From Rufibacter ruber (GTDB lineage: Bacteria > Bacteroidota > Bacteroidia > Cytophagales > Hymenobacteraceae): DNA of 64,000 nucleotides. The stretch is from contig NZ_LRMM01000015.1 of NCBI RefSeq assembly GCF_001647275.1, positions 1 to 64,000 of the forward strand. The letters run 5' to 3'. Below the pieces are notes generated by a model that saw nothing but the letters and a program-made list of their open reading frames with translations, had not been told where the DNA came from and did not search any database. This document shows positions 1-64,000 of this stretch, in pieces (position 1 is the stretch's first letter; each line of letters starts with the position of its first letter). The position numbers and the translations under genes are program-made.

Positions 1-79
1 GTTAGACAGGCTTACAAGGGCCTTATTGTATAATAAATCTTGTTCCTTCCTTTCTTCTCTTTTATACAAGTTAATTAGT

Positions 80-154
80 TTTTACAAACATAGGATTGTA
101 TAAAAGTCATCTCGGCCGACGGCCTTCGCCGTCTTTTACACGAGGCCGTTAGGT
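80..154 (+). other. attC-like recombination site 1
   Basis: An imperfect inverted repeat (TGTATAAAA near 97, TTTTACAC near 134) surrounds a GC-rich palindromic centre GGCCGACGGCC. It ends in GTTAGGT at 148-154, which fits the integron core GTTRRRY. The opposite core (expected RYYYAAC) is not well preserved near 83-92. The window itself begins with GTTAGAC, another match to the core. No integrase gene is in the window, so the integron reading is inference. Confidence 0.4.
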
Positions 155-594
155 CTAATTTTAAACATGAAGAACCGTTATCGCTTTGCAGAAAAAAGAA
201 TCAGCACGAGTAGCGGAAGCGGAAAAAAAGAATCAGCTAAACCTGGAAATTAGCTTAGCAGAAGTCAGTGAACGCACCCCGACTTTGACCAGCAGAAGTC
301 GCAGAAGAGGAATTGACGTGGCTTTTGCGCAAAAAGAATTTATCTTCAGTGCGCGCAGCCCGACTTCAGAAATGCGTTTCTGGCCTCGTTTTCGGAAATC
401 AGGGCAAAAACGGACGGACTGAAGAAACAGAATGAAAAAAAGATGATTGCGCTCGGCTGGCTGTTTTCGGGCTCTTTTCGCAAAAACAGGCCAAAAACAG
501 AAAAGACGTGCGGTCATTGCAGAGAAAAAACTAGACCTAACATGTGTAAACGCCAGCTAGGCCGACGGCCGTCGCCGTCGCTTACACAAGTACG
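149..594 (+). other. cassette-like unit 1 without a convincing gene
   Basis: This stretch lies between two attC-like cores. A short ATG frame at 167 stops after 28 codons and the longer frame from 186 has low-complexity composition, so I do not call a protein. It contains a degenerate copy (about 374-413) and a better copy (461-500) of the dispersed CTGTTTT palindrome. Its middle part (about 265-370) resembles the next unit (about 728-830) and shares GACTTTGACCA and AAGTCGCAGAAGAGGA. Confidence 0.4.
461..500. repeat. dispersed palindrome (copy in cassette-like unit 1)
   Basis: Arms run from CTGTTTTCGGGCTCTTTT to AAAACAGGCCAAAAACAG around a short loop. The core is imperfectly paired. Confidence 0.6.
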
Positions 595-600
595 TTATGT
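535..600 (+). other. attC-like recombination site 2
   Basis: ACCTAAC (535-541, fits RYYYAAC) is followed by TGTGTAA (543-549). The perfect complement TTACACA lies at 582-588, then GTTATGT at 594-600, one base off GTTRRRY. The centre is the palindrome CGACGGCCGTCG, shared with site 1. Length (66 bp) fits attC sites. The spacers are asymmetric (1 versus 5 bases), which is unlike classical attC. The identification is therefore moderate. Confidence 0.45.
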
Positions 601-1040
601 GCAATTGTAAATAGAAGTTCTCGCGGCGGCAAGCAAAAAATCAGCAGAAGCCCACGAAAAATCGGGAATTGCTGCAAAAGTGAACCGGCAAAACGTTAGA
701 TTACCTTAGCAAAAGAAATGGAGCGCCGCCCGACTTTGACCAACTGATGTTGCAAAAGTCGCAGAAGAGGAGTTGACGCAGCATGCGTGCAAAGAATTTA
801 TCGGCAATGCGCGCAAACCGACGGACTAGATTGCGTATTCGGCCCGCTTTCTGGAAATTAAGCCAAAACGGGACGGATAAAGAATTTGTCTAACTCTTCG
901 CTTTTCTGTTTTCGGGCTGTTTTCCTAAAAGTAGGTCAAAAACAGATAAGAAAATAAGCGCGTGGCAACTTAACAAAAAAGGCCTCCGCCCAACAAGGCA
1001 TAAACGGCAGCCTTCGGCCAAGGGCTATGCACGACTCATG
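600..1040 (+). other. cassette-like unit 2 and degenerate distal site
   Basis: A diverged copy of unit 1 with no convincing reading frame. It ends near 988-1031 with GCCCAAC (fits RYYYAAC), a short stem GGCATA/TATGC and a GC hairpin, but no clear GTTRRRY partner. The distal site may be decayed. Two palindrome-like copies lie at about 836-875 and 904-946. Confidence 0.35.
904..946. repeat. dispersed palindrome (copy in cassette-like unit 2)
   Basis: Arms CTGTTTTCGGGCTGTTTT and AAAAGTAGGTCAAAAACAG. The right arm has three departures from perfect pairing. Confidence 0.6.
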
Positions 1041-1290
1041 CACGAGATCATTCCAATATAAAAATACAATGGGGTTCTAAGGGAGAAGATTTTTAGAAGC
1101 AGAACCCGTCAGAGCGTTAAAACCATATTGAACGTCAAAGTCTGGTAGACGATAACACTACCAGCGTCTCCCCTACCAGCATTGCGTGAAATCCCTTACT
1201 TTTGGGAGCGCGAACAGAAACCTGAGGCAAGTATCTTCTGCCGGGGTTTCAGCGTTATGTTGTAAAGAACTTACTAGAAAGGAGAAATAT
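1041..1290. other. non-coding stretch upstream of ybaB
   Basis: I see no gene or RNA here. The only clear element is the purine-rich ribosome binding site AAAGGAG at about 1278, seven bases before the ybaB ATG. Confidence 0.4.
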
Positions 1291-1626
1291 ATGTTTGACA
1301 TGTTTGGGATGATGAACAAGGTGAAGGAAATGCAGGCCAAGATGAAAGAGGCGCAGGAAAAGCTGAAACACATCACGGTCTCATCAGAAGCCGGAGGCGG
1401 CATGGTCAAAGCCACTGTGAACGGGGAGCGGCGGCTACTAAAGCTGGAGTTTGACGAGACGCTCATGAACCCCGGGGACAAAGAAATGCTGGCCGACCTG
1501 GTGGTGGCGGCCGTAAACAAAGCCATGGACGAAGCCGGTGAAAAAGCCAAAGAAGAACTCAAGAAAAACACAGAGGGCATGCTCCCCAACATTCCCGGCC
1601 TAGACCTCAGCAACTTTGGACTTTAA
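1291..1626 (+). CDS. ybaB: YbaB/EbfC family nucleoid-associated protein
   Basis: A 111-residue DNA-binding protein of the YbaB/EbfC family, which binds DNA as a dimer and is often linked to recR/dnaX. The N-terminus is a Met- and Lys-rich helix (MFDMFGMMNKVKEMQAKMKE), followed by the typical SSEAGGGMVKATVNG strand and a C-terminal helix with DLVVAAVNKAMDEA. The open frame extends upstream to 1186, but the ATG at 1291 follows AGAAAGGAG and gives the usual family length. The stop overlaps the start of the downstream glycosyltransferase by 11 bases, so the two are probably co-transcribed. No recR or dnaX is adjacent here. Confidence 0.93.
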   Translation: MFDMFGMMNKVKEMQAKMKEAQEKLKHITVSSEAGGGMVKATVNGERRLLKLEFDETLMNPGDKEMLADLVVAAVNKAMDEAGEKAKEELKKNTEGMLPNIPGLDLSNFGL

Positions 1627-2671
1627 TTCCCAGCCCACGGTGGCGGTTGTCATCCTGAACTGGAACGGACGCCGCTGGTTAGAACAGTTCCTGCCGGGGG
1701 TGATCCTGCACAGTGCAGGGGCTGACGTATTCGTGGCCGACAACGCTTCTACAGATGACTCTGTAGATTTTCTGCAGCAGTATTTTCCGGAGGTTAAACA
1801 AATTGCCCTGCAGGAGAATTTCGGATTCTGCGAGGGCTACAACCAGGCGCTCCGGCAGGTGCAGGCAGATTATTATGTACTGCTCAATTCAGATGTGGAG
1901 GTGACGGCCGGTTGGCTTTCCCCGTTGGTCCACCTGCTAGAGACAAACCCACAAATTGCGGCCTGTCAGCCCAAGATCAAGTCGTTTCACCAGCGCACCC
2001 ACTTTGAGTACGCCGGTGCGGCGGGTGGTTTTTTAGACGCCTACGGCTATCCCTTCTGCCGCGGCAGGCTGTTTGACACCCTGGAGGAAGACCGGGGGCA
2101 GTATGATGAGGCGCGGCCGGTGTTCTGGGCCACCGGGGCCTGCCTCTTTATCAGGGCCAGCGCCTACTGGCAGGCGGGCGGACTTGAAAAGGAATTCTTC
2201 GCCCACATGGAAGAGATAGACCTTTGCTGGCGACTGCAGAACCTGGGCTACCAGATTTTCTACCACGGTCAAAGCACGGTCTACCACGTGGGCGGTGGCA
2301 CCTTGCCTAAAGCCAATCCCAGAAAAACATTCCTTAATTTCAGGAACGGGGCAGCGTTGCTGTACAAAAATCTATCTGATCAGGAGTTAAACCGTATCCT
2401 GTACACCCGCTTGGTTTTAGACGGAGTGGCGGCGGCCCAGTATTTCCTGAAAGGGCAATGGCAAGAGGTAGCGGCAATCTGGCGTGCGCACCGGGCATTC
2501 TTTGCAATGAGGAAAACTCTGGATGCAGCCCGGCAGGGCCAGCCGCATAAAAAGCCAACGGCTCAGCTCACCGGTTGGTACCCCCAAAGCGTAGTGTGGC
2601 AGTATTTTGGAAAAGGCAAGAAGAAGTTTACGCAGCTAGACGTCCCAGACAGTGCTTCGCTCCCGGCGTAA
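1616..2671 (+). CDS. family 2 glycosyltransferase
   Basis: A 351-residue GT2 enzyme of the rhamnosyltransferase-like type, expected to transfer a sugar from a nucleotide donor to a cell-surface glycan on the cytoplasmic side of the membrane. The N-terminal nucleotide-binding strand VAVVILNWNGRRW, the motif VFVADNASTDDS and the metal-binding NSDVEV (about residue 93) are clear, as is a catalytic-region FFAHMEEIDLCWR. The start is a TTG at 1616 inside the end of ybaB. No later ATG would keep the N-terminal strand. The acceptor is unknown. The 3' end overlaps the convergent pspC gene by 36 bases. Confidence 0.88.
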   Translation: MDFNSQPTVAVVILNWNGRRWLEQFLPGVILHSAGADVFVADNASTDDSVDFLQQYFPEVKQIALQENFGFCEGYNQALRQVQADYYVLLNSDVEVTAGWLSPLVHLLETNPQIAACQPKIKSFHQRTHFEYAGAAGGFLDAYGYPFCRGRLFDTLEEDRGQYDEARPVFWATGACLFIRASAYWQAGGLEKEFFAHMEEIDLCWRLQNLGYQIFYHGQSTVYHVGGGTLPKANPRKTFLNFRNGAALLYKNLSDQELNRILYTRLVLDGVAAAQYFLKGQWQEVAAIWRAHRAFFAMRKTLDAARQGQPHKKPTAQLTGWYPQSVVWQYFGKGKKKFTQLDVPDSASLPA

Positions 2672-2854
2672 ATGTTTGCGCACGTTCAGCCAAAAGGCCA
2701 GGATCAGGTACACCAATACCGGAGACCCAAACGTTAGGAAGGAGAGATAAATAAAAGAAAGCCGGATGCTGCTAGAAGCAAAACCCAGTTTTTCGCCCAG
2801 ATTGGAGCAAACCCCAAACGCTTGGCTTTCCAGGAAATATTGTAGTTGCTTCAT
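2636..2854 (-). CDS. PspC domain membrane protein
   Basis: A 72-residue protein that is essentially one PspC domain. It has an amphipathic N-terminus (FGVCSNLGEKLGF), then a hydrophobic stretch with one to two membrane passes (LSFIYLSFLTFGSPVLVYLILAFWL, residues about 33-57) and a basic cytoplasmic tail. PspC family members take part in envelope stress responses. No pspA or pspB is nearby, so the role here is open. The gene overlaps the 3' end of the glycosyltransferase in opposite orientation. Confidence 0.8.
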   Translation of the reverse strand: MKQLQYFLESQAFGVCSNLGEKLGFASSSIRLSFIYLSFLTFGSPVLVYLILAFWLNVRKHLRRERSTVWDV

Positions 2855-2985
2855 GACTCACAGGAATTTAGAAGCCTAAGTTAAATAAATTTACGTTCAC
2901 CGTCAACTTTTCAAACCCTTGAAAGGCCAATCCAGTACTTGATGACAGTGTTGGCGCTTTTATACGTATGATTCCAGTTTTAGAT

Positions 2986-4782
2986 ATGCCCTATTCCCTT
3001 CCTCGTCTTCTTAACCTACGGCTTCTCCCCTTCTTGTTCCTGCTCCTCCTTTTTTCTGGCTGCACCCTCTCCCGCCTGGCCAAAAAAGCCGAGCGCGGGC
3101 AAAAGCTCTGGGCGCAGCCTGAAGTACTGATGGTGCGGGGCCGGCAGGTACCCGTAGAAGTCACGGCCCAACTGCCTAAAAATCTGCTGCGGGATGACTA
3201 TCAATACGGCATCAGGGTGTATTACAAAGCAGACAAAGGCGTAGAAGACCATATTGGCTCGCTGGCGTTTGACTTCGGGAACTACAACTTTGTAGAGGGC
3301 AGGCCTACCATGTCAAGTTCTTTCACCCTGCCCTATACCCCTTCTAAAATTACCGGGAAACTGTATGCCCAGGGCGTGGTGACCAGCCCCAAAGGGCGGA
3401 AAAAATACCTGAAACCAGTGGTGCTGGCCCCCGGCATCAGAACCACGCCGTACCTGGTGCAGCACGTGCATTCCCCGGCCTATGTCTCAGATTCAGCTAA
3501 AAAGGAGAAACCGGGCCCGCTCAAAATCCCCATTTTCTTTGACCAGGCGCTGGCTACGCTGCGCACCGGCTTAGGGACCAACCTGCAGCTGCTGGACCAG
3601 TTCCTGACTTCTAACCAAAAGACCAAGCAAATAGAGATTCTGGCTACCCACTCTCCAGACTCTTTAGAAACCACCACGCGCAACTTGGCATCAAGAAGGG
3701 CCGTGGCGGTAGAGAATTTCATTAAGAAGAAAATAGACACAGAGTCTTATACCAACACCGTTTCCTCTGTCAGGTTTAACCTGCGCACCATCCAGAAGAA
3801 CTGGCAGGCGTTTCTGGGGCGGGTCCAGAATTCGGCGCTGCCGGAAGAGCAGATCCAGCAGATCCTGGACATTGTAAACGGCCCCGGCTCTTTTATAGAG
3901 AAAGAGCGCAAGCTGCAGGAACTTGCCTCTTATGAATATATTGAAATGTACGTGTACCCGGTACTCCGTTACGCCGAGGTAACCATTGACTACCAGCCCA
4001 ACCTGCGCCGTGATTACGAGGTTTACCTGCTGGCCAAGAAGATTGTAGAGAACCGCGCCAACGCTGATGCCCTTAACGCCGAGGAAATGCAGTACGCCGC
4101 GGGTCTCACCCCACTGCTCGCCGAAAAGAAAAAGATCTATGAAAGCGCCATAGAAAACTACATGACGTGGCAGGCCCTGAACAACCTGGGCATGGTCTAC
4201 TTTGAGCAGGCGCAGAAAGAACTGAAACCGGCGGCCCGGCAGCATCTGCTGGAGAGTGCCATCCTTAACTTCCGGTACGCCGCCCACCGGCAGCCCACCG
4301 CGCAGCTCTTTTATAACCTGGGGGTAGCCCACCACCAGCACGGTGATGCCCTGGAGGCGCTGCAAAGCTTTGACTATGCCGTAAAACTGGGCGGGCCTCT
4401 GCCTGTACTGCAGCAACTGTTCACAGACAAGGCCGCCCTGGAACTGGAAGTGGGCCAGTATGATGATGCCGCCCGCAGCCTGGCCTACGCCGGCTCTGGC
4501 TACGCCGCCCAGTTCAACCGTACCATGCTGTACCTGCTCAAGGAGAACTATGACGGTGCCGCCCAGCTGGGCCAGAAGCTGCTGGAGACCTTTCCGGCAG
4601 ATGCCAGCACCCACTACCTCATGGCCATCATCTACGCCCGCAGCCAGCAGGAGGCCCAGATGGCAGACCACCTGAAGAAAGCGGTGGCGGCCAAACCGGC
4701 CCTGGCCCAGAAAGCCATTGAAGACCTGGAGTTTCAGCGGTACCACCAGTCAGCGGCCTTTGCCGGGGCCCTAAAGATTTAA
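2986..4782 (+). CDS. TPR lipoprotein with an OmpA-like segment
   Basis: About 598 residues from the ATG at 2986 (MPYSLPRLL); another in-frame ATG lies at 2968. A lipoprotein signal ends at LLLLFSGC, so it should be anchored in the outer membrane or periplasm. An N-terminal beta-rich region is followed (about residues 180-250) by an OmpA-like segment with FFDQALATLR and LASRRAVAVENFIKK. The C-terminal half (about 400-580) holds TPR-like helices such as ALNNLGMVYFEQAQKEL and AQLFYNLGVAHHQHGDALEALQSFDYAV. I do not recognise a named family. A role as an envelope scaffold is inference. It stands alone, 143 bases before pdhB. Confidence 0.75.
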   Translation: MPYSLPRLLNLRLLPFLFLLLLFSGCTLSRLAKKAERGQKLWAQPEVLMVRGRQVPVEVTAQLPKNLLRDDYQYGIRVYYKADKGVEDHIGSLAFDFGNYNFVEGRPTMSSSFTLPYTPSKITGKLYAQGVVTSPKGRKKYLKPVVLAPGIRTTPYLVQHVHSPAYVSDSAKKEKPGPLKIPIFFDQALATLRTGLGTNLQLLDQFLTSNQKTKQIEILATHSPDSLETTTRNLASRRAVAVENFIKKKIDTESYTNTVSSVRFNLRTIQKNWQAFLGRVQNSALPEEQIQQILDIVNGPGSFIEKERKLQELASYEYIEMYVYPVLRYAEVTIDYQPNLRRDYEVYLLAKKIVENRANADALNAEEMQYAAGLTPLLAEKKKIYESAIENYMTWQALNNLGMVYFEQAQKELKPAARQHLLESAILNFRYAAHRQPTAQLFYNLGVAHHQHGDALEALQSFDYAVKLGGPLPVLQQLFTDKAALELEVGQYDDAARSLAYAGSGYAAQFNRTMLYLLKENYDGAAQLGQKLLETFPADASTHYLMAIIYARSQQEAQMADHLKKAVAAKPALAQKAIEDLEFQRYHQSAAFAGALKI

Positions 4783-4786
4783 AGGC

Positions 4787-4830
4787 TCCTGTTTCTGGCC
4801 TGTTTTTGCCAAAACAGGCCAGAAACAGGA
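4787..4830. repeat. dispersed palindrome with TGGCC/GGCCA core
   Basis: A perfect inverted repeat (TCCTGTTTCTGGCCTGTTTT and its complement) five bases after the TPR lipoprotein stop. It could act as its terminator. Confidence 0.75.
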
Positions 4831-4925
4831 ATATACTCCCCCACCCGCCCTCCTTCTGCCCCCTGGCGTTTTTTTATTTGTGGCGCATGTCTTAATTTTA
4901 CCGGACTGATAAGAAAATTCTTACT

Positions 4926-5909
4926 ATGCGAACCATACAATTCAGAGAGGCTCTGCGTGAGGCAATGAGCGAGGAAATGCGCCGCGACCCAAAGGTGTTC
5001 CTGATGGGCGAGGAAGTTGCCCAGTACAACGGTGCCTACAAAGTGAGCCAGGGCATGCTGGACGAGTTTGGTCCAGACCGCGTGATTGACACCCCTATTG
5101 CCGAGCTTGGTTTTGCCGGTATTGGCGTGGGGGCCGCCATGAACGGGCTCCGTCCTATCATTGAGTTCATGACCTTCAACTTCTCACTGGTGGCCATTGA
5201 CCAGGTGATCAACTCGGCTGCCAAGATGATGTCTATGTCTGGTGGCCAGTACTCTTGCCCCATGGTGTTCAGAGGCCCCACCGGCAACGCCGGCATGCTT
5301 TCCAGCCAGCACTCTCAGAACTTTGAGAACTGGTTCGCCAACACCCCTGGCCTGAAAGTGGTGGTTCCGTCAAACCCGTATGACGCCAAAGGCCTGATGA
5401 AAACGGCCATCAGAGACAATGACCCGGTGATTTTCATGGAGTCTGAGCTGATGTACGGTGACAAAGGTGAGGTGCCGGAAGAAGAATATTTAATTCCCAT
5501 CGGCGTAGCCGACACCAAACGCAAGGGGAAAGACGTCACCATTGTTTCTTTTGGAAAGATGATGAAGGTTGCCCTGCAGGCGGCAGAGGAGCTGGCCAAA
5601 GACGGCGTAGACGCCGAGGTAATTGATCTGCGCTCTGTACGGCCCATTGATTATAAAGCCATTGTAGAGTCTGTGAAACGCACCAACCGCCTGGTGGTGG
5701 TAGAAGAGGCGTGGCCGCTGGCTTCCCTCTCCTCAGAAATTGCCTTCCATGTGCAGCACCAGGCGTTTGACTACCTGGATGCCCCGGTGAAGCGCGTGAC
5801 CTGCCGTGACGTTCCGCTACCATATGCCCCAACGCTGATTGAGGCTTCGCTGCCTAACGTGAAGCGGGTGATTGATGCCGTGAAAGAAGTAACCTACGCC
5901 AAAGCGTAA
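4926..5909 (+). CDS. pdhB: pyruvate dehydrogenase E1 component, beta subunit
   Basis: 327 residues matching the E1-beta (transketolase-like pyrimidine-binding) subunit of 2-oxoacid dehydrogenases. With E1-alpha and thiamine diphosphate it decarboxylates pyruvate for acetyl-CoA formation in the cytoplasm. Diagnostic segments are FLMGEEVAQYNGAYKVSQGM, RVIDTPIAELGFAGIGVGAA, PIIEFMTFNFSLVAIDQVIN, and QHSQNFENWFANTPGLKVV, followed by the C-terminal transketolase domain with DLRSVRPID. The length is normal. The alpha subunit and E2/E3 are not adjacent, which is common in Bacteroidota. A branched-chain E1-beta is the alternative; the sequence pattern favours pyruvate. Confidence 0.93.
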   Translation: MRTIQFREALREAMSEEMRRDPKVFLMGEEVAQYNGAYKVSQGMLDEFGPDRVIDTPIAELGFAGIGVGAAMNGLRPIIEFMTFNFSLVAIDQVINSAAKMMSMSGGQYSCPMVFRGPTGNAGMLSSQHSQNFENWFANTPGLKVVVPSNPYDAKGLMKTAIRDNDPVIFMESELMYGDKGEVPEEEYLIPIGVADTKRKGKDVTIVSFGKMMKVALQAAEELAKDGVDAEVIDLRSVRPIDYKAIVESVKRTNRLVVVEEAWPLASLSSEIAFHVQHQAFDYLDAPVKRVTCRDVPLPYAPTLIEASLPNVKRVIDAVKEVTYAKA

Positions 5910-5928
5910 GACTATATATACCAATTAC

Positions 5929-5966
5929 AAGAGCCGGCCGTTTCATGATGGACGGCTCTTGCTTTT
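5929..5966 (+). terminator. intrinsic terminator of pdhB
   Basis: The stem AAGAGCCG/CGGCTCTT with an extended GGCC/GGAC inner part is followed by GCTTTTT. It lies 20 bases after the pdhB stop. Confidence 0.75.
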
Positions 5967-5970
5967 TCAG

Positions 5971-6010
5971 GCGTTTTGGGCCTGTTTTTCAAAAAGTAGC
6001 TTAAAAACAG
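5971..6010. repeat. dispersed palindrome, imperfect
   Basis: GCGTTTTGGGCCTGTTTTTC pairs imperfectly with AAAAAGTAGCTTAAAAACAG. It lies just upstream of the small lipoprotein gene. Confidence 0.55.
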
Positions 6011-6022
6011 AGATACCTGCAA

Positions 6023-6445
6023 ATGAACCTTAAACCCGTTGTATGGGGCGCGGTGCTCAGCCTGGCCGCCTTTACGGCCTGTGATAAAACCTCAGAACTG
6101 TTTGAGGTAGAAATGCCTTTGGCCGTCTCTGACACCAGGAACTTCCCTGAAAGGCCCGTGCGCGTAGACACCACCATCACCCTGCAGGCGTTGTTCACCC
6201 CGGAGAATGGCTGCGGCAGACGCTCCAGAATAGACACCGCCACGGTTAGCCGCGTCTTTACCATGAAGCTCTACGTGAAGTACCCGGAGGAAGGCTCAGA
6301 TGTGGTTTGCACAGACGTTGCCCGGCCGCTGTACCACACCATTTCGTTCCGGCCCAAAGAGACCGGTAAATATGAGTTCAGGTTCTGGAAAAGTGATACA
6401 GAATATCTTACCAAAACCATTGAGGTAGTGCCCATAAAGAAGTAG
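6023..6445 (+). CDS. small lipoprotein of unknown function
   Basis: 140 residues with a lipoprotein signal ending at SLAAFTAC (Cys20), so it is probably an exported membrane-anchored protein. The mature part has a beta-rich pattern (VDTTITLQALFTPENGC, FTMKLYVKYPEEGSDVVC, YHTISFRPKETGKYEFRFW) and two further Cys (about 64 and 93). I do not recognise the family. An immunoglobulin-like fold is possible from the strand pattern, as inference. It lies alone between pdhB and a convergent methyltransferase. Confidence 0.7.
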   Translation: MNLKPVVWGAVLSLAAFTACDKTSELFEVEMPLAVSDTRNFPERPVRVDTTITLQALFTPENGCGRRSRIDTATVSRVFTMKLYVKYPEEGSDVVCTDVARPLYHTISFRPKETGKYEFRFWKSDTEYLTKTIEVVPIKK

Positions 6446-6460
6446 TGCCTATCAAGGCAG

Positions 6461-6506
6461 TTTCTGTTTTGGGGCTGTTTTTCTGAAAACAGCCCCAAAA
6501 CAGAAA
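6461..6506. repeat. dispersed palindrome with GGGGC/GCCCC core
   Basis: A perfect copy (TTTCTGTTTTGGGGCTGTTTT plus complement) that fills most of the 72-base gap between two convergent genes. That position suits a bidirectional terminator. Confidence 0.8.
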
Positions 6507-6517
6507 TATCAAGAAGG

Positions 6518-7225
6518 TTAGGCAACGGTGAGGCGGGCCAGGTAGTGCGCGTCTTCCTCCTGTAACAGCAGTTCAGCCTTCAGGCCTGCCTCCTGCGCAT
6601 ATTGCTCCAGCAGACTATAGTCAATGAACAACCAGTCAAACGGCTGGCTCCGCTCCTGCTGGTACTCCATCACATAAGTGAGTTCGCCGTAATAGGCGCC
6701 ATTCAGATCCAGCAGCACAGAACCGTCTTCTTCTTCATAGAGATATAAAATATCTGAGGACTCCAGCAGGATCTGTCCGCCGGGGGCAAGCCACCGTTTG
6801 CAGATGTCAAGAAACTGCGGCAATTGCTCCAGGGTGCCCGCTATGCCAATCCCGTTCATGAGCAGCAGCACCGTGTCAAAAGAAGGGGTTGGGGGCAATT
6901 GGAACATGTCTCCCACCACCACCTGTTGCACACCCCGGGCTTTTTGCACTTGCGCCGCTTTCTCAGAGATTTCCAGGGCCGTCACCTCCAGCCCTTTTTG
7001 CTGCAGGGCCACGGCATGAGAGCCCGCCCCTGCCCCTACGTCTAAAACCCGTCCCGTACAGAGCGAGAGGGCAAACTGCTCCCGCTCCGGCATCTCCTCT
7101 TCTTTCCTGAACAGGTAATGCACGGGCAACTCATCTGGGTCAACCTGGTCTGTGTACACCTGTATGACGGCTTTCTTGTTTCCTTCCCAATACGCTTTGA
7201 TGGCGGCACCTAACGGATCTGACAT
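6518..7225 (-). CDS. class I SAM-dependent methyltransferase
   Basis: 235 residues. The SAM-binding motif I is VLDVGAGAGSHAVALQQKG (about residues 59-77), followed by the acidic VTALEISEKAAQ and the motif FDTVLLLMNGIGIAGTL. The N-terminal extension (SDPLGAAIKAYWEGN) and the C-terminal beta segments fit the methyltransferase 11/25 superfamily. The substrate cannot be read from sequence. It diverges from the histidine kinase at 7456, with 230 bases between. Confidence 0.82.
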   Translation of the reverse strand: MSDPLGAAIKAYWEGNKKAVIQVYTDQVDPDELPVHYLFRKEEEMPEREQFALSLCTGRVLDVGAGAGSHAVALQQKGLEVTALEISEKAAQVQKARGVQQVVVGDMFQLPPTPSFDTVLLLMNGIGIAGTLEQLPQFLDICKRWLAPGGQILLESSDILYLYEEEDGSVLLDLNGAYYGELTYVMEYQQERSQPFDWLFIDYSLLEQYAQEAGLKAELLLQEEDAHYLARLTVA

Positions 7226-7455
7226 ACCTGTTTTTGTTCTTGTTTTGGCTTACGGAGACAAAGATAAGCAGCCACCCGTTGAAACAACTTCCCTGGCCGA
7301 ATTTGTCATGCCCGCACCATTAGCGGTCTTTACCGTGCAGAACCTCCCCTTCATCGAAATATACCATTCTGCCCAGACAGATAAATTAATTTTGGAATAG
7401 GCTCAGGAATGAAAACGTACCGGGCCGTAAAGAACTATCCCCCTTAAAATTATAT

Positions 7456-8676
7456 ATGCAAAATCAAGGCAATGAGCGTTTATTTGAGTTAGAAGATGAG
7501 CGCCTCAGAGTTTTATATGATTACCAGATATTAGACACGGCACCAGAAGAGAAATACAATGCCCTCCTCAACCTGGCCGTCTCTATTTTCAGGGTTTCTA
7601 TAGCTACTATCGCTTTTATAGACAGAGACCGCACCTGGTTTAAAGCGCGGGTGGGGGTGCCGGTGCCTGAGATTGAACGGGCCAACACTCTCTGCCACCT
7701 CACTATCCAATCAGATTCTATCCTGGAGATACCAGACATTGCGGCCACAGAATATTTCACCACCATTCCCATGACCGCCCAGATGGGTGTTAGGTTTTAT
7801 GCCGCCGCGCCCATTGTCAACGCCTATGGCATCCGGCTGGGCACCATCTGCCTTTTCTCAGATGAGCCCAGGCAGCTAACCCCGCAGGAGCGGCAAATGC
7901 TGCACACCCTGGCCCAGCAGGTCATGGCACTGGTAGAGCTAGACGCTCAGAAAAGAAAACTGGAGGCCGAAAACCAAAAAGCAGCCGCCAGCGCCCAGCG
8001 GCTGGCAGCCTATAAAGCTGAATTAAACCAGTTGTCTTATACCTTATCACACGAATTGAAAACCCCGCTCAGGGCAATCCATAACCTGGCTGAATGGATC
8101 TCTGAAGACCTTACAGAGGAAAGCCATGAACAGGTGAGACAGAATCTGGCGTTGCTGCGCGGCAGGGCGCAGCGTTTGGAGAACCTGTTCAACGGGCTTA
8201 TCACCTACTCAAGGGCCCGCGAAGTAACTGCCCCCTTAGAGACGGTAGCTACCTCCCTCATGCTCCAACAGCTATGTGACACGTTGAGAGAAGACCATCT
8301 GGTAACTGTTACCTTGGCTACTGACCTGCCTGTCATTAGAACAGAGCGCCCGGTGCTGGAGACCATTTTTTCCCAGCTCCTGGAAAACGCCATTCTTCAC
8401 AACCCGGGCCGTGCTGTAGAGATAGAAGTGGGATGGCGGCAGCAAACGCCGTTCCTGCTGGAGTTTTATGTACAGGACAACGGCGTAGGTATAGCCCCAG
8501 TGTTCCATGAGAAAATTTTTGGCATGTTCAAGACCCTTTCCTCAAAACACGAGCAAGAGCGAAATGGAGTAGGTTTGGCTTATATCAAGAAATTATTGAA
8601 TGAAAGACAAGCAACAATATGGGTAGATTCCATTCCTGAACAAGGCTGCCGCTTCTCTTTCACATGGCCTTGCTAA
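7456..8676 (+). CDS. GAF domain sensor histidine kinase
   Basis: 406 residues, soluble. A GAF domain (about 20-165, with IAFIDRDRTWFKARVG and NTLCHLTIQSD) is followed by a coiled linker and a HisKA domain with the phospho-acceptor His in LSYTLSHELKTPLRAIHNLAEWI (about 198). The ATPase domain has the N box ENAILHNPG, DNGVGIAP and NGVGLAYIKKLL. It autophosphorylates in response to an unknown ligand. It heads a two-component cluster and shares the SH(E/D)LK(T/A)PLRAI.NL.EWI signature with the next two kinases, so they are probably paralogues. Confidence 0.9.
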   Translation: MQNQGNERLFELEDERLRVLYDYQILDTAPEEKYNALLNLAVSIFRVSIATIAFIDRDRTWFKARVGVPVPEIERANTLCHLTIQSDSILEIPDIAATEYFTTIPMTAQMGVRFYAAAPIVNAYGIRLGTICLFSDEPRQLTPQERQMLHTLAQQVMALVELDAQKRKLEAENQKAAASAQRLAAYKAELNQLSYTLSHELKTPLRAIHNLAEWISEDLTEESHEQVRQNLALLRGRAQRLENLFNGLITYSRAREVTAPLETVATSLMLQQLCDTLREDHLVTVTLATDLPVIRTERPVLETIFSQLLENAILHNPGRAVEIEVGWRQQTPFLLEFYVQDNGVGIAPVFHEKIFGMFKTLSSKHEQERNGVGLAYIKKLLNERQATIWVDSIPEQGCRFSFTWPC

Positions 8677-8713
8677 AAATTATGCAAAAAGGAATAATTC
8701 ATGGCTATATACC

Positions 8714-8721
8714 TTATCTTT
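8714..8721 (+). promoter_or_regulatory. candidate TAnnTTTG promoter box
   Basis: TATCTTTG 50 bases before the ATG of the CHASE3 kinase. It argues for the ATG at 8771 rather than the in-frame TTG at 8720 inside the box. Confidence 0.4.
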
Positions 8722-8770
8722 GAGATCGTCAACTGTGGCTGAATACACTCCAGGCGCAGGTACCAGATCC

Positions 8771-10285
8771 ATGAAAATTATCACCACCATTCATCTTGCC
8801 ATAGGTTTTATACTGGCCATGTTTTGCATTGTGACTTTTGGTTATATCAAGCAGACCCAACGGGTGCAGAAGAGCGTGGAGGCGGTGCTGGCGACCTCTG
8901 ATGTGATCAGGGAAGGCGAGTCGGCCCAGAAAATGCTCCTTGACCTTGAGACCGGCATGAGAGGGTACCTTTTAACCGGGAGGCAGACTTTTCTTTCGCC
9001 TTACAACAAAGGGCAGGTGATTTTTGCCAGAACTGTACGGCGCCTGGATTCCCTTACAGAGGCCTATCCCTCCCAAAACCAGTTGGTGCACCTCATTGAA
9101 CAGGATGCCCAGGAATGGATTATCAATTTCTCTGAACCCCTGATTGCTGCCCGGGCCAAGGTCCACCTGAGCTCTTCGCACAAACAATACTATGATTCTC
9201 TTTTCAATGCCACCGCCCAAAAAGCGAAGGGGAAGCTCATCATTGACCGGGCGCGCAAGAAGTTTGAGCTCATTGAGGCCGAAGAAGAGATCATCAAAAG
9301 GGCCAAAGTACGGGAAATGAATGACTCCCTGATGCAGACTAATGATATTGCGCTCGGGTTGACCCTGCTGGCAATCCTGGCGGGGAGCCTTACCGCCTAT
9401 CTGCTGGGCAAAACCATCAGGAAGCGTTTCATGAAAATGACTGCTTTGGCCAACAGCATTGCCAATGGCAATTACCAGGTAACGCTCACTGACACCCGCC
9501 ATGATGAAATCAGCAGCCTGACCCACTCTCTTAATAGAATGGCGCATAAACTTCAGCAGAGCTTTGACCATTTGACTAAGATGAACCGGGAACTGGACCA
9601 GTTCGCCTATGTAGTTTCACATGACCTGAAAGCCCCTCTCAGAGCCATCAACAACCTGGCTGAGTGGATTGCAGAGGACCTGGATAGCCAGGAGCCGGAA
9701 ATCACCAACAACCTCACCATTTTACGGGGGCGGGTACAGCGCATGGAGAACCTGATCAACGGTATTTTAGAATACGCCCGGGTAGGGAGAAAAGAGATCA
9801 AAAAATCTACCTTTTCAGTTAACAGCGTTCTGAAGGAGGCATTAGAGAATCTGTCTCCACCAGCTTCGTTTCAGGTGAAAATTGCGGCAGATATGCCTAC
9901 CCTCACCGCTGAGAAGACCTTGGTCTATCAGGTTTTCTCAAACCTGCTGAGCAATGCCTTTAAATACCACCACACCCAGAACGGCTGTGTAGAGGTACGC
10001 GCCAAAGAGCTGGAAAACATGTATCAATTTGAGGTGCAGGATGATGGCCCGGGCATCCCGAAGGAATACCACCAAAAAGTATTCGGGATTTTCCAAACTA
10101 TGGAGGCCCGTGACGTAAAAGAAAGTACTGGCATAGGCCTGGCTATCGTTAAGAAGATTATTGAGGAAAAAGGAGGCAGCATCTGGATTGAGTCTGACAA
10201 AGGGCAGGGAACTACTTTTGTATTCACCTGGCCTAAGGAAAAAAAAGACTTGCCTGTGCTTCTTGAAACCGCCTATGTATCATGA
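8771..10285 (+). CDS. CHASE3-HAMP membrane histidine kinase
   Basis: 504 residues from the ATG at 8771. Two membrane segments (IHLAIGFILAMFCIVTFGYI near 5-25 and IALGLTLLAILAGSLTAYLL near 193-215) flank an extracytoplasmic CHASE3 domain with the typical DLETGMRGYLLTG. HAMP follows, then HisKA (FAYVVSHDLKAPLRAINNL) and HATPase_c (NLLSNAFKYH, DDGPGIPKEYHQKVFGIF, GIGLAIVKKII). It should sense an envelope signal, unknown. Its TGA overlaps the next gene's ATG (ATGA), which indicates translational coupling. Confidence 0.91.
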   Translation: MKIITTIHLAIGFILAMFCIVTFGYIKQTQRVQKSVEAVLATSDVIREGESAQKMLLDLETGMRGYLLTGRQTFLSPYNKGQVIFARTVRRLDSLTEAYPSQNQLVHLIEQDAQEWIINFSEPLIAARAKVHLSSSHKQYYDSLFNATAQKAKGKLIIDRARKKFELIEAEEEIIKRAKVREMNDSLMQTNDIALGLTLLAILAGSLTAYLLGKTIRKRFMKMTALANSIANGNYQVTLTDTRHDEISSLTHSLNRMAHKLQQSFDHLTKMNRELDQFAYVVSHDLKAPLRAINNLAEWIAEDLDSQEPEITNNLTILRGRVQRMENLINGILEYARVGRKEIKKSTFSVNSVLKEALENLSPPASFQVKIAADMPTLTAEKTLVYQVFSNLLSNAFKYHHTQNGCVEVRAKELENMYQFEVQDDGPGIPKEYHQKVFGIFQTMEARDVKESTGIGLAIVKKIIEEKGGSIWIESDKGQGTTFVFTWPKEKKDLPVLLETAYVS

Positions 10286-10995
10286 AGGAACACGCGCACA
10301 CCTGCCAAGAACAGTTAAAACAGCTACAGACTGAATTTGACGAGTTTGCTTATATTGTGTCACATGACCTAAAGGCACCGCTCAGAGCTATCAGCAACCT
10401 GTCTGGCTGGATCAAAGAAGATCTGGGGGAAGCCCTGGAGCCTGATATTGCCCATAACATTCATCTTCTCCAGAACCGGACAGAGCGAATGGAGCGCATG
10501 ATTTCAGCCCTCTTGTCATTTTCCAGAGTAGGCAGGCAAGACTTAGAGGTAAGGGAAGTGGCCGTGCAGGAACTGATAGAAAAAATTGCGGCCCCGTTTC
10601 AGGAGAAATCAGGCTTAAAGGTTCATCTTTCGCAGCTGCCTACCCTTACTACCTATTGTAGAAAACTGGAGACGGTGTTTTGCCACCTCCTGCAGAATGC
10701 GGTGCAGTTTAATGAGCAGGAAACGCCAGAGGTATGGATTTCTGCGAAGCAACTCCCAACGCATTTTCTTTTCTCTGTCAGAGACAACGGCATTGGGATT
10801 CCGGCAGACTCATTGGGAAAGATATTCAAGATGTTTTACACCGTGCAGCCCAAAGACCGGCAAGAGAGTTTAGGGGCAGGGTTAACCATAGTACACAAGA
10901 TAGTAAGATTTGCGGGCGGTACCATTGAGGCAAAATCAGACTTGAACCAGGGAACCGAGATGCTTTTCACCTGGCCCCTTTCCCTTACTGCTTGA
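10282..10995 (+). CDS. histidine kinase without a sensor domain
   Basis: 237 residues: only HisKA (FAYIVSHDLKAPLRAISNLSGWI, His about 30) and HATPase_c (HLLQNAVQFNEQ, RDNGIGIPADSLGKIFKMF, LGAGLTIVHKIV). The usual GLGL position reads SLGAGLTIV, still Gly-containing. It is co-translated with the CHASE3 kinase through an ATGA overlap and probably works with it or by heterodimer formation (inference). The nearest known architecture is the kinase core of phytochrome-like proteins. Confidence 0.87.
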   Translation: MKEHAHTCQEQLKQLQTEFDEFAYIVSHDLKAPLRAISNLSGWIKEDLGEALEPDIAHNIHLLQNRTERMERMISALLSFSRVGRQDLEVREVAVQELIEKIAAPFQEKSGLKVHLSQLPTLTTYCRKLETVFCHLLQNAVQFNEQETPEVWISAKQLPTHFLFSVRDNGIGIPADSLGKIFKMFYTVQPKDRQESLGAGLTIVHKIVRFAGGTIEAKSDLNQGTEMLFTWPLSLTA

Positions 10996-11069
10996 TTGTT
11001 TCACCTTACAATACCCTCGCCGCCTACAAAAGTATGGCAGACGCCGAACCAAGAAGATAACTTACACCC

Positions 11070-11483
11070 ATGGAAGAAAGAGTAGTACCCATTTTATTAG
11101 TGGAAGACGATGAAGTGGATATCATGAATGTGCAACGGGCATTTAAGAAGAACAACATAAATAACCCGCTTTACATTGCCAATAATGGTTTAGAGGCCTT
11201 GGAGATGCTGCGCTCTGACGCCCTGCCGCAAACCCCCATCATCATCCTGGACATCAACATGCCCAAAATGAATGGCATAGAGTTCCTGCAGGAGTTGAGA
11301 AAAGATCCGGCACTGAACCACATCAGTGTCTTTGTCATGACTACCTCTAATGAGGACAGCGACAAGTTCAACGCATACAACCTCAATGTGGCCGGCTATA
11401 TCTTAAAGCCGTTATCCTTTGAGAAGTTCATCACCGCCGTTGGCACCCTTGACCGCTACTGGAAGTTATGTGAACGGCCCTAA
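11070..11483 (+). CDS. single-domain response regulator (Rcp1-like)
   Basis: 137 residues, one receiver domain. The acidic pocket is EDDE (about 10-13), the phospho-acceptor Asp lies in IIILDINMPKMNG (about 62), the Thr in FVMTTSNED and the Lys in GYILKPLSF. There is no output domain. The ILDINMPKMNGIEFLQELRKDP pattern is that of the Rcp1 type that partners phytochrome-like kinases. It lies in the kinase cluster, 74 bases after the sensorless kinase. Confidence 0.92.
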   Translation: MEERVVPILLVEDDEVDIMNVQRAFKKNNINNPLYIANNGLEALEMLRSDALPQTPIIILDINMPKMNGIEFLQELRKDPALNHISVFVMTTSNEDSDKFNAYNLNVAGYILKPLSFEKFITAVGTLDRYWKLCERP

Positions 11484-11537
11484 CAAGGGCTGAAAAGAGA
11501 AGATTACGTTTGATTCTATGTTTATCCCACCAATCCA

Positions 11538-11969
11538 TTGAAAAATAAGCAGACCCACATCTTACTCGTGGAAGATAATCCACTGGATGTAGCCAATATT
11601 CTGCGGGCGTTTAAAGCCCAGGGGATTGAGAACCCTGTACATGTGGCAGGCACTGGCAAAGACGCTCTGTCTATGTTGCTGGGCACCGGCAACACCAATG
11701 CCTTGGTGCCCACCCCTAAAATAATCCTGCTTGATCTCAATTTACCAGGCATGGGTGGGTTAGACTTCTTAAAAGCGTTAAGACAGGAAGAATCATTAAA
11801 AGCCTGCAGCGTATTTGTAATGACAGCCTCAGATACCACCAAAGACGTGGTAGAGGCCTATGATCTCAACGTGGCCGGCTATCTGGTTAAACCAATACAG
11901 TATGAATCACTCCTTGAGATGATCTCTGTGCTTAATTCTTTCTGGGATTTAATTGAGTTACCAAATTAA
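11538..11969 (+). CDS. single-domain response regulator (Rcp1-like), second copy
   Basis: 143 residues, receiver only. EDN (10-12), the acceptor Asp in IILLDLNLPGMGG, VMTAS and GYLVKPIQYE are all present. It is clearly a paralogue of the preceding regulator (both end with a FWDL/YWKL-type tail). The start is a TTG at 11538, because no ATG precedes the first beta strand. It may share kinases with its neighbour, so that phosphate is distributed between two regulators without DNA-binding output. Confidence 0.88.
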   Translation: MKNKQTHILLVEDNPLDVANILRAFKAQGIENPVHVAGTGKDALSMLLGTGNTNALVPTPKIILLDLNLPGMGGLDFLKALRQEESLKACSVFVMTASDTTKDVVEAYDLNVAGYLVKPIQYESLLEMISVLNSFWDLIELPN

Positions 11970-11978
11970 CATTGTAGT

Positions 11979-14324
11979 ATGGTACTAGACCAGGTGGTGA
12001 AGTTGCTCATTGTAGATGATGATGAGGTAGATCAAATGATCATTAAGCGGTCCTTGCGCACCGCACAAATGAAGGCAGAGGTACGTACGGCGTCTATGGG
12101 GGTAGAGGCTCTGGAGGCCCTGCAGCAGCACGTATTTGATTTTATCTTTATAGATTTCATCCTGCCCGACATGAATGGGCTGGAATTACTTCAGAAAATA
12201 AGGGAGCAGGGCATTACCACGCCGGTGCAGGTTGTGACCTCCCAGGGAGATGAGCGCATTGCCGTGGAGGCAATCAAGACCGGGGCCTCAGATTACCTGC
12301 CCAAAACCCTGCTTACCCCAGAAGGCATTTCCCAGAGCATACGCAGTGCCATTCGCCTGCACAAAATTGAACAGGAGCGTCTACATACCCAGGAGCAACT
12401 CTGGCGCACCCAGAAGCAATTAGACACGGTGGTGAACAGCGCCCCCATTATTTTGTGGGCCATTGACAAAGACGGCATCTTTAACATGTCCCGCGGCAAA
12501 GGCCTCTCTCTCATAGGCAGAATTGACAACCAGTCTGTGGGACTGTCTATCTTTGAGGCTTATCAGGAGAATCCACAAATCATTGCCGGGGTAAAAAAAG
12601 CGCTGAGCGGCACAGAGGCAAAATGTACCGTTGACGTAAATGGGGTCTGGTTTGACTGCCTGTACCTGCCTATGAAAGATGACCTGGGGAACGTAACCGG
12701 AGCCATTGGCGTGGGGTATGACATTACTGAACGGGTCCTGGTGGAAGAGGAACTTAAAAAGGCCAAAGACACCGCCCTCAGTATGGCGCAGGTGAAAGAG
12801 CAGTTTCTGGCCAATATGAGCCATGAAATCAGAACTCCCATGAATGGGATTCTGGGCTTAACAGAAGTGTTGGCCAAAACGCAACTGAATGACCACCAGC
12901 GGGATTTTCTGAAAGCCATCAATACCTCTGCCAACAACCTCATGGTCATCATCAATGACCTGCTAGACTTCTCAAAAATTGAAGCTGGCAAAATCACCCT
13001 GGAAATTATCCCCTTTGACCTGAGGCAACTGATCAAACAACTTTTAGACATTCTGGAGATCAGAGCCAAAGAACGTAAAAACACCTTAAAACTGCTGCTG
13101 GACGAAGAAATTCCGCAGTTTGTGATGGGTGACCCGTTCCGGCTGAGCCAGATTCTGAACAACCTGATAGGCAACGCGATCAAGTTCACTGAAAACGGTG
13201 TGATTAAACTGAGCGTGGAGGTGATCAATGTACAGAATGGTCAATATCTGCTGGAAATGACGGTAAAAGACACGGGCATAGGCATTCCAGCGGAGAAATT
13301 GGGAACCATCTTTGACAAATTCACCCAAGGCAGCAGTGATACTACCCGTAAGTTTGGCGGCACCGGCCTGGGCCTTTCCATTGCCCGGGAGTTGATTGAA
13401 GTACAAAACGGCAACATACAGGTTGAAAGTCAGGTGGGCCAGGGCAGCACTTTCCGTTTTCAGCTTCCGTTCAAGAAAGCCGACAGGAAACCAGAAGTAC
13501 CCGCAGTAGCCGCAGAGTCTTCCGCTGATCAGTTTAAGCACCTGCAACATGCCTCTATTCTGCTGGCCGAAGACAACCCCATTAACCAGTTGCTGGTGAA
13601 AAAGGTGTTGGGGGACCATGAAATTCTGTTGGAGGTGGCTAATAATGGCCAGGAAGCGGTTGACCTTCTGGCCCAGAAGACCTATGACTTGGTGCTCATG
13701 GACATGCAGATGCCTGAAATGGACGGGTATGAGGCCATGCAGTACATCAGGCAGCACATGCCAGAACGGAAAAGCATCCCTATTATAGCCTTGACTGCCC
13801 ACGCCTCACAAGGCGAGGCAGACAAGTGCTTAGCCGCCGGCGCAGACTCTTATGTGTCAAAACCTTTCCAGGCGGAAACATTATTGAAGGAGATTGCCCG
13901 CTTTTTACCTAAAACCGCAGCAGAAGAACAAGCAGCAGCTGCTACCCTGCCAGAGGAGGCTTTAGAGATCAACCTCTCTTACCTGGCACAGTTTGCCAAC
14001 GGCAATGCAGAGTTCATGACAGACATTCTGAAGATGTTCATTGACCAGACGCCAGGACAGGTGCAGGAAATGACCAGAGCCGTTTCTTTCTCCAACTGGG
14101 CCGAAACCAGAACCATTGCCCATAAAATAAAACCGTCTCTGGCCTTGGTGGGCATTTCTAAAATTGAAGAGATTAATTCAAAAATTGAGCAGTATGCCCT
14201 GCACCGGAAAAACACTGAGCAGCTTCCCTCTTTGGTTCAGCAAATGGTGACCCTGGTAGAAAAAGCCGTTGATCAATTGCAGAATGAGCTGAAAACCTTA
14301 AAAGAAAAATCAGCAGTAAGGTAA
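11979..14324 (+). CDS. hybrid histidine kinase: REC-PAS-HisKA-HATPase-REC-Hpt
   Basis: 781 residues, no membrane segment. Order: receiver 1 (1-125, Asp in FIFIDFILPDMNG), PAS-like sensor (about 145-255, APIILWAIDKDGIF), HisKA (FLANMSHEIRTPMNGILGL, about 280), HATPase_c (NNLIGNAIKFTENG, DTGIGIPAEKLGTIFDKF, GTGLGLSIARELI), receiver 2 (about 520-640, LVLMDMQMPEMDGYEAM) and Hpt (about 665-770, His in TIAHKIKPSLAL). This is a complete internal phosphorelay. It starts ten bases after the second regulator, so the six genes may form one unit. Confidence 0.93.
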   Translation: MVLDQVVKLLIVDDDEVDQMIIKRSLRTAQMKAEVRTASMGVEALEALQQHVFDFIFIDFILPDMNGLELLQKIREQGITTPVQVVTSQGDERIAVEAIKTGASDYLPKTLLTPEGISQSIRSAIRLHKIEQERLHTQEQLWRTQKQLDTVVNSAPIILWAIDKDGIFNMSRGKGLSLIGRIDNQSVGLSIFEAYQENPQIIAGVKKALSGTEAKCTVDVNGVWFDCLYLPMKDDLGNVTGAIGVGYDITERVLVEEELKKAKDTALSMAQVKEQFLANMSHEIRTPMNGILGLTEVLAKTQLNDHQRDFLKAINTSANNLMVIINDLLDFSKIEAGKITLEIIPFDLRQLIKQLLDILEIRAKERKNTLKLLLDEEIPQFVMGDPFRLSQILNNLIGNAIKFTENGVIKLSVEVINVQNGQYLLEMTVKDTGIGIPAEKLGTIFDKFTQGSSDTTRKFGGTGLGLSIARELIEVQNGNIQVESQVGQGSTFRFQLPFKKADRKPEVPAVAAESSADQFKHLQHASILLAEDNPINQLLVKKVLGDHEILLEVANNGQEAVDLLAQKTYDLVLMDMQMPEMDGYEAMQYIRQHMPERKSIPIIALTAHASQGEADKCLAAGADSYVSKPFQAETLLKEIARFLPKTAAEEQAAAATLPEEALEINLSYLAQFANGNAEFMTDILKMFIDQTPGQVQEMTRAVSFSNWAETRTIAHKIKPSLALVGISKIEEINSKIEQYALHRKNTEQLPSLVQQMVTLVEKAVDQLQNELKTLKEKSAVR

Positions 14325-14786
14325 CAGCCATCCTATCTAGAGCTATTTTACCTTCTACTCGTAGTCCTCACGGCGTGTAGAAGCTGCCTAGCCGCCCCTC
14401 GCTTAGCGTAAACTTTTTGATATGCTAGCAAGGCAGGATAGAGTCTGTTTCTGGGCTGTTTTTTGAAAAACAGCCCAGAAACAGCAGCTCAAGCAATTGC
14501 TTTGGCCATAGAGAAAAGGAAGCACCGCCCCAAATTTAAAGAAGAAGATACCAGCCAACTACTTGTTTAGAAAGCACGTTTTTAGAGCATGTTTAAGGGG
14601 TGATTGTACCGGCGAAGAGTGTCCGCGAAAGGTTCTGTGTTCACAGTTTAAGAGCCGCCTTGCAGCGTAAAGGGCTAGAAGATGTAACCGCAGGTTCTTC
14701 TTCAGGGCTTTTTGCAGGATTAAACGCTGTTTTAAACTTAGTTTAGAGCCTCTTTTACCAAAACAGCTTATAAAGATATCTTTCTC
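14325..14786. other. intergenic region with one dispersed palindrome
   Basis: No gene seen. It holds a short hairpin (CTTCTAC near 14353 with GTAGAAG near 14378) and, at 14445-14484, a perfect dispersed palindrome with a TGGGC/GCCCA core. The rest shows no structure that I can name. Confidence 0.5.
14445..14484. repeat. dispersed palindrome with TGGGC/GCCCA core
   Basis: CTGTTTCTGGGCTGTTTT and its exact complement; it lies about 120 bases after the hybrid kinase. Confidence 0.75.
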
Positions 14787-15308
14787 ATGGAGCCAGTACT
14801 ACATCCCCTTTTTCAGCAGTTAGAAGAGCAGCGGCAGTTTCTAAGCCAGTGGGTGAGTGCCGCCTCCCCTGCCAAACAGGAAACCAACCCCGCACCAGAT
14901 AAATGGTCGGCGGCCCAGGTGCTCTACCACATTGGGTTTATTGAGCAGAAGGTATTGGAGGAGCTCCAAAGACGCCTGGCCTCCCAAAAGCCTCTACGGC
15001 CCACCTCCCTTAAAACGTGGTACAGGTCAGTGGTGTTAAAGCTGTTCCTGCGCCTTCCCCTTAAGTTCAAAGCCCCCCAAGTAGTTCGTGAGGTGCCCTC
15101 CGTGGCGCACGTACCGGCAGTACTGGAGCAGTGGCAAAAGACCCGGGTACAGCTCAGGGCCCTGCTGGAACAATTTCCCGTGGATTTGTTAAACAAGGAG
15201 ATTTTTTTTCACCCCATTGCCGGCATGCTTACCTTGCCCCAAACGCTCGCCTTTCTGCACCAACACCACCGCCACCACATTCCTCAGTTGAAGAAGCTGT
15301 TGCATTAA
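14787..15308 (+). CDS. DinB family protein
   Basis: 173 residues of the DinB/YfiT four-helix-bundle superfamily, which bind a metal with three His and often act as thiol-dependent transferases or stress proteins. Visible are KWSAAQVLYHIGFIEQ (first His, about 52) and LAFLHQHHRHHIPQLKKLL (C-terminal His cluster). The segment FFHPIAGMLTLPQTL supports the family. Substrate and cofactor are unknown. It is a stand-alone gene before the deaminase. Confidence 0.82.
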   Translation: MEPVLHPLFQQLEEQRQFLSQWVSAASPAKQETNPAPDKWSAAQVLYHIGFIEQKVLEELQRRLASQKPLRPTSLKTWYRSVVLKLFLRLPLKFKAPQVVREVPSVAHVPAVLEQWQKTRVQLRALLEQFPVDLLNKEIFFHPIAGMLTLPQTLAFLHQHHRHHIPQLKKLLH

Positions 15309-15331
15309 CAGGACTCCCACGCGTTTTCTGT

Positions 15332-15339
15332 ACATTTGC
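15332..15339 (+). promoter_or_regulatory. candidate TAnnTTTG promoter box
   Basis: TACATTTG, 40 bases before the deaminase ATG. No clear -33 TTG at the expected spacing. Confidence 0.35.
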
Positions 15340-15378
15340 ATCCTTTTTACGTAAACCAACTGATTTAACTGTAAGAGA

Positions 15379-15864
15379 ATGTCATCGCCAGAATCCAGGA
15401 GAAAAGAATACATGCGGGAAGCCATCAGGCTTTCAATTGAGAAGATGAAGGAAGGCAAAGGCGGTCCTTTTGGGGCGGTGGTAGTAAAGAACGGCGAAAT
15501 CATTGCCCGCGGGTTTAACAACGTAACATCCAGCAACGACCCAACAGCCCACGCAGAGGTAGACGCCATCCGGAAAGCCTGCCAGACGCTGGGCACCTTC
15601 CAACTCACCGGCTGTGAGCTCTACACCAGCTGTGAACCCTGCCCCATGTGCCTGGGAGCCATCTACTGGGCCCGCCCAGACAAAGTGTATTATGGCAACA
15701 CCAAAGCAGATGCCGCCGCCATTGGCTTTGATGATGCTTTTATTTACGAAGAATTAGAAAAACCCCTGCCCCACCGCCACCTGCCCATGGAGCAGTTCCT
15801 GCGGGAAGAAGCCCTGGAAGGATTCAAGGAGTGGGAAAAGCTGGAAGGCAAAACTGAATACTAA
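15379..15864 (+). CDS. nucleoside/guanine deaminase
   Basis: 161 residues of the zinc cytidine/deoxycytidylate deaminase fold, closest to bacterial guanine deaminase (guanine to xanthine). The zinc ligands are in HAEVDAIRKAC (His and catalytic Glu, about 54-56) and in SCEPCPMCLGAIYWAR. The C-terminal AAIGFDDAFIYEELEKP is typical of GuaD-like enzymes rather than TadA. It starts at an ATG 70 bases after dinB. A tRNA adenosine deaminase is a less likely alternative. Confidence 0.88.
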   Translation: MSSPESRRKEYMREAIRLSIEKMKEGKGGPFGAVVVKNGEIIARGFNNVTSSNDPTAHAEVDAIRKACQTLGTFQLTGCELYTSCEPCPMCLGAIYWARPDKVYYGNTKADAAAIGFDDAFIYEELEKPLPHRHLPMEQFLREEALEGFKEWEKLEGKTEY

Positions 15865-16283
15865 ATAGTCTAGGTTTCGGTTTGCTGAAGCAGTTGTAAC
15901 CCACCCCTACCCCTCCTAGGACGGGAATTATCTGCTAAAGACTCAAGTTCCACGAAAGCTCGTCCTAAGCCTCCGCTATTCGAGATTTGAAATCCCGAAT
16001 AACAAAGGAAAGATAACAGTTAAGCGTTCTACATCCTTGTTAGTATCCATAATGAGTTAACTGCTTCAATAAACTGCAACAAGGGTTAACTAATATTCCT
16101 CAGTCGCTTCTATTAATCTACGTCCCGTTTTTGGCCTGTTTTCTGGAAAGTAGGCCAAAAACGGGACGTATTTATTCTGCATCGGTGCAGCCGAAAACAA
16201 AGTTTGTGATAAGATCTGAGGCAGCGCATTCAGCCGTCGTCTTTAAAAGTCCGTAGAAAAATCAGCACCTATTCTGTTGAACC
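15865..16283. other. intergenic region with several hairpin elements
   Basis: No gene seen. It holds the inverted form of the CCCCTC/GAGGGGTAGGGGTGGGTT element (about 15898-15921), a hairpin ATTCGAGATTTGAAATCCCG near 15979, and a dispersed palindrome at 16123-16166. The hairpin resembles the units of the arrays at 17.1 and 35.5 kb. Confidence 0.5.
16123..16166. repeat. dispersed palindrome with TGGCC/GGCCA core
   Basis: TCCCGTTTTTGGCCTGTTTT pairs with AAAGTAGGCCAAAAACGGGA; outer pairs are GC-extended here. Confidence 0.7.
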
Positions 16284-17045
16284 ATGGAAAAAAGATGGAC
16301 TGGCCGGTTTCTGTATTGCCTTGGGTTCTCACTCCTATCCGCCTGCGGCGGAAAAAACACCGACTCTTACGTAGAGGCCCCTGGCGCAGAGAAAACAACC
16401 AAAACCAAAGTCCTGGAGACGGGCGCTGATCTGCTGCAAGACAAAACCCCGCTGTCAAAAGTAAATGCCTACCTCAACGGTTTCCATTTCTACAACGGCA
16501 ACCTGCAAGGCCAGATGGAGGCGCACCATTACGTCACGCAGCTCAATGAGGATCTGCACCAAGCCATCATGTATGACGGAAACGGCCCAGACGCCAAACT
16601 CATGGGCGTAGAGTACATTATATCTGAGCGCCTGTTCAAGAAGCTGCCCCCAGAGGAACGTAAACTCTGGCACAGCCATCACTACGAAGTCAAATCTGGG
16701 GAGCTGATTGCCCCCGGCATCCCAGACGTGGCAGAGCATGAACTCATGGAAAAGCTGGTGAGCACTTACGGCAAGATCATCCATACCTGGCATACAGACC
16801 GTGATCTGGAGTTGCCGCTGGGTAGCCCCATGGTCATGATGGGCTTTACCAAAGACGGGCAGCTCCACCCAGAACTGGTGCAAGACCGGGACCAGCGGTT
16901 TAATGTCTCAACCGCAGAGAAGCGCAGACAGCGCGAAGACATACCTATGCCAAAGGTGATAGAAGGAGCCAATGCCTGGGAAAAAGGCGAGGTTAGACAG
17001 TTGCAAATCACCAACCACTATGAGGCGCCTGAGCACCAGCACTAG
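16284..17045 (+). CDS. OBAP-family (DUF1264) lipoprotein
   Basis: 253 residues with a lipoprotein signal ending at FSLLSAC, then a domain of the oil body-associated protein family, known from plant seeds, fungi and bacteria. Recognisable parts are LNGFHFYNGNLQGQMEAHHY, IMYDGNGPDAKLMGVEYIIS, LPPEERKLWHSHHYEVKSG, and LGSPMVMMGFTKDGQL. The biochemical function of bacterial members is not settled. The location should be the envelope. Directly behind the stop lies one arm of an AT-rich dispersed element and then the hairpin array. Confidence 0.85.
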   Translation: MEKRWTGRFLYCLGFSLLSACGGKNTDSYVEAPGAEKTTKTKVLETGADLLQDKTPLSKVNAYLNGFHFYNGNLQGQMEAHHYVTQLNEDLHQAIMYDGNGPDAKLMGVEYIISERLFKKLPPEERKLWHSHHYEVKSGELIAPGIPDVAEHELMEKLVSTYGKIIHTWHTDRDLELPLGSPMVMMGFTKDGQLHPELVQDRDQRFNVSTAEKRRQREDIPMPKVIEGANAWEKGEVRQLQITNHYEAPEHQH

Positions 17046-17049
17046 AGGA

Positions 17050-17083
17050 GAATTAAGAATTGAGAATGGGGAATTAGGAATTT
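17050..17083. repeat. AT-rich dispersed element, single arm
   Basis: AGAATTAAGAATTGAGAATG followed by GGGAATTAGGAATTTT matches one arm of the palindromes at 34011 and 63299. Confidence 0.55.
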
Positions 17084-17140
17084 TATGGTGCAATGTGGAA
17101 CTCTGCTTTCTTTTCTATTCTCTTCATGCTTTTTCCCGCT

Positions 17141-17256
17141 CTTCCGGAGTTCTACTCCGGAAGCAATCTGCCGGGGAGTTCTACTCCCCTTTTTTTCTGT
17201 AGTTCCTGGCGGAGTAGAACTCCGCAGCAGGCAAGTTCGGGAGTAGAACTCCCGAA
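17141..17256. repeat. four-hairpin cassette, array 1 unit 1
   Basis: Four hairpins in the order forward, forward, reverse, reverse. H1 17141-17163 (CTTCC flanks), H2 17173-17189 (GG/CC flanks), H3 17209-17225 (GC flanks) and H4 17236-17256 (TTCG/CGAA flanks). The core is GGAGTTCTACTCC in H1 and H2 and its complement GGAGTAGAACTCC in H3 and H4. The same flanks in the same order occur at 35558-35681 with a different core. Confidence 0.7.
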
Positions 17257-17351
17257 CAGCTGAGCAGCTGAGGTAGTTGGGCTACACCTTTTCTCTTTTG
17301 CAATCCTAAAAGGAACTTGGTGGTGAACAGCAATAGTATTTCCCCCTTGCA

Positions 17352-17480
17352 CTTCCGGAGTTCTATTCCCGACCAGCTGGAAACTCCTTGCTCTTCCGGA
17401 GTTCTACTCCCCTTCTTTGCTCGTGGTTCCCGGCGGAGTAGAACTCCGCAGCAGGCAAGTTCAGGAGTAGAACTCCCGAA
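17352..17480. repeat. four-hairpin cassette, array 1 unit 2 (rearranged)
   Basis: A second, imperfect copy. H1-like at 17352-17375 has a damaged right arm (TTCTATTCC), an H1/H2 hybrid lies at 17393-17412, H3 at 17433-17449 and H4 at 17459-17480. H3 and H4 with the GCAGCAGGCAAG linker are nearly identical to unit 1. Confidence 0.65.
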
Positions 17481-17579
17481 CAGCAAGTAACTCCAAACAG
17501 CAAATGGCCCACGAACAGCAAGTACAACAAGTACAGCTAATCAACACCTTATAAGCATGTTTCAACATTTCTTGCCACT

Positions 17580-17621
17580 CCTGTTTTTGGCCTGTTTTCG
17601 CAAAAACAGGCCAAAAACAGC
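17580..17621. repeat. dispersed palindrome with TGGCC/GGCCA core
   Basis: A perfect copy in the convergent gap between the OBAP gene and ffh. Confidence 0.75.
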
Positions 17622-17653
17622 AATGCCCGAACCGTAGAGGTTCGGGCATTGCT
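17621..17653 (-). terminator. hairpin, probable ffh terminator
   Basis: CAATGCCCGAACC and GGTTCGGGCATTG form a perfect 13-bp stem with a five-base loop. On the minus strand, GCTGTTTTT follows. It lies 36 bases after the ffh stop. Confidence 0.65.
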
Positions 17654-17688
17654 CTAAAATAGAAGAACTAATATCTAACAACGAAGAG

Positions 17689-19026
17689 CTACCGCCGGCC
17701 CATCATGCTGCCCAACTTGGCCAGCCCTCCTTTAGTGCCCGCCATTTTGTTCATGCTGCGCATCATTTTCCGCATGTCATTGAACTGCTTCATCAGGTTG
17801 TTCACCTGCTGAATGGTAGTTCCAGAACCTTTGGCAATGCGGTTGCGGCGGCTTCCGCTGATCATGTCAGGGTTGAGGCGCTCTTCCTTGGTCATGGATT
17901 TGATAATGGCCTCAATGGGTTTGAAAGCGCTTTCATCAATCTCCACGTCCTTCAGCATTTTGCTCACGCCCGGGATCATGCCTACCAGGTCTTTGATATC
18001 ACCCATGCGTTTGATCTGCTCCAGCTGAGACAGGAAGTCGTCAAAGTTGAACTGGTTCTTGCGGATGTTCTTGTTGATCCGCTTGGCCTCTTCCTCGTCA
18101 AAAGTCTGCTGTGCGCGCTCCACCAGGGAGATCACGTCGCCCATGCCCAGAATACGCTGTGCCATCCGGTCTGGGTAGAACAGGTCCAGGGCTTCCATCT
18201 TCTCACCGGTGGAGATGAACTTGATGGGTTTCTCTACCACAGCCCTGATGGATAGGGCGGCCCCACCTCTTGAGTCACCGTCTAACTTAGTCAGCACCAC
18301 GCCGTCAAAGTTAATGCGCTCGTTGAAGGTTTTAGCGGTGTTCACGGCATCCTGACCGGTCATGGAGTCTACCACAAACAGGGTCTCGGTGGGTTTAATG
18401 GCCTCTTTGATGTTGTAGATCTCCTGCATCATGGCCTCATCCACGGCCAGACGGCCGGCGGTGTCAATGATGACAACTTTCTTGCCGGTGCGCTTGGCAT
18501 GCTCTACGGCGTTTCTGGCAATCTGCACCGGGTCTTTAGATTCGCGCTCCGCATAAAACTCAACGCCCACCTGCTCGGCCAGAACATTCAGCTGGTCAAT
18601 TGCCGCGGGGCGGTACACGTCACAGGCTGCCACCATGACGCCTTTGCCTTGCTTTTTCAGAAAACTGGCCAGTTTACCGGTGAACGTGGTTTTACCAGAT
18701 CCCTGCAGACCGGCAATCAGAACAATGGCGGGTGAGCCGTTGAGGCTGATGTCTTTTTTCTCGCCGCCCATGAGTTCAGTGAGCTCCTCATGCACAATCT
18801 TCACCATCAACTGGCCCGGTGACACGGCAATCAACACGTCACGGCCCATGGCCTCGTCTTTGATCTTGTCGGTCACGGTTTTGGCCACCTTGTAGTTCAC
18901 GTCTGCGTCTACCAGGGCGCGGCGCACCTCTTTAATGGTTTGGGCTACGTTGATCTCAGTGATGCTGCCTTGGCCTTTCAGGGTTTTAAAGGCGCGGTCC
19001 AGCTTATTACTTAAATTCTCAAACAT
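17689..19026 (-). CDS. ffh: signal recognition particle protein Ffh
   Basis: 445 residues, normal length. The N domain is followed by the GTPase G domain (AGLQGSGKTTFTGKLA, DTAGRLAVDE, TKLDGDSRGG) and the Met-rich M domain (MKQFNDMRKMMRSMNKMAG), which binds signal sequences and SRP RNA. It directs membrane and secreted proteins to the Sec translocon with FtsY. The matching SRP RNA gene is at 36044-36146. A CAAAAATA box (TATTTTTG on the minus strand) at 19095-19102 may be its promoter. Confidence 0.97.
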   Translation of the reverse strand: MFENLSNKLDRAFKTLKGQGSITEINVAQTIKEVRRALVDADVNYKVAKTVTDKIKDEAMGRDVLIAVSPGQLMVKIVHEELTELMGGEKKDISLNGSPAIVLIAGLQGSGKTTFTGKLASFLKKQGKGVMVAACDVYRPAAIDQLNVLAEQVGVEFYAERESKDPVQIARNAVEHAKRTGKKVVIIDTAGRLAVDEAMMQEIYNIKEAIKPTETLFVVDSMTGQDAVNTAKTFNERINFDGVVLTKLDGDSRGGAALSIRAVVEKPIKFISTGEKMEALDLFYPDRMAQRILGMGDVISLVERAQQTFDEEEAKRINKNIRKNQFNFDDFLSQLEQIKRMGDIKDLVGMIPGVSKMLKDVEIDESAFKPIEAIIKSMTKEERLNPDMISGSRRNRIAKGSGTTIQQVNNLMKQFNDMRKMMRSMNKMAGTKGGLAKLGSMMGRR

Positions 19027-19179
19027 GTGGTTTGTATGGCTGAGTTAGGTTCTGTTCAGGTTAAATCGTTCCTTGTTTCTGTAGGAACTATTTACAAAAA
19101 TACGCAGAAATTTGGCAAGTTCACCATATTTTAGCCTAAGCTCCGTATATTGGAACGAGCCGTACATTTCGGCACCGCC

Positions 19180-19220
19180 GCTGTTTTAGGGCTACTTTTG
19201 CAAAAACAGCCCCAAAACGG
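19180..19220. repeat. dispersed palindrome, in divergent gap
   Basis: CTGTTTTAGGGCTACTTTT with AAAACAGCCCCAAAACGG; two mismatches. It lies between ffh and the frameshifted glycosyltransferase. Confidence 0.6.
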
Positions 19221-19270
19221 CAACCGACAGAGATAAGACCTTACCACCGTACAATAGAAGAAGAGTACTT

Positions 19271-20589
19271 TTGGAATCAAGAACACACACCACCCAACCC
19301 AATACCCTATTCATCACCTACTACTGGCCCCCGTCTGGCGGCGCCGGCGTGCAGCGATGTCTCAAATTTGTGAAGCACCTGCCCGAGTTTGGGGTGCAGC
19401 CACCGTGATCACCGTAGATGAGAGGCAGGCCTCTTATCCTGTGATAGACGCCACCTTAGAGGCCGAGGTGCCGGCCTCTGTGCAGGTCATCAGGACCAGA
19501 ACCCGGGAGCCGTTTGAGTTTTACAAGAAGCTCACCGGCAAGAAAGACATTCCGTTTGGCGGCTTTGCAAACACCGGGAACGAGAGCTGGAAGCAGAAGC
19601 TTTTCAAATTCCTGCGCGGCAACCTGTTCATTCCTGACCCGCGCGTAGGCTGGAACCGTTTTGCCCTGGACGCCGCCACCAAGGTCATGAAGCGGAAGGA
19701 GATGCACGCCGTGGTCACCTCCAGCCCGCCCCACTCTACCCAACTGATTGGCCTGAAGCTCAAAAAACAGTTCGGGTTGAAGTGGATTGCCGATTTGCGC
19801 GACCCCTGGACCGATATTTATTATTATCAGGACTTGAACCACACCGCGCTGGCGCAGAAGATTGATGCCAAATACGAGCAGGAGGTGCTGGAAAACGCAG
19901 ACGCCATTCTGGTGGTGAGTGCCGACATGAAACGCCTGTTCCTGAACAAATCCACCACCCTGGACCCTAACAAGATCCATGTCATCCCCAACGGATATGA
20001 TGAGGCAGATTTCGTGCACCCCTCTGCCCCGTCAAAAGAGGAATTCACCATCACCTACACCGGCACCATTACAGAGGCTTATAACGTGGAGGGGTTCTTC
20101 CAGGCGCTTTGTGACACCATGACCAAAAACCCGCTCATCAGGTACAAGCTCCGGTTTGTGGGCAAGGTTTCTGCAGAAGTGAAGCGGCAGGTAGAGGCGG
20201 CGGGGTTGGCCTTGATCACAGAGTACATTGACTATGTGCCGCATGATGTGTCTATTCAATACCTCATGTCCAGCACCGTCTTGTTCATGGCCATACCAGA
20301 CGTGCCCAACAACTTCGGGATATTGACGGGTAAGCTGTTTGAGTACCTGGCCGCCAACAAACCCATTATGTGCATTGGCCCCATACACGGCGATGCTGAT
20401 AGAATCATTGATGAATGCGGTGCCGGACGGGTCTTTCACTACACCGGCTATGACTTGATGCTGGACCAGCTCATGCAGTTCAGCAAAGCCTGGAAAGTAA
20501 ACCCCAACCTGGACCTGCCCATCATCAACTATACCCAATACTCCCGCCGTGCCCTCACTGAGAAACTGGCGGAATTGCTGGTGTCTTAG
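19271..20589 (+). CDS. glycosyltransferase with apparent frameshift
   Basis: A family 4-like glycosyltransferase. The conserved N-terminus ([20 protein letters not shown] then [13 protein letters not shown]) is read in one frame from a TTG at 19271. The rest ([19 protein letters not shown] onward, with [15 protein letters not shown] and [11 protein letters not shown]) is in another. Adding one base, for instance a third C at 19399-19402 (CAGCCC ACC), restores a 439-residue protein of normal length. Without it only a truncated frame from 19357 remains. It opens the surface polysaccharide cluster. The acceptor and donor are unknown. Confidence 0.8.
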
Positions 20590-20591
20590 CA

Positions 20592-20637
20592 TTTCTGTTT
20601 TGGGGCTGTTTTCTGAAAAACAGCCCCAAAACAGAAA
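20592..20637. repeat. dispersed palindrome with GGGGC/GCCCC core
   Basis: TTTCTGTTTTGGGGCTGTTTT and its complement, three bases after the glycosyltransferase stop. Confidence 0.8.
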
Positions 20638-20830
20638 CGCCTTGTGCGGCTAAAGCTTCCCCTTACCTTCTGTTACCCTTCTGAAAGGGGTTTAGAAGCG
20701 AGCACCAACAGCGGTTACCTCTCAGTTACCCTGTTGCGTCTTTTCCCTTCCCTAGCTTTCTGAAGAATGCTGTTTAGGGTTTTGAACCTGGCGGGAAAGG
20801 ATGGCATTGCAAAATTCCTTACCATTCCAG

Positions 20831-20879
20831 GGTTTCTGTTTTAGGGCTGTTTTTTTGAAATCAGCCCCAAAACGGAAAC
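20831..20879. repeat. dispersed palindrome, imperfect
   Basis: GGTTTCTGTTTTAGGGCTG with TCAGCCCCAAAACGGAAACC; G-U type changes only. Confidence 0.65.
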
Positions 20880-21052
20880 CCTGGCACCATTACCCAAGGA
20901 CTTTCTTTCAACACTTGAAACAGCTGCCGGAATAGAAATGGCTTTCATTATAAAATGAAAAGAAGTAGAATGTTCCAGAAACGTGCAGAACCTTTTAGTT
21001 CTTCTTACCTTTATTCTTAAGCCATAGACTCACCGCATTACTTCTAGCCGCC

Positions 21053-22377
21053 TTGCAACGCCTCCTGGATTACGTACTCTTCCATTTCAAGCGGGTTTAC
21101 CATCTGCCGGAGCCGCTGGAAATCAGCTATGGCCTGGACGGCCGCAGCCGGGTGCAAGTCTTGCCCGCTGAAGGCAGTTTCTTTGAGAGCGAACTGCCCA
21201 GGCCAGACCAGGTGGGTAAAAAAGACTGGAAAGGCACCTCTCTCCCTCTCTTTTTCCAGAGTACTACTACGCAAGAATGGTTTACCCCGCAGACAGACGG
21301 GCAAGTACAGGTGCACTATGACCTGGTGGCCAGTGCCTTCTTTCTGTTGAGTGGCTGGCAGGAGTACTATAGCCCTGAGCGGGATCAGTTTGGGAGGTTT
21401 CCCTACCGCGCCTCTCTTCAGGCAGAAGAAGGTTTTGTTACCATACCTGTGGTGAACTACTACTTTGAGATCCTGAAAGAAGCGGTAGAGATAGCGTATG
21501 GTCAGAAAATTCAGCCCCGGCTCTGGCAAGGGAAACCGTTTGCCACCTGCCTCACCCATGACGTTGACTACCTGCAGAGTGCCTGGAAAGTAGCCGGAAT
21601 TTCCGCATTGCGGAAAGGGAACATTCTCCGGTTGGTGCGCCTGGCCTACCAGAAGCTAGCCCAGAATGACGCGTGGTTCAATCTGTTGCAGGTAGAGCAG
21701 GAGCTTGAAAAACTTCAGGCAAGGGCCACTTTCTTTTTTTTAACGGAGTCTGCCAAATCTGAGGGGCACCCTAACGCTGACTATGACATCGCCTCGGCGG
21801 CTGTTCAAGCAGAAATCAGCCGCCTGGTCTCCGCCGGACATGAAATTGCGCTGCACGGCAGCCACGGCACCGGCACCTCTGCCGCGCAGCTTCTGGGGGA
21901 GCGGGAGAAAATACCCGCCCCCGTACAAGGGAACCGCTTTCACTATCTGCGCTTTGATCCGGGTGCCTCTCCAGCGGTGCTGCTCTCCTCCGGCATCACC
22001 TATGACAGCAGCCTCGGCTTTCCGGAAAACTACGGGTTCCGGCACAGCTACTGCCACCCCTTTCGGTTGTTCAGTTTTAAAGAGCGCGCCATGCAGGAGA
22101 CGTGGGAGCTGCCCCTGAACCTGATGGACATCACCCTGCACCACCCCCGTTACCTCCAGCTGCGCCCCGGCACGTTATGCCTGCCGTTACCCCCCTGCTG
22201 AACGAAATTATCAGGTTTCATGGGGTCTTTACCCTGCTCTGGCACAATGAGAACTTTACGCCCTACGCTCTTCCGCAAGGGGTCCAGATCTTCAGAGACC
22301 TCACCCGCTACTGCTCCAGGGCCGGAACGGCTTTCCTAACAGCGTCAGAAGCCGTTGCCCACGCCTCTATCTCTTAA
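21053..22377 (+). CDS. polysaccharide deacetylase-like protein with apparent frameshift
   Basis: Reads as a NodB-fold protein of the type found in Bacteroidota capsule clusters: an N-terminal domain (FFLLSGWQEYYSPERDQFGR) and then CLTHDVDYL (metal-binding Asp), ATFFFLTESAKSEGHPNADYD, and GHEIALHGSHG (His pair). The main frame from the TTG at 21053 runs to 22201 with an unnatural tail. The true C-terminus (MPAVTPLLNEIIRFHGVFTL, then LWHNENF) is in the next frame up to 22377. One lost base near 22160-22170, for example in a GGG run, explains it and gives 441 residues. Deacetylation of a surface glycan is the likely role. Confidence 0.78.
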
Positions 22378-22429
22378 ATTTACCCGCTGTCTATTTTCAA
22401 AGCATAGTTAAAGCCTCAGCAGAAGCTGT

Positions 22430-22437
22430 TATTTTTG
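22430..22437 (+). promoter_or_regulatory. candidate TAnnTTTG promoter box
   Basis: TATTTTTG, 67 bases upstream of the flippase ATG, with a palindrome copy between. Confidence 0.35.
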
Positions 22438-22449
22438 CGCCTTCACCCG

Positions 22450-22490
22450 TGCTGTTTTTGACCTGATTTCAGAAAAACAGCCCTAAAACG
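22450..22490. repeat. dispersed palindrome, imperfect
   Basis: GCTGTTTTTGACCTGATTTC with AAAAACAGCCCTAAAACG; it lies in the 5' leader of the flippase gene. Confidence 0.6.
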
Positions 22491-22503
22491 CCGCCCTCCT
22501 TTC

Positions 22504-23997
22504 ATGGATGTCATCCGCAAGCAGAGTTACCTGAACACCTTGATTTCTACCGTGGGCATGGTGGTAGGGTACCTGAACACGGTTCTGGTGCTCCCCCACT
22601 TCCTGAATGACCCTGACAAGGTGGGGTTAACCCGTTTTCTGATCAGCGTAGCCCCGGTGTTCGCCCAGTTTGCCGCGCTGGGGTTTACCAATACCAGCGC
22701 CCGCTTTTTCCCTTATTTCCGGGACCGGGACAAGCAGCACAACGGGTTCCTGTTTCTCATGCTGGTGATCCCGCTGGCGGGGTTTGTGGTGGTAACGGCG
22801 CTGTTCCTGCTCCTGAAGCCTGCGGTGATAGACTACTTTGGAAAAAACTCGCCTCTGGCGGTGGAGTACTACTACTATATTATTCCGCTGAGCTTCTTCA
22901 CTCTGCTGTTTCTGTTGCTGGACGCTTACCTGCGGGCGCTCTACAAAAGTGTGGTCCAGACGTTTCTGCAGGATTTCTTGGTGCGAATGCTAACCATGGT
23001 AACGGCAGCCCTGTATCTTTTTGGGTGGGTAGATTTCCAGTGGTTTGTGATTCTGTTCATTGCCGCCAATTCAAGCAGTGCCCTCATCTGCATTGTGTAT
23101 CTGCTCTGGCTCCGGCAGTTTTTTGTTCGGCCCGGCCGAAACATGTTTCAGATTGTACCCATCAAGGAGGTGGTGCAGTACGGCTTTTACTCGTTTTTAG
23201 GAGGGATTTCCAGTACGGTCATTACGTTTACAGATTCAGCCATGATTATGGCCATGTCCCCCCGCGGCCTCGCTGATGTAGCGTTTTATACCACGGGGTA
23301 TTTTATCACCAGTGCTATATTGGTGCCGTACCGCAGCATGAACAAAGTTCTGACCGCCCAGGTGGCTGACCTTTTCAAGCTGGGCGATTTCCCGGCGCTG
23401 GGGCACCTGTACAAGCGCATGACCCGGGTAAACCTGGTGATTGGGTTGCTGCTGTTTCTGGGCATCTGGTGCAACGTTGACAATATCTTCTCCTTTATGC
23501 CGCCAGAGTACAGCGCCGGCCGGTACGTCATCCTGTTCATGGGCATTGCCCGTATCTTTGAGTTAGGCACGGGCCTGAACGCCATGATCCTGATCACGTC
23601 CCACAGATACCGCTATGACCTGATCCTGAACATTCTGATGGTTGCCCTGGTCATCACCACCAATTATCTGTTGATTCCGCCGTTCGGGATCAATGGAGCC
23701 GCCTTTGCTTCTATGCTGGTCTTTGTGGCCGTGAATATGCTGCGGGTAGCCTTTGTCGCTTTCTTTTTCAAAATGCAACCGTTTGGGTGGGACTCCCTGG
23801 CCCTGCTGGCTATTGCCGCGGTGGCTTTTGTTGCTTCCTGGCTACTGCCCCGCCTGCCCCACGTACTGCTGGATATTGCCGTGCGTTCTGCCTTGATCAC
23901 CGGTATTTATGCAGGCTTGGTGCTGATGAGCAAGGTGTCACCGGAGGTCAATGAAGGTATGAAAAAGACAGTAGCAAAACTTAATATGAATCTTTAG
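22504..23997 (+). CDS. Wzx-like oligosaccharide flippase
   Basis: 497 residues with about 12-14 predicted membrane helices and the MATE/MVF-superfamily polysaccharide transport pattern. It probably flips lipid-linked glycan repeats across the inner membrane. Examples of helices are GFVVVTALFLLLKPAVIDYF and ALLAIAAVAFVASWLLPRL. The N-terminus SYLNTLISTVGMVVGYLNTV, then LVLPHFL, is characteristic. It belongs to the polysaccharide cluster with the flanking glycosyltransferases. No Wzy polymerase is seen in the window. Confidence 0.87.
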   Translation: MDVIRKQSYLNTLISTVGMVVGYLNTVLVLPHFLNDPDKVGLTRFLISVAPVFAQFAALGFTNTSARFFPYFRDRDKQHNGFLFLMLVIPLAGFVVVTALFLLLKPAVIDYFGKNSPLAVEYYYYIIPLSFFTLLFLLLDAYLRALYKSVVQTFLQDFLVRMLTMVTAALYLFGWVDFQWFVILFIAANSSSALICIVYLLWLRQFFVRPGRNMFQIVPIKEVVQYGFYSFLGGISSTVITFTDSAMIMAMSPRGLADVAFYTTGYFITSAILVPYRSMNKVLTAQVADLFKLGDFPALGHLYKRMTRVNLVIGLLLFLGIWCNVDNIFSFMPPEYSAGRYVILFMGIARIFELGTGLNAMILITSHRYRYDLILNILMVALVITTNYLLIPPFGINGAAFASMLVFVAVNMLRVAFVAFFFKMQPFGWDSLALLAIAAVAFVASWLLPRLPHVLLDIAVRSALITGIYAGLVLMSKVSPEVNEGMKKTVAKLNMNL

Positions 23998-24074
23998 AGA
24001 ATAACCTTATAGGAAGATAAATTTTTATTTATCTTCAGCTTCCTAAAAACATAAAAGTATACAAATAAATTATT

Positions 24075-26705
24075 GTGAAATATATTTATCATTTCCTCGT
24101 TTTCTTTATTTTCTTAAATTATACAGCTTATTCTCAAACGTTTACAGACAAACTAATTGCTCACTATCCTCTTGATGGTAACGCAAATGATGTCAGTGGA
24201 CATGGCTATCATGGTTTTGTGAATGGGGCCGTTCTGACTACAGACAGGTTTAACAACCCCAACAGTGCCTATTACTTTGATGGGATCAATGATAATATAA
24301 TCATACCTAACAGTTTTGACCTTTTACCTAAAACCATAAGCTTCTGGTTCAATGCGCAAACCATAGATTCTAATTCCAGGGTTGTATATGTCTCTGATAA
24401 TCCTAATCTTAACTACGGCATTACAGCTATAGTTATAAAAACTATAAGTGGAAAACCTACCATATCTACCCATATAACATCTTCAAGAGACACGGCACTT
24501 ATTATGCCTAATGCCTGGTACAATTTTATCATTACAGTCAATTCAGACTCTACTCATTTTTATATCAATGGAACTAAGTTAAAAAGCAGAAAAATAACTG
24601 GCTTTCCAAAATCAAACACTGGTGAAAATAAAACCTTTTTGGGTTCTCATAGACAAGGCAATACTACAAGTATCTATTTTAACGGTAAAATAGATGATGT
24701 AAAGATTTATAATAGAGAATTCACTAAGGAAGAAATTAAAGCTCCTTTTATCAATCCCATGCCTTTAAATCTAGGCAAAGATTTTTGTTTAAAAGCAGGA
24801 CAGACATCCTCTATATCCATTCCTGGATTTGACAGTTACTCGTGGAGCAATGGTTCTACAGGATCTACATTATTAATCAATAAACCAGGGACTTATAGTT
24901 TAAGTGCAGTTGAGAGCAATGGGAACAGATATTTTGGTTCAATTACAGTTACGGCTTGTCCTGTACCTGATTTCACCTACACGTTTGACTGTTTAACTAA
25001 TACCTATTTACTTCAGACCAATATTAGTTTTCCTTATGATCAATTTCACTGGAAATATGAAGGTTTGTTGGTGTATAATAAGCACAAAGAAACAGTTCAA
25101 TTTCTTAATGAAGGAATCAACCGTGTCACACTAAATGTTTATAAAAACGGGGAAGAGTTTACCATTACTAAAATCATTGACTTTACCAAGAGTGTAACAC
25201 CTCACCTTGGCCGCGACACCTCTCTATGTTCTGGACAGACGCTTTTACTCCAACCAGCTACTCTTCCTGGAACTACTTTAAAATGGTCTGACGGCTCAAT
25301 TGGTCCATCAATGACAGTCTACTCTGCTGGGAACTATTGGGTAGAAGCCACTAGAGGAAACTGTACTATTAAAGATGAAATAGCTGTTACTTATACTCCT
25401 TCATTTACAGTTATGTTAGGCAATGATGTAGCATTATGTACAGGATCATCTGTAACACTAAAACCTTCGGCACCTAATGGGGTTAAGTGGAAATGGTCTG
25501 ATGGCTCTAGTAATTCTTCCTTAACGGTACAACAGCCTGGGGTATATTGGGTAGAGGCTACTTTAGGAAACTGTACAGAAAGGGATGAAATAGTAGTCAC
25601 CCAATTACCTGTACCTTCTGTCAATTTAGGGGTTGATAAAGCGGTCTGTACAGGAGAAATAGTACAGTTAGACGCCTCCTTTCCCAATGCTACTTACCGT
25701 TGGCAGGATGGTTCTACCAGCCCTACCTATCTTGTTTCTAAATCTGGAATATATCAAGTTACTGTCACCAATGAAAACGGATGCTCCACATCTGATGCTG
25801 TCGAGATAACTTTTAAACCAATTCCTATAGTTAATTTGGGAACAGACCAAATAGTATGTGAAGGGGATACAGTGATTATTGGTCAAACATATAATGGTGC
25901 TTCCTATAAATGGCAGGATGGTTCCAGCAATGCAAAATTAGCAGTAAATAAGACAGGGCTTTACACACAAGAAGTTTCTATGAATGGTTGTACTTCAAGT
26001 GATGACATCTTTATAAGATTTGAGCCTCTACCATATGTAAATTTAGGGAAAGATACCACCCTATGTATTGGACAAACCTTATCTTTAGATGTTACAATAC
26101 CAAATGCAAGTTATCGTTGGCAAGATGGCTCAACAGCTGCTACATTTACAGTATCCAAGGAAGGTGTTTATTGGGTTGAGGTAACTAATGAATTGAACTG
26201 TACTTTACGAGATGAAATACAAATATTTTATCTTACACCACCAGCCATTGAACTAGGGAAGGATACAACATTATGTTATGGGGAAACACTTGCAATTGGT
26301 CAAATCCTTCCCGGAGTCACATATATGTGGCAAGATGGCTCCACTGAACCGCTATACAAGGTATCTAAGCCCGGAATTTACAAAGTTATTGCTTCTCTGG
26401 AGCAATGTGGAGAGGGTGATGCTATCACTGTTACATTCAAAGATTGTAAGGAAGGAATTTTCATTCCCAATATTATTACCCCTAATGGTGATGCCTTAAA
26501 CGATCAGTTTTACATCCATGGTCTTACTATGTCTGATAAATGGGAGCTTACTATTTATGATAGGTGGGGAAAGAGACTTTTATATATGAATGATTACAAA
26601 AATAATTGGGATGGGACATCTCTTCCTGAAGGAACTTACTATTATCACTTAGTAAATTTAAATACTCATAAAGCTTTTAAAGGATGGGTGGAATTGATAC
26701 GCTGA
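24075..26705 (+). CDS. LamG-like, repeat-containing T9SS cargo protein
   Basis: 876 residues from a GTG start. A signal peptide (FLVFFIFLNYTAYSQ) is followed by a concanavalin/LamG-like domain (LIAHYPLDGNANDVSGHGYH to about residue 225). Then come seven repeats of about 60-80 residues that begin like VNLGKDTTLCIGQTLSLD and contain YRWQDGST and GVYWVEVT. The C-terminus (FIPNIITPNGDALNDQFYIH and FKGWVELIR) is the gliding-motility type signal that targets proteins through the type IX secretion system to the surface. The gene is markedly AT-rich against its neighbours, a sign of recent transfer. A carbohydrate-binding adhesin role is inferred. Confidence 0.88.
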   Translation: MKYIYHFLVFFIFLNYTAYSQTFTDKLIAHYPLDGNANDVSGHGYHGFVNGAVLTTDRFNNPNSAYYFDGINDNIIIPNSFDLLPKTISFWFNAQTIDSNSRVVYVSDNPNLNYGITAIVIKTISGKPTISTHITSSRDTALIMPNAWYNFIITVNSDSTHFYINGTKLKSRKITGFPKSNTGENKTFLGSHRQGNTTSIYFNGKIDDVKIYNREFTKEEIKAPFINPMPLNLGKDFCLKAGQTSSISIPGFDSYSWSNGSTGSTLLINKPGTYSLSAVESNGNRYFGSITVTACPVPDFTYTFDCLTNTYLLQTNISFPYDQFHWKYEGLLVYNKHKETVQFLNEGINRVTLNVYKNGEEFTITKIIDFTKSVTPHLGRDTSLCSGQTLLLQPATLPGTTLKWSDGSIGPSMTVYSAGNYWVEATRGNCTIKDEIAVTYTPSFTVMLGNDVALCTGSSVTLKPSAPNGVKWKWSDGSSNSSLTVQQPGVYWVEATLGNCTERDEIVVTQLPVPSVNLGVDKAVCTGEIVQLDASFPNATYRWQDGSTSPTYLVSKSGIYQVTVTNENGCSTSDAVEITFKPIPIVNLGTDQIVCEGDTVIIGQTYNGASYKWQDGSSNAKLAVNKTGLYTQEVSMNGCTSSDDIFIRFEPLPYVNLGKDTTLCIGQTLSLDVTIPNASYRWQDGSTAATFTVSKEGVYWVEVTNELNCTLRDEIQIFYLTPPAIELGKDTTLCYGETLAIGQILPGVTYMWQDGSTEPLYKVSKPGIYKVIASLEQCGEGDAITVTFKDCKEGIFIPNIITPNGDALNDQFYIHGLTMSDKWELTIYDRWGKRLLYMNDYKNNWDGTSLPEGTYYYHLVNLNTHKAFKGWVELIR

Positions 26706-26718
26706 AAAGAAGCTAATA

Positions 26719-27795
26719 TTAATTTTTAATCTTATTCAATGCTTTTAACAGGTTAAAAAGCTTTTCTTCTCTTGCTTCTTCAGTAAAATTAGAGGCAACA
26801 ACATCTCTGGCAAGATTACCTAACAACTTGTAATCTGATGTAATAGCATTCAGGAGTACTTCCCGTAATTGATTCACATCACGCTTCTCCAAGATGAAAC
26901 CACATTTACCAATTATTTCAGGCATCCCGCCAACCTTACTCACTACTGGTATACAGCCACAAAGCATGCTTTCACTTAGGGCATTGGGGAATCCTTCTGA
27001 CATTGAAAGCTGCAAATAGAATTCATGAGCACTATACACCTCTTTTAAATTACTTATAGGGATCTTTGGTAACACTTGCACGTTTTCTGGTTTATCACGG
27101 AACTTGAAACCAGTAGGCGCTCCTACTATAGTAAATGATGCATCAGGTAATTGAGAAGCAACTTCTAAAATCAAATCTACACCTTTTAACCGCTGGGTGA
27201 ATTGCATATCCAAACCAGCACAAACTGTCAAAAATGATAGGGGCTTTCTTATTATAGTCTCTATAGGTTTCCAAAAATCAGCATTATACCCGTTATAAAT
27301 AACTGTATAAGGAGTCTTTAAATCTGGGCAATGGTATTTGAAACCTTGATATGGATAATCATCTGGCTGGTATTTATACTCCTGCCATACTAGCTTTTCA
27401 TGTACTGGGGAAATGTGTGCGGCCATCTGGTAAGACCAACGGGTAAATTTAGAAAGGAGAGGTTTGGCAAAGCATCCATACCCGATACTAGGAAACGACA
27501 CGCAATCTGTTCCTCCCGCTACAATCAAACAGGGCCTATTAAATAATTTTCCTAAAAGGGCAGGTAGAAAGGAATGGTAACCAGAGAACATGCAAACTAT
27601 AATTTTGGCTTGCCATATTTGCTTCATCAAAAAGAGAGCCTGTTGAAGCCACACGAAAGGTGTCTGCCATTTCTTCTTAGGAAGAAACCCTTTATGCCTC
27701 ACCTCGTATTCCTGCTCCATTAACGCAAGATCCTTTATTACAAAGGAAGAAAGCGCAGGATAAAAATATAAAAGGACCGGCCTCCTGTTCTGCAT
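26719..27795 (-). CDS. glycosyltransferase family 4
   Basis: 358 residues, GT-B fold. The C-terminal donor-binding region shows FLTVCAGLDMQFTQRLKGVD, VQVLPKIPISNLKEVYSAHE and the nucleotide-sugar motif LSMSEGFPNALSESMLCGCI (E-x7-E type). It ends 13 bases from the T9SS cargo gene in convergent orientation and shares its AT-rich composition, so the two may have been acquired together. Product glycan unknown. Confidence 0.87.
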   Translation of the reverse strand: MQNRRPVLLYFYPALSSFVIKDLALMEQEYEVRHKGFLPKKKWQTPFVWLQQALFLMKQIWQAKIIVCMFSGYHSFLPALLGKLFNRPCLIVAGGTDCVSFPSIGYGCFAKPLLSKFTRWSYQMAAHISPVHEKLVWQEYKYQPDDYPYQGFKYHCPDLKTPYTVIYNGYNADFWKPIETIIRKPLSFLTVCAGLDMQFTQRLKGVDLILEVASQLPDASFTIVGAPTGFKFRDKPENVQVLPKIPISNLKEVYSAHEFYLQLSMSEGFPNALSESMLCGCIPVVSKVGGMPEIIGKCGFILEKRDVNQLREVLLNAITSDYKLLGNLARDVVASNFTEEAREEKLFNLLKALNKIKN

Positions 27796-27820
27796 GTTGC
27801 GGTTGATTCAGTTGTACCCG

Positions 27821-28717
27821 TTACCGAAGGATATATTTTTCAATCAGGGACAATTTCTCTGGATGTACAAAGAAACAGTTCTTTGCTCCGTTGTCATTTT
27901 CGCGGGCCAAGGTTGAGACGTGCACCAAGCCGTCATTCAGATGCAGGTAAAAGCCGTAGCCATACTGCTTCATGGCCTCTTCCAGTTCATTTTCTATGAG
28001 TCCAAAGAGGATTTCGCAGACAATGATGGGCTTATGTTTTCTGATGGTAGCATCCATCCCTTTGATGATACTGGGTTCGGCTCCTTCGGCATCAATCTTC
28101 ACAAAGTCTACCTGCAGGTCAGACTGGCCCGGCTCCTGCAGAAGCGCGTCCAGGGTATAGCTGTGCACACTATACTTTGAAAATTGCCTTGGCTTCACAA
28201 AAAGGCTGGAAGAACCACCTAGGTTGTACTGGAGGTAACCGTACTTCTCACTTTTCACCTCAAAGAATTCCAGTTCGCCCACCTGATCTGAGAGAGCAGA
28301 TTTAAAAGTCTTTACCCGGCTGTTCAACCCGTTCAACTGTACATTTCTGTTCAGGAAATGATGAGAGGCGTTAGAAGGGTCAAAAGCCAGCACGTTGATA
28401 GTTGGATTGACAGTGGCAGCTACCAAAGAGAAAAGCCCGGCATTGGCGCCTATATCAACAAACCCTTTACAGTTTTGGATGATCTCTTCAAAGATCCCCA
28501 GGTATTCATAGGAATAAACCCCGTTCCAGAAGATCAGGTAACCTACATAATCTGTCTGGTTCGTTTCAAGCTTTATCTTCTCCCCATTTTTAAGCGTGAT
28601 ATCTAAGATGCCAGAAACCGGTAGCTTAAATTTGGGGAAAAGCAGCTTGTTTACATTCCGGAGGAAGTAATTCACCTGTGGTTGGTAAACCACTTTATAA
28701 AGAGGGGTTAAGTTCAT
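27821..28717 (-). CDS. FkbM family methyltransferase
   Basis: 298 residues with the FkbM-type SAM fold: FVDIGANAGLFSLVAATVNP (motif I), VLAFDPSNASHHFLNRNVQL (acidic loop) and FVKIDAEGAEPSIIKGMDA. FkbM-type enzymes O-methylate sugars or small molecules. In this cluster a surface sugar is the likely target (inference). It is 25 bases upstream of the glycosyltransferase on the same strand and likely in one transcript with it, the oxidoreductase and the aminotransferase. Confidence 0.87.
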   Translation of the reverse strand: MNLTPLYKVVYQPQVNYFLRNVNKLLFPKFKLPVSGILDITLKNGEKIKLETNQTDYVGYLIFWNGVYSYEYLGIFEEIIQNCKGFVDIGANAGLFSLVAATVNPTINVLAFDPSNASHHFLNRNVQLNGLNSRVKTFKSALSDQVGELEFFEVKSEKYGYLQYNLGGSSSLFVKPRQFSKYSVHSYTLDALLQEPGQSDLQVDFVKIDAEGAEPSIIKGMDATIRKHKPIIVCEILFGLIENELEEAMKQYGYGFYLHLNDGLVHVSTLARENDNGAKNCFFVHPEKLSLIEKYILR

Positions 28718-28740
28718 GGTGGGGCAGAGATAATGCTGGC

Positions 28741-29760
28741 TTACGCTTTGTTCTTCAGTTCATAAATTCGCTCAATGATCTCCACCACCTTCAGTCCTTC
28801 CAGCGCATTGGTAGTGGCAAAGGTCTTGCCCTTGAGCGTGTCAATCACGTTCTCAAAAATGAAGTGGTGGTTGGCGGCACTCCCTTTGTAGTGGCCGTAG
28901 TCATTGGCCGGGCTGCTGGGCGGCAGCTCAGGCATGGTGTAGCCCTGCACGTGGCAATATTCCACCTCGTTCATGTACTGGCCACCCACTTTGATACTGC
29001 CTTTCTCGCCAATAATGGTCATGCTGCTCTCCAGGTTGGTATCCCAAACGGCAGTGCTGTAGTTCAGGCACCCGTTTCCGCCGTTCATAAACTCAAACTG
29101 TATCAGGCCGCTGTCTTCAAAATCTGTGAGCGTGGCGTGGTTGAAGTCCATGAACCGGCCTGTTATATTTTTGATATCCCCGAAGAGCCAGTACATGATA
29201 TCAATAAAATGGCTGAACTGGGTGAACAAGGTGCCTCCATCCAGCGCCTGGTTTCCTTTCCAGGTACCGGCTTTGTAGTAGCGTTCATCCCGGTTCCAGT
29301 AGCAATTGATCTGCACCATGAAAATCTGCCCCAGCCGCTTCTCAGAAATCATCTCCTTTAACCACAAAGACGGCGGACTGTAGCGGTTCTGCATGACACA
29401 AAACACCAGTTTAGAAGTCTGCAGTGATTTATAGATGATGCGCTCACAGTCTGCTTTACTGAGGGCCATGGGTTTTTCACAGACCACATGGCTCCCGTTC
29501 TCCAGCGCCAGCATGGCCTGCTCAGCATGATAGCCGTTAGGGGTGCACACGCAGATGACATCGGCCTTGGGGCCGGAAGCCAGGTATTCTTCCATGCTCA
29601 GGAAGAAAGGAACGCCATAGTCCTCCACTTCCGCTCTACGGGCGGGGTCTGAATCTACCATGGCTATCAGCTCCCCTTCCGGATGGCGCTGTACCATGGT
29701 GGCGTGGCGTTTGCCAATATGGCCGGCCCCTATGACCGCAAAAGTTATTTTCTCTGACAT
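28741..29760 (-). CDS. Gfo/Idh/MocA family oxidoreductase
   Basis: 339 residues, NAD(P)-dependent sugar dehydrogenase. N-terminal Rossmann motif FAVIGAGHIGKRHATM, CVCTPNGYHAEQAMLAL, and HVVCEKPMALSKADCERI with the catalytic Lys of EKP. The C-terminal domain carries AGTWKGNQALDGGTLFTQFS. Its pairing with a DegT aminotransferase is the pattern of WbpB/WbpE-type synthesis of 3-amino-3-deoxy sugars, probably a UDP-2,3-diacetamido sugar precursor. The acyltransferase of that route is not in the window. Confidence 0.9.
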   Translation of the reverse strand: MSEKITFAVIGAGHIGKRHATMVQRHPEGELIAMVDSDPARRAEVEDYGVPFFLSMEEYLASGPKADVICVCTPNGYHAEQAMLALENGSHVVCEKPMALSKADCERIIYKSLQTSKLVFCVMQNRYSPPSLWLKEMISEKRLGQIFMVQINCYWNRDERYYKAGTWKGNQALDGGTLFTQFSHFIDIMYWLFGDIKNITGRFMDFNHATLTDFEDSGLIQFEFMNGGNGCLNYSTAVWDTNLESSMTIIGEKGSIKVGGQYMNEVEYCHVQGYTMPELPPSSPANDYGHYKGSAANHHFIFENVIDTLKGKTFATTNALEGLKVVEIIERIYELKNKA

Positions 29761-29774
29761 GAACTGCCTGTTGT

Positions 29775-29817
29775 GCGTTTTTGGCCTGTTTTCAGAAAAG
29801 TAGCCCGAAAACAGGAA
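29775..29817. repeat. dispersed palindrome, imperfect
   Basis: GCGTTTTTGGCCTGTTTTC with AAAAGTAGCCCGAAAACAGG, between the aminotransferase and oxidoreductase genes. Confidence 0.6.
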
Positions 29818-29839
29818 ATCTTAACTCTATTTTGTTGCT

Positions 29840-30970
29840 CTATTTCCGCAGAAACTCTATTACTGCGTTGGCAATGTATTGCTGTTGTTCCTGGGTAAGT
29901 TCTGTGTGCATGGGCAGGGAAAGTACAGTATGGCAGAGGCCTTCCGCCACCGGGAAGTCTCCCGCTTGGTAGCCCAGGTAGGCATAGGCGTCGTGGAGGT
30001 GCAGCGGCACCGGATAATACACCATGCTGGGGATGCCCTGCTCCTGCAGGTGGGCCTTTAAGGCGTCACGCTTCCCGGCAGAGACCTGCACGGTGTACTG
30101 GTGGAACACGTGCGAGCTGTAAGGGGCCAGGGTTGGGATTTTGATGCCCTCCACTTCGGCAAACGCCGAATCATAATTCATGGCTGCTTTCTGCCGGCGC
30201 TGAATAAAATCATCCAGGTGCTGCAGTTTTACATCTAGCAGGGCGGCCTGCAGAGTATCTAACCTGGAGTTCACCCCTACCCTGGAGTAATGGTATTTCT
30301 TGTGCTGCCCATGGTTGGCAATCTGCTGAAGCACTACTGCCAGCTCCTCGTCCTGGGTGAAAATAGCACCGCCGTCTCCCATGCACCCCAGGTTCTTTGA
30401 CGGAAAGAAAGACGTGGTGCCCACATGCCCAATAGTGCCTGCAAACGAGGTGCCCCCCTCTGCGTCTATGTATTCTGCCCCAATGGCCTGGGCATTGTCT
30501 TCAATCACAAACAGTTCCTGCGCAATGGCCAGATCCATGATTTCCTCCATAAGGGCACATTGCCCGAACAGGTGCACCGGCATAATGGCCACTGTTTTAT
30601 CTGTGATGGCGGCTCTTACGCGGTCTGGGTCCAGGCAGAACGTATCTGGCAGAACATCTACAAAAACCGGCTTGAGCCCCAGGAGCGCAATCACTTCGGC
30701 GGTAGCCACATAATTGAAGGCAGGCACAATTACCTCGCCCCCGGCGGGAAGATCCAGCGCCATGAGCGCAATCTGGAGGGCATCTGTACCGTTGGCGCAG
30801 GGAATGACATGGTTGGCCTGCAGGTACTGGGCCAGGTGCTGGGAGAATTCCTTTACCTGTGGGCCGTTGATAAAAGCTGTACTGTCTACCACAGCCTGCA
30901 TGGCTGCGTCAATCTGAGGTTTAAGGCGTTGGTACTGACCTTTCAGGTCTACCATCTGCAGTTGGTTCAT
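29840..30970 (-). CDS. DegT/DnrJ/EryC1/StrS aminotransferase
   Basis: 376 residues from the ATG at 30970 (MNQLQMVDLKGQYQRLKPQI). A PLP-dependent sugar aminotransferase that converts a 3-keto (or 4-keto) nucleotide sugar to the amino sugar. Features: HVIPCANGTDALQIALMAL, GGEVIVPAFNYVATAEVIAL, VIEDNAQAIGAEY (PLP-ring Asp) and FFPSKNLGCMGDGGAI with the Schiff-base Lys. The frame extends eight codons further, but two TATATTTG boxes lie at 30976-30996 on the minus strand, so the start at 30970 would be nearly leaderless. Confidence 0.92.
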   Translation of the reverse strand: MNQLQMVDLKGQYQRLKPQIDAAMQAVVDSTAFINGPQVKEFSQHLAQYLQANHVIPCANGTDALQIALMALDLPAGGEVIVPAFNYVATAEVIALLGLKPVFVDVLPDTFCLDPDRVRAAITDKTVAIMPVHLFGQCALMEEIMDLAIAQELFVIEDNAQAIGAEYIDAEGGTSFAGTIGHVGTTSFFPSKNLGCMGDGGAIFTQDEELAVVLQQIANHGQHKKYHYSRVGVNSRLDTLQAALLDVKLQHLDDFIQRRQKAAMNYDSAFAEVEGIKIPTLAPYSSHVFHQYTVQVSAGKRDALKAHLQEQGIPSMVYYPVPLHLHDAYAYLGYQAGDFPVAEGLCHTVLSLPMHTELTQEQQQYIANAVIEFLRK

Positions 30971-30975
30971 GCACA

Positions 30976-30996
30976 CAAATATAACAGGCAAATATA
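30976..30996 (-). promoter_or_regulatory. two overlapping candidate promoter boxes
   Basis: CAAATATA occurs twice (30976-30983 and 30989-30996), reading TATATTTG on the minus strand just before the aminotransferase ATG. No well-placed -33 TTG. Confidence 0.35.
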
Positions 30997-31195
30997 GGAA
31001 CTGTTGCTGGTAATCTCTTTACCGGCAGTCACTATAATTCAACAGACAAGCAATCAACCTATACCAATACTATCTTTATAATATTCAATTAAAAAACCAG
31101 AACCACCAATATATAATGCAAAATGCAACCTCAGTTACAGCACCCCGTTAAATAACCCATATTGAACTTTGAATAAAAGGCAAAACCACACAACT

Positions 31196-32098
31196 ATGAA
31201 AAAGCCAAATTTCTTTAAAAAACATATTTTTATCTATGGGGCGGTTCTGACCATGGGTTTCACGCAAGTGGCGTGTAACAGCACTGACCGCACTACTGCC
31301 ACCAACACAGAGGCTTCTGGCACCAGTGACCAGGCCTATAATGATTACAAGAGTTATGTCACTACGTATGAGTCTGACGTAAACGGCGGCTGGGACAGCA
31401 CCGAGACTGACTGGGATTCTCGCATGACCAGAGACCGCCAGCGGTATGACTCCCTGGAGTACGCGGTTTCAGGGTTTGAAAGCACCCTTGATGAAAACCA
31501 GAAAGCAGAATACGCCGAGTACCGCAGCCGCTACCAAAATGCGTGGCAGCAGCGGGAAGGCCAGTACAGCGCCTGGATGAACAACAACCAAAGCACCAGT
31601 GCCAGCTCAACCAACCGTAGCGCCGGTATGAGTTCAGAGGTTGACATGTCTTCTATGAACACAGAAAAGATCCCGTCTTATACCGCCCGTGACATCAGGG
31701 AAGCGTATGAGTCGTTTGTGTCACATGTAGAAAGCAACAAGTCAAACTACAGCAATGACGACTGGAAAACTGTTGAAATGTACTGGAACAAACTGGATGA
31801 CCGTAAAAACGCCATCCAGAGCGAACTGAGTGACAAAGACAAGTGGGAAATCGCCAAGGCGAAAACCAAGTACATTGCCATGAAGAATGCCAGTAAAGCC
31901 GGTAATACCGCCAGCAATGTGGGCTCCAGCCTGAAAGAAACCGGTAAAGATGTTTCTAACAGCAAAGTGGGCGAGAACGTGAAAGACGCCGGGCAAGCCG
32001 TTGGCTCTGGTGCAAAAAAAGCCGGGAAAGCCGTAGGCAACACCGTGAAGAAAGGTGCCAATAAAGTAGAAGACGCTTTTGACGGCGATGATAATTAA
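31196..32098 (+). CDS. lipoprotein with Gly/Ala/Lys-rich amphipathic tail
   Basis: 300 residues from the ATG at 31196; the earlier TTG at 31169 is less likely. The signal ends at FTQVAC. A polar, Ser/Asp-rich middle with two related helical stretches (AYNDYKSYVTTYESDVNGGW and AYESFVSHVESNKSNYSNDDW) is followed by a tail with repeats of the form KETGKDVSNSKVGENVKDAG and KKAGKAVGNTVKKGANKVED. The tail resembles LEA-like or entericidin-like amphipathic segments. No family recognised. A stress or envelope role is inference. Confidence 0.75.
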   Translation: MKKPNFFKKHIFIYGAVLTMGFTQVACNSTDRTTATNTEASGTSDQAYNDYKSYVTTYESDVNGGWDSTETDWDSRMTRDRQRYDSLEYAVSGFESTLDENQKAEYAEYRSRYQNAWQQREGQYSAWMNNNQSTSASSTNRSAGMSSEVDMSSMNTEKIPSYTARDIREAYESFVSHVESNKSNYSNDDWKTVEMYWNKLDDRKNAIQSELSDKDKWEIAKAKTKYIAMKNASKAGNTASNVGSSLKETGKDVSNSKVGENVKDAGQAVGSGAKKAGKAVGNTVKKGANKVEDAFDGDDN

Positions 32099-32124
32099 TC
32101 TTTGGTTTCTTCTTGTAGAAACGT

Positions 32125-32156
32125 AAAAAGCCCTGCCGCTTTGGCAGGGCTTTTTT
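32125..32156 (+). terminator. intrinsic terminator
   Basis: AAAAGCCCTGCC, loop, GGCAGGGCTTTTTT: a strong stem with a T run, 27 bases after the lipoprotein stop. Confidence 0.9.
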
Positions 32157-32159
32157 GTG

Positions 32160-32201
32160 CCTGTTTTAGGGCTGTTTTCAGAAAAACAGCCCTAAAACAG
32201 G
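32160..32201. repeat. dispersed palindrome with AGGGC/GCCCT core
   Basis: A perfect copy whose right arm forms the last codons and the TAG stop of the glycosyltransferase on the minus strand (Asn-Leu-Phe-stop). Confidence 0.8.
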
Positions 32202-33091
32202 TTTTGTTTCTGCAGGTAACGGGTTAGCAAGAGCAGCCGGTACAGGTCAAAACACCACAGGCGGGGGTTCTGGCTTAGGAGTTGCTGCTTAAGCATGGGA
32301 AGCAACCAGGTATTGCTCTGCTGGAGCAGTGGCACAGCCCCCCATTTCTTCGCCTTACAATACACCTGAAACAACCGGCTGTCTTTGCCCAACTGCAGCT
32401 GCCGGTGCAACCGCGCCAGGTTGTACACCGCCTGGTCTGCCTTAAGAAGGAAAAGCGGGCCAGGTTCAAGCCCCAGGTGCACCACCGGGTTCTCCAGATG
32501 CTGTACCGGCAGGCCTTTTTCCTGCAGCCGCCAGGCAAAGAGCGTGTCTTCATGCCCATACCCCTGCACCTGCGCCGCCAGAAAGTTCTCCAGGAACAGC
32601 GTTTTAGAAACGAGCATGTTACTGAAGAACAGGCGCTGGTAAGGGTTCTTCTGCCGCTCCGCACTGGTGGCCTGCTCTCTTGCCCTCCCATATTTCCACC
32701 GGAGAACCGCCTCTGCCGGATAGGTATCTGCATACGTAACCCCGCCCGCTACCACGGGCGCCTGCCCTTGCTGCACGTACTTTTGAAGGAAAAACAGGGA
32801 GGCCGGTAAGACATCATTGTCCAGGAAAAGCAGCGTGTGGAAAGCGGCCTCTGTGGCCAGTTGGTACCTGATCTGGGACCGGCCTACGTTTTGGGGCAGT
32901 TCCAGGTAAGTTACCTCCGGCAAGTTGCGGCACGCCCGGTTCTGTTTTTTAATTTCCTGGTTAGAGCCGTCATCATAAACCCTCACCTCAAAGGGAATGG
33001 TAAGAGACCTTGCCTGCTGCAGCAGCGCCTCAACCAGTGCAATAACCGGCTGGTTATAAACGGGAATGAGAACAGAAAGCTCAGATACCAT
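32192..33091 (-). CDS. family 2 glycosyltransferase
   Basis: 299 residues, GT2 fold. LSVLIPVYNQPVIALVEALL, VRVYDDGSNQEIK and LLFLDNDVLPASL (metal-binding DND) are visible, then GYGHEDTLFAWRLQEKGLPV with the catalytic region. No membrane segment. The stop codon lies inside the dispersed palindrome. It overlaps the end of the ABC ATPase gene by 11 bases, so it is co-transcribed downstream of it. Substrate unknown. Confidence 0.85.
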   Translation of the reverse strand: MVSELSVLIPVYNQPVIALVEALLQQARSLTIPFEVRVYDDGSNQEIKKQNRACRNLPEVTYLELPQNVGRSQIRYQLATEAAFHTLLFLDNDVLPASLFFLQKYVQQGQAPVVAGGVTYADTYPAEAVLRWKYGRAREQATSAERQKNPYQRLFFSNMLVSKTLFLENFLAAQVQGYGHEDTLFAWRLQEKGLPVQHLENPVVHLGLEPGPLFLLKADQAVYNLARLHRQLQLGKDSRLFQVYCKAKKWGAVPLLQQSNTWLLPMLKQQLLSQNPRLWCFDLYRLLLLTRYLQKQNLF

Positions 33092-33794
33092 CTACCAGCG
33101 AGAATTCTTCGCGGGCAGAATCAAGTACCCTGCCCCGTTCACACTTCAAGATGCGGCGCGGGTACCGTTGCAAGGTCTGGTGGTTGTGGGTAGCCATGAG
33201 TATAGCCGTCCCGCTGTTGTTGATCTCCTGAAACAGGCGCAAGATACTGTCAGTCACCTCGGGGTCCAGGTTGCCGGTGGGCTCATCTGCAAACAGAATG
33301 AGCGGTTCATTGAGCAGGGCGCGGGCAATCACTACCCGCTGCTGCTCCCCCCCGGAAAGCTGGTGGGGCATTTTATTGGCCGCAGAGTCCAGGCCCACCC
33401 GCATGAGCACCTCTGAAATCCGGTTTTTGATTTTAGACTTGTCGCTCCAGCCGGTTGCTTTCAACACAAACTTGAGGTTGTCTGCCACACTGCGGTCAAA
33501 CAGCAGCTGGAAATCTTGAAAGACAATCCCAATCTTGCGACGCAGAAATGGAACCTGCTTCCAGGTGACGCTGTGAATGTTAAACCCGGCCACCTGGGCG
33601 GTGCCCACTTTCAGTGGAAGATCAGCGTACAGGGTTTTAAGCAAGGAGCTTTTCCCGCTTCCGGTTCTGCCTACCAGGTACACAAACTCCCCTTTCTCAA
33701 TGGCAAAGCTCACCTCGCTCAAGATGGTGTTCACATCTTGAAAAATAGAGACTCTGTTTAAGACCACCACCGGGTTAGAGGAGAAATCTGCCAT
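33081..33794 (-). CDS. ftsE: FtsE-like ABC transporter ATP-binding protein
   Basis: 237 residues of the FtsE/MacB ATPase group. Walker [19 protein letters not shown] (about 40), signature [19 protein letters not shown], Walker [16 protein letters not shown] and the H-loop ATHNHQ. With the membrane protein FtsX it regulates peptidoglycan hydrolases at division. No ftsX is adjacent. The neighbouring genes are a glycosyltransferase and a short hypothetical gene. Another MacB-type ATPase is possible. Confidence 0.85.
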
Positions 33795-33797
33795 AGG

Positions 33798-34001
33798 TTA
33801 TATTTCCAGTTTCTGTAATTTCCCGAACTCCAGGCCTTCTATCACGGCAGCCAAGGCTTCTTCCTTGCCTGCCAGGCCGTATCGGTCAATGTTTTTCAAA
33901 GGCCGGTCAGCCCGGAAATACGCAATCAGCACGAAGTTCTCATCGCGCAGCTGAATATAATCTGGAATCTTGGCCTTGCCTTTTACTTTGATGATGTACA
34001 C
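33798..34001 (-). CDS. short hypothetical protein
   Basis: 67 residues (MYIIKVKGKAKIPDYIQLRD, IAYFRADRPLKNIDRYGLAG), predicted as a small alpha/beta protein. It starts next to the AT-rich palindrome and ends three bases before ftsE, so it is in the same transcript. I do not recognise the family. The even codon use and tight spacing favour a real gene. Confidence 0.65.
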   Translation of the reverse strand: MYIIKVKGKAKIPDYIQLRDENFVLIAYFRADRPLKNIDRYGLAGKEEALAAVIEGLEFGKLQKLEI

Positions 34002-34010
34002 CTTTTTTTA

Positions 34011-34092
34011 ATTAGGGATTAGGAATTAAGAATTAGAAATGCACGAAAACACCTTCCAATTCTTAATTCCTAATTCTAAATTCTTAATTTAT
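34011..34092. repeat. AT-rich dispersed palindrome, full copy
   Basis: A left arm built of TTAGGAATTAAGAATT and a right arm AATTCTTAATTCCTAATTC flank a short GC-richer loop near 34040-34055. It fills the gap between the short hypothetical gene and fsa. Same family as 17050 and 63299. Confidence 0.7.
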
Positions 34093-34749
34093 TTACCCGT
34101 TTGCTTTTTTATGGTCTGCCAGGAATTTAGCCAGACCAATGTCGGTCAACGGGTGGTTCAGCAAACCGGTGATCACATTCAACGGGCAGGTCACCACATC
34201 AGCGCCAATCTCAGCACACTGCACCAGGTGCATCACGTGCCGAACGGAAGCCGCCAACACCTCTGTGGGGTATCCGTAGTTCTGATAAATCTGCACAATC
34301 TGCTCAATCAGGTTCAACCCGTCTGTAGAGATGTCATCTAAACGGCCCACAAACGGAGACACATAGGTAGCACCGGCTTTGGCGGCCAGCAATGCCTGTC
34401 CGGCTGAGAAAACGAGGGTACAGTTGGTTTTAATGCCTTTGTCTGTGAAATACTTGATGGCTTTTACACCGTCTTTGGTCATGGGCACTTTCACCACAAT
34501 ATTGGGGTGCAGTTGCGCCAGCTCCTCCCCCTCTTTCACCATGGTCTCAAAATCTGTGGCAATCACCTCCGCACTGATGTCACCGTCTACAATTTCGCAA
34601 ATGGCTTTGTAGTGCTTCATCACATTATCATAGCCAACAATGCCTTCTTTGGCCATCAATGACGGATTGGTAGTCACGCCGTCCAGTACGCCAAGGTCAT
34701 AGGCTTCACGGATTTCATTCAGGTTTGCGGTGTCAATGAAAAATTTCAT
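34093..34749 (-). CDS. fsa: transaldolase-like fructose-6-phosphate aldolase
   Basis: 218 residues from the ATG at 34749 ([20 protein letters not shown]), the size of the short transaldolase/FSA subfamily. It splits or forms sugar phosphates through a Schiff-base Lys, in [27 protein letters not shown] and [15 protein letters not shown] are diagnostic. The choice between transaldolase and fructose-6-phosphate aldolase cannot be settled from sequence. A TAGATTTG box on the minus strand at 34770-34777 may be the promoter. Confidence 0.92.
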
Positions 34750-34769
34750 AGCAGATGGGTTTTGAAACA

Positions 34770-34777
34770 CAAATCTA
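34770..34777 (-). promoter_or_regulatory. candidate promoter box of fsa
   Basis: CAAATCTA reads TAGATTTG on the minus strand, about 20 bases before the ATG. Confidence 0.4.
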
Positions 34778-34860
34778 CTTTAAAGCATTTTTAAAAGCGA
34801 ACTGACAAGGGAAGTATTTTCTCATGGCTTTTACAGAAATAAAGGAAGGGTATTTGGTTG

Positions 34861-35942
34861 ATTAGATGCTGGAGCAATTACCGTGGCAGCAGTGGTGCGT
34901 GATATGCAGTTCCCCTGGCGGTAGCGGTTGGTGCGGTAGTGCCTAAGTGATACACTTTTTTCAAAGCCCCTGTTGCTGGAGTTAGAATGTGGAGCGTAGT
35001 CTGCTGATTCCTTGGCAGCGGCAGTTGGATGCAGTGCTGTTGTTTTAGGAATACGTGGACTGCTGTTCCCTTGGCTCTCCCGTTTGCTCCGGTGCGAAAT
35101 CCCATTGCTGTTGCATTGTCTCCGGTAAGTGCTCACGGCCGCGGGGCCCCGTCCTGGCGGTGAGCACTGCTGTTAAAACTAGGCCCTCCGGCCTTGCCGC
35201 TGGAGCGGCACCGTAGTAACAGGCGCTCACCCCCAGAACTGGTTTCGGTTCCTCTCCTGTTACTGCTTGTGCTGTTATGTCTGCTTCAGTAGGTAATGGT
35301 TGCTGTTCCGCTAGCCTATGGCGAGCCCGTGCTGCGCACATCAGCCAGGGGTATGGTTGATTGTCTATTGCTGATTGCTATAGGTCTGGTTCAGACGTTT
35401 CGTAGAATGGTAGAGACCAGGCACCGCCTTGTCTGCCACGCATACCTGATACTCCCCCTTGAAGGGGGCGAAGGGGGATGTTTACACAGGAGGACACGCA
35501 TGCCAGATCAATCCCCATGTCGGCACATATCGTTGAGCCCTGCCTAGCATCGCGCTCTTCCGGATTTGCAATCCGGAAGCTAGTACACGGTGATTTGCAA
35601 TCCCCGTGGCAGCACGTTTGATCTGCAGGCGCCGCGGATTACAAATCCGCAGGCACTGTGTCCGGGATGGCAAATCCCGGACAGACGAGGCCATTTCAGA
35701 GGCAGGGGCATATTGCATACAACCTACGCATTCCAGATCACTCCCCTCTCGGGAGGGGTAGGGGTGGGTTTTACATACGGCTAAACTCCCCGCGGTTCCC
35801 GTCGGCTCTGGAGACTCGCCCCATGCCATGCACGAAACCAGAGTCTCGCGCCAGTGCCAGCAACCAACCTAGCAACAACAAACCATCAGCCATTCTTATA
35901 ATTCCCCGTAGCGTCTAGAGGATATAAGAGCGGCTGGGCCAA
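34861..35942. repeat. large non-coding repeat, copy A
   Basis: About 1.1 kb without a credible gene, sharing several blocks in the same order with 60541-61142: GCTCACGGCCGCGGGGCCC (35132), TGCTGTTAAAACTAGGCCCT (35168), GGTTCAGACGTTTCG (35389), GTAGAGACCAGGCACCGCCT (35411) and CGTAGCGTC with GAGCG near the right end (35909). Copy A carries an extra 0.4 kb with a hairpin cassette and a CTCCCCTCTCGGGAGGGG element (35741). Short frames inside repeat between the copies and look spurious. Confidence 0.65.
35558..35681. repeat. four-hairpin cassette, array 2
   Basis: H1 35558-35580 (CTTCC flanks, core GGATTTGCAATCC), H2 35586-35608 (CACGG/CCGTG stem), H3 35634-35650 (GC flanks, core GGATTACAAATCC) and H4 35661-35681 (TCCG/CGGA flanks). 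Order and flanks match the cassette at 17141, while every core has T:A where that one has G:C. Confidence 0.7.
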
Positions 35943-35944
35943 TA

Positions 35945-35986
35945 GCTGTTTACGGGCTATTTTTCCCAAAACAGCGCTAAACCAGA
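35945..35986. repeat. dispersed palindrome, imperfect
   Basis: GCTGTTTACGGGCTATTTTTC with CAAAACAGCGCTAAACCAG, at the right edge of the large repeat. Confidence 0.55.
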
Positions 35987-36043
35987 AAATAAAACGTGTG
36001 AGGTGGAGGCAGTGCCGGAAGTGGCATCTGTTGGGGTATGGGC

Positions 36044-36146
36044 AAAAAAAAGCGGCAAACCGAGTATCGCGCCGCTCAACCACCTACCCTTGCTCCCTTC
36101 CGGGCCTGGGGGAGTTCAGCAGGAGCTGGCCGTACCGATTTGCCGT
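36044..36146 (-). ncRNA. ffs: signal recognition particle RNA (4.5S type)
   Basis: On the minus strand the apical hairpin CCCCCAGGCCCGGAAGGGAG with AGCAAGGGUAGG is the Ffh-binding domain IV core. The 5' end (ACGGCAAAUCGGUACGGCC) pairs with the 3' end (GAUACUCGGUUUGCCGC) to make the long helix, and eight T residues follow as terminator. The RNA works with Ffh (17689-19026) in co-translational targeting. Its 5' end is set by the promoter box at 36149. Confidence 0.88.
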
Positions 36147-36148
36147 TG

Positions 36149-36178
36149 CAAAGATACGCAACCATTTCTTCAGCGCAA
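36149..36178 (-). promoter_or_regulatory. promoter of the SRP RNA gene
   Basis: CAAAGATA at 36149-36156 reads TATCTTTG on the minus strand. CAA (TTG) at 36176-36178 is exactly 19 bases upstream, the Bacteroidota -33/-7 spacing. Confidence 0.65.
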
Positions 36179-36179
36179 G

Positions 36180-36222
36180 CTGTTTTTCGTTTATTTTTCA
36201 AAAAACAGCCCGAAAACAGAAA
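36180..36222. repeat. dispersed palindrome, degenerate left arm
   Basis: CTGTTTTTCGTTTATTTTTC with AAAAACAGCCCGAAAACAG; upstream of the SRP RNA promoter. Confidence 0.5.
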
Positions 36223-36599
36223 AGTAACGGCAAACGGCAAGACAACTGCATCTGGGTCAACGGGAAAGCAACAGGGACTAAAAAGCCAGAAGTGGCGCAT
36301 GCTCCTTACGCATCACCCCCTCCACAATGGCCCTTCTCCATATATCATCTGAAAGACCAATAAGTGAGGGAAGATATAAGAGCATGTTTTTGCACAGTAA
36401 AGCGGCCTCAAGGTTGCCTCGTACGTTAGCGCTGCTATGCGGCTCTAAAGACTATAGTGAAGAGCCTCTTGCTCCCCCATTCCCCTTGTAAACCAAAACG
36501 AAAACCTGCTCCAAAAAAATAATACTGTTTTGAAGCTGTTTTCTGAAAAACGGCTCCAAAACAGGATGGCCCAACCCTTCACAGGGAAGGAGAATGCAA
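36223..36599. other. intergenic region with one palindrome
   Basis: No gene or RNA recognised. The only element is a dispersed palindrome at 36524-36565. Confidence 0.45.
36524..36565. repeat. dispersed palindrome
   Basis: ACTGTTTTGAAGCTGTTTTC with AAAAACGGCTCCAAAACAGG; the core is shorter and partly mismatched. It lies 34 bases past the stop of the lipoprotein gene. Confidence 0.6.
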
Positions 36600-37256
36600 C
36601 TACATTTGGCGCAGCTTTGCGTTCTTGAATGATAGGTTTACATGACGGGTTGAGCCGCTGGTGCTCAGGAACAGGCCCGTATGGTTAGGGAAAGCATAAG
36701 ACGGCACAAAGTAGCCAATCCCGAATTTCAGGTTAGTGACAGCTCCGCTCAACACGCGGGTGTCTTGGTCATACGTCAGGGAAATGGAACCGTCCAGCAC
36801 CGTGGTGCAACCGGGAGACATAGCCATGCTGCCATCTTTGAACTGTTGTCCGTCTTCCACGCAAACCACCGCGGTATCTTTTAAAGAGACATGGGCTGGT
36901 AGGTTTTTTACACTCCGGTTCTTGAAAGTGAAAGAAAGCCACGGCTGCTCTTTCCCCTGTGAAGCATCTTTCACGTACAAGGTTAAACCTTCCTGGTCTT
37001 CATAATAATATACCTCAGACTGGTTCTGTGAAGTCACCAGGTAGGTCTTATCGTTCATAGAAGCATAGAAATCTGGATACGCCAACTGATACGCAGCAGA
37101 GACTTTCATGCTGTCTACCAAAGCAAACTGCGTTTCAAGCGGGGCGGCCAGCGGAGTGGGTTCTTCAGAGGTTTCAGTTTCACAGGCCGCCAGCAAGGTG
37201 GCGGCCAGTAGTACCGTACTTGCGTTGCGGAGCAAAGAGAGTAAAGTTTTTAACAT
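36600..37256 (-). CDS. lipoprotein of unknown function
   Basis: 218 residues; signal with lipobox TLLAAC (Cys25), so exported and membrane-anchored. The mature part is beta-rich (VYYYEDQEGLTLYVKDA, WLSFTFKNRSVKNLPAHVSL, GTTVLDGSISLTYDQDTRVL-like stretches) and has two Cys, in VVCVED and SPGCTTV, that could form a disulfide. Unknown family. It stands alone and diverges from guaA. Confidence 0.72.
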   Translation of the reverse strand: MLKTLLSLLRNASTVLLAATLLAACETETSEEPTPLAAPLETQFALVDSMKVSAAYQLAYPDFYASMNDKTYLVTSQNQSEVYYYEDQEGLTLYVKDASQGKEQPWLSFTFKNRSVKNLPAHVSLKDTAVVCVEDGQQFKDGSMAMSPGCTTVLDGSISLTYDQDTRVLSGAVTNLKFGIGYFVPSYAFPNHTGLFLSTSGSTRHVNLSFKNAKLRQM

Positions 37257-37497
37257 AGAATATCGTTACTAAAGGATAGCAGGCGGTATAAGTGGTGCCA
37301 GACCGTCAAGTCTCAGCCCCGTTTTCTGTTACAAGATACCAACAAAAGCCGTGCCTATTTAGAATCGTTCTTTAAATTAATTTCGAATGCTGGGAACCGC
37401 CTCCCCTACCTTAAGAAGCGGGTTAGGGTTTACTCGTTTTATTGCCGTTTTACACCGCCGCTGCCCCTGGCATGGCACACGCTCCTGCATGCGCCTG

Positions 37498-37540
37498 CGT
37501 TTTTGGCCTAATTTCCCAAAAACAGCCCGGAAACAGAAAC
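37498..37540. repeat. dispersed palindrome, imperfect
   Basis: CGTTTTTGGCCTAATTTCCC with AAAAACAGCCCGGAAACAG. Confidence 0.55.
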
Positions 37541-37551
37541 TCACTTCCTCT

Positions 37552-37584
37552 CAAAGCACAAGCGCAGGCCTCGCTTGTGCTTTG
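37552..37584. repeat. REP-like hairpin
   Basis: CAAAGCACAAGCG and CGCTTGTGCTTTG are exact complements around CAGGCCT. A related GCACAAGCG sequence forms the arms of the element at 59450. Confidence 0.6.
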
Positions 37585-37713
37585 AACAAAAAAAGCTAAA
37601 CAGCTTCTAAGGGAAACCCACCATTAGGCTGCCCTCCCTCATCTTTAGACAGCACCGGGGTTCTTCTCCCCTACACTTCTATAATTTCATTTTCAAGTTT
37701 TAACTCCTGCGTG

Positions 37714-37721
37714 TACCTTTG
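37714..37721 (+). promoter_or_regulatory. candidate guaA promoter box
   Basis: TACCTTTG ends three bases before the guaA ATG, so transcription would start at or very near the start codon. Confidence 0.5.
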
Positions 37722-37724
37722 CGC

Positions 37725-39254
37725 ATGCCAGAAAAAATTCTCATTCTCGATTTCGGGTCCCAGTACACCCAACTGATTGCCCGTCGCGTGCGCGAACTCA
37801 ACGTTTACTGTGAAATTCACCCGTTCAACAAGATCCCGGAAATCACCTCAGACCTGAAAGGGGTCATCCTCTCCGGCAGCCCTTGTTCTGTGCGGGAAGA
37901 GAACTACCCCAACCCAGACCTTTCGGCTTTCTTAGGCAACCTGCCCGTTTTAGGGGTTTGCTACGGCGCCCAGTTGATGGCACAGGAAGGCGGCGGCGAA
38001 GTGATTGCCTCTACCATTAGAGAATACGGAAGGGCAAAACTGAGCCACGTTGACCAGCACAGCCGTTTGCTCAAGGAAATCACCATTGACTCCCAGGTCT
38101 GGATGAGCCACGGGGACACCATCAAGCACATTCCGGATTCTTTTGAAATCATTGCCAGCACTGACTCTGTGCAGGTGGCCGCCTATAAGGTGAAAAACCA
38201 GGAAACCTACGGCATCCAGTTCCACCCAGAGGTGACCCACTCTACAGAGGGCAAGCGCCTGTTGAGAAACTTTGTGGTGCATATCTGCGGCTGCGCCCAG
38301 GACTGGACCCCAGACCAGTTCATTGAAAGCACCGTGGCTGAGCTGCGGGAGCAGATTGGAGAGGATAAAGTGATCCTGGGCCTTTCAGGCGGGGTTGACT
38401 CCTCTGTGGCGGCCATGCTCATTCACCAGGCCATTGGCAAAAACCTGTACTGCATCTTTGTTGACAACGGCCTGTTGCGCAAGAACGAGTTTGAAGACGT
38501 GCTCCACTCTTACAAAGACATGGGCTTGAACGTGAAAGGCGTTGATGCCAAGGAGCAGTTTTATTCGGCGTTAGCCGGCTTAACTGACCCGGAGGCCAAA
38601 CGCAAAGCCATTGGCAAAGTTTTCATAGACGTGTTTGACCAGGAGTCGCACCAGGTGGAAGACGCCAAATGGCTGGGCCAGGGCACTATTTACCCAGATG
38701 TGATTGAGTCGGTGTCAGTGAAAGGGCCTTCGGCCACCATTAAATCCCACCACAATGTGGGCGGACTACCAGATTTCATGAAACTGAAGGTGGTGGAGCC
38801 GCTCAAAACCTTGTTCAAAGACGAGGTGAGGCTGGTGGGCAAAACCCTGGGAATTGCTGAGACCATCATAGGACGTCATCCGTTCCCGGGCCCCGGCCTG
38901 GCCATCCGGATCCTGGGCGACATCACCCCGGAGAAAGTAGCGATTTTGCAGGAGGTGGACCATATCTTCATTTCCTCGTTAAAGAAAAGCGGCCTCTATG
39001 ACCAGGTTTGGCAGGCGGGGGCAATGCTGCTGCCTATCCAGAGCGTGGGCGTAATGGGCGATGAGCGCACGTATGAGCGCGTGGTGGCCCTCAGGGCCGT
39101 GACCAGCGTAGACGGCATGACCGCCGACTGGTGCCATTTGCCGTATGAGTTCCTGGCAGATGTCTCCAACGAGATCATCAATAAGGTACGGGGCGTGAAC
39201 CGCGTAGTCTATGACATCAGCTCTAAACCACCGGCTACCATTGAGTGGGAGTAA
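37725..39254 (+). CDS. guaA: GMP synthase (glutamine-hydrolysing)
   Basis: 509 residues. It converts XMP to GMP with glutamine and ATP. The N-terminal class I amidotransferase has [19 protein letters not shown], the nucleophile in [15 protein letters not shown] and the His/Glu of [11 protein letters not shown]. The ATP-pyrophosphatase has the P-loop [16 protein letters not shown], and the C-terminal dimerisation domain ends with PPATIEWE. The ATG at 37725 ([11 protein letters not shown]) is chosen over the TTG two codons earlier. Transcript probably leaderless. Length normal. Confidence 0.97.
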
Positions 39255-39281
39255 TTGCGTTTCTGGCTTACTTTTCTGAAA

Positions 39282-40970
39282 ATGATGAAAAAACAATGTT
39301 TTCTTGCGGTACTGGCGGGGCTTTCGCTGGGTTTTCAAGTGCAGGCCCAGTCCAGTGCAGACCTGAACACGCGTCTGCAAAATGGAAAGGTACTGGTAGA
39401 CCAGCAGAAGTATGAGCTGGCCATGGCAGAGCTGTTGCCCCTGACCAGCAGTGCCACCGGCAAAACCTTTGCGGCAGATGCGGCCTATTTGTACAGTGTG
39501 GCGGCGGCTAAGCAGAAAAAATGGGCCGAGGCCGATAAAATGCTCACGCAGCTTACCGCAGAACACCCTGCCTGGGGTGGCCTGCCAGATGCGCAGTACC
39601 TGCACGGGCACGTTCTGTTTGAGAAGAAGGAATACCTGCGCGCCTTGAAAGCATTGGCCCCAATACAGGGAATGCAGGAGGAGGTGGCCAACATCAAGCG
39701 GCATTACATGATGCTGCTCCCTGACAAGGCAACCTTCCAGTACCTCATGCGTCAGTTTTCTGAAGATGCCACTCTGGCCAAAGCCTACGCAGATAAACTG
39801 GCCAGCGGTTGGTACACGGCCCAGGACAGAAGTCAGCTGGAAGACCTGGTGCGGAAGTTCAACCTGGACCGCAGCTACCTGCAGCGCACCGAGGCGGTCA
39901 AGAAGAACGAGTACAACATTGCGGTGCTCCTCCCCTTCAACCAGCCGGAGAACAGGGTGCAGGTAGATAAGAAAAACCTGTTTGTCACTGACTTTTACGC
40001 CGGCATGGCCGCCGCCCAGGATTCCCTGCAGAAACAGGGCATACGGGTCAACCTTTTCCCTTATGACACCCGCAATGACACCGCCCAGGTGCGAAAGATC
40101 ATGACCATGCCTGAACTAGGGACCATGGACCTGGTGGTGGGGCCTATCTACAAGAACAACAGTACCCTGGCCGCTAAAATTGCCCAGGAGCGCAGCCTCA
40201 ACATGGTAAACCCGTTTTCAGATGACCAGGAAATCCTGAAAGGCAACCCATACCTTTACCTGATGGAAACGTCTGTGGCCACGCAGGGGCAACGGGCTGC
40301 TGCTTTTGCCTACCAGACGTTTCCTAAGAAAACCGCGGTGATTATCTACGGCAGTGACAAAGACGACACCGTTTTTGCCAGCAGCTTCAGAAACACCTAT
40401 ATTTCACTGGGCGGCAAAGTACTCACGTACCACCGGTTCAACCCCAAATTGGGTTCTGGCATTTCAGGGGCTTTGGCTACCACCAACCTCAAGGATCTTG
40501 GGGTATTGGTAGTGAAATCCAATGCCTTGAATGTGGCCACCGGCACCATTGGCTACCTGGAGCAGCGCGCTTCTAAAGTACCGGTCATGGTACCGCAGGC
40601 CTGGCTGGAACACCCACAGATAGGTATGTCCCAGCTAGATTTCCTGGAGATGTACTTTTTGGCGCCCAAATACGTGGATCTGGAAAACCCCACCGTGCAG
40701 CGGTTCAGGAAAAACTATAGCTCCAGATACAATCTGCCCCCTTCCAGCTTCACCTTTTCCGGGTTTGAACTCCTCATGTACTATGGCAAACAGTTGCAGC
40801 AGAACGGCTACGCAGTTCCCTTGAGATTAAGCGGAGTGCAGCCGGGTGTCTTCTACCAGGGGGTGGGGTATATGAACAATGCCTCTGCCAAGCAAACCCA
40901 GGACAACCAGTACCTTCCTATCCTGAAACTGGAGAATGGCCGTTTTCTAGTAGTGAACCCTGTTTTTTAA
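39282..40970 (+). CDS. periplasmic ligand-binding protein with N-terminal TPR-like region
   Basis: About 562 residues after the ATG pair at 39282/39285; signal peptide MKKQCFLAVLAGLSLGFQVQ with cleavage near AQA. The first part (about 25-210) has helical TPR-like repeats (KVLVDQQKYELAMAELLPL, AAYLYSVAAAKQKKWAEADK). The rest is a type 1 periplasmic binding fold (YNIAVLLPFNQPENRVQVDK, LVVGPIYKNNSTLAAKIAQE, KTAVIIYGSDKDDTVFASSF), as in branched-chain amino acid receptors and LpoA. No transporter genes adjoin, so an LpoA-like cell-wall role is as likely as uptake. The start sits in half of a dispersed palindrome. Confidence 0.8.
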   Translation: MMKKQCFLAVLAGLSLGFQVQAQSSADLNTRLQNGKVLVDQQKYELAMAELLPLTSSATGKTFAADAAYLYSVAAAKQKKWAEADKMLTQLTAEHPAWGGLPDAQYLHGHVLFEKKEYLRALKALAPIQGMQEEVANIKRHYMMLLPDKATFQYLMRQFSEDATLAKAYADKLASGWYTAQDRSQLEDLVRKFNLDRSYLQRTEAVKKNEYNIAVLLPFNQPENRVQVDKKNLFVTDFYAGMAAAQDSLQKQGIRVNLFPYDTRNDTAQVRKIMTMPELGTMDLVVGPIYKNNSTLAAKIAQERSLNMVNPFSDDQEILKGNPYLYLMETSVATQGQRAAAFAYQTFPKKTAVIIYGSDKDDTVFASSFRNTYISLGGKVLTYHRFNPKLGSGISGALATTNLKDLGVLVVKSNALNVATGTIGYLEQRASKVPVMVPQAWLEHPQIGMSQLDFLEMYFLAPKYVDLENPTVQRFRKNYSSRYNLPPSSFTFSGFELLMYYGKQLQQNGYAVPLRLSGVQPGVFYQGVGYMNNASAKQTQDNQYLPILKLENGRFLVVNPVF

Positions 40971-41123
40971 GCACATGACTGTTGGGAGAAGAGAGAGTTC
41001 TAACAAACCAGGCAACAGAGACAGGAATCTTTCCCTTTTGCCCTCCAGCTTTGGAACCCGTTGCTTTACACCCTCCCCTACTCTGTCATCTGCATATTTC
41101 ATCCACTAATCCTTTGAACCAAC

Positions 41124-42418
41124 ATGCTTACCCATATAACCAGCAAAGAACTATTTGAGCGGGCCCAACAGTTTATTCCCGGCGGGGTGAATTCACCGGT
41201 GCGGGCATTCAGGGCGGTGGGCGGTCAGCCCCTGTTCCTGAAATCTGCCAAGGGTGCGTTTCTCTATGACGAAGACGGCAACCAGTACCTGGACCTGATC
41301 AACTCCTGGGGCCCAATGATCCTGGGCCACGCCCATGAGGTGGTGGAGAAAGCGGTGCGGGATGCCCTGCCCGGTTCCCTTTCCTTTGGGGCCCCTACCC
41401 GCCGCGAGATTGAAATGGCCGAGCTTATCACCAGCATGATCCCCAGCGTGGAGAAGGTGCGCATGGTAAACTCCGGCACTGAGGCCACCATGAGTGCCAT
41501 ACGCGTGGCACGCGGCTACACCGGCCGTGACAAAATGATCAAGTTTGAAGGCTGCTACCACGGGCACGGTGACTCATTCCTGATTGCCGCCGGCAGCGGG
41601 GCCGTTACCCTGGGGGTACCAGACAGCCCCGGCGTAACCAAAGGTGTGGCCAATGATACCCTTACCGCCCCCTTCAATGACTTAGCCGCCGTGCAAACGC
41701 TGGTAGAAGCCAACCCGGGGCAGATAGCCGCCATCATTCTGGAACCGGTGGTAGGCAACATGGGCCTGGTGCCACCGGCAGAAGGCTTTCTGCAGGGGCT
41801 TCGGGATTTATGTACCAAAGAAGGCATTGTGCTCATTTTTGACGAGGTGATGACGGGATTCCGGCTAGCCAAAGGCGGGGCGCAGGAGTTGTTCGGCGTA
41901 AGCCCAGACATGACCACCCTGGGCAAAATCATTGGCGGCGGCATGCCCGTGGGCGCCTACGGCGGAAAAAAGGAGATCATGAACGCAGTAGCCCCGGCCG
42001 GCCAGTGTACCAGGCAGGTACTTTGTCAGGCAATCCCATTGCTATGTCGGCAGGTTTGGCGGCATTGACGTACCTGAACGAGCATCCTGAGGTGTACACG
42101 CACCTGCAGCAGATCACTGACAAGTTGGTGAACGGTACCAGACAGAACCTGCAGCAACTGGGCTTGCACTACACCCTTAACCAGGTGGGCTCCATGTTCA
42201 GCATCTTCTTCACAGAGCAACCGGTTACAGATTTTGCCTCGGCCAAAACGTCAGACCTGCAGCTGTTCGGGAAGTATTTCCATGAGATGCTGCAGCGGGG
42301 AATCTACCTGGCCCCTTCCCAGTTTGAGACTCTGTTTGTCTCCCATGCCCTCACAGATGAACTGGCAGATCACTACCTGGCAGCTAACCTGGAAGCTTTA
42401 AAAGCCATACACCCTTAG
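41124..42418 (+). CDS. hemL: glutamate-1-semialdehyde 2,1-aminomutase with apparent frameshift
   Basis: Converts glutamate-1-semialdehyde to 5-aminolevulinate, the first committed haem precursor, with PLP. The first frame ([20 protein letters not shown] to [20 protein letters not shown], with the PLP Lys) runs into an unnatural tail after AVAPAG. The remainder ([20 protein letters not shown] to the end) is in the next frame. One missing C at 42001-42004 (GGCCAGTG for GGCCCAGTG) restores a 431-residue enzyme of normal length. Because hemL is needed for haem, a sequence error is more likely than loss. A terminator follows. Confidence 0.9.
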
Positions 42419-42434
42419 AAAGAATAGCTCAAAA

Positions 42435-42477
42435 GAAGCGGCGCCTGAACCTAACCAAGGCACCGCTTCCTTTTTTT
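42435..42477 (+). terminator. intrinsic terminator of hemL
   Basis: GAAGCGG-CGCC pairs with GGC-ACCGCTTC, followed by seven T residues, 17 bases after the stop. Confidence 0.85.
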
Positions 42478-42506
42478 AAGCACCTGTTTTTTTCACTTTA
42501 TGATAT

Positions 42507-42550
42507 TCCTGTTTTGGGGCTGTTTTTCAGAAATCAGCCCCAAAACAGAA
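42507..42550. repeat. dispersed palindrome with GGGGC/GCCCC core
   Basis: TCCTGTTTTGGGGCTGTTTTTC with AAATCAGCCCCAAAACAGAA; upstream of the thioesterase. Confidence 0.75.
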
Positions 42551-42595
42551 CGTCCGCCTTATCTTCTCCCCTCAATTTTACGTTCAGCCCTTAGA

Positions 42596-43000
42596 ATGAA
42601 ACCTCAGGAGCACGCCGGCAAGTTTTCAATTGAGATCAGGGTCACCCCGCAAGAAATTGATGCGTTGGGCCATGTGAACAACGTGGTGTATCTGAGGTGG
42701 GTGCAGGAGGTGTCAGCGGCGCACTGGGCGCAGGTGGCACCGCCCAGAGTGCAGGAAAAATTCCTGTGGGTGGTGCTTCGGCACGAAATTGATTTTCACA
42801 AACCTGCTTTCCTGCAAGACACCGTGACGGGTTATACCTGGGTAGGGGAACACCAGGGGGCAAAATTTGAGCGGTTTGTGAGCCTGTACAGAACAGCCAC
42901 CGGTGAACTGCTGGCCGCCGCAAAGACCGTCTGGTGTCTGTTAGACGCCCAGACCCTACGCCCCAGAAGGATTGAGCAGGAGCTTCTCCGTCTGCTGTAG
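42596..43000 (+). CDS. acyl-CoA thioesterase (4HBT hot-dog fold)
   Basis: 134 residues from the ATG at 42596. The frame extends upstream through the palindrome, which is not expected to be coding. The 4-hydroxybenzoyl-CoA thioesterase motif EIDALGHVNNVVYLRWVQEV carries the catalytic Asp. The second half (VVLRHEIDFHKPAFLQDTVT, GELLAAAKTVWCLLD) completes one hot-dog fold. It hydrolyses acyl-CoA or acyl-ACP esters, with the substrate unknown (FadM/YbgC types are the nearest relatives). Confidence 0.87.
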   Translation: MKPQEHAGKFSIEIRVTPQEIDALGHVNNVVYLRWVQEVSAAHWAQVAPPRVQEKFLWVVLRHEIDFHKPAFLQDTVTGYTWVGEHQGAKFERFVSLYRTATGELLAAAKTVWCLLDAQTLRPRRIEQELLRLL

Positions 43001-43094
43001 AAGCCGCCCTTTTTTCATGCCGCCTAGGTGCCCACTCCATTTCATTGGAACGAGAAGAATGCCTCCTTTCCTGAATTATTTTCAGGGGAGTTTT

Positions 43095-43140
43095 TTCTGT
43101 TTTGGGGCTGTTTGGCCAAAACAGCCCCAAAACAGAAAAA
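43095..43140. repeat. dispersed palindrome with GGGGC/GCCCC core
   Basis: A perfect copy (loop GGCC) in the convergent gap between the thioesterase and the AraC-type gene. Confidence 0.8.
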
Positions 43141-43159
43141 GTAGCTCAACCTGCTGCTG

Positions 43160-44149
43160 CTAATTCACCTGGAGCGCACCGGCTACTTTGTTGTATTTGT
43201 TCCGGTATTCAAGCGGTGACAAACCCGTGATTTTCTTAAACGTGGCCCTGAATGCTTTTGGATCTGAATACCCAACGGTAAACATCACCTCGTTCACATT
43301 GTCCTGGGAGGATTCAAAGCGCATCTTGGCCGCCTCCATCTTCACCCGCTGTATGTACTCCAGCACGGTATTGCAGGTGGCTTTCTTGAACCGGCGTTCC
43401 AGGTTTCTCCGGCCTAGATAGAAATTACTGGCCAGGTCGTCTACGGAGATTTTTTCCTGGTAATTGGCTTCAATGAACTCCTGGGCCTGTTTGATGAGGT
43501 CGTCTTCATGGTCTTTCTGCCCCTGGAAAATCACGAACGGGCTCTGGCTGCGCCGGTCAATGTCAATCTGGAACGCCTTAGACATGACTACGGCAATCTC
43601 GCGCCCCGCAAATTTCTCAAGGAGGTAGAGCACCAGGTTGAGGTAGGAGAACGCGCCGCCGCTGGAGTAGATGCGGTGCTCGTCGGTGATGATGCTGTCT
43701 TCCACCAGTTCCACCTCTGGGAACATCTTCCTGAAGGCATTGGCGGCCATCCAGTGGGTGGCGCACTTGCGGCCGTTGACCAATCCGGTAGAGGCTAGCA
43801 GGAAAGCGCCCACGCAGAGACTCGCCACTTCGGCCCCGGTCTGGTACTGTTGCACAATCCAGGGCATGAATTCGGCATTGGCTTGTACGGCCTTGGCCAA
43901 ATCACCGTCCAGCGCCGGAATCAACACCAAATCAGTGTGGGGAACGTCATGAATGGTGGCATCTGTATAGACAGTGTAAATGCCGCCGGCCGCCTTCACT
44001 TCCCTTGTAAGCCCCACCAGCTGAATCTTGAAAAGCGCCGGTTTGCCCATGCCTAAGAGCAGTTTATTGGCCTCTGTCAGCACCTGTCGGGGGCCTTCCA
44101 CGCTACCCAGAATAGCGCCTTCAGGAACAAGAAGCGTGATGTGTTTCAT
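43160..44149 (-). CDS. GlxA-type AraC family transcriptional regulator
   Basis: 329 residues. An N-terminal DJ-1/PfpI-like domain (about 5-175, with EVASLCVGAFLLASTGLVNG holding the elbow Cys and CATHWMAANAF) is joined to two AraC helix-turn-helix motifs (about 220-315: SVDDLASNFYLGRRNLERRF, EVMFTVGYSDPKAFRATFKK). It probably senses a small metabolite. Targets are unknown. It is divergent from the SRPBCC/VOC cluster, which could be its regulon. Confidence 0.91.
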   Translation of the reverse strand: MKHITLLVPEGAILGSVEGPRQVLTEANKLLLGMGKPALFKIQLVGLTREVKAAGGIYTVYTDATIHDVPHTDLVLIPALDGDLAKAVQANAEFMPWIVQQYQTGAEVASLCVGAFLLASTGLVNGRKCATHWMAANAFRKMFPEVELVEDSIITDEHRIYSSGGAFSYLNLVLYLLEKFAGREIAVVMSKAFQIDIDRRSQSPFVIFQGQKDHEDDLIKQAQEFIEANYQEKISVDDLASNFYLGRRNLERRFKKATCNTVLEYIQRVKMEAAKMRFESSQDNVNEVMFTVGYSDPKAFRATFKKITGLSPLEYRNKYNKVAGALQVN

Positions 44150-44417
44150 CTCTAAAATATTTTTGGTTATTTAAGGCATTCTTTTCCTTCTGCCCTATCT
44201 ATCACTCTCATTCTTAAGCATTATACCGGCGGCCGGTGTAGTTGCTTTGGTTTTCAAGGTACATAATTTTCTTGCTTCCTGATTCTATAACCTGGTCAAT
44301 TTTGAGGCTTTCCTTTCAGCTTCAGGCGTACTGGGGAAAATGTCGGAATCACCCCGTTTAATGCCGTATTCCCCCCCGTTCCATCCTTTTAAAGAAGTCT
44401 ATGTTTGCAAGGTCAAT

Positions 44418-44693
44418 ATGAAGGAAAGAACTATGACTCCATACGCCCTGGCAGCCTATACAGAACCCCGCGTTAAGCGCCACTCTGCCCAGCACTTGGC
44501 GGTCATCAAAACGCAGGTGGCCCTACCGCAGATTCACCGGCACCTGCCTCCGCTTTTGCCAGAAGTTCAGGCGTGGCTGGCCGCATGCCCGGTAGCCGCG
44601 GCGCAGCAGGAGCTGGCTGCCTTTATCAAAGGAAATGTCTTCGCTATTGAAACGCACCCCACCGGCCCCGCCAACAAGCCAAACCCGGAATAA
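44418..44693 (+). CDS. short hypothetical protein
   Basis: About 91 residues from the ATG at 44418 (MKERTMTPYALAAYTEPRVK); a further ATG at 44433 is also possible and the open frame begins at 44340. It has a Leu/Pro-rich helical core (PQIHRHLPPLLPEVQAWLAA) and no recognisable domain. It lies 81 bases before the SRPBCC gene on the same strand. Confidence 0.5.
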   Translation: MKERTMTPYALAAYTEPRVKRHSAQHLAVIKTQVALPQIHRHLPPLLPEVQAWLAACPVAAAQQELAAFIKGNVFAIETHPTGPANKPNPE

Positions 44694-44774
44694 ATGGCAA
44701 ACCAAAATTCTGCTCATGGTGAAGCCTGCTACTACCCTTGTCACTATTTAAACCAATCATCTCTCTTTTTATCC

Positions 44775-45320
44775 ATGAAAACCTTGAAAAAAATCTTACT
44801 CGGCGTAGCCGCTTTTGTAGTGCTGCCTCTGGTAGTGGCGCTGTTCGTGCAAAACGACTTTAAAGTGGAACGGCAGATTGTCATCAACAAGCCCCAGCCA
44901 GAGGTGTTTGCCTACCTCAAGCACCTCAAAAACCAGGAAAACTTTAGCAAATGGGTCATGGCTGACCCGAACATGAAAAAAGCATTCAGGGGCACCGACG
45001 GCACCGTGGGGTTTGTGTACGCCTGGAACGGCAATGACCAAGCCGGTGAAGGCGAGCAGGAAATCAAGCACCTGGACGGACAGAACATTGACATTGAAGT
45101 CAGGTTTAAACGCCCCATGGAAAGCATGGCACAAGCCCCATTCCACACCCAAGCCCTCTCTGACAACCAGACCAAAGTCACGTGGGGCATGCAAGGTTCT
45201 TCGCCTTACCCATTCAACCTCATGAATTTATTTACAGACAAAATGCTGGGCGGTGACTTAGAAGCCAGTTTGACCAACCTGAAAGGAATTTTAGAAAAAG
45301 AAACCATTTCCAAAAAATAA
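44775..45320 (+). CDS. SRPBCC family protein with N-terminal membrane anchor
   Basis: 181 residues from the ATG at 44775 (MKTLKKILLGVAAFVVLPLV), whose hydrophobic start is a membrane anchor or signal. The remainder is a START/polyketide-cyclase-like fold (VERQIVINKPQPEVFAYLKH, NFSKWVMADPNMKKAF, TKVTWGMQGSSPYPFNLMNL). Such domains bind hydrophobic ligands. The ligand here is unknown. It begins a run of five small one-domain genes that end at 47721. Confidence 0.83.
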   Translation: MKTLKKILLGVAAFVVLPLVVALFVQNDFKVERQIVINKPQPEVFAYLKHLKNQENFSKWVMADPNMKKAFRGTDGTVGFVYAWNGNDQAGEGEQEIKHLDGQNIDIEVRFKRPMESMAQAPFHTQALSDNQTKVTWGMQGSSPYPFNLMNLFTDKMLGGDLEASLTNLKGILEKETISKK

Positions 45321-45329
45321 CCTAACGCT

Positions 45330-45758
45330 ATGCTCACCATTCATCCTTACGTCAATTTCCCGGGCAACACCGAAGAAGCCTTCCGGTTCTACCAATCTGT
45401 CTTCGGCGGCAATTTCAAAGCGCTCATAAGGTTCAAAGACACGCCAGAGGCGGAAAGAATGTCACCCGAAGACCAGGAGAAAATCATGCACATTTGCCTC
45501 CCAATTGGCGATTCTGTGCTGTTGATGGGCACCGATGCGCTGGACTCTATGGGCCACACCCTCACCATGGGCAACAACTTCTTTCTCACCATTACCCCAA
45601 CTTCCAGACATGAGGCAGATGAGGTATTTGCCAAACTGTCAGCGGGCGGAAAGGCGTCTCTGCCCATGCATGAAAGTTCGTGGAACTCCTACTTTGGTAT
45701 GTTCACAGACAAGTTCGGGCTGCAATGGATGATTGACCTGGATTTAAGCCAGCAATAG
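45330..45758 (+). CDS. VOC family protein (PhnB-like)
   Basis: 142 residues, glyoxalase/bleomycin-resistance fold of the PhnB (3-demethylubiquinone methyltransferase-like) type. MLTIHPYVNFPGNTEEAFRF, YQSVFGGNF and FLTITPTSRHEADEVFAKLS are typical, as is GMFTDKFGLQWMIDL. It is nine bases after the SRPBCC gene. The function of most PhnB-like proteins is unknown. Confidence 0.85.
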   Translation: MLTIHPYVNFPGNTEEAFRFYQSVFGGNFKALIRFKDTPEAERMSPEDQEKIMHICLPIGDSVLLMGTDALDSMGHTLTMGNNFFLTITPTSRHEADEVFAKLSAGGKASLPMHESSWNSYFGMFTDKFGLQWMIDLDLSQQ

Positions 45759-45831
45759 CACCGCATGTAAGGAATGTCCTTCGCTTATTCACCTGAAAAA
45801 GAATCTTCCCATCACCTTATCTGAAATCGCC

Positions 45832-46338
45832 ATGGCAGCAAATGAAATCTTACAAGAACCTGCGTTAGACACGCTCCACCTGCATCGTATTTTCAACGCG
45901 CCCCGGGAACTGGTTTGGCAAGCCTGGACCACTCCCGCTTTGCTCATGCGTTGGCACGGTCCCAAAGACTTTACGGCTCCGGTTTGCCATGTAGACCTGC
46001 GGATGGGCGGTATAACGCACCTCTGCATGCGTTCGCCCGAGGGGCAGGATTTCTGGAGCAAGGGCACGTACCGTGAGATAGATGCCCCGCACCGGATGGT
46101 GGTGACCGATTCCTTTTCAGATGAGCAAGGGAACATTATCTCGGCCGCCAACTTGGGCATGGGCCATGATTGGCCGCTGGAACTGCTGGTGACGCTCACG
46201 TTTGAGGAAAAAGACGGCAAAACCCATTTCCACCTGCAACATGAAGGGCTGCCCACCGGTGAAATGCTGGATTTGTGCCGCGCCGGCTGGAGTGAGTCGT
46301 TAGACAAGCTGGAGAACCTGTTGCAGCAACTTCAATAA
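45832..46338 (+). CDS. SRPBCC/AHSA1-type protein
   Basis: 168 residues with the activator-of-Hsp90-like SRPBCC fold: LHRIFNAPRELVWQAWTTPA, LLMRWHGPKDFTAPVCHVDL, FWSKGTYREIDAPHRMVVTD and the C-terminal helix AGWSESLDKLENLLQQL. The name AHSA1 describes the fold only. A ligand-binding role is likely. Its partner genes in the cluster are of the kinds often found together in environmental Bacteroidota. Confidence 0.85.
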   Translation: MAANEILQEPALDTLHLHRIFNAPRELVWQAWTTPALLMRWHGPKDFTAPVCHVDLRMGGITHLCMRSPEGQDFWSKGTYREIDAPHRMVVTDSFSDEQGNIISAANLGMGHDWPLELLVTLTFEEKDGKTHFHLQHEGLPTGEMLDLCRAGWSESLDKLENLLQQLQ

Positions 46339-46410
46339 AAAGCGGGAAGAATTTAGAGTTTTCAGTTTACCCTTAGCAACAGCGTCCGCCTGGGTCTTAC
46401 GGTAGATTAG

Positions 46411-46456
46411 TTTCCTGTTTTGGGGCTGTTTTCAGAAAAACAGCCCCAAAACAGGG
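46411..46456. repeat. dispersed palindrome with GGGGC/GCCCC core
   Basis: TTCCTGTTTTGGGGCTGTTTTC and its complement, between the SRPBCC and VOC genes. Confidence 0.8.
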
Positions 46457-46531
46457 GCACAAGCTGGCCCTTGCGCCCTCTAACCTCTCCGCCTCTAGAA
46501 CACAGCATGTATCACTTTAAAAAATTAGAAA

Positions 46532-46966
46532 ATGGCAAAGCAAATTTTTGTAAACCTTCCGGTGAAAGACCTGAACCGTTCTGTTGAGTTTTTAACCAAA
46601 CTGGGCTTCACCTTCAACCCGGAGTTCACCAATGAAGACGCCACCTGCATGATTGTGGGCGAGAATATTTTTGTCATGCTGCTGGTAGAAAAGTTCTTCC
46701 AGGGCTTCACCAAGAAACCCATCGCCGATGCCTCCAAAACCACCGAGGTACTGGTTTGCCTTTCGGCGGAAAGCCGGGAAGAAATAGATTCTTTGGTGGA
46801 AAAGGCCGTGGCCGCCGGTGGGGCCGCGCCCAATGACAAGCAAGACCACGGCTTTATGTACGGCTGGGGCTTTGAAGATTTAGACGGCCACCTCTGGGAA
46901 TTCAGTTACATGGAGGCCATGCCCGAAACCCAAGCTGCCGCTGCCCAACCGGAAACTATGGCGTAA
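46532..46966 (+). CDS. VOC family glyoxalase-like protein
   Basis: 144 residues, VOC fold. AKQIFVNLPVKDLNRSVEFL, TKLGFTFNPEFTNEDATCMI and GFMYGWGFEDLDGHLWEFSY are clear. Metal-site residues fit the extradiol dioxygenase-like superfamily, but the substrate is unknown. The C-terminus is a low-complexity Ala/Gln tail. A palindrome directly follows the stop. Confidence 0.87.
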   Translation: MAKQIFVNLPVKDLNRSVEFLTKLGFTFNPEFTNEDATCMIVGENIFVMLLVEKFFQGFTKKPIADASKTTEVLVCLSAESREEIDSLVEKAVAAGGAAPNDKQDHGFMYGWGFEDLDGHLWEFSYMEAMPETQAAAAQPETMA

Positions 46967-46970
46967 AAAA

Positions 46971-47016
46971 TTTCCTGTTTTGGGGCTGTTTTTCTAAAAA
47001 CAGCAAAACAGGAAAT
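46971..47016. repeat. dispersed palindrome with deletion in the right arm
   Basis: TTTCCTGTTTTGGGGCTGTTTT faces AAAACAGCAAAACAGGAAA; the GCCCC core is lost on the right, so the inner stem is bulged. Confidence 0.75.
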
Positions 47017-47056
47017 CCTTCACAATTCACTATCAAAATTTCATCTCTTCTAACAA

Positions 47057-47473
47057 ATGAAAAAGACTAAAATTCTCTACTGGGCTTTCACCGGAATCAT
47101 GGCGCTCATGCTGGGCTTCGGGTCGGTGTTCAACGTCATGTCCTCACCCGAATCGGTGGAGCTTTTCAACTGGCTAGGTTACCCGTTGTACCTGTTGCCG
47201 TTCCTGGGGGTGGCGAAGTTGTTGGGGATTTTCGCCATTCTGGTGCCTGGTTTTAACCGGGTGAAAGAGTGGGCGTATGCCGGCCTCATCTTTGATTTGG
47301 TGGGCGCCATGTATTCGCTGATGTCTATTGGCGAACCGGTTTCTGTGTATTTGCCACTTTTTCTGCCCATTCTGCTGGTGGCGCTTTCTTATTACTTCCA
47401 CCACAAGCTACTGAAAGCGGCGGCGCACCGTGTTCCAGAAAAAACGCCAGACCTTTCTCTAGCCGTTTCCTAA
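47057..47473 (+). CDS. DoxX family membrane protein
   Basis: 138 residues with four membrane helices (ILYWAFTGIMALMLGFGSVF, YLLPFLGVAKLLGIFAILVP, YAGLIFDLVGAMYSLMSI, YLPLFLPILLVALSYYFH) of the DoxX-like family. Members often sit in oxidative-stress or electron-transfer contexts. The function here is unknown. It is co-directional with the VOC gene. Confidence 0.85.
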   Translation: MKKTKILYWAFTGIMALMLGFGSVFNVMSSPESVELFNWLGYPLYLLPFLGVAKLLGIFAILVPGFNRVKEWAYAGLIFDLVGAMYSLMSIGEPVSVYLPLFLPILLVALSYYFHHKLLKAAAHRVPEKTPDLSLAVS

Positions 47474-47502
47474 GCGTTTCATTTTATTTATCAGGCGAAG
47501 TC

Positions 47503-47721
47503 ATGCACCCCGTTGAAGTATTTAAAACCAATGTGGCAAGAGTTTCCCAAGCCCATGCGCTGGCGCAACTACTCACGCAACAGCTGCCAGGCTGTAAGAT
47601 TAGCTTTGACCTTGACGACTGTGACCGGATTCTGAGAGTGGAAGGCAACGGCTGTCCGCCTGAGCTGGTCATTGAACTGGTGCAGGAAAATGGCTTTTTT
47701 TGCCAGGTGCTGGAAGAATAG
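47503..47721 (+). CDS. short conserved-type hypothetical protein
   Basis: 72 residues (MHPVEVFKTNVARVSQAHAL to GFFCQVLEE), with an alternating pattern of an alpha-beta-beta-alpha fold that resembles small metal-binding (HMA-like) proteins without their Cys pair; Cys at about 31, 40 and 51. The family is not certain. It is 29 bases after the DoxX gene, so likely in the same transcript. Confidence 0.65.
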   Translation: MHPVEVFKTNVARVSQAHALAQLLTQQLPGCKISFDLDDCDRILRVEGNGCPPELVIELVQENGFFCQVLEE

Positions 47722-47726
47722 AGTTG

Positions 47727-47770
47727 GTTCTGTTTTCGCTGTTTTTCAGAAAACAGCCCGAAAGCAGAAC
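47727..47770. repeat. dispersed palindrome, deleted left core
   Basis: TTCTGTTTTCGCTGTTTTTC with AAAACAGCCCGAAAGCAGAA in the convergent gap after the 72-residue gene. Confidence 0.7.
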
Positions 47771-47775
47771 CCGCG

Positions 47776-47797
47776 GGTACAAGCTTTAGCTTGTACC
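47776..47797. repeat. small hairpin of the GCTTGTACC type
   Basis: GGTACAAGC, TTTA, GCTTGTACC. Confidence 0.5.
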
Positions 47798-47839
47798 ATG
47801 CCATGATCAGTCGCTATCTATTACTTTAGAAAAAGGACA

Positions 47840-48532
47840 CTAATTTAAGGAATTATAGTATGTAACTAGTTTGGCTAAGTCTTCATCCTCTTTAAAGCTC
47901 AAATTATTATTTTCAGCGAATTTGGCTATTTCAGTGGATTTATCTTTTAAAACTGCTAGTATTCCCTTTTTATCTTTCCTTACTTTAACAAGTCCAGTTG
48001 GTGTTGTCATATAGTACCTCACTGTAGGTTTAATCTGTTTAGTAGCAAAAGTGGCCCCTGGAGCCCTTTCTTCTACAATGTCTTTAGAAGTCCGTTTGAG
48101 CAATTGGTACTTACCATCCGCCAGTACTTCATAATACGATTTCTCATTGTTACCATCTACAGCAGGAAAACCATTTCTAAAAATCCTTCCATGTGCGACA
48201 GCTTTGTCATTCCCCTCTATAATGGTAAATTCTTTTACGGGGTACATAAAAGCTTTAGCATGATTTTTATCTAAACTGAATATTAATTCATCTTTAATCA
48301 GATCATACTTTAGGTTCAAGCCTTGGTATAAGGTCCCATCTTGCAATTTGACGCTCCCTTGAGACCAATCTTCAGACAAATATGGAGAACCTGTTGCACC
48401 ATTATACATTTTACCCACTACCCCTACACCAATTGGATCTACTGAAAGGTTAACCCCTTGCCCATTTACCTTGGCATTAAAAGAAAAAAAAGCGTAAAGA
48501 CTCAAAAAAGTCAGTTTCATTAAATTTTTCAT
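47840..48532 (-). CDS. exported protein of unknown function, AT-rich
   Basis: 230 residues with a signal peptide (MKLTFLSLYAFFSFNAKVNG). The body contains YSGTLYQGLNLKYDLIKDEL-like beta segments and the stretch SYYEVLADGKYQLLKRTSKD, a pattern seen in secreted Bacteroidota proteins. I do not recognise a family. Gene and downstream flank are clearly more AT-rich than the neighbourhood, suggesting recent transfer. Confidence 0.7.
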   Translation of the reverse strand: MKNLMKLTFLSLYAFFSFNAKVNGQGVNLSVDPIGVGVVGKMYNGATGSPYLSEDWSQGSVKLQDGTLYQGLNLKYDLIKDELIFSLDKNHAKAFMYPVKEFTIIEGNDKAVAHGRIFRNGFPAVDGNNEKSYYEVLADGKYQLLKRTSKDIVEERAPGATFATKQIKPTVRYYMTTPTGLVKVRKDKKGILAVLKDKSTEIAKFAENNNLSFKEDEDLAKLVTYYNSLN

Positions 48533-48945
48533 TCTTCTTAAGAATTCTAAGTTGAAATTTTAAGAAATATAAGAATTTACTTAGCAATAATCCATACCAC
48601 TTTTCCTTTTTTATTATTTTAACTTATTCTTATTTGCCTTCGTGAAACGTTTTCTAAAAGTTTATATGGGTAAATTTGAAATTTATGATAAAAATAGTCT
48701 AGCAACTTAAAGGTTAACTTGTGCTACCTCATTAGGCATACTTTCAGAAAACATTTACGAAAAATAGTGTTATTCTATTCTATAAGAGCAAAGGCGGAGG
48801 TTCGAAACTCTGATAAAACATTAAACTTTAAAGAGTAATTAATTATGACCAAAACAAACCACTCTTTATTTACAGACCATATAAATCTTATTTAAAGTTT
48901 TCGGGCTGTTTTTCAGAAAACAGCCCGAAAGCAGAACTTCCATTT
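48533..48945. other. AT-rich intergenic region with one palindrome
   Basis: No gene or RNA recognised in about 400 AT-rich bases. A perfect dispersed palindrome lies at 48896-48937, nine bases beyond the stop of the hydroxylase-like gene. Confidence 0.5.
48896..48937. repeat. dispersed palindrome with CGGGC/GCCCG core
   Basis: GTTTTCGGGCTGTTTTTC and AAAACAGCCCGAAAGC; probable terminator of the hydroxylase-like gene. Confidence 0.75.
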
Positions 48946-49701
48946 TTACCCCGCTACTAACTGCAACTCCGCCGGCAGCTCCACCACCGGCACGCCATCT
49001 TTCTCCAGTTGGGTCACCAAATTGGTCAGGTCAGCCAACTGCTCCAGCACGAAGTACCTTTCGGCCACTTCCTTTTCTTTGTGAGGCATGGCTAACATTT
49101 CTGCCAAATCCAATGGTTGCCAGCTGTTCTCTTTGCGCATGGCCGCCTCGCCCTCCGGGGCGTTGGAAAGCAAAGCCGCCCCGAAAAGCATCACTTTCCC
49201 TTCCTCATTTCTAAGCAAGCCGTTGCTTAAAACATGCTGCGCCAACCGCCACAACAGCTCAATGCCCTCCGGCGATTTCTGTTCTTTAGACAAAACGCCC
49301 AACCGCTGCATGAAACCCGCTACTTCTGGCTGCAGCAACCACGGCAACTGGCAGAACACGTGGGTAAACATGTCTTGCCCGCCCTGCAGACGCATATCAG
49401 CGTCTGGGTGCAACCGAAGTGAGGTCAGCGCCGGGAATTTGCACTTCGCCCAGCGGGCGAGGAGTTGCCGCGGGGTCATGGGTTCCTCAACGGCCACTAC
49501 CTCCCAGCCAATCTGCCGCTTGAGCAGAAAGTTCAGCTCCTGGAAATCAGGAATCATATACGCCTTCAGTTCCAGCGCCTTCACGCCTTCCCAGAAGGGT
49601 GCCGCGACCTGATTAGCCAACGTCTCCACACGCTTGGTGTACAAGATGTTCCAAATCTGCTGTTCTTGAATGGTGTACTGATGATACTGTTGCTGGTACA
49701 T
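48946..49701 (-). CDS. aromatic amino acid hydroxylase-like protein lacking iron ligands
   Basis: 251 residues that align along their length with bacterial phenylalanine 4-hydroxylase: EQQIWNILYTKRVETL, YMIPDFQELNFLLKRQIGW, CKFPALTSLRLHP and LRNEEGKVMLFGAALLSNA. In active enzymes the iron is bound by two His in FHxxFGH and a Glu in xxEFGL. Here these read FTHVFCQ and LSNGL, so all three ligands are replaced. It is therefore probably a catalytically dead homologue, perhaps a sensor or binding protein for an aromatic amino acid (inference). Its own terminator leader and position beside the trp operon support a link to aromatic metabolism. Confidence 0.8.
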   Translation of the reverse strand: MYQQQYHQYTIQEQQIWNILYTKRVETLANQVAAPFWEGVKALELKAYMIPDFQELNFLLKRQIGWEVVAVEEPMTPRQLLARWAKCKFPALTSLRLHPDADMRLQGGQDMFTHVFCQLPWLLQPEVAGFMQRLGVLSKEQKSPEGIELLWRLAQHVLSNGLLRNEEGKVMLFGAALLSNAPEGEAAMRKENSWQPLDLAEMLAMPHKEKEVAERYFVLEQLADLTNLVTQLEKDGVPVVELPAELQLVAG

Positions 49702-49714
49702 AACGGTTAAAATG

Positions 49715-49750
49715 AAAAAGGCCTGATTCCGAAGCGGAACCAGGCCTTTT
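49715..49750 (-). terminator. leader terminator (attenuator candidate)
   Basis: On the minus strand AAAAGGCCTGGTTCC pairs with GGAATCAGGCCTTTTT, directly before TTTTAACCGTT and the hydroxylase-like ATG. CGAAGCG upstream in the leader can pair with CGCTTCG in the loop as an alternative. Confidence 0.7.
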
Positions 49751-49766
49751 ATGGTGATTGATGTTC

Positions 49767-49820
49767 TTAGTCTTTATCCATCAAAAATTCACCCATATTG
49801 TCCCGGCTCCGAAGGCGCAT
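49767..49820 (-). CDS. candidate leader peptide of the hydroxylase-like gene
   Basis: MRLRSRDNMGEFLMDKD, 17 residues, ends 17 bases before the terminator stem. An overlapping second frame (49781-49849) would give MIIVNSAKRTCAFGAGTIWV followed by NF. Which frame is translated is not certain. The ATGGGTGA stretch and the MG(D/E) motif are shared with the small frame in the trp leader (59223-59273). Confidence 0.4.
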   Translation of the reverse strand: MRLRSRDNMGEFLMDKD

Positions 49821-49860
49821 GTGCGCTTCGCAGAATTGACAATAATCATATATAGGGCAA

Positions 49861-50228
49861 AGTTTTGCATAACTGGGACTAATATAAGAGTCCTGTTTTA
49901 TATTTCCAAATGTTTAAACGCTTTTTTCAGTTTTTTTCTAGAAAGGATGCAACCATAGTTCTATACAGATGCTCTTACCTTTAAAGGCATCATCATTCCT
50001 ATAGAAAAAGCGTTTAGCATTTTATTACAGTTTGTGGCGCAAACATCTGTTTGTTCCTTCAGGAGAAGAAAGTCTCTGTTTCCGGGCTGTTTTTTGGAAA
50101 GTAGCCCCGAAACGGAAACACCGGCAATCGTGTTTGCCATGCCAGGGTCAGCCAAGATCTATCAAGATAGTAAAAGGAAAAAACTTAAAACAGCTTCAGT
50201 AAACTCTCCAACATCTACTAACTCTATT
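49861..50228. other. divergent gap with one palindrome
   Basis: No gene seen between the hydroxylase leader and the lipoprotein ATG at 50229. Only a dispersed palindrome at 50075-50119. Confidence 0.45.
50075..50119. repeat. dispersed palindrome, imperfect
   Basis: CTGTTTCCGGGCTGTTTTTT with AAAGTAGCCCCGAAACGGAA. Confidence 0.6.
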
Positions 50229-50693
50229 ATGAAAAGACTTATTTCTCTACTGCTGGTTTTCATTGTTTTCGCGCAGACAGGCTGTGATAAAACAGACGAT
50301 GAACCTACTTCCCCTTTTCAAAGAAAGACTACCTCTATCAAGGCCACAGCTGTTGTTGGCGAGTGGAAGTATGTGAAGAGGGTTTGGCTATCACAAATAG
50401 CTGGTAAACCCGAACCCTATGTCACTCCCGCCGAATTTGAAGAGGTTATCACCTTTTATACAGATAACACCTATACCAGGTCAACATCTGGCACAGTTAC
50501 TACCGGAACCTATAGAGTACATGAATTGACAGCCCCAGAATGGGTAGTCATTTTAGAAAACAACCAAACCTCCAGAAGCACTTCTCTATCTACAGGAGAC
50601 AGCAATTTCTTAATTGAAGACCACACCCCCTCTGACGGCCCCATGTACTACTTCCAGAAGGTGACCAGTAGCACTGGAACCACCCCCAGGTAA
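50229..50693 (+). CDS. small lipocalin-like lipoprotein
   Basis: 154 residues from the ATG at 50229; lipobox FAQTGC. The mature part (VVGEWKYVKRVWLSQIAGKP, FEEVITFYTDNTYTRSTSGT, TTGTYRVHEL) has the strand pattern and GxW start of lipocalin-like Bacteroidota proteins. The function is unknown. The earlier frame from 50034 includes a palindrome and is rejected as start. Confidence 0.75.
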   Translation: MKRLISLLLVFIVFAQTGCDKTDDEPTSPFQRKTTSIKATAVVGEWKYVKRVWLSQIAGKPEPYVTPAEFEEVITFYTDNTYTRSTSGTVTTGTYRVHELTAPEWVVILENNQTSRSTSLSTGDSNFLIEDHTPSDGPMYYFQKVTSSTGTTPR

Positions 50694-50726
50694 TAGACCA
50701 ACTGAATGCACTTTTGTTCCGGAATG

Positions 50727-50768
50727 CCTGTTTCCGGGCTGTTTTTCCCAAAACAGCCCGGAAACAGA
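50727..50768. repeat. dispersed palindrome with CCGGGC/GCCCGG core
   Basis: CCTGTTTCCGGGCTGTTTTTC and its complement fill the convergent gap between the lipoprotein and aroF. Confidence 0.8.
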
Positions 50769-50792
50769 TGTTCTGCAAGGAGTTTTTGGGTA

Positions 50793-51806
50793 TTATACCA
50801 ATTCTTTCCTGAGTTCAAACGTCTTGCGCATCTTCTGAATCATACGGGCAGACTCCGCAAAACTTAAGGTTTGGGCCCCGTCAGAGGCGGCTTCCTCTGG
50901 TTTCTCGTGGGTTTCATAGATAATGCCATCGGCACCGGCCATGATGGCGGCCAAAGCCATGGGCTCCACATAGTCCCTGATGCCGATGCCGTGCGAAGGG
51001 TCAACAATCACCGGCAGGTGCGTTTTCTCTTTCAGGATTGGAATGGCGTTCAGGTCTAAGGTATTGCGGCTGGCGGTTTCATAGGTCCTGATGCCGCGCT
51101 CGCAGAGCATGAGCTTCTCGTTTCCGCCGGAGAAAATGTATTCAGCGGAGTACAGCAGTTCATCAATGGTGCCGGAGATGCCACGCTTCAACAGCACCGG
51201 TTTGTCTACTTTGCCCAGTTCGTCCAGCAGGTTAAAGTTCTGGGTATTGCGGGCGCCAACCTGAAACACATCAGTATACGGTTCCATGGGCGCAATCTGC
51301 GACACCTGCATCACCTCAGTCACAATCTTGATGCCGTTGGCGCGGCAGAGTTGGTAGAACATTTTCAGACCTTCCAAACCCAACCCTCTGAACGAATACG
51401 GCGAACTGCGGGGCTTGAACACGCCGCCGCGCATGAAGCGAACGCCCTGGCTCACCAAATGCGCAATGGTTTTCTCAATTTGTTCCTCGTTCTCAATGGA
51501 GCAAGGCCCGGCCATGAGGGTCAACTCCCCTTCCTTCACCTGCAGCCCATCCCCGAAGTCAATGACCGTGGGATTCACTTTCCATTTGCGTGACACCAGT
51601 TTGTAGTCATCAGAGACCATGTGAATGTCCTTGATACCGGGTAAATGCCCGATGGTGCGCACGTCAAATTCGGCTTTGCCGGTACCTACCAGATAATGAC
51701 CTGCCTGGGTGATGACCTCAGTAGTTTTGTAATTGAGTTCTTTGGCTTTGTCCTGAATGGCAGTCTTCTGGTCAGGACGTATATTAGCTTGTAGCTGGAT
51801 CAGCAT
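50793..51806 (-). CDS. aroF: 3-deoxy-7-phosphoheptulonate synthase (DAHP synthase)
   Basis: 337 residues, the type I-beta (AroF/KDO8P-like) enzyme, which condenses phosphoenolpyruvate and erythrose-4-phosphate as first step of the shikimate path. An N-terminal ferredoxin-like/ACT-type domain (1-75) is followed by the barrel with [60 protein letters not shown] and [11 protein letters not shown]. The N-terminal domain probably gives aromatic feedback control. It is the last gene of the trp transcript, 174 bases after trpA with a MITE-like element between. Confidence 0.94.
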
Positions 51807-51832
51807 GTTTTTAAATTTGAAAGTTCACTTCT

Positions 51833-51928
51833 CTTTTGTCATCCTGAAAGGATCTTGTGAGCGAACGGTAGTAGCGGTTAATAAATGCCGTTCTAGCTCG
51901 CCCACAAGATCTTTCCAAGATGACAAAG
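51833..51928. mobile_element. MITE-like element, copy 1
   Basis: About 96 bases with imperfect terminal inverted repeats (CTTTTGTCATCCTGAAAGG and its near complement CTTTCCAAGATGACAAAG). The centre shares GCGAACxGTAGTAGC and TTCTAG(C/T)T(C/T)GCC with the copy at 54141. It carries no gene and sits in the aroF-trpA gap of the trp operon. Confidence 0.6.
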
Positions 51929-51980
51929 GGGGGTGTATACTCTTGAAAATAAGAGCTTGTATTTCGAATTATGTCGTCGT

Positions 51981-52778
51981 TCATGCTTGTACGGTTGGCT
52001 CTGATTTAATAGACTTCAAGAAACTCCTTACATTCTCCCGTACCTCCGCCGCGTTTTGCAACGCTTTGATAAAAGCGCTGCCAATAATGGCGCCATGAGC
52101 TGTTTGGCAGGCCAGCTCAAAGGAGTTCTTATCTGAAATCCCGAAGCCAATCAGCAGCGGGTTCTTCAAACCCAGATTCCGCACGCGGGAGAAATAGGCC
52201 TGCTGAGCGTCATTGGTCTGCACCTGGCTGCCAGTGGTGCTGGCGCTGGATACCATGTAGATAAAGGAGTTGGTCAGGTTGTCAATTTGCCGGATTCTTG
52301 TATCTGAAGTTTGCGGCGTAATCAGGAAGATAAGGCTGAGGCCATGCTTCTCCAGAATGGGTTTGTACTCTTCCTCGTACTCGGCAAACGGAAGGTCTGG
52401 CAGAATAAGACCATCTACCCCTACCCTGGCAGCATCTTCGCAGAAGCGTTCAAAGCCGTACTGCATCACCGGGTTCAGGTACCCCATTAAAATGATGGGC
52501 AGCGTCACTTTCTCCCGCACGCCTTCCAATTGCTTTAACAGCACTTTCAGGGACATGCCGTTGTCCAGCGCGACCATGTTGCTGGCTTGTATGGTAGGTC
52601 CGTCGGCCAAGGGGTCAGAGAAAGGCATGCCAATCTCCACCAAATCAGCGCCGGAGGCTTCCAGTTCCTCCAGAATGGTCACGGTGTCTTCCAGTTTAGG
52701 GTAACCGGCGGTGAAATACACGTTGAGCAGGTTGCCGGTCTTCTCCCGGAAAAGTTGAGTGAGTCTATTGTTGGGCAT
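51981..52778 (-). CDS. trpA: tryptophan synthase alpha subunit
   Basis: 265 residues from the ATG at 52778. It cleaves indole-3-glycerol phosphate to indole and glyceraldehyde-3-phosphate. The catalytic Glu is in [20 protein letters not shown] and the Asp in [27 protein letters not shown] is the phosphate loop. It overlaps the end of trpB by 14 bases, so the two subunits are coupled. Confidence 0.96.
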
Positions 52779-53967
52779 CTTGTTGTTCAAAGTAGGTGAG
52801 AATGGTGTTCAGGTCTTTGTCGCCGCGGCCGGAAAGGTTCAGTACCACCACATCTTCTGGTCCGGCATTGATTTCTTTCAGAGCCGCCAGTGCGTGTGAC
52901 GATTCAATGGCCGGGATAATGCCTTCCAGACGGCTCAATTCGCGCAGCGCTTCCATGGCATCAGCGTCTGTGATGGCAATGAATTGGGCTCTGCCCGATT
53001 GGGCCAAGTGCGCGTGCAACGGCCCCACCCCCGGGTAATCCAGCCCCGCCGAAATGGAATAGGGTTCAGTTATCTGTCCGTCTTCGGTTTGCATGAGCAA
53101 GGTTTTGCTGCCGTGAATGATACCGGTTTTGCCCAGCACCGACGTCGCCGCCGAATGCCCTGAATCTACACCCAAACCAGCGGCTTCTACTGCCACCAAC
53201 TTCACGCTTTCCTCATCTAAGAAGTGATAGAACGCTCCGGCCGCATTGCTTCCGCCGCCCACGCAAGCCACCACATAATCAGGCAGTTCCCTTCCCTCTT
53301 TCTCCAGCAACTGATTCCTGATTTCTTCGGAAATAATAGCTTGAAAACGCGCCACCATGTCTGGGTACGGGTGCGGCCCTACCACCGAACCAATGATATA
53401 GTGCGTGTCTACGGGGTTGTTAATCCAGTCTCTGATGGCCTCATTGGTGGCGTCTTTCAAGGTTTGGCTGCCCGAGGTCACCGGCACCACAGTTGCCCCC
53501 AGCAGTTTCATTTTCTCCACGTTGGGCTTCTGGCGTTCGGTGTCAATCTTGCCCATGTAGACAATGCACTCCAACCCGGCCAAGGCGCAAACGGTGGCGG
53601 TGGCCACGCCATGCTGACCGGCTCCGGTTTCAGCGATGATGCGTTTTTTACCCAGCCGCTTCGCCATGAGAATCTGCCCCACCGTATTGTTGATTTTGTG
53701 AGCACCGGTGTGGTTCAGGTCTTCGCGCTTGAGGTAGATTTTGGTGTTGTACCTTTCAGAAAGACGCTTGGCGTGGTACAGCGGCGTGGGCCTGCCCACA
53801 TAATCACGCAACAACAAATGCAGTTCTTCCTGAAACTCGGGCTCCTCTATAATTTGCACGTATTTCTCGCGCAGCTCCTCCACGTTGGGGTACAGCATCT
53901 CCGGGATAAATGCCCCGCCAAATTGCCCGTAATAGCCCCGCTCGCTTACTCCGTAATTCTTACTCAT
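52765..53967 (-). CDS. trpB: tryptophan synthase beta subunit
   Basis: 400 residues. PLP enzyme that joins indole with serine. The Schiff-base Lys lies in [20 protein letters not shown], and [20 protein letters not shown] and [16 protein letters not shown] are diagnostic of the standard TrpB1 type. The 3' end overlaps trpA. Upstream a 400-base gap to trpF holds a MITE-like element and a palindrome. Confidence 0.97.
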
Positions 53968-54140
53968 ATTTTTATGTCTTTTTAGACGTTTAATCTTAGT
54001 TATTGCCTAGCTATTCTATTCTAAAACAGCTGGCTACTTATACAGTTTATCAATTTCACTTCACCTACCCATTTTCAATTAGCCCGCAGCTCTTCATTCT
54101 GCCTCCCTCTTTGTCCTTCTACCTTCTTTTCTATCCCCAT

Positions 54141-54245
54141 TATGTCATTCTGGAAGAATCTCGGTGGCGAACTGTAGTAGCACTTGCTTTTCTAGTTTGC
54201 CAGCAAGATTCTTTCAGAATGGCAAAGAGAGACAGAATGACAAAA
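54141..54245. mobile_element. MITE-like element, copy 2
   Basis: Terminal repeats TATGTCATTCTGGAAGAATC and GACAGAATGACAAAAG, centre GGCGAACTGTAGTAGC. It is diverged from copy 1 but has the same layout. Confidence 0.6.
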
Positions 54246-54299
54246 GAGAGAATTCATTAATTGAATTGGTTAGATAACCTCTCAACAGGGGTAACCTAC

Positions 54300-54341
54300 T
54301 TCCTGTTTTTGACCTGTTTTGGCTAAAACAGGCCGAAAACG
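54300..54341. repeat. dispersed palindrome, imperfect
   Basis: TCCTGTTTTTGACCTGTTTTG with CTAAAACAGGCCGAAAACGC, 27 bases past the trpF stop. Confidence 0.65.
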
Positions 54342-54368
54342 CACTTCCTTCTTTCGGCTGCGCCGATA

Positions 54369-55004
54369 TTAGTCCCTTAGCTGGGTAAAGAACTCTTTCA
54401 GGCGCGTCACATCTTTCAACCCCGGCGAAACTTCAAACTTGCTGTTCAGGTCAATGCCGTAGAGCTGCGGGTGCCGGAGGGCTTTGATTTCCTCAATATG
54501 TTCCAGGTCAATGCCGCCGCTCAAGAAGAAAGGCACGTCTAAATTGTAGTTCTGCAGCAAGTTCCAGCTGAACCGCGTGCCGTTGCCGCCGGGCGAAGGG
54601 CCGCTGGCGTCAAACAGGAAGTAGTCACAGCAGCCGGCGTATTCCTGCAACTGAATAAAATTAAAGTCGTCGCCCACCCGGAAGGCTTTCATAACGGTGA
54701 GCCCGGCGTCTTTAAGTTCGGCGCAGAACTGCGGCGGTTCATGGCCGTGCAGCTGCACCAGGTCCAGCCCCAAATCGGTGACCTTCTGCAGAATGTTGAC
54801 CACCAGCTCATCTACAAAAACCCCCACCTTCTCTACCCCGCTCCCCGCCGACGACGAGAAAACGGCCCATTGGGTGGTGATGAAGCGCGGCGATTTTTCA
54901 TAAAAGATAAACCCTATGTAATCTGGCTGAAGCTGAAGCAGTTCTTCAATGTTCTCTGAATACTTCATGCCGCAGACTTTAATCTTCAGGTCGCGAGGGG
55001 CCAT
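54369..55004 (-). CDS. trpF: phosphoribosylanthranilate isomerase
   Basis: 211 residues, (beta/alpha)8 barrel. LKIKVCGMKYSENIEELLQL carries the catalytic Cys, and DYIGFIFYEKSPRFI, VDELVVNILQKVTDLGLDLV, FFLSGGIDLEHIEEI the phosphate-binding loops; the catalytic Asp lies in DYFLFDASGPSPGG. It makes CdRP from phosphoribosylanthranilate. A 40-base gap to trpC holds a weak palindrome. Confidence 0.94.
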   Translation of the reverse strand: MAPRDLKIKVCGMKYSENIEELLQLQPDYIGFIFYEKSPRFITTQWAVFSSSAGSGVEKVGVFVDELVVNILQKVTDLGLDLVQLHGHEPPQFCAELKDAGLTVMKAFRVGDDFNFIQLQEYAGCCDYFLFDASGPSPGGNGTRFSWNLLQNYNLDVPFFLSGGIDLEHIEEIKALRHPQLYGIDLNSKFEVSPGLKDVTRLKEFFTQLRD

Positions 55005-55008
55005 GGTT

Positions 55009-55050
55009 GCGTTTCTAAGCTGTTTTTCTGAAATGAGGCCAAAACTAGAT
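55009..55050. repeat. dispersed palindrome, degenerate
   Basis: GTTGCGTTTCTAAGCTGTTTTTC with GAAATGAGGCCAAAACTAG; it runs into the trpC stop codon. Confidence 0.45.
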
Positions 55051-55866
55051 GGTAAACGCGGGCGAAGCCGTCCGCAGTTTTTTCAGCTCGTCTATGAAGG
55101 CCGCGCAGGCTTTTTCCGGACGGCTGTTTTTCATGAACGTCTCCCCTATCAAAAAACCTTCAAAGCCGTATTGCCGAAGCTCCATGATGGTTTCTGCGGA
55201 GCTGATGCCGCTTTCAGACACTTTCACAAAGTCATCAGGAATCAAGTCCGCCAGTTCTTTAGATGTCTCCACGCTCAAGGTAAAATCATGCAGGTTGCGG
55301 TTGTTCACACCAATCAGGTCTACGTGCGACGTCACGGTTCTTTCCAGTTCTTCGCGGTCATGCACTTCCAGCAGCACCTCCAGCCCCAATGAATGCGCAA
55401 ACTGCCCCAGTTGGGCCACTTCTTCCTTCGTCAAAATGGCGGCAATCAATAAGATAGCGTCTGCGCCGATGGATTTGGCCTCCAGAATCTGGTATTCGTC
55501 TATGACGAAATCTTTGCGCAGAATGGGGCAGAAATTGAATTTGCGGGCGGTAGTCAGGTCTTCGCTCTTGCCCCCAAAAAATGCAGAATCTGTAAGTACA
55601 GACAACGCCGAGGCCCCGGCCTGCATGTAGCCAATGGTAGTTCTTTCTACCGGCGCGTAAGCGTTCAGCATTCCTTTGGAAGGCGAGCGGCGTTTGAACT
55701 CGGCAATAATGCCGTTGAGGTCATCGCGCTGCACGTACTTTCGCAAAGACACTGGCTGCGACGGGAAATACAGGCTGCGCTCCAGCAATTTCACCGGCAC
55801 AATGGTTTTGCGGTCGGCAACTTCCTGGCGTTTGTGCGCCACTATTTGGTCAAGAATGGTAGGCAT
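55045..55866 (-). CDS. trpC: indole-3-glycerol phosphate synthase
   Basis: 273 residues. It closes the indole ring from CdRP. Barrel motifs IAEFKRRSPSKGMLN (catalytic Lys region), ALSVLTDSAFFGGKSEDLTT, ILRKDFVIDEYQILEAKSIG, LIGVNNRNLHDFTLSVET and VKVSESGISS are all present. It overlaps trpD by 17 bases. Confidence 0.96.
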   Translation of the reverse strand: MPTILDQIVAHKRQEVADRKTIVPVKLLERSLYFPSQPVSLRKYVQRDDLNGIIAEFKRRSPSKGMLNAYAPVERTTIGYMQAGASALSVLTDSAFFGGKSEDLTTARKFNFCPILRKDFVIDEYQILEAKSIGADAILLIAAILTKEEVAQLGQFAHSLGLEVLLEVHDREELERTVTSHVDLIGVNNRNLHDFTLSVETSKELADLIPDDFVKVSESGISSAETIMELRQYGFEGFLIGETFMKNSRPEKACAAFIDELKKLRTASPAFTI

Positions 55867-56860
55867 AGGGTTGGGTCACTAAAAGCTGATTAAAAGTATG
55901 GAGCGCTTTGCCTGTCTCCAGCGTGTGCCGGGCTTTCTGAATGGCCTGCGCCACGGTGAGGGTTTCGTCTGAACAGTAAATACCCAGTCCGGCGTTGGCC
56001 ACCACGGCGTCTTGCTGAGCCTGGGTGCCGCGGCCTTCCAGCACGTCCATGAAAATGCGGGCCGCATCCTCCACCGTCTCACCCCCGAATAAATCAGAGG
56101 CCTGGTACGTAGGGAACCCGAGGTCTGACGGCTGCAACATCTGTTCGCCCTGCGGCGTCACCATTTTGAAGGCACCGGTGAGGGAAACCTCGTCATAGCC
56201 GTCCAGCGAATGCAGCAGCACAAAGCGTTTGCCCGTCTTCTGATACAGGTACGTGTACAGGCGCATGAGTTCCAGACTGAACACACCCACCAGCTGGAAG
56301 TGCGGCTTCGCCGGATTAATCATAGGCCCCAACATGTTGAAGAAGGTTTTCACGCCCAATTCTTTCCTGATAGGCGCTACTTCTTTCATGGCCGGGTGGA
56401 ACAGCGGCGCGTGCATGAAACAGAGGTTGGTTTTCTCCAACTGTTCGCGCAGTACCTCGCTGTCATTGGTGAAGTTGTAGCCCAAATGCCCCATCACGTT
56501 AGACGACCCGCAGATAGACGAAACACCCGTATTGCCGTGCTTGGCCACTTTGTACCCCGCGCCCGCCACCACAAAAGAAGACAGCGTGGAGATGTTGAAC
56601 GTGTCTTTTCCATCGCCGCCGGTGCCGCAGAGGTCAATCACCTGGTCGGTGCCCAAATCTGGTTGTAAGCAGAGTTCCAGCATGGCTTCCCGAAAGCCTT
56701 CCAGCTCGTCAACGGTAATGTTGCGCATGAGGTACACGGTCATGAAAGCTGCCATTTGGCTGGCATTGGCCTGGCCGCGCGTAATATTGATGAGCACTTC
56801 CTTGGCGGTTTGTTTGCATAAGGTTTTGTGCTCAATCAGTTGTTGCAGAATTTGTTTCAT
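55850..56860 (-). CDS. trpD: anthranilate phosphoribosyltransferase
   Basis: 336 residues from the ATG at 56860 (MKQILQQLIEHKTLCKQTAK). The frame extends ten codons more, but the ATG overlaps the trpG stop as ATGA, which is the natural coupling. LCGTGGDGKDTFNISTLSSF, KHGNTGVSSICGSSNVMGHL, FFNMLGPMINPA and LLHSLDGYDEVSLTG are diagnostic. It transfers phosphoribose from PRPP to anthranilate. Confidence 0.95.
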   Translation of the reverse strand: MKQILQQLIEHKTLCKQTAKEVLINITRGQANASQMAAFMTVYLMRNITVDELEGFREAMLELCLQPDLGTDQVIDLCGTGGDGKDTFNISTLSSFVVAGAGYKVAKHGNTGVSSICGSSNVMGHLGYNFTNDSEVLREQLEKTNLCFMHAPLFHPAMKEVAPIRKELGVKTFFNMLGPMINPAKPHFQLVGVFSLELMRLYTYLYQKTGKRFVLLHSLDGYDEVSLTGAFKMVTPQGEQMLQPSDLGFPTYQASDLFGGETVEDAARIFMDVLEGRGTQAQQDAVVANAGLGIYCSDETLTVAQAIQKARHTLETGKALHTFNQLLVTQPYAYHS

Positions 56861-57480
56861 AGGGTTAGGGAAGCGGCAAACGTGGTCCATTTCGTGATGC
56901 GGGTCTGGGGTTTTTCCAGCCAGTTGCGCATCATCTCTTTGCCGTAATCAGTTAAGATAGATTCTGGGTGGAACTGCACGCCGCACACGTCATACTCGCG
57001 GTGACGCAGCGCCAGCACCTCGCCGTTCTCATCAACGGCGGTCACTCTCAATTCTGAAGGCATGGAATCTGGCACCACCGTCCAGGAATGGTAGCGGGCC
57101 ACCTGAAACGTTTGCGGCAGTGACTGGAACATGGGCTCGTGGTTGTTCACCACTCTTATAGTAGCTGACACGCCGTGGAAGACCTCTTTCATGTTCTCCA
57201 GCTCGCCCCCGAAGGCTTCGGCGATGGCCTGGTGGCCCAGGCACACGCCCATGATACGTTTGGTAGGCGCGTATTTCTTGATTAAGGCCGGCATGATACC
57301 CGCGTCTTCGGGCACGCCTGGCCCCGGCGACAGCACAATGGCATCATATTTCTCCACGTCTTCCAGGGTGATTTGGTCATTTCTGAAAACGTCTAGTTTA
57401 TCGGCGTAGCCCAGTTCCCGGAGCAGTTGCACCAGGTTGTAGGTGAAGGAATCGTAATTGTCCAGAACTAAAATTTTCAT
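56857..57480 (-). CDS. trpG: anthranilate synthase glutaminase component
   Basis: 207 residues, class I amidotransferase. DNYDSFTYNLVQLLRELG, VLSPGPGVPEDAG, MGVCLGHQAIAEAFGG (nucleophile Cys) and GVQFHPESILTDYGKEMM (His/Glu) are present. It supplies ammonia to TrpE. Because PabA/TrpG may be shared, it could also serve folate synthesis (inference). It overlaps trpD by four bases. Confidence 0.95.
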   Translation of the reverse strand: MKILVLDNYDSFTYNLVQLLRELGYADKLDVFRNDQITLEDVEKYDAIVLSPGPGVPEDAGIMPALIKKYAPTKRIMGVCLGHQAIAEAFGGELENMKEVFHGVSATIRVVNNHEPMFQSLPQTFQVARYHSWTVVPDSMPSELRVTAVDENGEVLALRHREYDVCGVQFHPESILTDYGKEMMRNWLEKPQTRITKWTTFAASLTL

Positions 57481-57527
57481 GGTACTCTTGGGTTTAGTCG
57501 GGTTTGTCTGTATCGGTTTGGATTTTA

Positions 57528-57570
57528 CGTTTCTGGCCTGTTTTTCAGAAAACAGCCCGAAAACAGAAAT
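57528..57570. repeat. dispersed palindrome
   Basis: CGTTTCTGGCCTGTTTTTC with AAAACAGCCCGAAAACAG, in the 107-base gap between trpE and trpG. Confidence 0.65.
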
Positions 57571-57587
57571 CTTTAATTCATAAGTTA

Positions 57588-59000
57588 CTAAATAGTTGCG
57601 GCTTTTTCAAGCGCCTTCCGCAGGGCGGCCAATTTGTGGTGCACCTCATTCAGCTCGCTGTGAATGTCTGACTTGGCCACCACGCCCGCACCGGCCTGGT
57701 AAAACAGCTGGTTCTTCACGCTCAAAAACGACCGAATCATGATGGCATGGTTGAAGTCGCCGTTAAAGCCCAGATAGCCGATGCAGCCACCGTAGTAGCC
57801 GCGGCCCGTGGGCTCCAGCTCGTCAATGAGCGTGAGCGCGCGGTGCTTGGGCGCCCCAGACAGCGTGCCCGCCGGAAACGTATCTGCCACCATCTGCACC
57901 GAGCCGTGCTGGTTGGGCAGCTGCGCCGTCACTTTAGAAACTAAGTGAATCACGTGGGAGTAATACTGCACTTCCTTGAACACCTCTACCTTCACTTTAT
58001 CGCCGTGCCGACTTAAATCATTGCGGGCCAGGTCTACCAGCATCACATGCTCTGCGTTCTCTTTGGGGTCATCATACAACTTCTGGGCCAACTCGGCGTC
58101 TGCCTGGTCATTGCCGGTGCGTTTGAACGTGCCCGCAATGGGGTAAATGGTGGCTTTCTCGTTTTTGATGGTGAGCTGCGCCTCCGGCGATGACCCAAAG
58201 ATTTTGAAAGTGCCGTAGTCAAAGTAAAACAGGTACGGCGACGGATTGATGGAGCGCAACGCACGGTACACGTTGAACTCATCGCCCTGAAACTCCTGCG
58301 AGAACCTTCTGGAGAGCACAATCTGGAACACGTTGCCCAGGTGGCAATGCTTCACGCCCTGCTCAATCACCTTCAGGAATTCCTCATCGGTCTGGTTGGT
58401 GACTTCCTCGCCCACCGTAGAGAAATGGAACTGCGGGAAGTTCTTGTTCTGGATTTGGTTTTCCAGCTCGTCCAACCCATCGTTTTGTGGCTGATTTCCC
58501 AAAAAGTGCTCAAAAATGAACAGCTCGTTCTTGAAGTGGTTGATGGCAATCACGTACCTAAACGCCTGGTACAGAATCTCGGGCATATCAGAGTGCGCCG
58601 TGGGTTTCTCCTGCAGATTGAGCTGCTCATAATACTGTACCGCCTCAAACGACATGTACCCGAACAACCCGTTCTGGATAAACCCGAACTGGTCATTGCC
58701 TGCCTCAAACTGCTCAGCGTATTGCTGGAGCAATTTCACCGCCTCGCGCTTGTCCGTCAGTTCTTGCTCTTCTACCGTTCCGTCTGGAAACGTGAGGCGC
58801 AGCTGGCTGTCTTTTAACCGGAACTCGGCGATGGGTTCGCAACAGATGTAACTGAAGCTGTTTTCCTGGCCGTGGTAGTCAGAGCTTTCCAGCAAGAGGC
58901 AGTTGCGGTATTTGTCGCGCAGCTGCAGGTAAATGCCCACCGGGGTCACGGTGTCGGCGAGGAGGTGGCGGTATTGCGTTTGTAGGTTGAAGGTCTTCAT
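57588..59000 (-). CDS. trpE: anthranilate synthase component I
   Basis: 470 residues from the ATG at 59000 (MKTFNLQTQYRHLLADTVTP); an in-frame TTG three codons earlier follows the attenuator T run and is less likely. It converts chorismate to anthranilate. The C-terminal chorismate-binding domain has FQIVLSRRFSQEFQGDEF, NPSPYLFYFDYGTFKIFGSS, PEAQLTIKNEKATIYPIAGT and DTFPAGTLSGAPKHRALTLI. The N-terminal region (DYHGQENSFSYICCEPIAEF) holds the likely Trp feedback site. First structural gene after the leader. Confidence 0.95.
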   Translation of the reverse strand: MKTFNLQTQYRHLLADTVTPVGIYLQLRDKYRNCLLLESSDYHGQENSFSYICCEPIAEFRLKDSQLRLTFPDGTVEEQELTDKREAVKLLQQYAEQFEAGNDQFGFIQNGLFGYMSFEAVQYYEQLNLQEKPTAHSDMPEILYQAFRYVIAINHFKNELFIFEHFLGNQPQNDGLDELENQIQNKNFPQFHFSTVGEEVTNQTDEEFLKVIEQGVKHCHLGNVFQIVLSRRFSQEFQGDEFNVYRALRSINPSPYLFYFDYGTFKIFGSSPEAQLTIKNEKATIYPIAGTFKRTGNDQADAELAQKLYDDPKENAEHVMLVDLARNDLSRHGDKVKVEVFKEVQYYSHVIHLVSKVTAQLPNQHGSVQMVADTFPAGTLSGAPKHRALTLIDELEPTGRGYYGGCIGYLGFNGDFNHAIMIRSFLSVKNQLFYQAGAGVVAKSDIHSELNEVHHKLAALRKALEKAATI

Positions 59001-59011
59001 GTGGTTCAAAT

Positions 59012-59050
59012 AAAAAAGGCTTGCCGTTTGGGTAGAACAGCAAGCCTTTT
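59012..59050 (-). terminator. trp attenuator terminator
   Basis: On the minus strand AAAAGGCTTGC pairs with GCAAGCCTTTTTT, ending 11 bases before the trpE ATG. GGCTTGCTGTTC in its left arm (59035-59046) can instead pair with GAACAGCAGGC (59080-59090), the antiterminator. Confidence 0.88.
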
Positions 59051-59088
59051 GGGTATGGGCACGTTTTCTCTAGGCAACAGCCTGCTGT

Positions 59089-59148
59089 TCACGAATCTTG
59101 CGATTGGTGCCACCAACAGAACTGGTTGAAGATTTGTACCTGTACCAT
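59089..59148 (-). CDS. trpL: trp operon leader peptide with tandem Trp codons
   Basis: MVQVQIFNQFCWWHQSQDS, 19 residues. The Trp codons 12 and 13 (59110-59115) lie just before the antiterminator segment, and the stop codon (59089-59091) overlaps it. A ribosome that stalls at Trp codons leaves the antiterminator free to form; one that reaches the stop covers it and lets the terminator form. This is the classical ribosome-mediated attenuation layout. The product was not in any known list; it is called from codon and hairpin geometry. Confidence 0.85.
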   Translation of the reverse strand: MVQVQIFNQFCWWHQSQDS

Positions 59149-59174
59149 GTTTTTTTTGTCTTGATGAAACGGTT

Positions 59175-59212
59175 AAAAACGCCAAAGGCCCGGGGTGAAT
59201 CCGAGCCTTTGG
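59175..59212 (-). terminator. second terminator-like hairpin upstream of trpL
   Basis: On the minus strand CCAAAGGCTCGG pairs with CCGGGCCTTTGG (one mismatch region) and is followed by CGTTTTTAACCG. The same TTTTAACCGTT follows the terminator at 49715. Confidence 0.65.
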
Positions 59213-59222
59213 TTCTAGCAAA

Positions 59223-59273
59223 TTACTGCATAGCAAGCGGGTCACCCATCAGATTTGAGGAGTGTGCCACCAA
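59223..59273 (-). CDS. small frame upstream of trpL (leader peptide candidate)
   Basis: From a TTG: MVAHSSNLMGDPLAMQ, stop. It lies ten bases before the upstream terminator-like stem. The start is uncertain; the in-frame ATG (Met9) would give only MGDPLAMQ. It shares the MG(D/E)xxL pattern and placement with the small frame at 49767-49820. Confidence 0.35.
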   Translation of the reverse strand: MVAHSSNLMGDPLAMQ

Positions 59274-59306
59274 GCGTTATGTGTAAATTGTGCTGTGTTC
59301 ATGTTG

Positions 59307-59336
59307 CAAATGTAACGGTCGTTTTAGAATGTGCAA
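59307..59336 (-). promoter_or_regulatory. trp operon promoter
   Basis: CAAATGTA (59307-59314) reads TACATTTG, and CAA/TTG at 59334-59336 is exactly 19 bases upstream. Transcription would start near 59300 and give a leader of about 300 bases. Confidence 0.65.
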
Positions 59337-59449
59337 GCGAATGGCAGAAAAAAATATCAAAAATTTAACTAAAGGCAATTTCTTATCAATTCTGTACATT
59401 TATGACGTGGTTCAACGGCTCTCTTTAGCATTTGCAAAGTCAAAATTAT

Positions 59450-59556
59450 ATGGCGCAAGCGTCCGCTTGTGCCTACTAACAAGGAGAAATTTGCGTTTAC
59501 AGCCTCTTTTTCGCGAAACTGCCCCAAACTGCGGCACAAGCGGACGCTTGCGCCAT
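59450..59556. repeat. element with perfect 24-bp inverted repeats
   Basis: ATGGCGCAAGCGTCCGCTTG (first 20 of 24, 59450-59473) is repeated exactly in inverse at 59533-59556. The 59-base centre resembles a decayed dispersed palindrome. It lies between the trp promoter and the DUF2279 gene. Confidence 0.65.
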
Positions 59557-59583
59557 GTTAAACGAGCAACCATTTTTTTACCA

Positions 59584-60528
59584 TTGCACAAAACGCTTTC
59601 CTCCAGCTTCTTTATCTGGTGCTGCCTGTACGGGTGGTTGTGGCTAACTCCTGCCCTGCCCGCTGCCGCGCAGTCAACCTATACTTTAGAAACTGGGGTT
59701 GAAGCAGATTCTGCCCGGCAGGCCTCCAAGAAGGTGCTCCCCATTGCCATCGGCGCAGCCGCCGTCTACACCGGCGGTCTGCTCTGGCTCAATGAAACCT
59801 GGTACAAAAATGAGCCCCGCTCCTCTTTCCACTGGTTCAATGACGCCCGCGAATGGAAACAGATGGACAAGCTTGGCCACTTCTGGGGTGCCTTCCATGA
59901 AAGTCGGTTGGGCGTTGACGTGCTGCGCAGCTTGGGTGTCTCAGAGAAGAAAGCTATCTGGTGGGGCGGTTCACTCGGTTTCCTGCTCCAGACACCCATT
60001 GAGTATTTTGACGGCCGCTCGCCTGCCTACGGTGCCTCAGCGTCTGACATCGCCACCAACGCCGCCGGTTCTTTGGCTGTCATTAGCCAACAACTGGCTT
60101 GGGGAGAGCTTCGGCTCACGCCGAAATTTTCCTTCCACCGTTCCCGCTACGCGGAATTACGCCCTAACGTCTTGGGCAACGGCCTGGCCGAGGAACTGCT
60201 CAAAGACTACAATGGGCAAACCTACTGGCTCAGCGTAGACGTGGCCAAGTTCCTACCTGCCTCCAGCCAATACCCAAAATGGTTGAATGTAGCTTTAGGT
60301 TATGGGGCCGAGGAAATGGTGTATCATGATACAGATGCCAATCAAGCCTTAGGATTACAGGCGTACCGGCAGTATTACCTGAGTCTGGATTTGAACTGGC
60401 AAGCTATTCCAACCCGGAGCAAGTTTTTACGCGGCGCGTTTTATGTGCTGAATGCGGTGAAGTTACCCGCCCCGGCGGTGGAATGGAATGGCAGACGTGG
60501 GTGGCGCCTGCATGGGTTGTATTTTTAA
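59584..60528 (+). CDS. DUF2279 family protein
   Basis: 314 residues from a TTG at 59584; the frame is open to 59290 but crosses the inverted-repeat element. A signal peptide (MHKTLSSSFFIWCCLYGWLW, cleavage near AAAQS) is followed by the DUF2279/YfiM-like region: WKQMDKLGHFWGAFHESRLG, KAIWWGGSLGFLLQTPIEYF, DGRSPAYGASASDIATNAAG, SLDLNWQAIPTRSKFLRGAF. The small YfiM lipoprotein is a distant relative. The envelope role is unknown. Start moderately certain. Confidence 0.75.
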   Translation: MHKTLSSSFFIWCCLYGWLWLTPALPAAAQSTYTLETGVEADSARQASKKVLPIAIGAAAVYTGGLLWLNETWYKNEPRSSFHWFNDAREWKQMDKLGHFWGAFHESRLGVDVLRSLGVSEKKAIWWGGSLGFLLQTPIEYFDGRSPAYGASASDIATNAAGSLAVISQQLAWGELRLTPKFSFHRSRYAELRPNVLGNGLAEELLKDYNGQTYWLSVDVAKFLPASSQYPKWLNVALGYGAEEMVYHDTDANQALGLQAYRQYYLSLDLNWQAIPTRSKFLRGAFYVLNAVKLPAPAVEWNGRRGWRLHGLYF

Positions 60529-60540
60529 CTACGGCTAATG

Positions 60541-61142
60541 CTTGGGGGCCTGCTTTTGCAATGCGTAGTCTGCTGTTCCCTTGTCGGTGGCGCTTGATGC
60601 TGTATTTGGTGACTGCCAGTTGCTGCTGCTGAAATGCTTAATTCGCTGTTCCCCTGGCTTTGGTGTTTGACGCGGTGGTTTAGTAGCTGTGTTGTTTCAT
60701 CTTTTCTGGTATGCGCTCACGGCCGCGGGGCCCGTCCTGGCGGTTCGCACTGCTGTTAAAACTAGGCCCTCCGGCCTTGCCGCTGGTGCGGCACCGTATG
60801 AACAGAGGCGCTCACCGCCAGGACTGGTTTGGGTTCCTTTACTGTAGCTGCTTGTGCTGTTATGTCTGCCTCTGCAAGTAGCTGCTGCTGCCCCGCTAGC
60901 CTGAGACGGGCCCGTGATGCGCACATTCAAGGATTTGCAAATTGTCAAATTGCCGATTGTTATTGGTTTGGTTCAGACGTTTCGGAAAAAGGTAGAGACC
61001 AGGCACCGCCTTGTCTCCCACACATTCCTGATAACTCCCCTCCTCTGAGGGGCAGGGGTGGGTTTAATCCATTTGCCGCTGCAATTGCGCCTGCTCAACA
61101 GACCTCGTAGCGTCCGGAGGACCTGCGAGCGTCTGCGCCAAT
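60541..61142. repeat. large non-coding repeat, copy B
   Basis: About 0.6 kb, collinear with copy A: GCTCACGGCCGCGGGGCCC (60714), TGCTGTTAAAACTAGGCCCT (60750), GGTTCAGACGTTTCG (60969), GTAGAGACCAGGCACCGCCT (60992), CTCCCCTCCTCTGAGGGGC (61036), CGTAGCGTCCGGAGGACCTG (61106). It lacks the hairpin cassette that copy A carries. Frames inside are repeat-derived and not called. Confidence 0.65.
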
Positions 61143-61145
61143 GTT

Positions 61146-61799
61146 TCACCGCAGCACCTCCGCCACCGGAAACACCATCTTAAAATCCTGCACCGCCAGC
61201 ACAGCCAACGGCTTTAAATGCTGTACAGGCGGGAAATAGGCCGCGTCTGCCTCTAAATACGGCACGTTGGCCAGGTGGGCATGGCCGGAGGCCTGCGGCT
61301 GGGTGAGGAGCAGTCGCCCCCGCCGTTCCTGCACCACCCGGAACAGGGGAAGCAGTTTGGTGGTAACCGGAAAGGAAAAGCCTTTGGGGTGAACCTCAGC
61401 AGAGAAGAAAGTACGGCCCTCCCGGCTCACGTCAAACAACTGCGTCCCGTCTCCCTGCTTCCGGAAGTGGAAGTCGGCCACCTCTTTGGGTATGCCCCAG
61501 TTCTCCCTTCCGCTGGCGGCGCTGGCGTGGGTGGAGACGTAAATTTTTGAGATGGCAAAGGTGAGTTTTCCGCCCCGGCGGAAAATACCCGGGATAAAGA
61601 GCAGCTCCTGGTACGGCCCCACCCCCGAGGTGTCATACTTCACCGCCATCACCGCCCCCAGCCCCAGCTTGTGCTGCCTGCACAAGTCTGGGTCCAGAAA
61701 TCCGAATTGCCGGAGAAAGGCCTTCGGGAAAGCGTACAGGAAAACCGCGCCGTGGCCCGTGAGAAACCAGGGGGCGGGAACGATACCAGCAGGTGCCAT
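61146..61799 (-). CDS. acetoacetate decarboxylase-like family protein
   Basis: 217 residues from the ATG at 61799 (MAPAGIVPAPWFLTGHGAVF). The frame is open further upstream but contains a palindrome. The segment YVSTHASAASGRENWGIPKE, then VADFHF, and GVGPYQELLFIPGIF match the acetoacetate decarboxylase superfamily. The catalytic Lys cannot be placed with confidence, so the enzyme activity is open. It begins directly beside repeat copy B. Confidence 0.72.
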   Translation of the reverse strand: MAPAGIVPAPWFLTGHGAVFLYAFPKAFLRQFGFLDPDLCRQHKLGLGAVMAVKYDTSGVGPYQELLFIPGIFRRGGKLTFAISKIYVSTHASAASGRENWGIPKEVADFHFRKQGDGTQLFDVSREGRTFFSAEVHPKGFSFPVTTKLLPLFRVVQERRGRLLLTQPQASGHAHLANVPYLEADAAYFPPVQHLKPLAVLAVQDFKMVFPVAEVLR

Positions 61800-61869
61800 A
61801 GGCCAGAATGTGTTGGTGCTTTTCCTCAGAACGGAATCCTCTACCGGCAGTTGCCCTAAAAGCAGCGGG

Positions 61870-61912
61870 GCGTTTTGGGGCTGTTTTCCGGAAAACAGCC
61901 CCAAAACAGGAC
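61870..61912. repeat. dispersed palindrome with GGGGC/GCCCC core
   Basis: GCGTTTTGGGGCTGTTTTCC and its complement; self-complementary loop TTCCGGAA. Confidence 0.75.
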
Positions 61913-62065
61913 GGGGTGCGGCCAGGCCAACAAAAAAATACACCGTTCCTGCTGTGGTACAGGCTGCTCCCTTGTGGCAGCATTCTCTGGCTGATCAGCG
62001 GAAACCTGTGTCAATTAACTTCCCCGCGCCAGCCGCATTTCCCGTATCTTTGCCTAACGGCCGAA

Positions 62066-62105
62066 GCTGTTTCTGGCCTGTTTTTCCCAAAACTGAACCA
62101 AACTG
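62066..62105. repeat. dispersed palindrome, imperfect
   Basis: GCTGTTTCTGGCCTGTTTTTC with CAAAACTGAACCAAACTGG; it ends four bases before the DUF2027/Smr start. Confidence 0.5.
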
Positions 62106-62108
62106 GAT

Positions 62109-63068
62109 ATGAACATAGGAGACCGCGTACGCCTTATGCACGGCAAAGAACAAGGCGTGATTACCCGCTTTCTGGATAACAACCTGGTAGAAGTGGCCAT
62201 TGACAATGATTTCACCATACCGGTGATGCGCCGCGAGGTGGTGGTCATTGCGCAGGAAGAAGACCAACATTTCAGGAACGCCCCGGCTCCGGCTCCGGTG
62301 AAAAAAGAAGCCGCGCCGGTGGTGCCGTCTACCGCCGTGGCGGGCATCTACGTGGCCCTGGTGCATACTACGCCTGAACTGCTAGCGGTGCACCTGGTCA
62401 ACAACTCTGAGTTTGACCTGCTGTTCACCTACGGCGAGGAAACCGCTAAAGGCTACCGCGCCCAGCACAATGACAAGCTTCCGCCCAAAAAAACCAAGCC
62501 GGTGGCGCACCTGCACCTAAACGACTTTGACAAATGGCCCGACCTGGTGGTGCAATACCTACAGCACAAGACCGGTGCCAACACCCTGCTGGAGCCTGTG
62601 ACCCGCAAGCTGAAGTTCAAGGCCTCCTCGTTTTACAAGAGCAAGAAAACCGCGCCGGTGCTGCAGAAGGAAGGTTACGTTTTCCAGCTGGACTCCAAGC
62701 CTTCATTGGTGAACCCCGGGCAAATACAGGAGCAGTTGATTGAATCTTCGGCCGCGGCCGATAACATCAAAGTCACCGTGCCCAATCATGAGGTGGACCT
62801 GCATATTGAGAAACTGCTGCCCAATGAGGACCCCAAGCAGCTAAGTAATTCAGAGCTGCTGCGCACGCAGTTGGCCGCTTTTCAGGACAATTTAGACCGC
62901 GCCGTGGCCGCCAACATGCACGAGATTATCTTTATTCACGGCACCGGCAACGGCGTACTCAAAAAGGAAATCCAGAAGCTATTGAGCCGCCACCCGCACA
63001 TCAAGTTCTATGAAGACGCCCGCAAAGAGAAGTTCGGGTACGGGGCAACCCGGGTGGTCCTGAAGTAG
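62109..63068 (+). CDS. DUF2027 and Smr domain protein
   Basis: 319 residues. An N-terminal DUF2027 part (GDRVRLMHGKEQGVITRFLD, YVALVHTTPELLAVHLVNNS) leads to a C-terminal Smr domain (about 235-319: HEVDLHIEKL, FQDNLDRAVAANMHEIIFIH, GTGNGVLKKEIQKLLSRH). The Smr region (DLHIE and HGTGxGxL motifs) is shared with MutS2 and has nuclease or ribosome-rescue roles in known members. This two-domain form is typical of Bacteroidota. The action on nucleic acid here is inferred. Confidence 0.88.
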   Translation: MNIGDRVRLMHGKEQGVITRFLDNNLVEVAIDNDFTIPVMRREVVVIAQEEDQHFRNAPAPAPVKKEAAPVVPSTAVAGIYVALVHTTPELLAVHLVNNSEFDLLFTYGEETAKGYRAQHNDKLPPKKTKPVAHLHLNDFDKWPDLVVQYLQHKTGANTLLEPVTRKLKFKASSFYKSKKTAPVLQKEGYVFQLDSKPSLVNPGQIQEQLIESSAAADNIKVTVPNHEVDLHIEKLLPNEDPKQLSNSELLRTQLAAFQDNLDRAVAANMHEIIFIHGTGNGVLKKEIQKLLSRHPHIKFYEDARKEKFGYGATRVVLK

Positions 63069-63069
63069 C

Positions 63070-63118
63070 CGTTTCCGTTTTGGGGCTGTTTTCATGAAAA
63101 CAGCCCCAAAGGAAATAG
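63070..63118. repeat. dispersed palindrome with GGGGC/GCCCC core
   Basis: GTTTCCGTTTTGGGGCTGTTTT with AAAACAGCCCCAAAGGAAA; part of the right outer arm is missing. It lies between the Smr gene and rnpB. Confidence 0.7.
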
Positions 63119-63143
63119 GAACAGATTGCCCCATTTATAATGT

Positions 63144-63151
63144 TACCTTTG
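63144..63151 (+). promoter_or_regulatory. candidate rnpB promoter box
   Basis: TACCTTTG, nine bases before the first paired base of RNase P RNA. A TTG lies 15 bases upstream, closer than the usual 19. Confidence 0.5.
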
Positions 63152-63159
63152 TAAAAAAA

Positions 63160-63612
63160 TCGGCAAGCCGGCTTATCGCTGCGCCCTTAGGGGCGGAGAG
63201 GAAAGTCCGGGCAACGCAGAGCATCCTGCTTCCTAACGGGAAGGCACCTGGCGGGCGACGGCCAGGTGACAGCCAGTGCCACAGAAAAGTACCGCCCACT
63301 AATTAATTAGGAATGGGGAATTAGGGATCATTCTTAATTCTCAATTTTAAATTCTTAATTAAAAATGGGTAAGGGTGAAAAGGTGCGGTAAGAGCGCACC
63401 AGCGGCTGGGCGACCAGTCCGGCTGGGTAAACCTCAGGAGTTGAAAGACCAAATAGGCTGGCAGCGTCACTCCCCCGGGAGTGGCTAAGGGCGGCTCGTC
63501 CGATGTCAGTGGGTAGGTTGATGGAGCCCCTCCGTGAGGGCGGGCCTAGATAAATGATAAGCCATCTGCCGCCAAGGCAGAGGACAGAACCCGGCTTACA
63601 GGCTTGCCGATT
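63160..63612 (+). ncRNA. rnpB: RNase P RNA (class A)
   Basis: The catalytic RNA that matures tRNA 5' ends. The P1 helix is TCGGCAAGCC with GGCTTGCCGA, followed by a T-run terminator. The universally conserved GAGGAAAGTCCGGGC (63196) and ACAGAACCCGGCTTA (63585) form P4 and its flanks. ACAGAAAAGTACCGCC, GGTAAGGGTGAAAAGGTGCG and AGACCAAATAGGC follow the class A pattern. Where helix P12 is expected the RNA carries a 68-base AT-rich palindrome (63299-63366), separately listed. Confidence 0.95.
63299..63366 (+). repeat. AT-rich dispersed palindrome inside rnpB helix P12
   Basis: TAATTAGGAATGGGGAATT and the arm ATTCTTAATTCTCAATTTT with AAATTCTTAATTA form an imperfect helix with many G-U pairs. It is the same element as at 34011-34092 and 17050-17083. 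It sits exactly between ACCGCC and GGTAAGGG, where P12 is in other bacteria. Confidence 0.75.
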
Positions 63613-63922
63613 TTTTTTATTTATCCATTCTGGAGAATCTTCTTTAGCCTGGCTTTTGCCTCGCCATTAGCAGCCCCGCACACGAATTTTATTCCTCTCT
63701 TTTTCGTGGCCCTGAATCTGGCAACTTCAGCAGGGCTACTACCTATTTATCTGATTCTCTTCATCTTGTTAAAGATATATCCTATATTAGGCTGTGTATT
63801 ACGTTTATCAGCCTAAAACTGGGGGTAAACCGTATGTTTAGGTACGTATATAGGGGTGATAAACGTGATTATGACGGTTATACGGGAGTTGTGCGGCATT
63901 TTAAAATATTAAATAAATTACA
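63613..63922. other. intergenic region without recognised features
   Basis: A reading frame at 63604-63816 starts inside the rnpB terminator and has no recognisable domain, so I do not call it. I see no RNA or repeat here. Confidence 0.4.
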
Positions 63923-64000
63923 ATGGAATATACATCTGTGTACGGCTATATCAAAATCGACCGAGATTATGAAGAATCCGTCAATCATATAAAAAGTTTA
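63923..64000 (+). CDS. start of a gene cut by the window end
   Basis: An ATG at 63923 opens MEYTSVYGYIKIDRDYEESV and continues past 64000. The composition looks coding, but 26 codons do not allow identification. Confidence 0.45.
   Translation, partial: MEYTSVYGYIKIDRDYEESVNHIKSL

Follow-up and report, generated by a model that had tools for sequence, protein, structure and literature searches.

The four-hairpin cassettes of Rufibacter ruber are best explained, with a probability of about 0.8, as REPIN-like non-autonomous mobile DNA elements of cognate RAYTs (TnpAREP, subclass 2.6-like), their mobility and their binding by these enzymes being inferred. The cassettes are repeats with sharp ends, their hairpin cores change in concert and with compensation, RAYT genes are flanked by hairpins of one tag on both sides, and a single RAYT clade goes with the CTTCC/TTCG cassettes. 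The cassettes look like small passengers of a family of tamed transposases, many of them lying between copies with their own tag, so that a change of tag would reach the four hairpins together. On this reading the elements are of a known type; the four-hairpin layout with a common core and the tag families would be a new variation.

Cassettes in the window and in the genome

The window (the whole stretch of 64,000 nucleotides analysed) contained the following features.

17138..17260, + strand: class A (GGAGT-tag) four-hairpin cassette, complete
17141..17163, + strand: H1, outer hairpin, class A, CTTCC-GGAGTTCTACTCC-GGAAG
17173..17189, + strand: H2, inner hairpin, class A, GG-GGAGTTCTACTCC-CC
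17209..17225, - strand: H3, inner hairpin inverted, class A, GC-GGAGTAGAACTCC-GC
17236..17256, - strand: H4, outer hairpin inverted, class A, TTCG-GGAGTAGAACTCC-CGAA
about 17352..17484, + strand: second class A cassette, rearranged, with the 5' arm of H1 fused to the 3' arm of H2 and the H4 flanks eroded
35554..35687, + strand: class B (GGATT-tag) four-hairpin cassette, with H1 at 35557-35579, H2 core at 35591-35603, H3 at 35634-35650 and H4 at 35661-35681
15979..15999 (about 15983), strand not given: solitary decayed class B outer hairpin, TTCG-AGATTTGAAATCC-CGAA

The original prediction had described a cassette at 17141-17256, and all four hairpins were present exactly so in flanks and cores; the single related hairpin that it placed near 15979 was found at about 15983. 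Its second cassette (35558-35681) was likewise confirmed: the cores of H1 (GGATTTGCAATCC) and H3 (GGATTACAAATCC) were perfect, the H2 core (TGATTTGCAATCC) had a single base altered, and H4 (GGATGGCAAATCC) was flanked not by TTCG/CGAA but by TCCG/CGGA, a compensated change. The switch from G:C to T:A claimed for the core was seen at pair 4 of all four hairpins. The rearranged class A cassette at about 17352-17484 was absent from that description.

The cassette is a dispersed repeat of about 123-134 bp. The H1 flank pattern matched 54 times in the 5.5 Mb genome against 3 times for the reversed control, GGANTNNNANTCC matched 240 times per strand against 72 for its control, and the fold z-scores of the cassette DNA were -8.9 and -6.3; the cassettes are thus not a product of chance. 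Their ends were sharp: among the matches listed from the source genome and congeners, at least 25 started within window positions 17131-17141 and ended within 17256-17270. After removal of C45, a chance match, and L043, lost when rows identical over 70 nt were removed, 52 of the 54 H1 matches were kept, and 41 of these 52 copies were overlapped by no ORF of at least 130 aa, indicating many, mostly extragenic copies. Wherever the hairpins were recognisable, H1-H2 had one orientation and H3-H4 the opposite one, the unit being an inverted repeat pair. Further copies, sought in the genome and its congeners, proved widespread in the former and were found in the latter too. Behind the H1 flank, no core class was found in the genome beyond the GGATT- and GGAGT-types, close variants and the one chance match in 54, and the class A H1 hairpin gave no matches in viral contigs. 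None of the 14 congener loci carrying the right-hand neighbour gene held a cassette. No base-exact empty site was found, the orthologous intergenic DNA next to the cassettes being too diverged; between G004 and the window, homology ended at about 17081 and restarted at about 17580, with a different repeat between.

Concerted change of the tag

Copies of the 52-copy set were classed by the fourth base of H1. Pair 4 of H2-H4 was G:C in all 14 scorable hairpins of class A, and T:A in 114 of 130 hairpins of class B, never G:C. In an alignment of 29 cassettes (20 of 21 regular-expression finds, L014 being left out, and nine hand-picked), both-sided change was found in 14 of 33 pairs, with a mean of 7.0 after shuffling and none of 500 shuffles reaching 14. 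This covariation supports the proposed structured element, whose identity tag varies and changes in concert and with compensation. Core pair 4 was identical across all four hairpins in 24 of the 29 rows, and no row mixed two different Watson-Crick pairs at this position. The stem flanks, described as fixed, were largely kept; the GC/GC flank of H3 was replaced by GG/CC in 8 of 29 rows, and the flank pairs of H4 varied through compensated changes.

Associated RAYT genes

The cut-off of the NF047646 profile was exceeded by 3 of 3 RAYT genes, identifying them as HuH-Y1 RAYTs. Bertels et al. reportedly wrote on domesticated transposases. The passages of PMC6006769 on TnpAREP subclass 2.6, which equals Bertels RAYT group 5, give the motifs NH[LIV]H, WQ and YIH[QN]NP, a length of about 179 aa and occurrence in Bacteroidetes with 'atypical secondary structures', and report the GTAG/GTGG foot as missing. 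The RAYTs studied here, from Bacteroidota, are about 180 aa long with mostly NHLH, FWQ and YIHQNP-type motifs and fit this list; departures were SHVH and YVHTNP in the C100 gene of G000, YLHQNP in the C112 gene, and YIHMNP in P0001 and L148. Assigned by motifs and length, they are TnpAREP subclass 2.6-like. Sequence comparison with the PDB gave weak matches, both to TnpAREP (4er8) and to transposases of the 2xm3/2xma type.

The RAYT set comprised 122 members among the matches listed, five of which were below 100 bits and were left out, and the tree included 115 of 117 rows; flanks were taken for part of the matches listed. One tag occurred on both sides of 72 of the 93 RAYTs with two-sided hairpins among the matches listed (permuted mean 6.75, maximum 16 in 2,000 permutations), so that the search for a linked gene, suggested with the original prediction, yielded one; the other 21 had no common tag between sides. 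Under stricter settings, upstream and downstream tags were equal in 45 of 59 and 44 of 59 RAYTs among the matches listed. A further sample, drawn from named genomes, had the same tag on both sides for 54 of 62 RAYTs (permuted mean 20.3, maximum 29), the total of 62 being slightly inflated because the 80 matches include several fragments of one gene, and clade tags being over-represented since the sample was found with the CTTCC/TTCG clade's own profile. The tags track the RAYT tree, with 27 changes for 24 tags over 70 rows and at least 48 changes in all 100 shuffles. The structures flanking RAYTs lack GT[AG]G and recur in the genome.

A clade of 14 RAYTs (SH-aLRT 98) contained the GGAGT and GGACA rows and all GGATT rows except L110, with flanks of CTTCC/TTCG type or the variants CTTTC/TTTCG and with GGATT, GGAGT or GGACAT cores. 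In the source genome, a decayed RAYT (L089) adjoins a class A cassette. When the matches of this RAYT were ranked by summed tblastn score, the best 12 without exception fell within this clade; in blastx with single HSPs, two of its top four fell in the GGAAG clade instead. Class A was also found beside L141 and the G009 RAYTs, and class B beside L155 and L156. No RAYT with a class B tag was found in the source genome despite its 114 class B cores. The congener G009 had 279 class A cores and the other 15 genomes of the genus 0-42; two contigs of G009 end inside RAYTs placed directly behind class A cassettes.

Tag cores numbered 15-291 in all nine genus genomes with a RAYT of the clade or a remnant and 1-4 in all seven without (exact p 9e-5; p 0.036 with intact genes only), remnants having been sought harder in G000, G009 and G006 (none in the last) than in the other six, and six of the seven genomes scored as without a clade RAYT having been searched at E <= 1e-20 only. 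With these caveats, copy number follows the presence of the clade's genes or remnants, and the genus forms two groups matching their presence or absence. Loop tags did not match in every case: in G007, G010 and G013, TATC-like loops flank the RAYT and TGY-loop cores are commoner genome-wide (33 vs 11, 28 vs 4 and 26 vs 3, respectively). Weak extra RAYT matches were observed in G001, G011 and G014.

Mechanism, alternatives and known systems

Each half of the cassette would be a double-hairpin REP, with an outer CTTCC or TTCG hairpin and an inner GG or GC hairpin, the halves being inverted. The core common to the four hairpins would serve as recognition tag for the cognate RAYT and the outer flanks mostly as a clade-level scaffold. 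The RAYT may bind the hairpins in single-stranded form, with the lagging-strand template as a possible site, cut close to the cassette ends and then copy or move the cassette; a tag change within a RAYT lineage would found a new family, mobilised separately. Recognition would lie at least in part in the helix that follows the HuH motif.

A structured RNA that acts in cis (as a terminator, a stabiliser of mRNA or a riboregulator), pairs loop to loop and has spread by duplication is very unlikely, although very stable folds (z about -9) and the 41 of 52 copies free of ORF overlap would suit it. The kissing loops of the original prediction were rejected together with this RNA reading: H3 and H4 are the H1/H2 hairpin type in reverse orientation, so that their loop complementarity is trivial and follows from inversion; core-stem mismatches in the 52 copies were about equally G.T (22) and A.C (24), giving no sign of one strand being kept as RNA; and an Rfam search of the cassettes gave no matches at the gathering threshold. 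The neighbouring ORFs are moreover of mixed orientation (17 ++, 16 --, 13 +-, 5 -+, 1 undetermined), the class A cassette, when folded as RNA, favours a single long hairpin over four, and the tags track RAYT genes.

Another possible origin is as MITEs or decayed ends of insertion sequences, mobilised by a different transposase not linked to them, with RAYTs as passengers inserted near repeats. The failure to find a class B RAYT in the source genome and the origin of most listed cassettes from loci without a RAYT match agree with it, but gene-specific tags lie on both RAYT sides, beyond the CTTCC/TTCG family too. On a search for partner genes that covered the RAYT family, this origin is judged highly improbable. 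Host-domesticated sites (nucleoid, supercoiling or repair), maintained by RAYTs and with mobility now historical, are unlikely: TnpAREP is termed a domesticated transposase in PMC8266576, and cassettes are still present beside a decayed RAYT or where no RAYT was found, but congeners differ widely in copy number (for class A, 279 in G009 vs 0-42 in the other 15) and 14 of them have no cassette at the neighbour-gene locus, which suggests that the spread was fairly recent.

As REPIN-like elements, the cassettes resemble the REPINs/BIMEs of Pseudomonas and E. coli, as described in PMC3116915, in being inverted REP pairs, extragenic, multicopy and RAYT-linked; they differ in that two hairpins sharing one core make up each half, that a conserved GTAG foot is absent and that the tag changes through compensated stem pairs. 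The 5' GT[AG]G foot, guide of studied TnpAREPs, was not conserved, occurring within 6 nt 5' of the stem at 6 of 174 stem sides in 29 cassettes, five of them at H4, in a count that leaves out the outermost side of either outer hairpin (H1, H4); upstream of H1, the DNA lacks conservation. The passages of PMC6006769 on subclass 2.6 likewise describe Bacteroidota RAYTs of about 180 aa flanked by recurrent structures without GT[AG]G, whereas four-hairpin cassettes, a common core, tag families and concerted change are found here and not in those passages. The REPtrons of groups 2 and 3, which have been studied in vitro, likewise have cognate, co-evolving TnpAREP/REP pairs, and group 3 uses short perfect palindromes with loop bases needed (PMC8266576); the GTAG guide of these systems is absent from the cassettes. 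An HuH-Y1 enzyme and hairpins are shared with IS200/IS605, but the cassette is gene-free and outnumbers the RAYT gene. No description of the four-hairpin, common-core architecture was found by title and abstract among CC-licensed PMC papers, no biochemistry on subclass 2.6 was found in the literature searched, and the text string GGATTTGTAATCC occurs in two papers, both unrelated by title and abstract.

Subclass 2.6 has so far been left as 'atypical structures', and the matched pairs bear on how RAYTs recognise and spread REPs. The cores of natural enzyme-tag pairs differ chiefly in the loop and in one base pair, changed with compensation, within largely fixed stems, so that recognition could be tested by exchanging them directly. 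How intragenomic populations rise with their transposase, and then outlive it, could be tested on the cassettes as well. As a tentative proposal, subclass 2.6 RAYTs and cassettes might constitute a natural code whose enzyme-tag pairs exclude one another: a few residues of the helix behind the HuH motif would read pair 4 and the loop, T:A/G:C/C:G swaps would retarget the enzyme to another genome-wide family, and each of several families per genome would be an independent intracellular population. The subclass 2.6 insertion, suggested for this role in PMC6006769, was rejected as tag reader: in an exploratory comparison without a phylogenetic null, with the insertion taken as about residues 96-117 of P0001, before FWQ (a presumed position), its tag effects in 15-residue windows were -0.03 to 0.05, against 0.12 for residues 66-85.

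Repeat unit and cassettes of the window

The four-hairpin cassette is a repeat unit of this genome, present in two classes that differ in the tag, the core common to the hairpins: GGAGT with a G:C fourth core pair in class A and GGATT with T:A in class B. The copies located in the window were as follows.

Cassettes of the window
17138-17260, complete class A cassette
about 17352-17484, rearranged class A cassette adjoining the complete one
35554-35687, complete class B cassette
about 15983, lone decayed class B hairpin

On re-reading of these cassettes, the flanks, cores and hairpin order of the original prediction were correct, with differences in some details. A pattern constraining only the H1 flanks and leaving the core free (GCTCTTCC-N(9,19)-GGAAG) gave 54 matches in the 5.5-Mb genome and 3 in the reversed control; the cores behind them were GGATT-like (48), GGAGT-like (5) and one chance match, and 52 were examined in context. 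Where recognisable, the hairpins followed the order H1 CTTCC/GGAAG, H2 GG/CC, H3 mostly GC/GC and H4 mostly TTCG/CGAA, with the core of H3 and H4 in opposite orientation to that of H1 and H2. Upstream of GCTCTTCC, the first base retained 0.71 bit and the following 24 bases at most 0.44 bit (52 copies), and 3' of CGAACAGC only NGAG was still conserved (32 scorable copies). The class A locus was also used to search the genus; of the matches listed, at least 25 started at query positions 842-852 and ended at 967-981. Matches that start and stop at both cassette ends fit the expectation for a discrete mobile unit.

The cassette was absent in all 14 congener loci holding the right-hand neighbour gene (the fifteenth congener, G013, was left out), and both neighbours lay at most 260 bp apart in three congeners (G004, G009 and G015). 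No base-exact empty site was obtained among the congener loci examined, because the intergenic DNA of the congeners is too diverged. In G004, the region orthologous to window 17046-17688 (locus L177) carries a different inverted repeat (CCGTCCCCCTTGGAAGGGGGTAGGGGGATGA) at the place occupied by the class A cassettes in this genome.

Other repeats were observed in the window. An AGTCT-like half cassette lies at 35797-35855, about 110 bp past the class B cassette, and its tag resembles that of the RAYT (REP-associated tyrosine transposase) on contig C112; the families therefore form mosaics. At 59456-59550 an inverted hairpin pair bears the AAGCG tag of the contig C100 RAYT. A class B subfamily (window 35520-35760 and loci L007, L028, L036, L044, L048 and L049) has extra common sequence on one or both cassette sides, read by eye, such as atcgttgagccctgcc... 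before the cassette and ...ccgag...acgcat.ccagatcac after it, and is a longer composite repeat. The hairpin GG(C/G)CTGTTTT...AAAACAG(C/G)CC, often enclosed by TTTTTGG...CCAAAAA, has 20 copies in the 64-kb window with up to 2 substitutions allowed (4797, 6472, 14453, 16133, 17589, 20603 and 14 more) and dozens of matches across the genus among those listed; it is apparently a terminator-like repeat that is very abundant in the genus.

Concerted and compensated changes of the cores

Cassettes were assigned to class by the fourth base of H1, and 12 hairpins were excluded from the scoring of pair 4 as unscorable. In H2-H4, all 14 scorable hairpins from the 5 class A cassettes had G:C at this pair; of the 130 that could be scored in the 47 class B cassettes, 114 had T:A and none G:C. 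Pair 4 of H1 itself conformed to the class in 5/5 class A and 46/47 class B cassettes.

A further alignment took in 29 cassettes, some of this genome and others of RAYT flanks outside it, picked for recognisable hairpins. Changes on both sides were found in 14 of the 33 stem pairs (shuffled mean 7.0, with 0/500 reaching 14; slid controls 1-5), which bears out the covariation anticipated originally. Pairing was found in 97.5% of cells, a figure favoured by the selection of rows for recognisable hairpins; agreement between hairpins was no selection criterion. Pair 4 was T:A, G:C or C:G in every one of the four helices and identical across the four hairpins in 24/29 rows; the remaining five comprised three with T.G, one with one decayed hairpin and one decayed in three hairpins, and no row mixed two Watson-Crick types. 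The proposal that cores change together on fixed flanks therefore held for the cores and only in part for the flanks: H3 had GC/GC in 21/29 and GG/CC in 8/29 cassettes, and H4 showed compensated changes at three flank pairs.

When folded as DNA, the class A strand formed the two outer hairpins and paired H2 with H3, and the class B strand formed four local hairpins and one small extra; as RNA, the class A cassette folded into a single long hairpin.

RAYT genes, tags and copy number

Four Y1 genes were detected in this genome with PF01797. The C97, C100 and C112 genes encode full-length RAYTs of 182-183 aa, above the NCBIfam cut-off for REP-associated tyrosine transposase; the C112 gene has four-hairpin cassettes with another core (AGTCT..AGACT) on both sides, and those on C97 and C100 have flanking hairpins whose cores are GGAAG and AAGCG. 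The linked gene sought in the original prediction is a RAYT. A fourth RAYT, on C102, is decayed (fragments with stops) and has a class A cassette directly 3' of it. Its best 12 matches by summed tblastn score all belong to the CTTCC/TTCG clade; among single blastx alignments the best was in that clade and the second and fourth in the GGAAG clade. A class B RAYT was not found in this 166-contig assembly, also at a relaxed threshold; it may have been lost or lie within an assembly gap.

RAYT profile matches (E <= 0.001), including weak ones, were present in 108 of 148 genomes searched, this one included. From among the matches listed, 117 genes were sampled, giving 116 with usable flanks and 93 RAYTs with hairpins (stem >=6) on both sides. 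The same innermost five-base arm occurred on both sides in 72/93 (permuted downstream flanks: mean 6.75, maximum 16 in 2,000 permutations) and in 45/59 and 44/59 under stricter settings; 21/93 had no common tag. Hairpins (stem >=7) per kb numbered 3.25 upstream, 2.38 downstream, and 0.11 within RAYT genes; shuffled upstream flanks gave 0.29. For a second sample, the profile of the clade itself was used to find loci in named Bacteroidota genomes and a few MAGs of Chlorobiota; 54/62 had the same tag on both sides (mean 20.3 and maximum 29 on permutation). The most frequent common tag there was GGATT, in many cases with a TGY loop, pointing to class B as an old type. RAYTs tend to have individual tags, and these follow the RAYT tree, with 27 changes among 70 labelled rows and 24 tags (at least 48 in 100 shuffles).

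Class B cores numbered 132 in G005, 123 in G021 and 114 in this genome, and class A cores 279 in G009 and 42 in this genome (controls with the reversed pattern gave 0-2 per strand across the genus). In G009, contigs C22 and C58 each break off within a RAYT gene, and a class A cassette lies immediately upstream of it; over the 34 residues that remain, identity to the class A RAYT of G012 is 79 and 82%. With the three tags summed over 16 genomes of the genus, 15-291 cores were counted in the 9 that carry a RAYT of the clade or what is left of one (intact in 7, at contig ends in G009 and decayed in the present genome, G000) versus 1-4, about control level, in the 7 without (exact p 9e-5), a split that is partly post hoc, as the relaxed-threshold remnant search covered G000, G009 and G006 only; the even-handed test with intact genes gave p 0.036. 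In G007, G010 and G013, TGY loops were commoner in the genome than the TATC-like loop found beside the RAYT itself; the stem therefore defines the family better than the loop.

Shared scaffold of one RAYT clade and possible tag reading

A clade of 14 RAYTs (SH-aLRT 98) holds GGATT, GGAGT, GGACAT and Pontibacter-type rows.

Loci of the clade by tag
GGATT, TGY loop: L155, L156
GGATT, TATC-like loop: L141 (plus strand), L148, L151, L153, L154, L161
GGAGT: L141 (minus strand)
GGACAT: two genes in L158, one unlabelled by script
Pontibacter-type with CTTTC flanks: L167, L168, L170

The sole GGATT-labelled row outside it is L110, where the CAGTT tag of its own clade is equally frequent. Flanks CTTCC or CTTTC, GG, GC, and TTCG or TTTCG reappear in the clade with differing cores, although, among other exceptions, L155 has GC at H2 and TATC-loop cassettes have GG at H3. 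The scaffold is therefore mostly that of the clade and the core that of the lineage, which explains the pattern noticed originally as two members in one window.

In an exploratory comparison of 1,092 pairs of 69 RAYTs (104 same-tag pairs), uncorrected for ancestry, identity at residues 66-85 (numbering of RAYT P0001) was about 0.12 higher in same-tag pairs, allowing for identity elsewhere; the effect was 0.09-0.10 in neighbouring windows, 0.06-0.08 at residues 16-40 and -0.03 to 0.06 in the rest. An HMM alignment, weak over this part (domain E 0.73, whole chain 0.0017), matches residues 66-81 to positions 69-86 in E. coli TnpAREP 4er8, a stretch including K82, which, according to PMC8266576, contacts REP from the DNA-binding helix alpha 3. 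The same paper describes TnpAREP of other subclasses as a HuH enzyme with strand-specific cutting and rejoining of single-stranded REP hairpins. By such a mechanism, a RAYT would bind oriented hairpins with TGY or TCT loops, cut near the cassette ends and spread the cassette, and every tag family would need a RAYT of its own. The four hairpins may be kept alike by common descent and by deletion between identical cores, as at window 17398. Against this reading stand the missing class B RAYT of this genome, the loop counts in G007, G010 and G013, the 21 RAYTs with no common tag and the lack of a base-exact empty site. The RAYT-cassette system is of a known kind; the literature covered, main texts of mostly open-access papers, gave no description of a double-hairpin inverted unit, a common tag or its concerted change linked to the RAYT.

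Two loci contain several RAYT genes. L141 (G012:C1:2134900-2137500) is a convergent pair with differing tags (TATC-loop GGATT and GGAGT), in which the 3' end of the first gene is apparently fused to part of a class A cassette. L160 (G031:C45:198970-207420) has three RAYT genes in 8 kb, two of which bear CAATC-type tags on either side.
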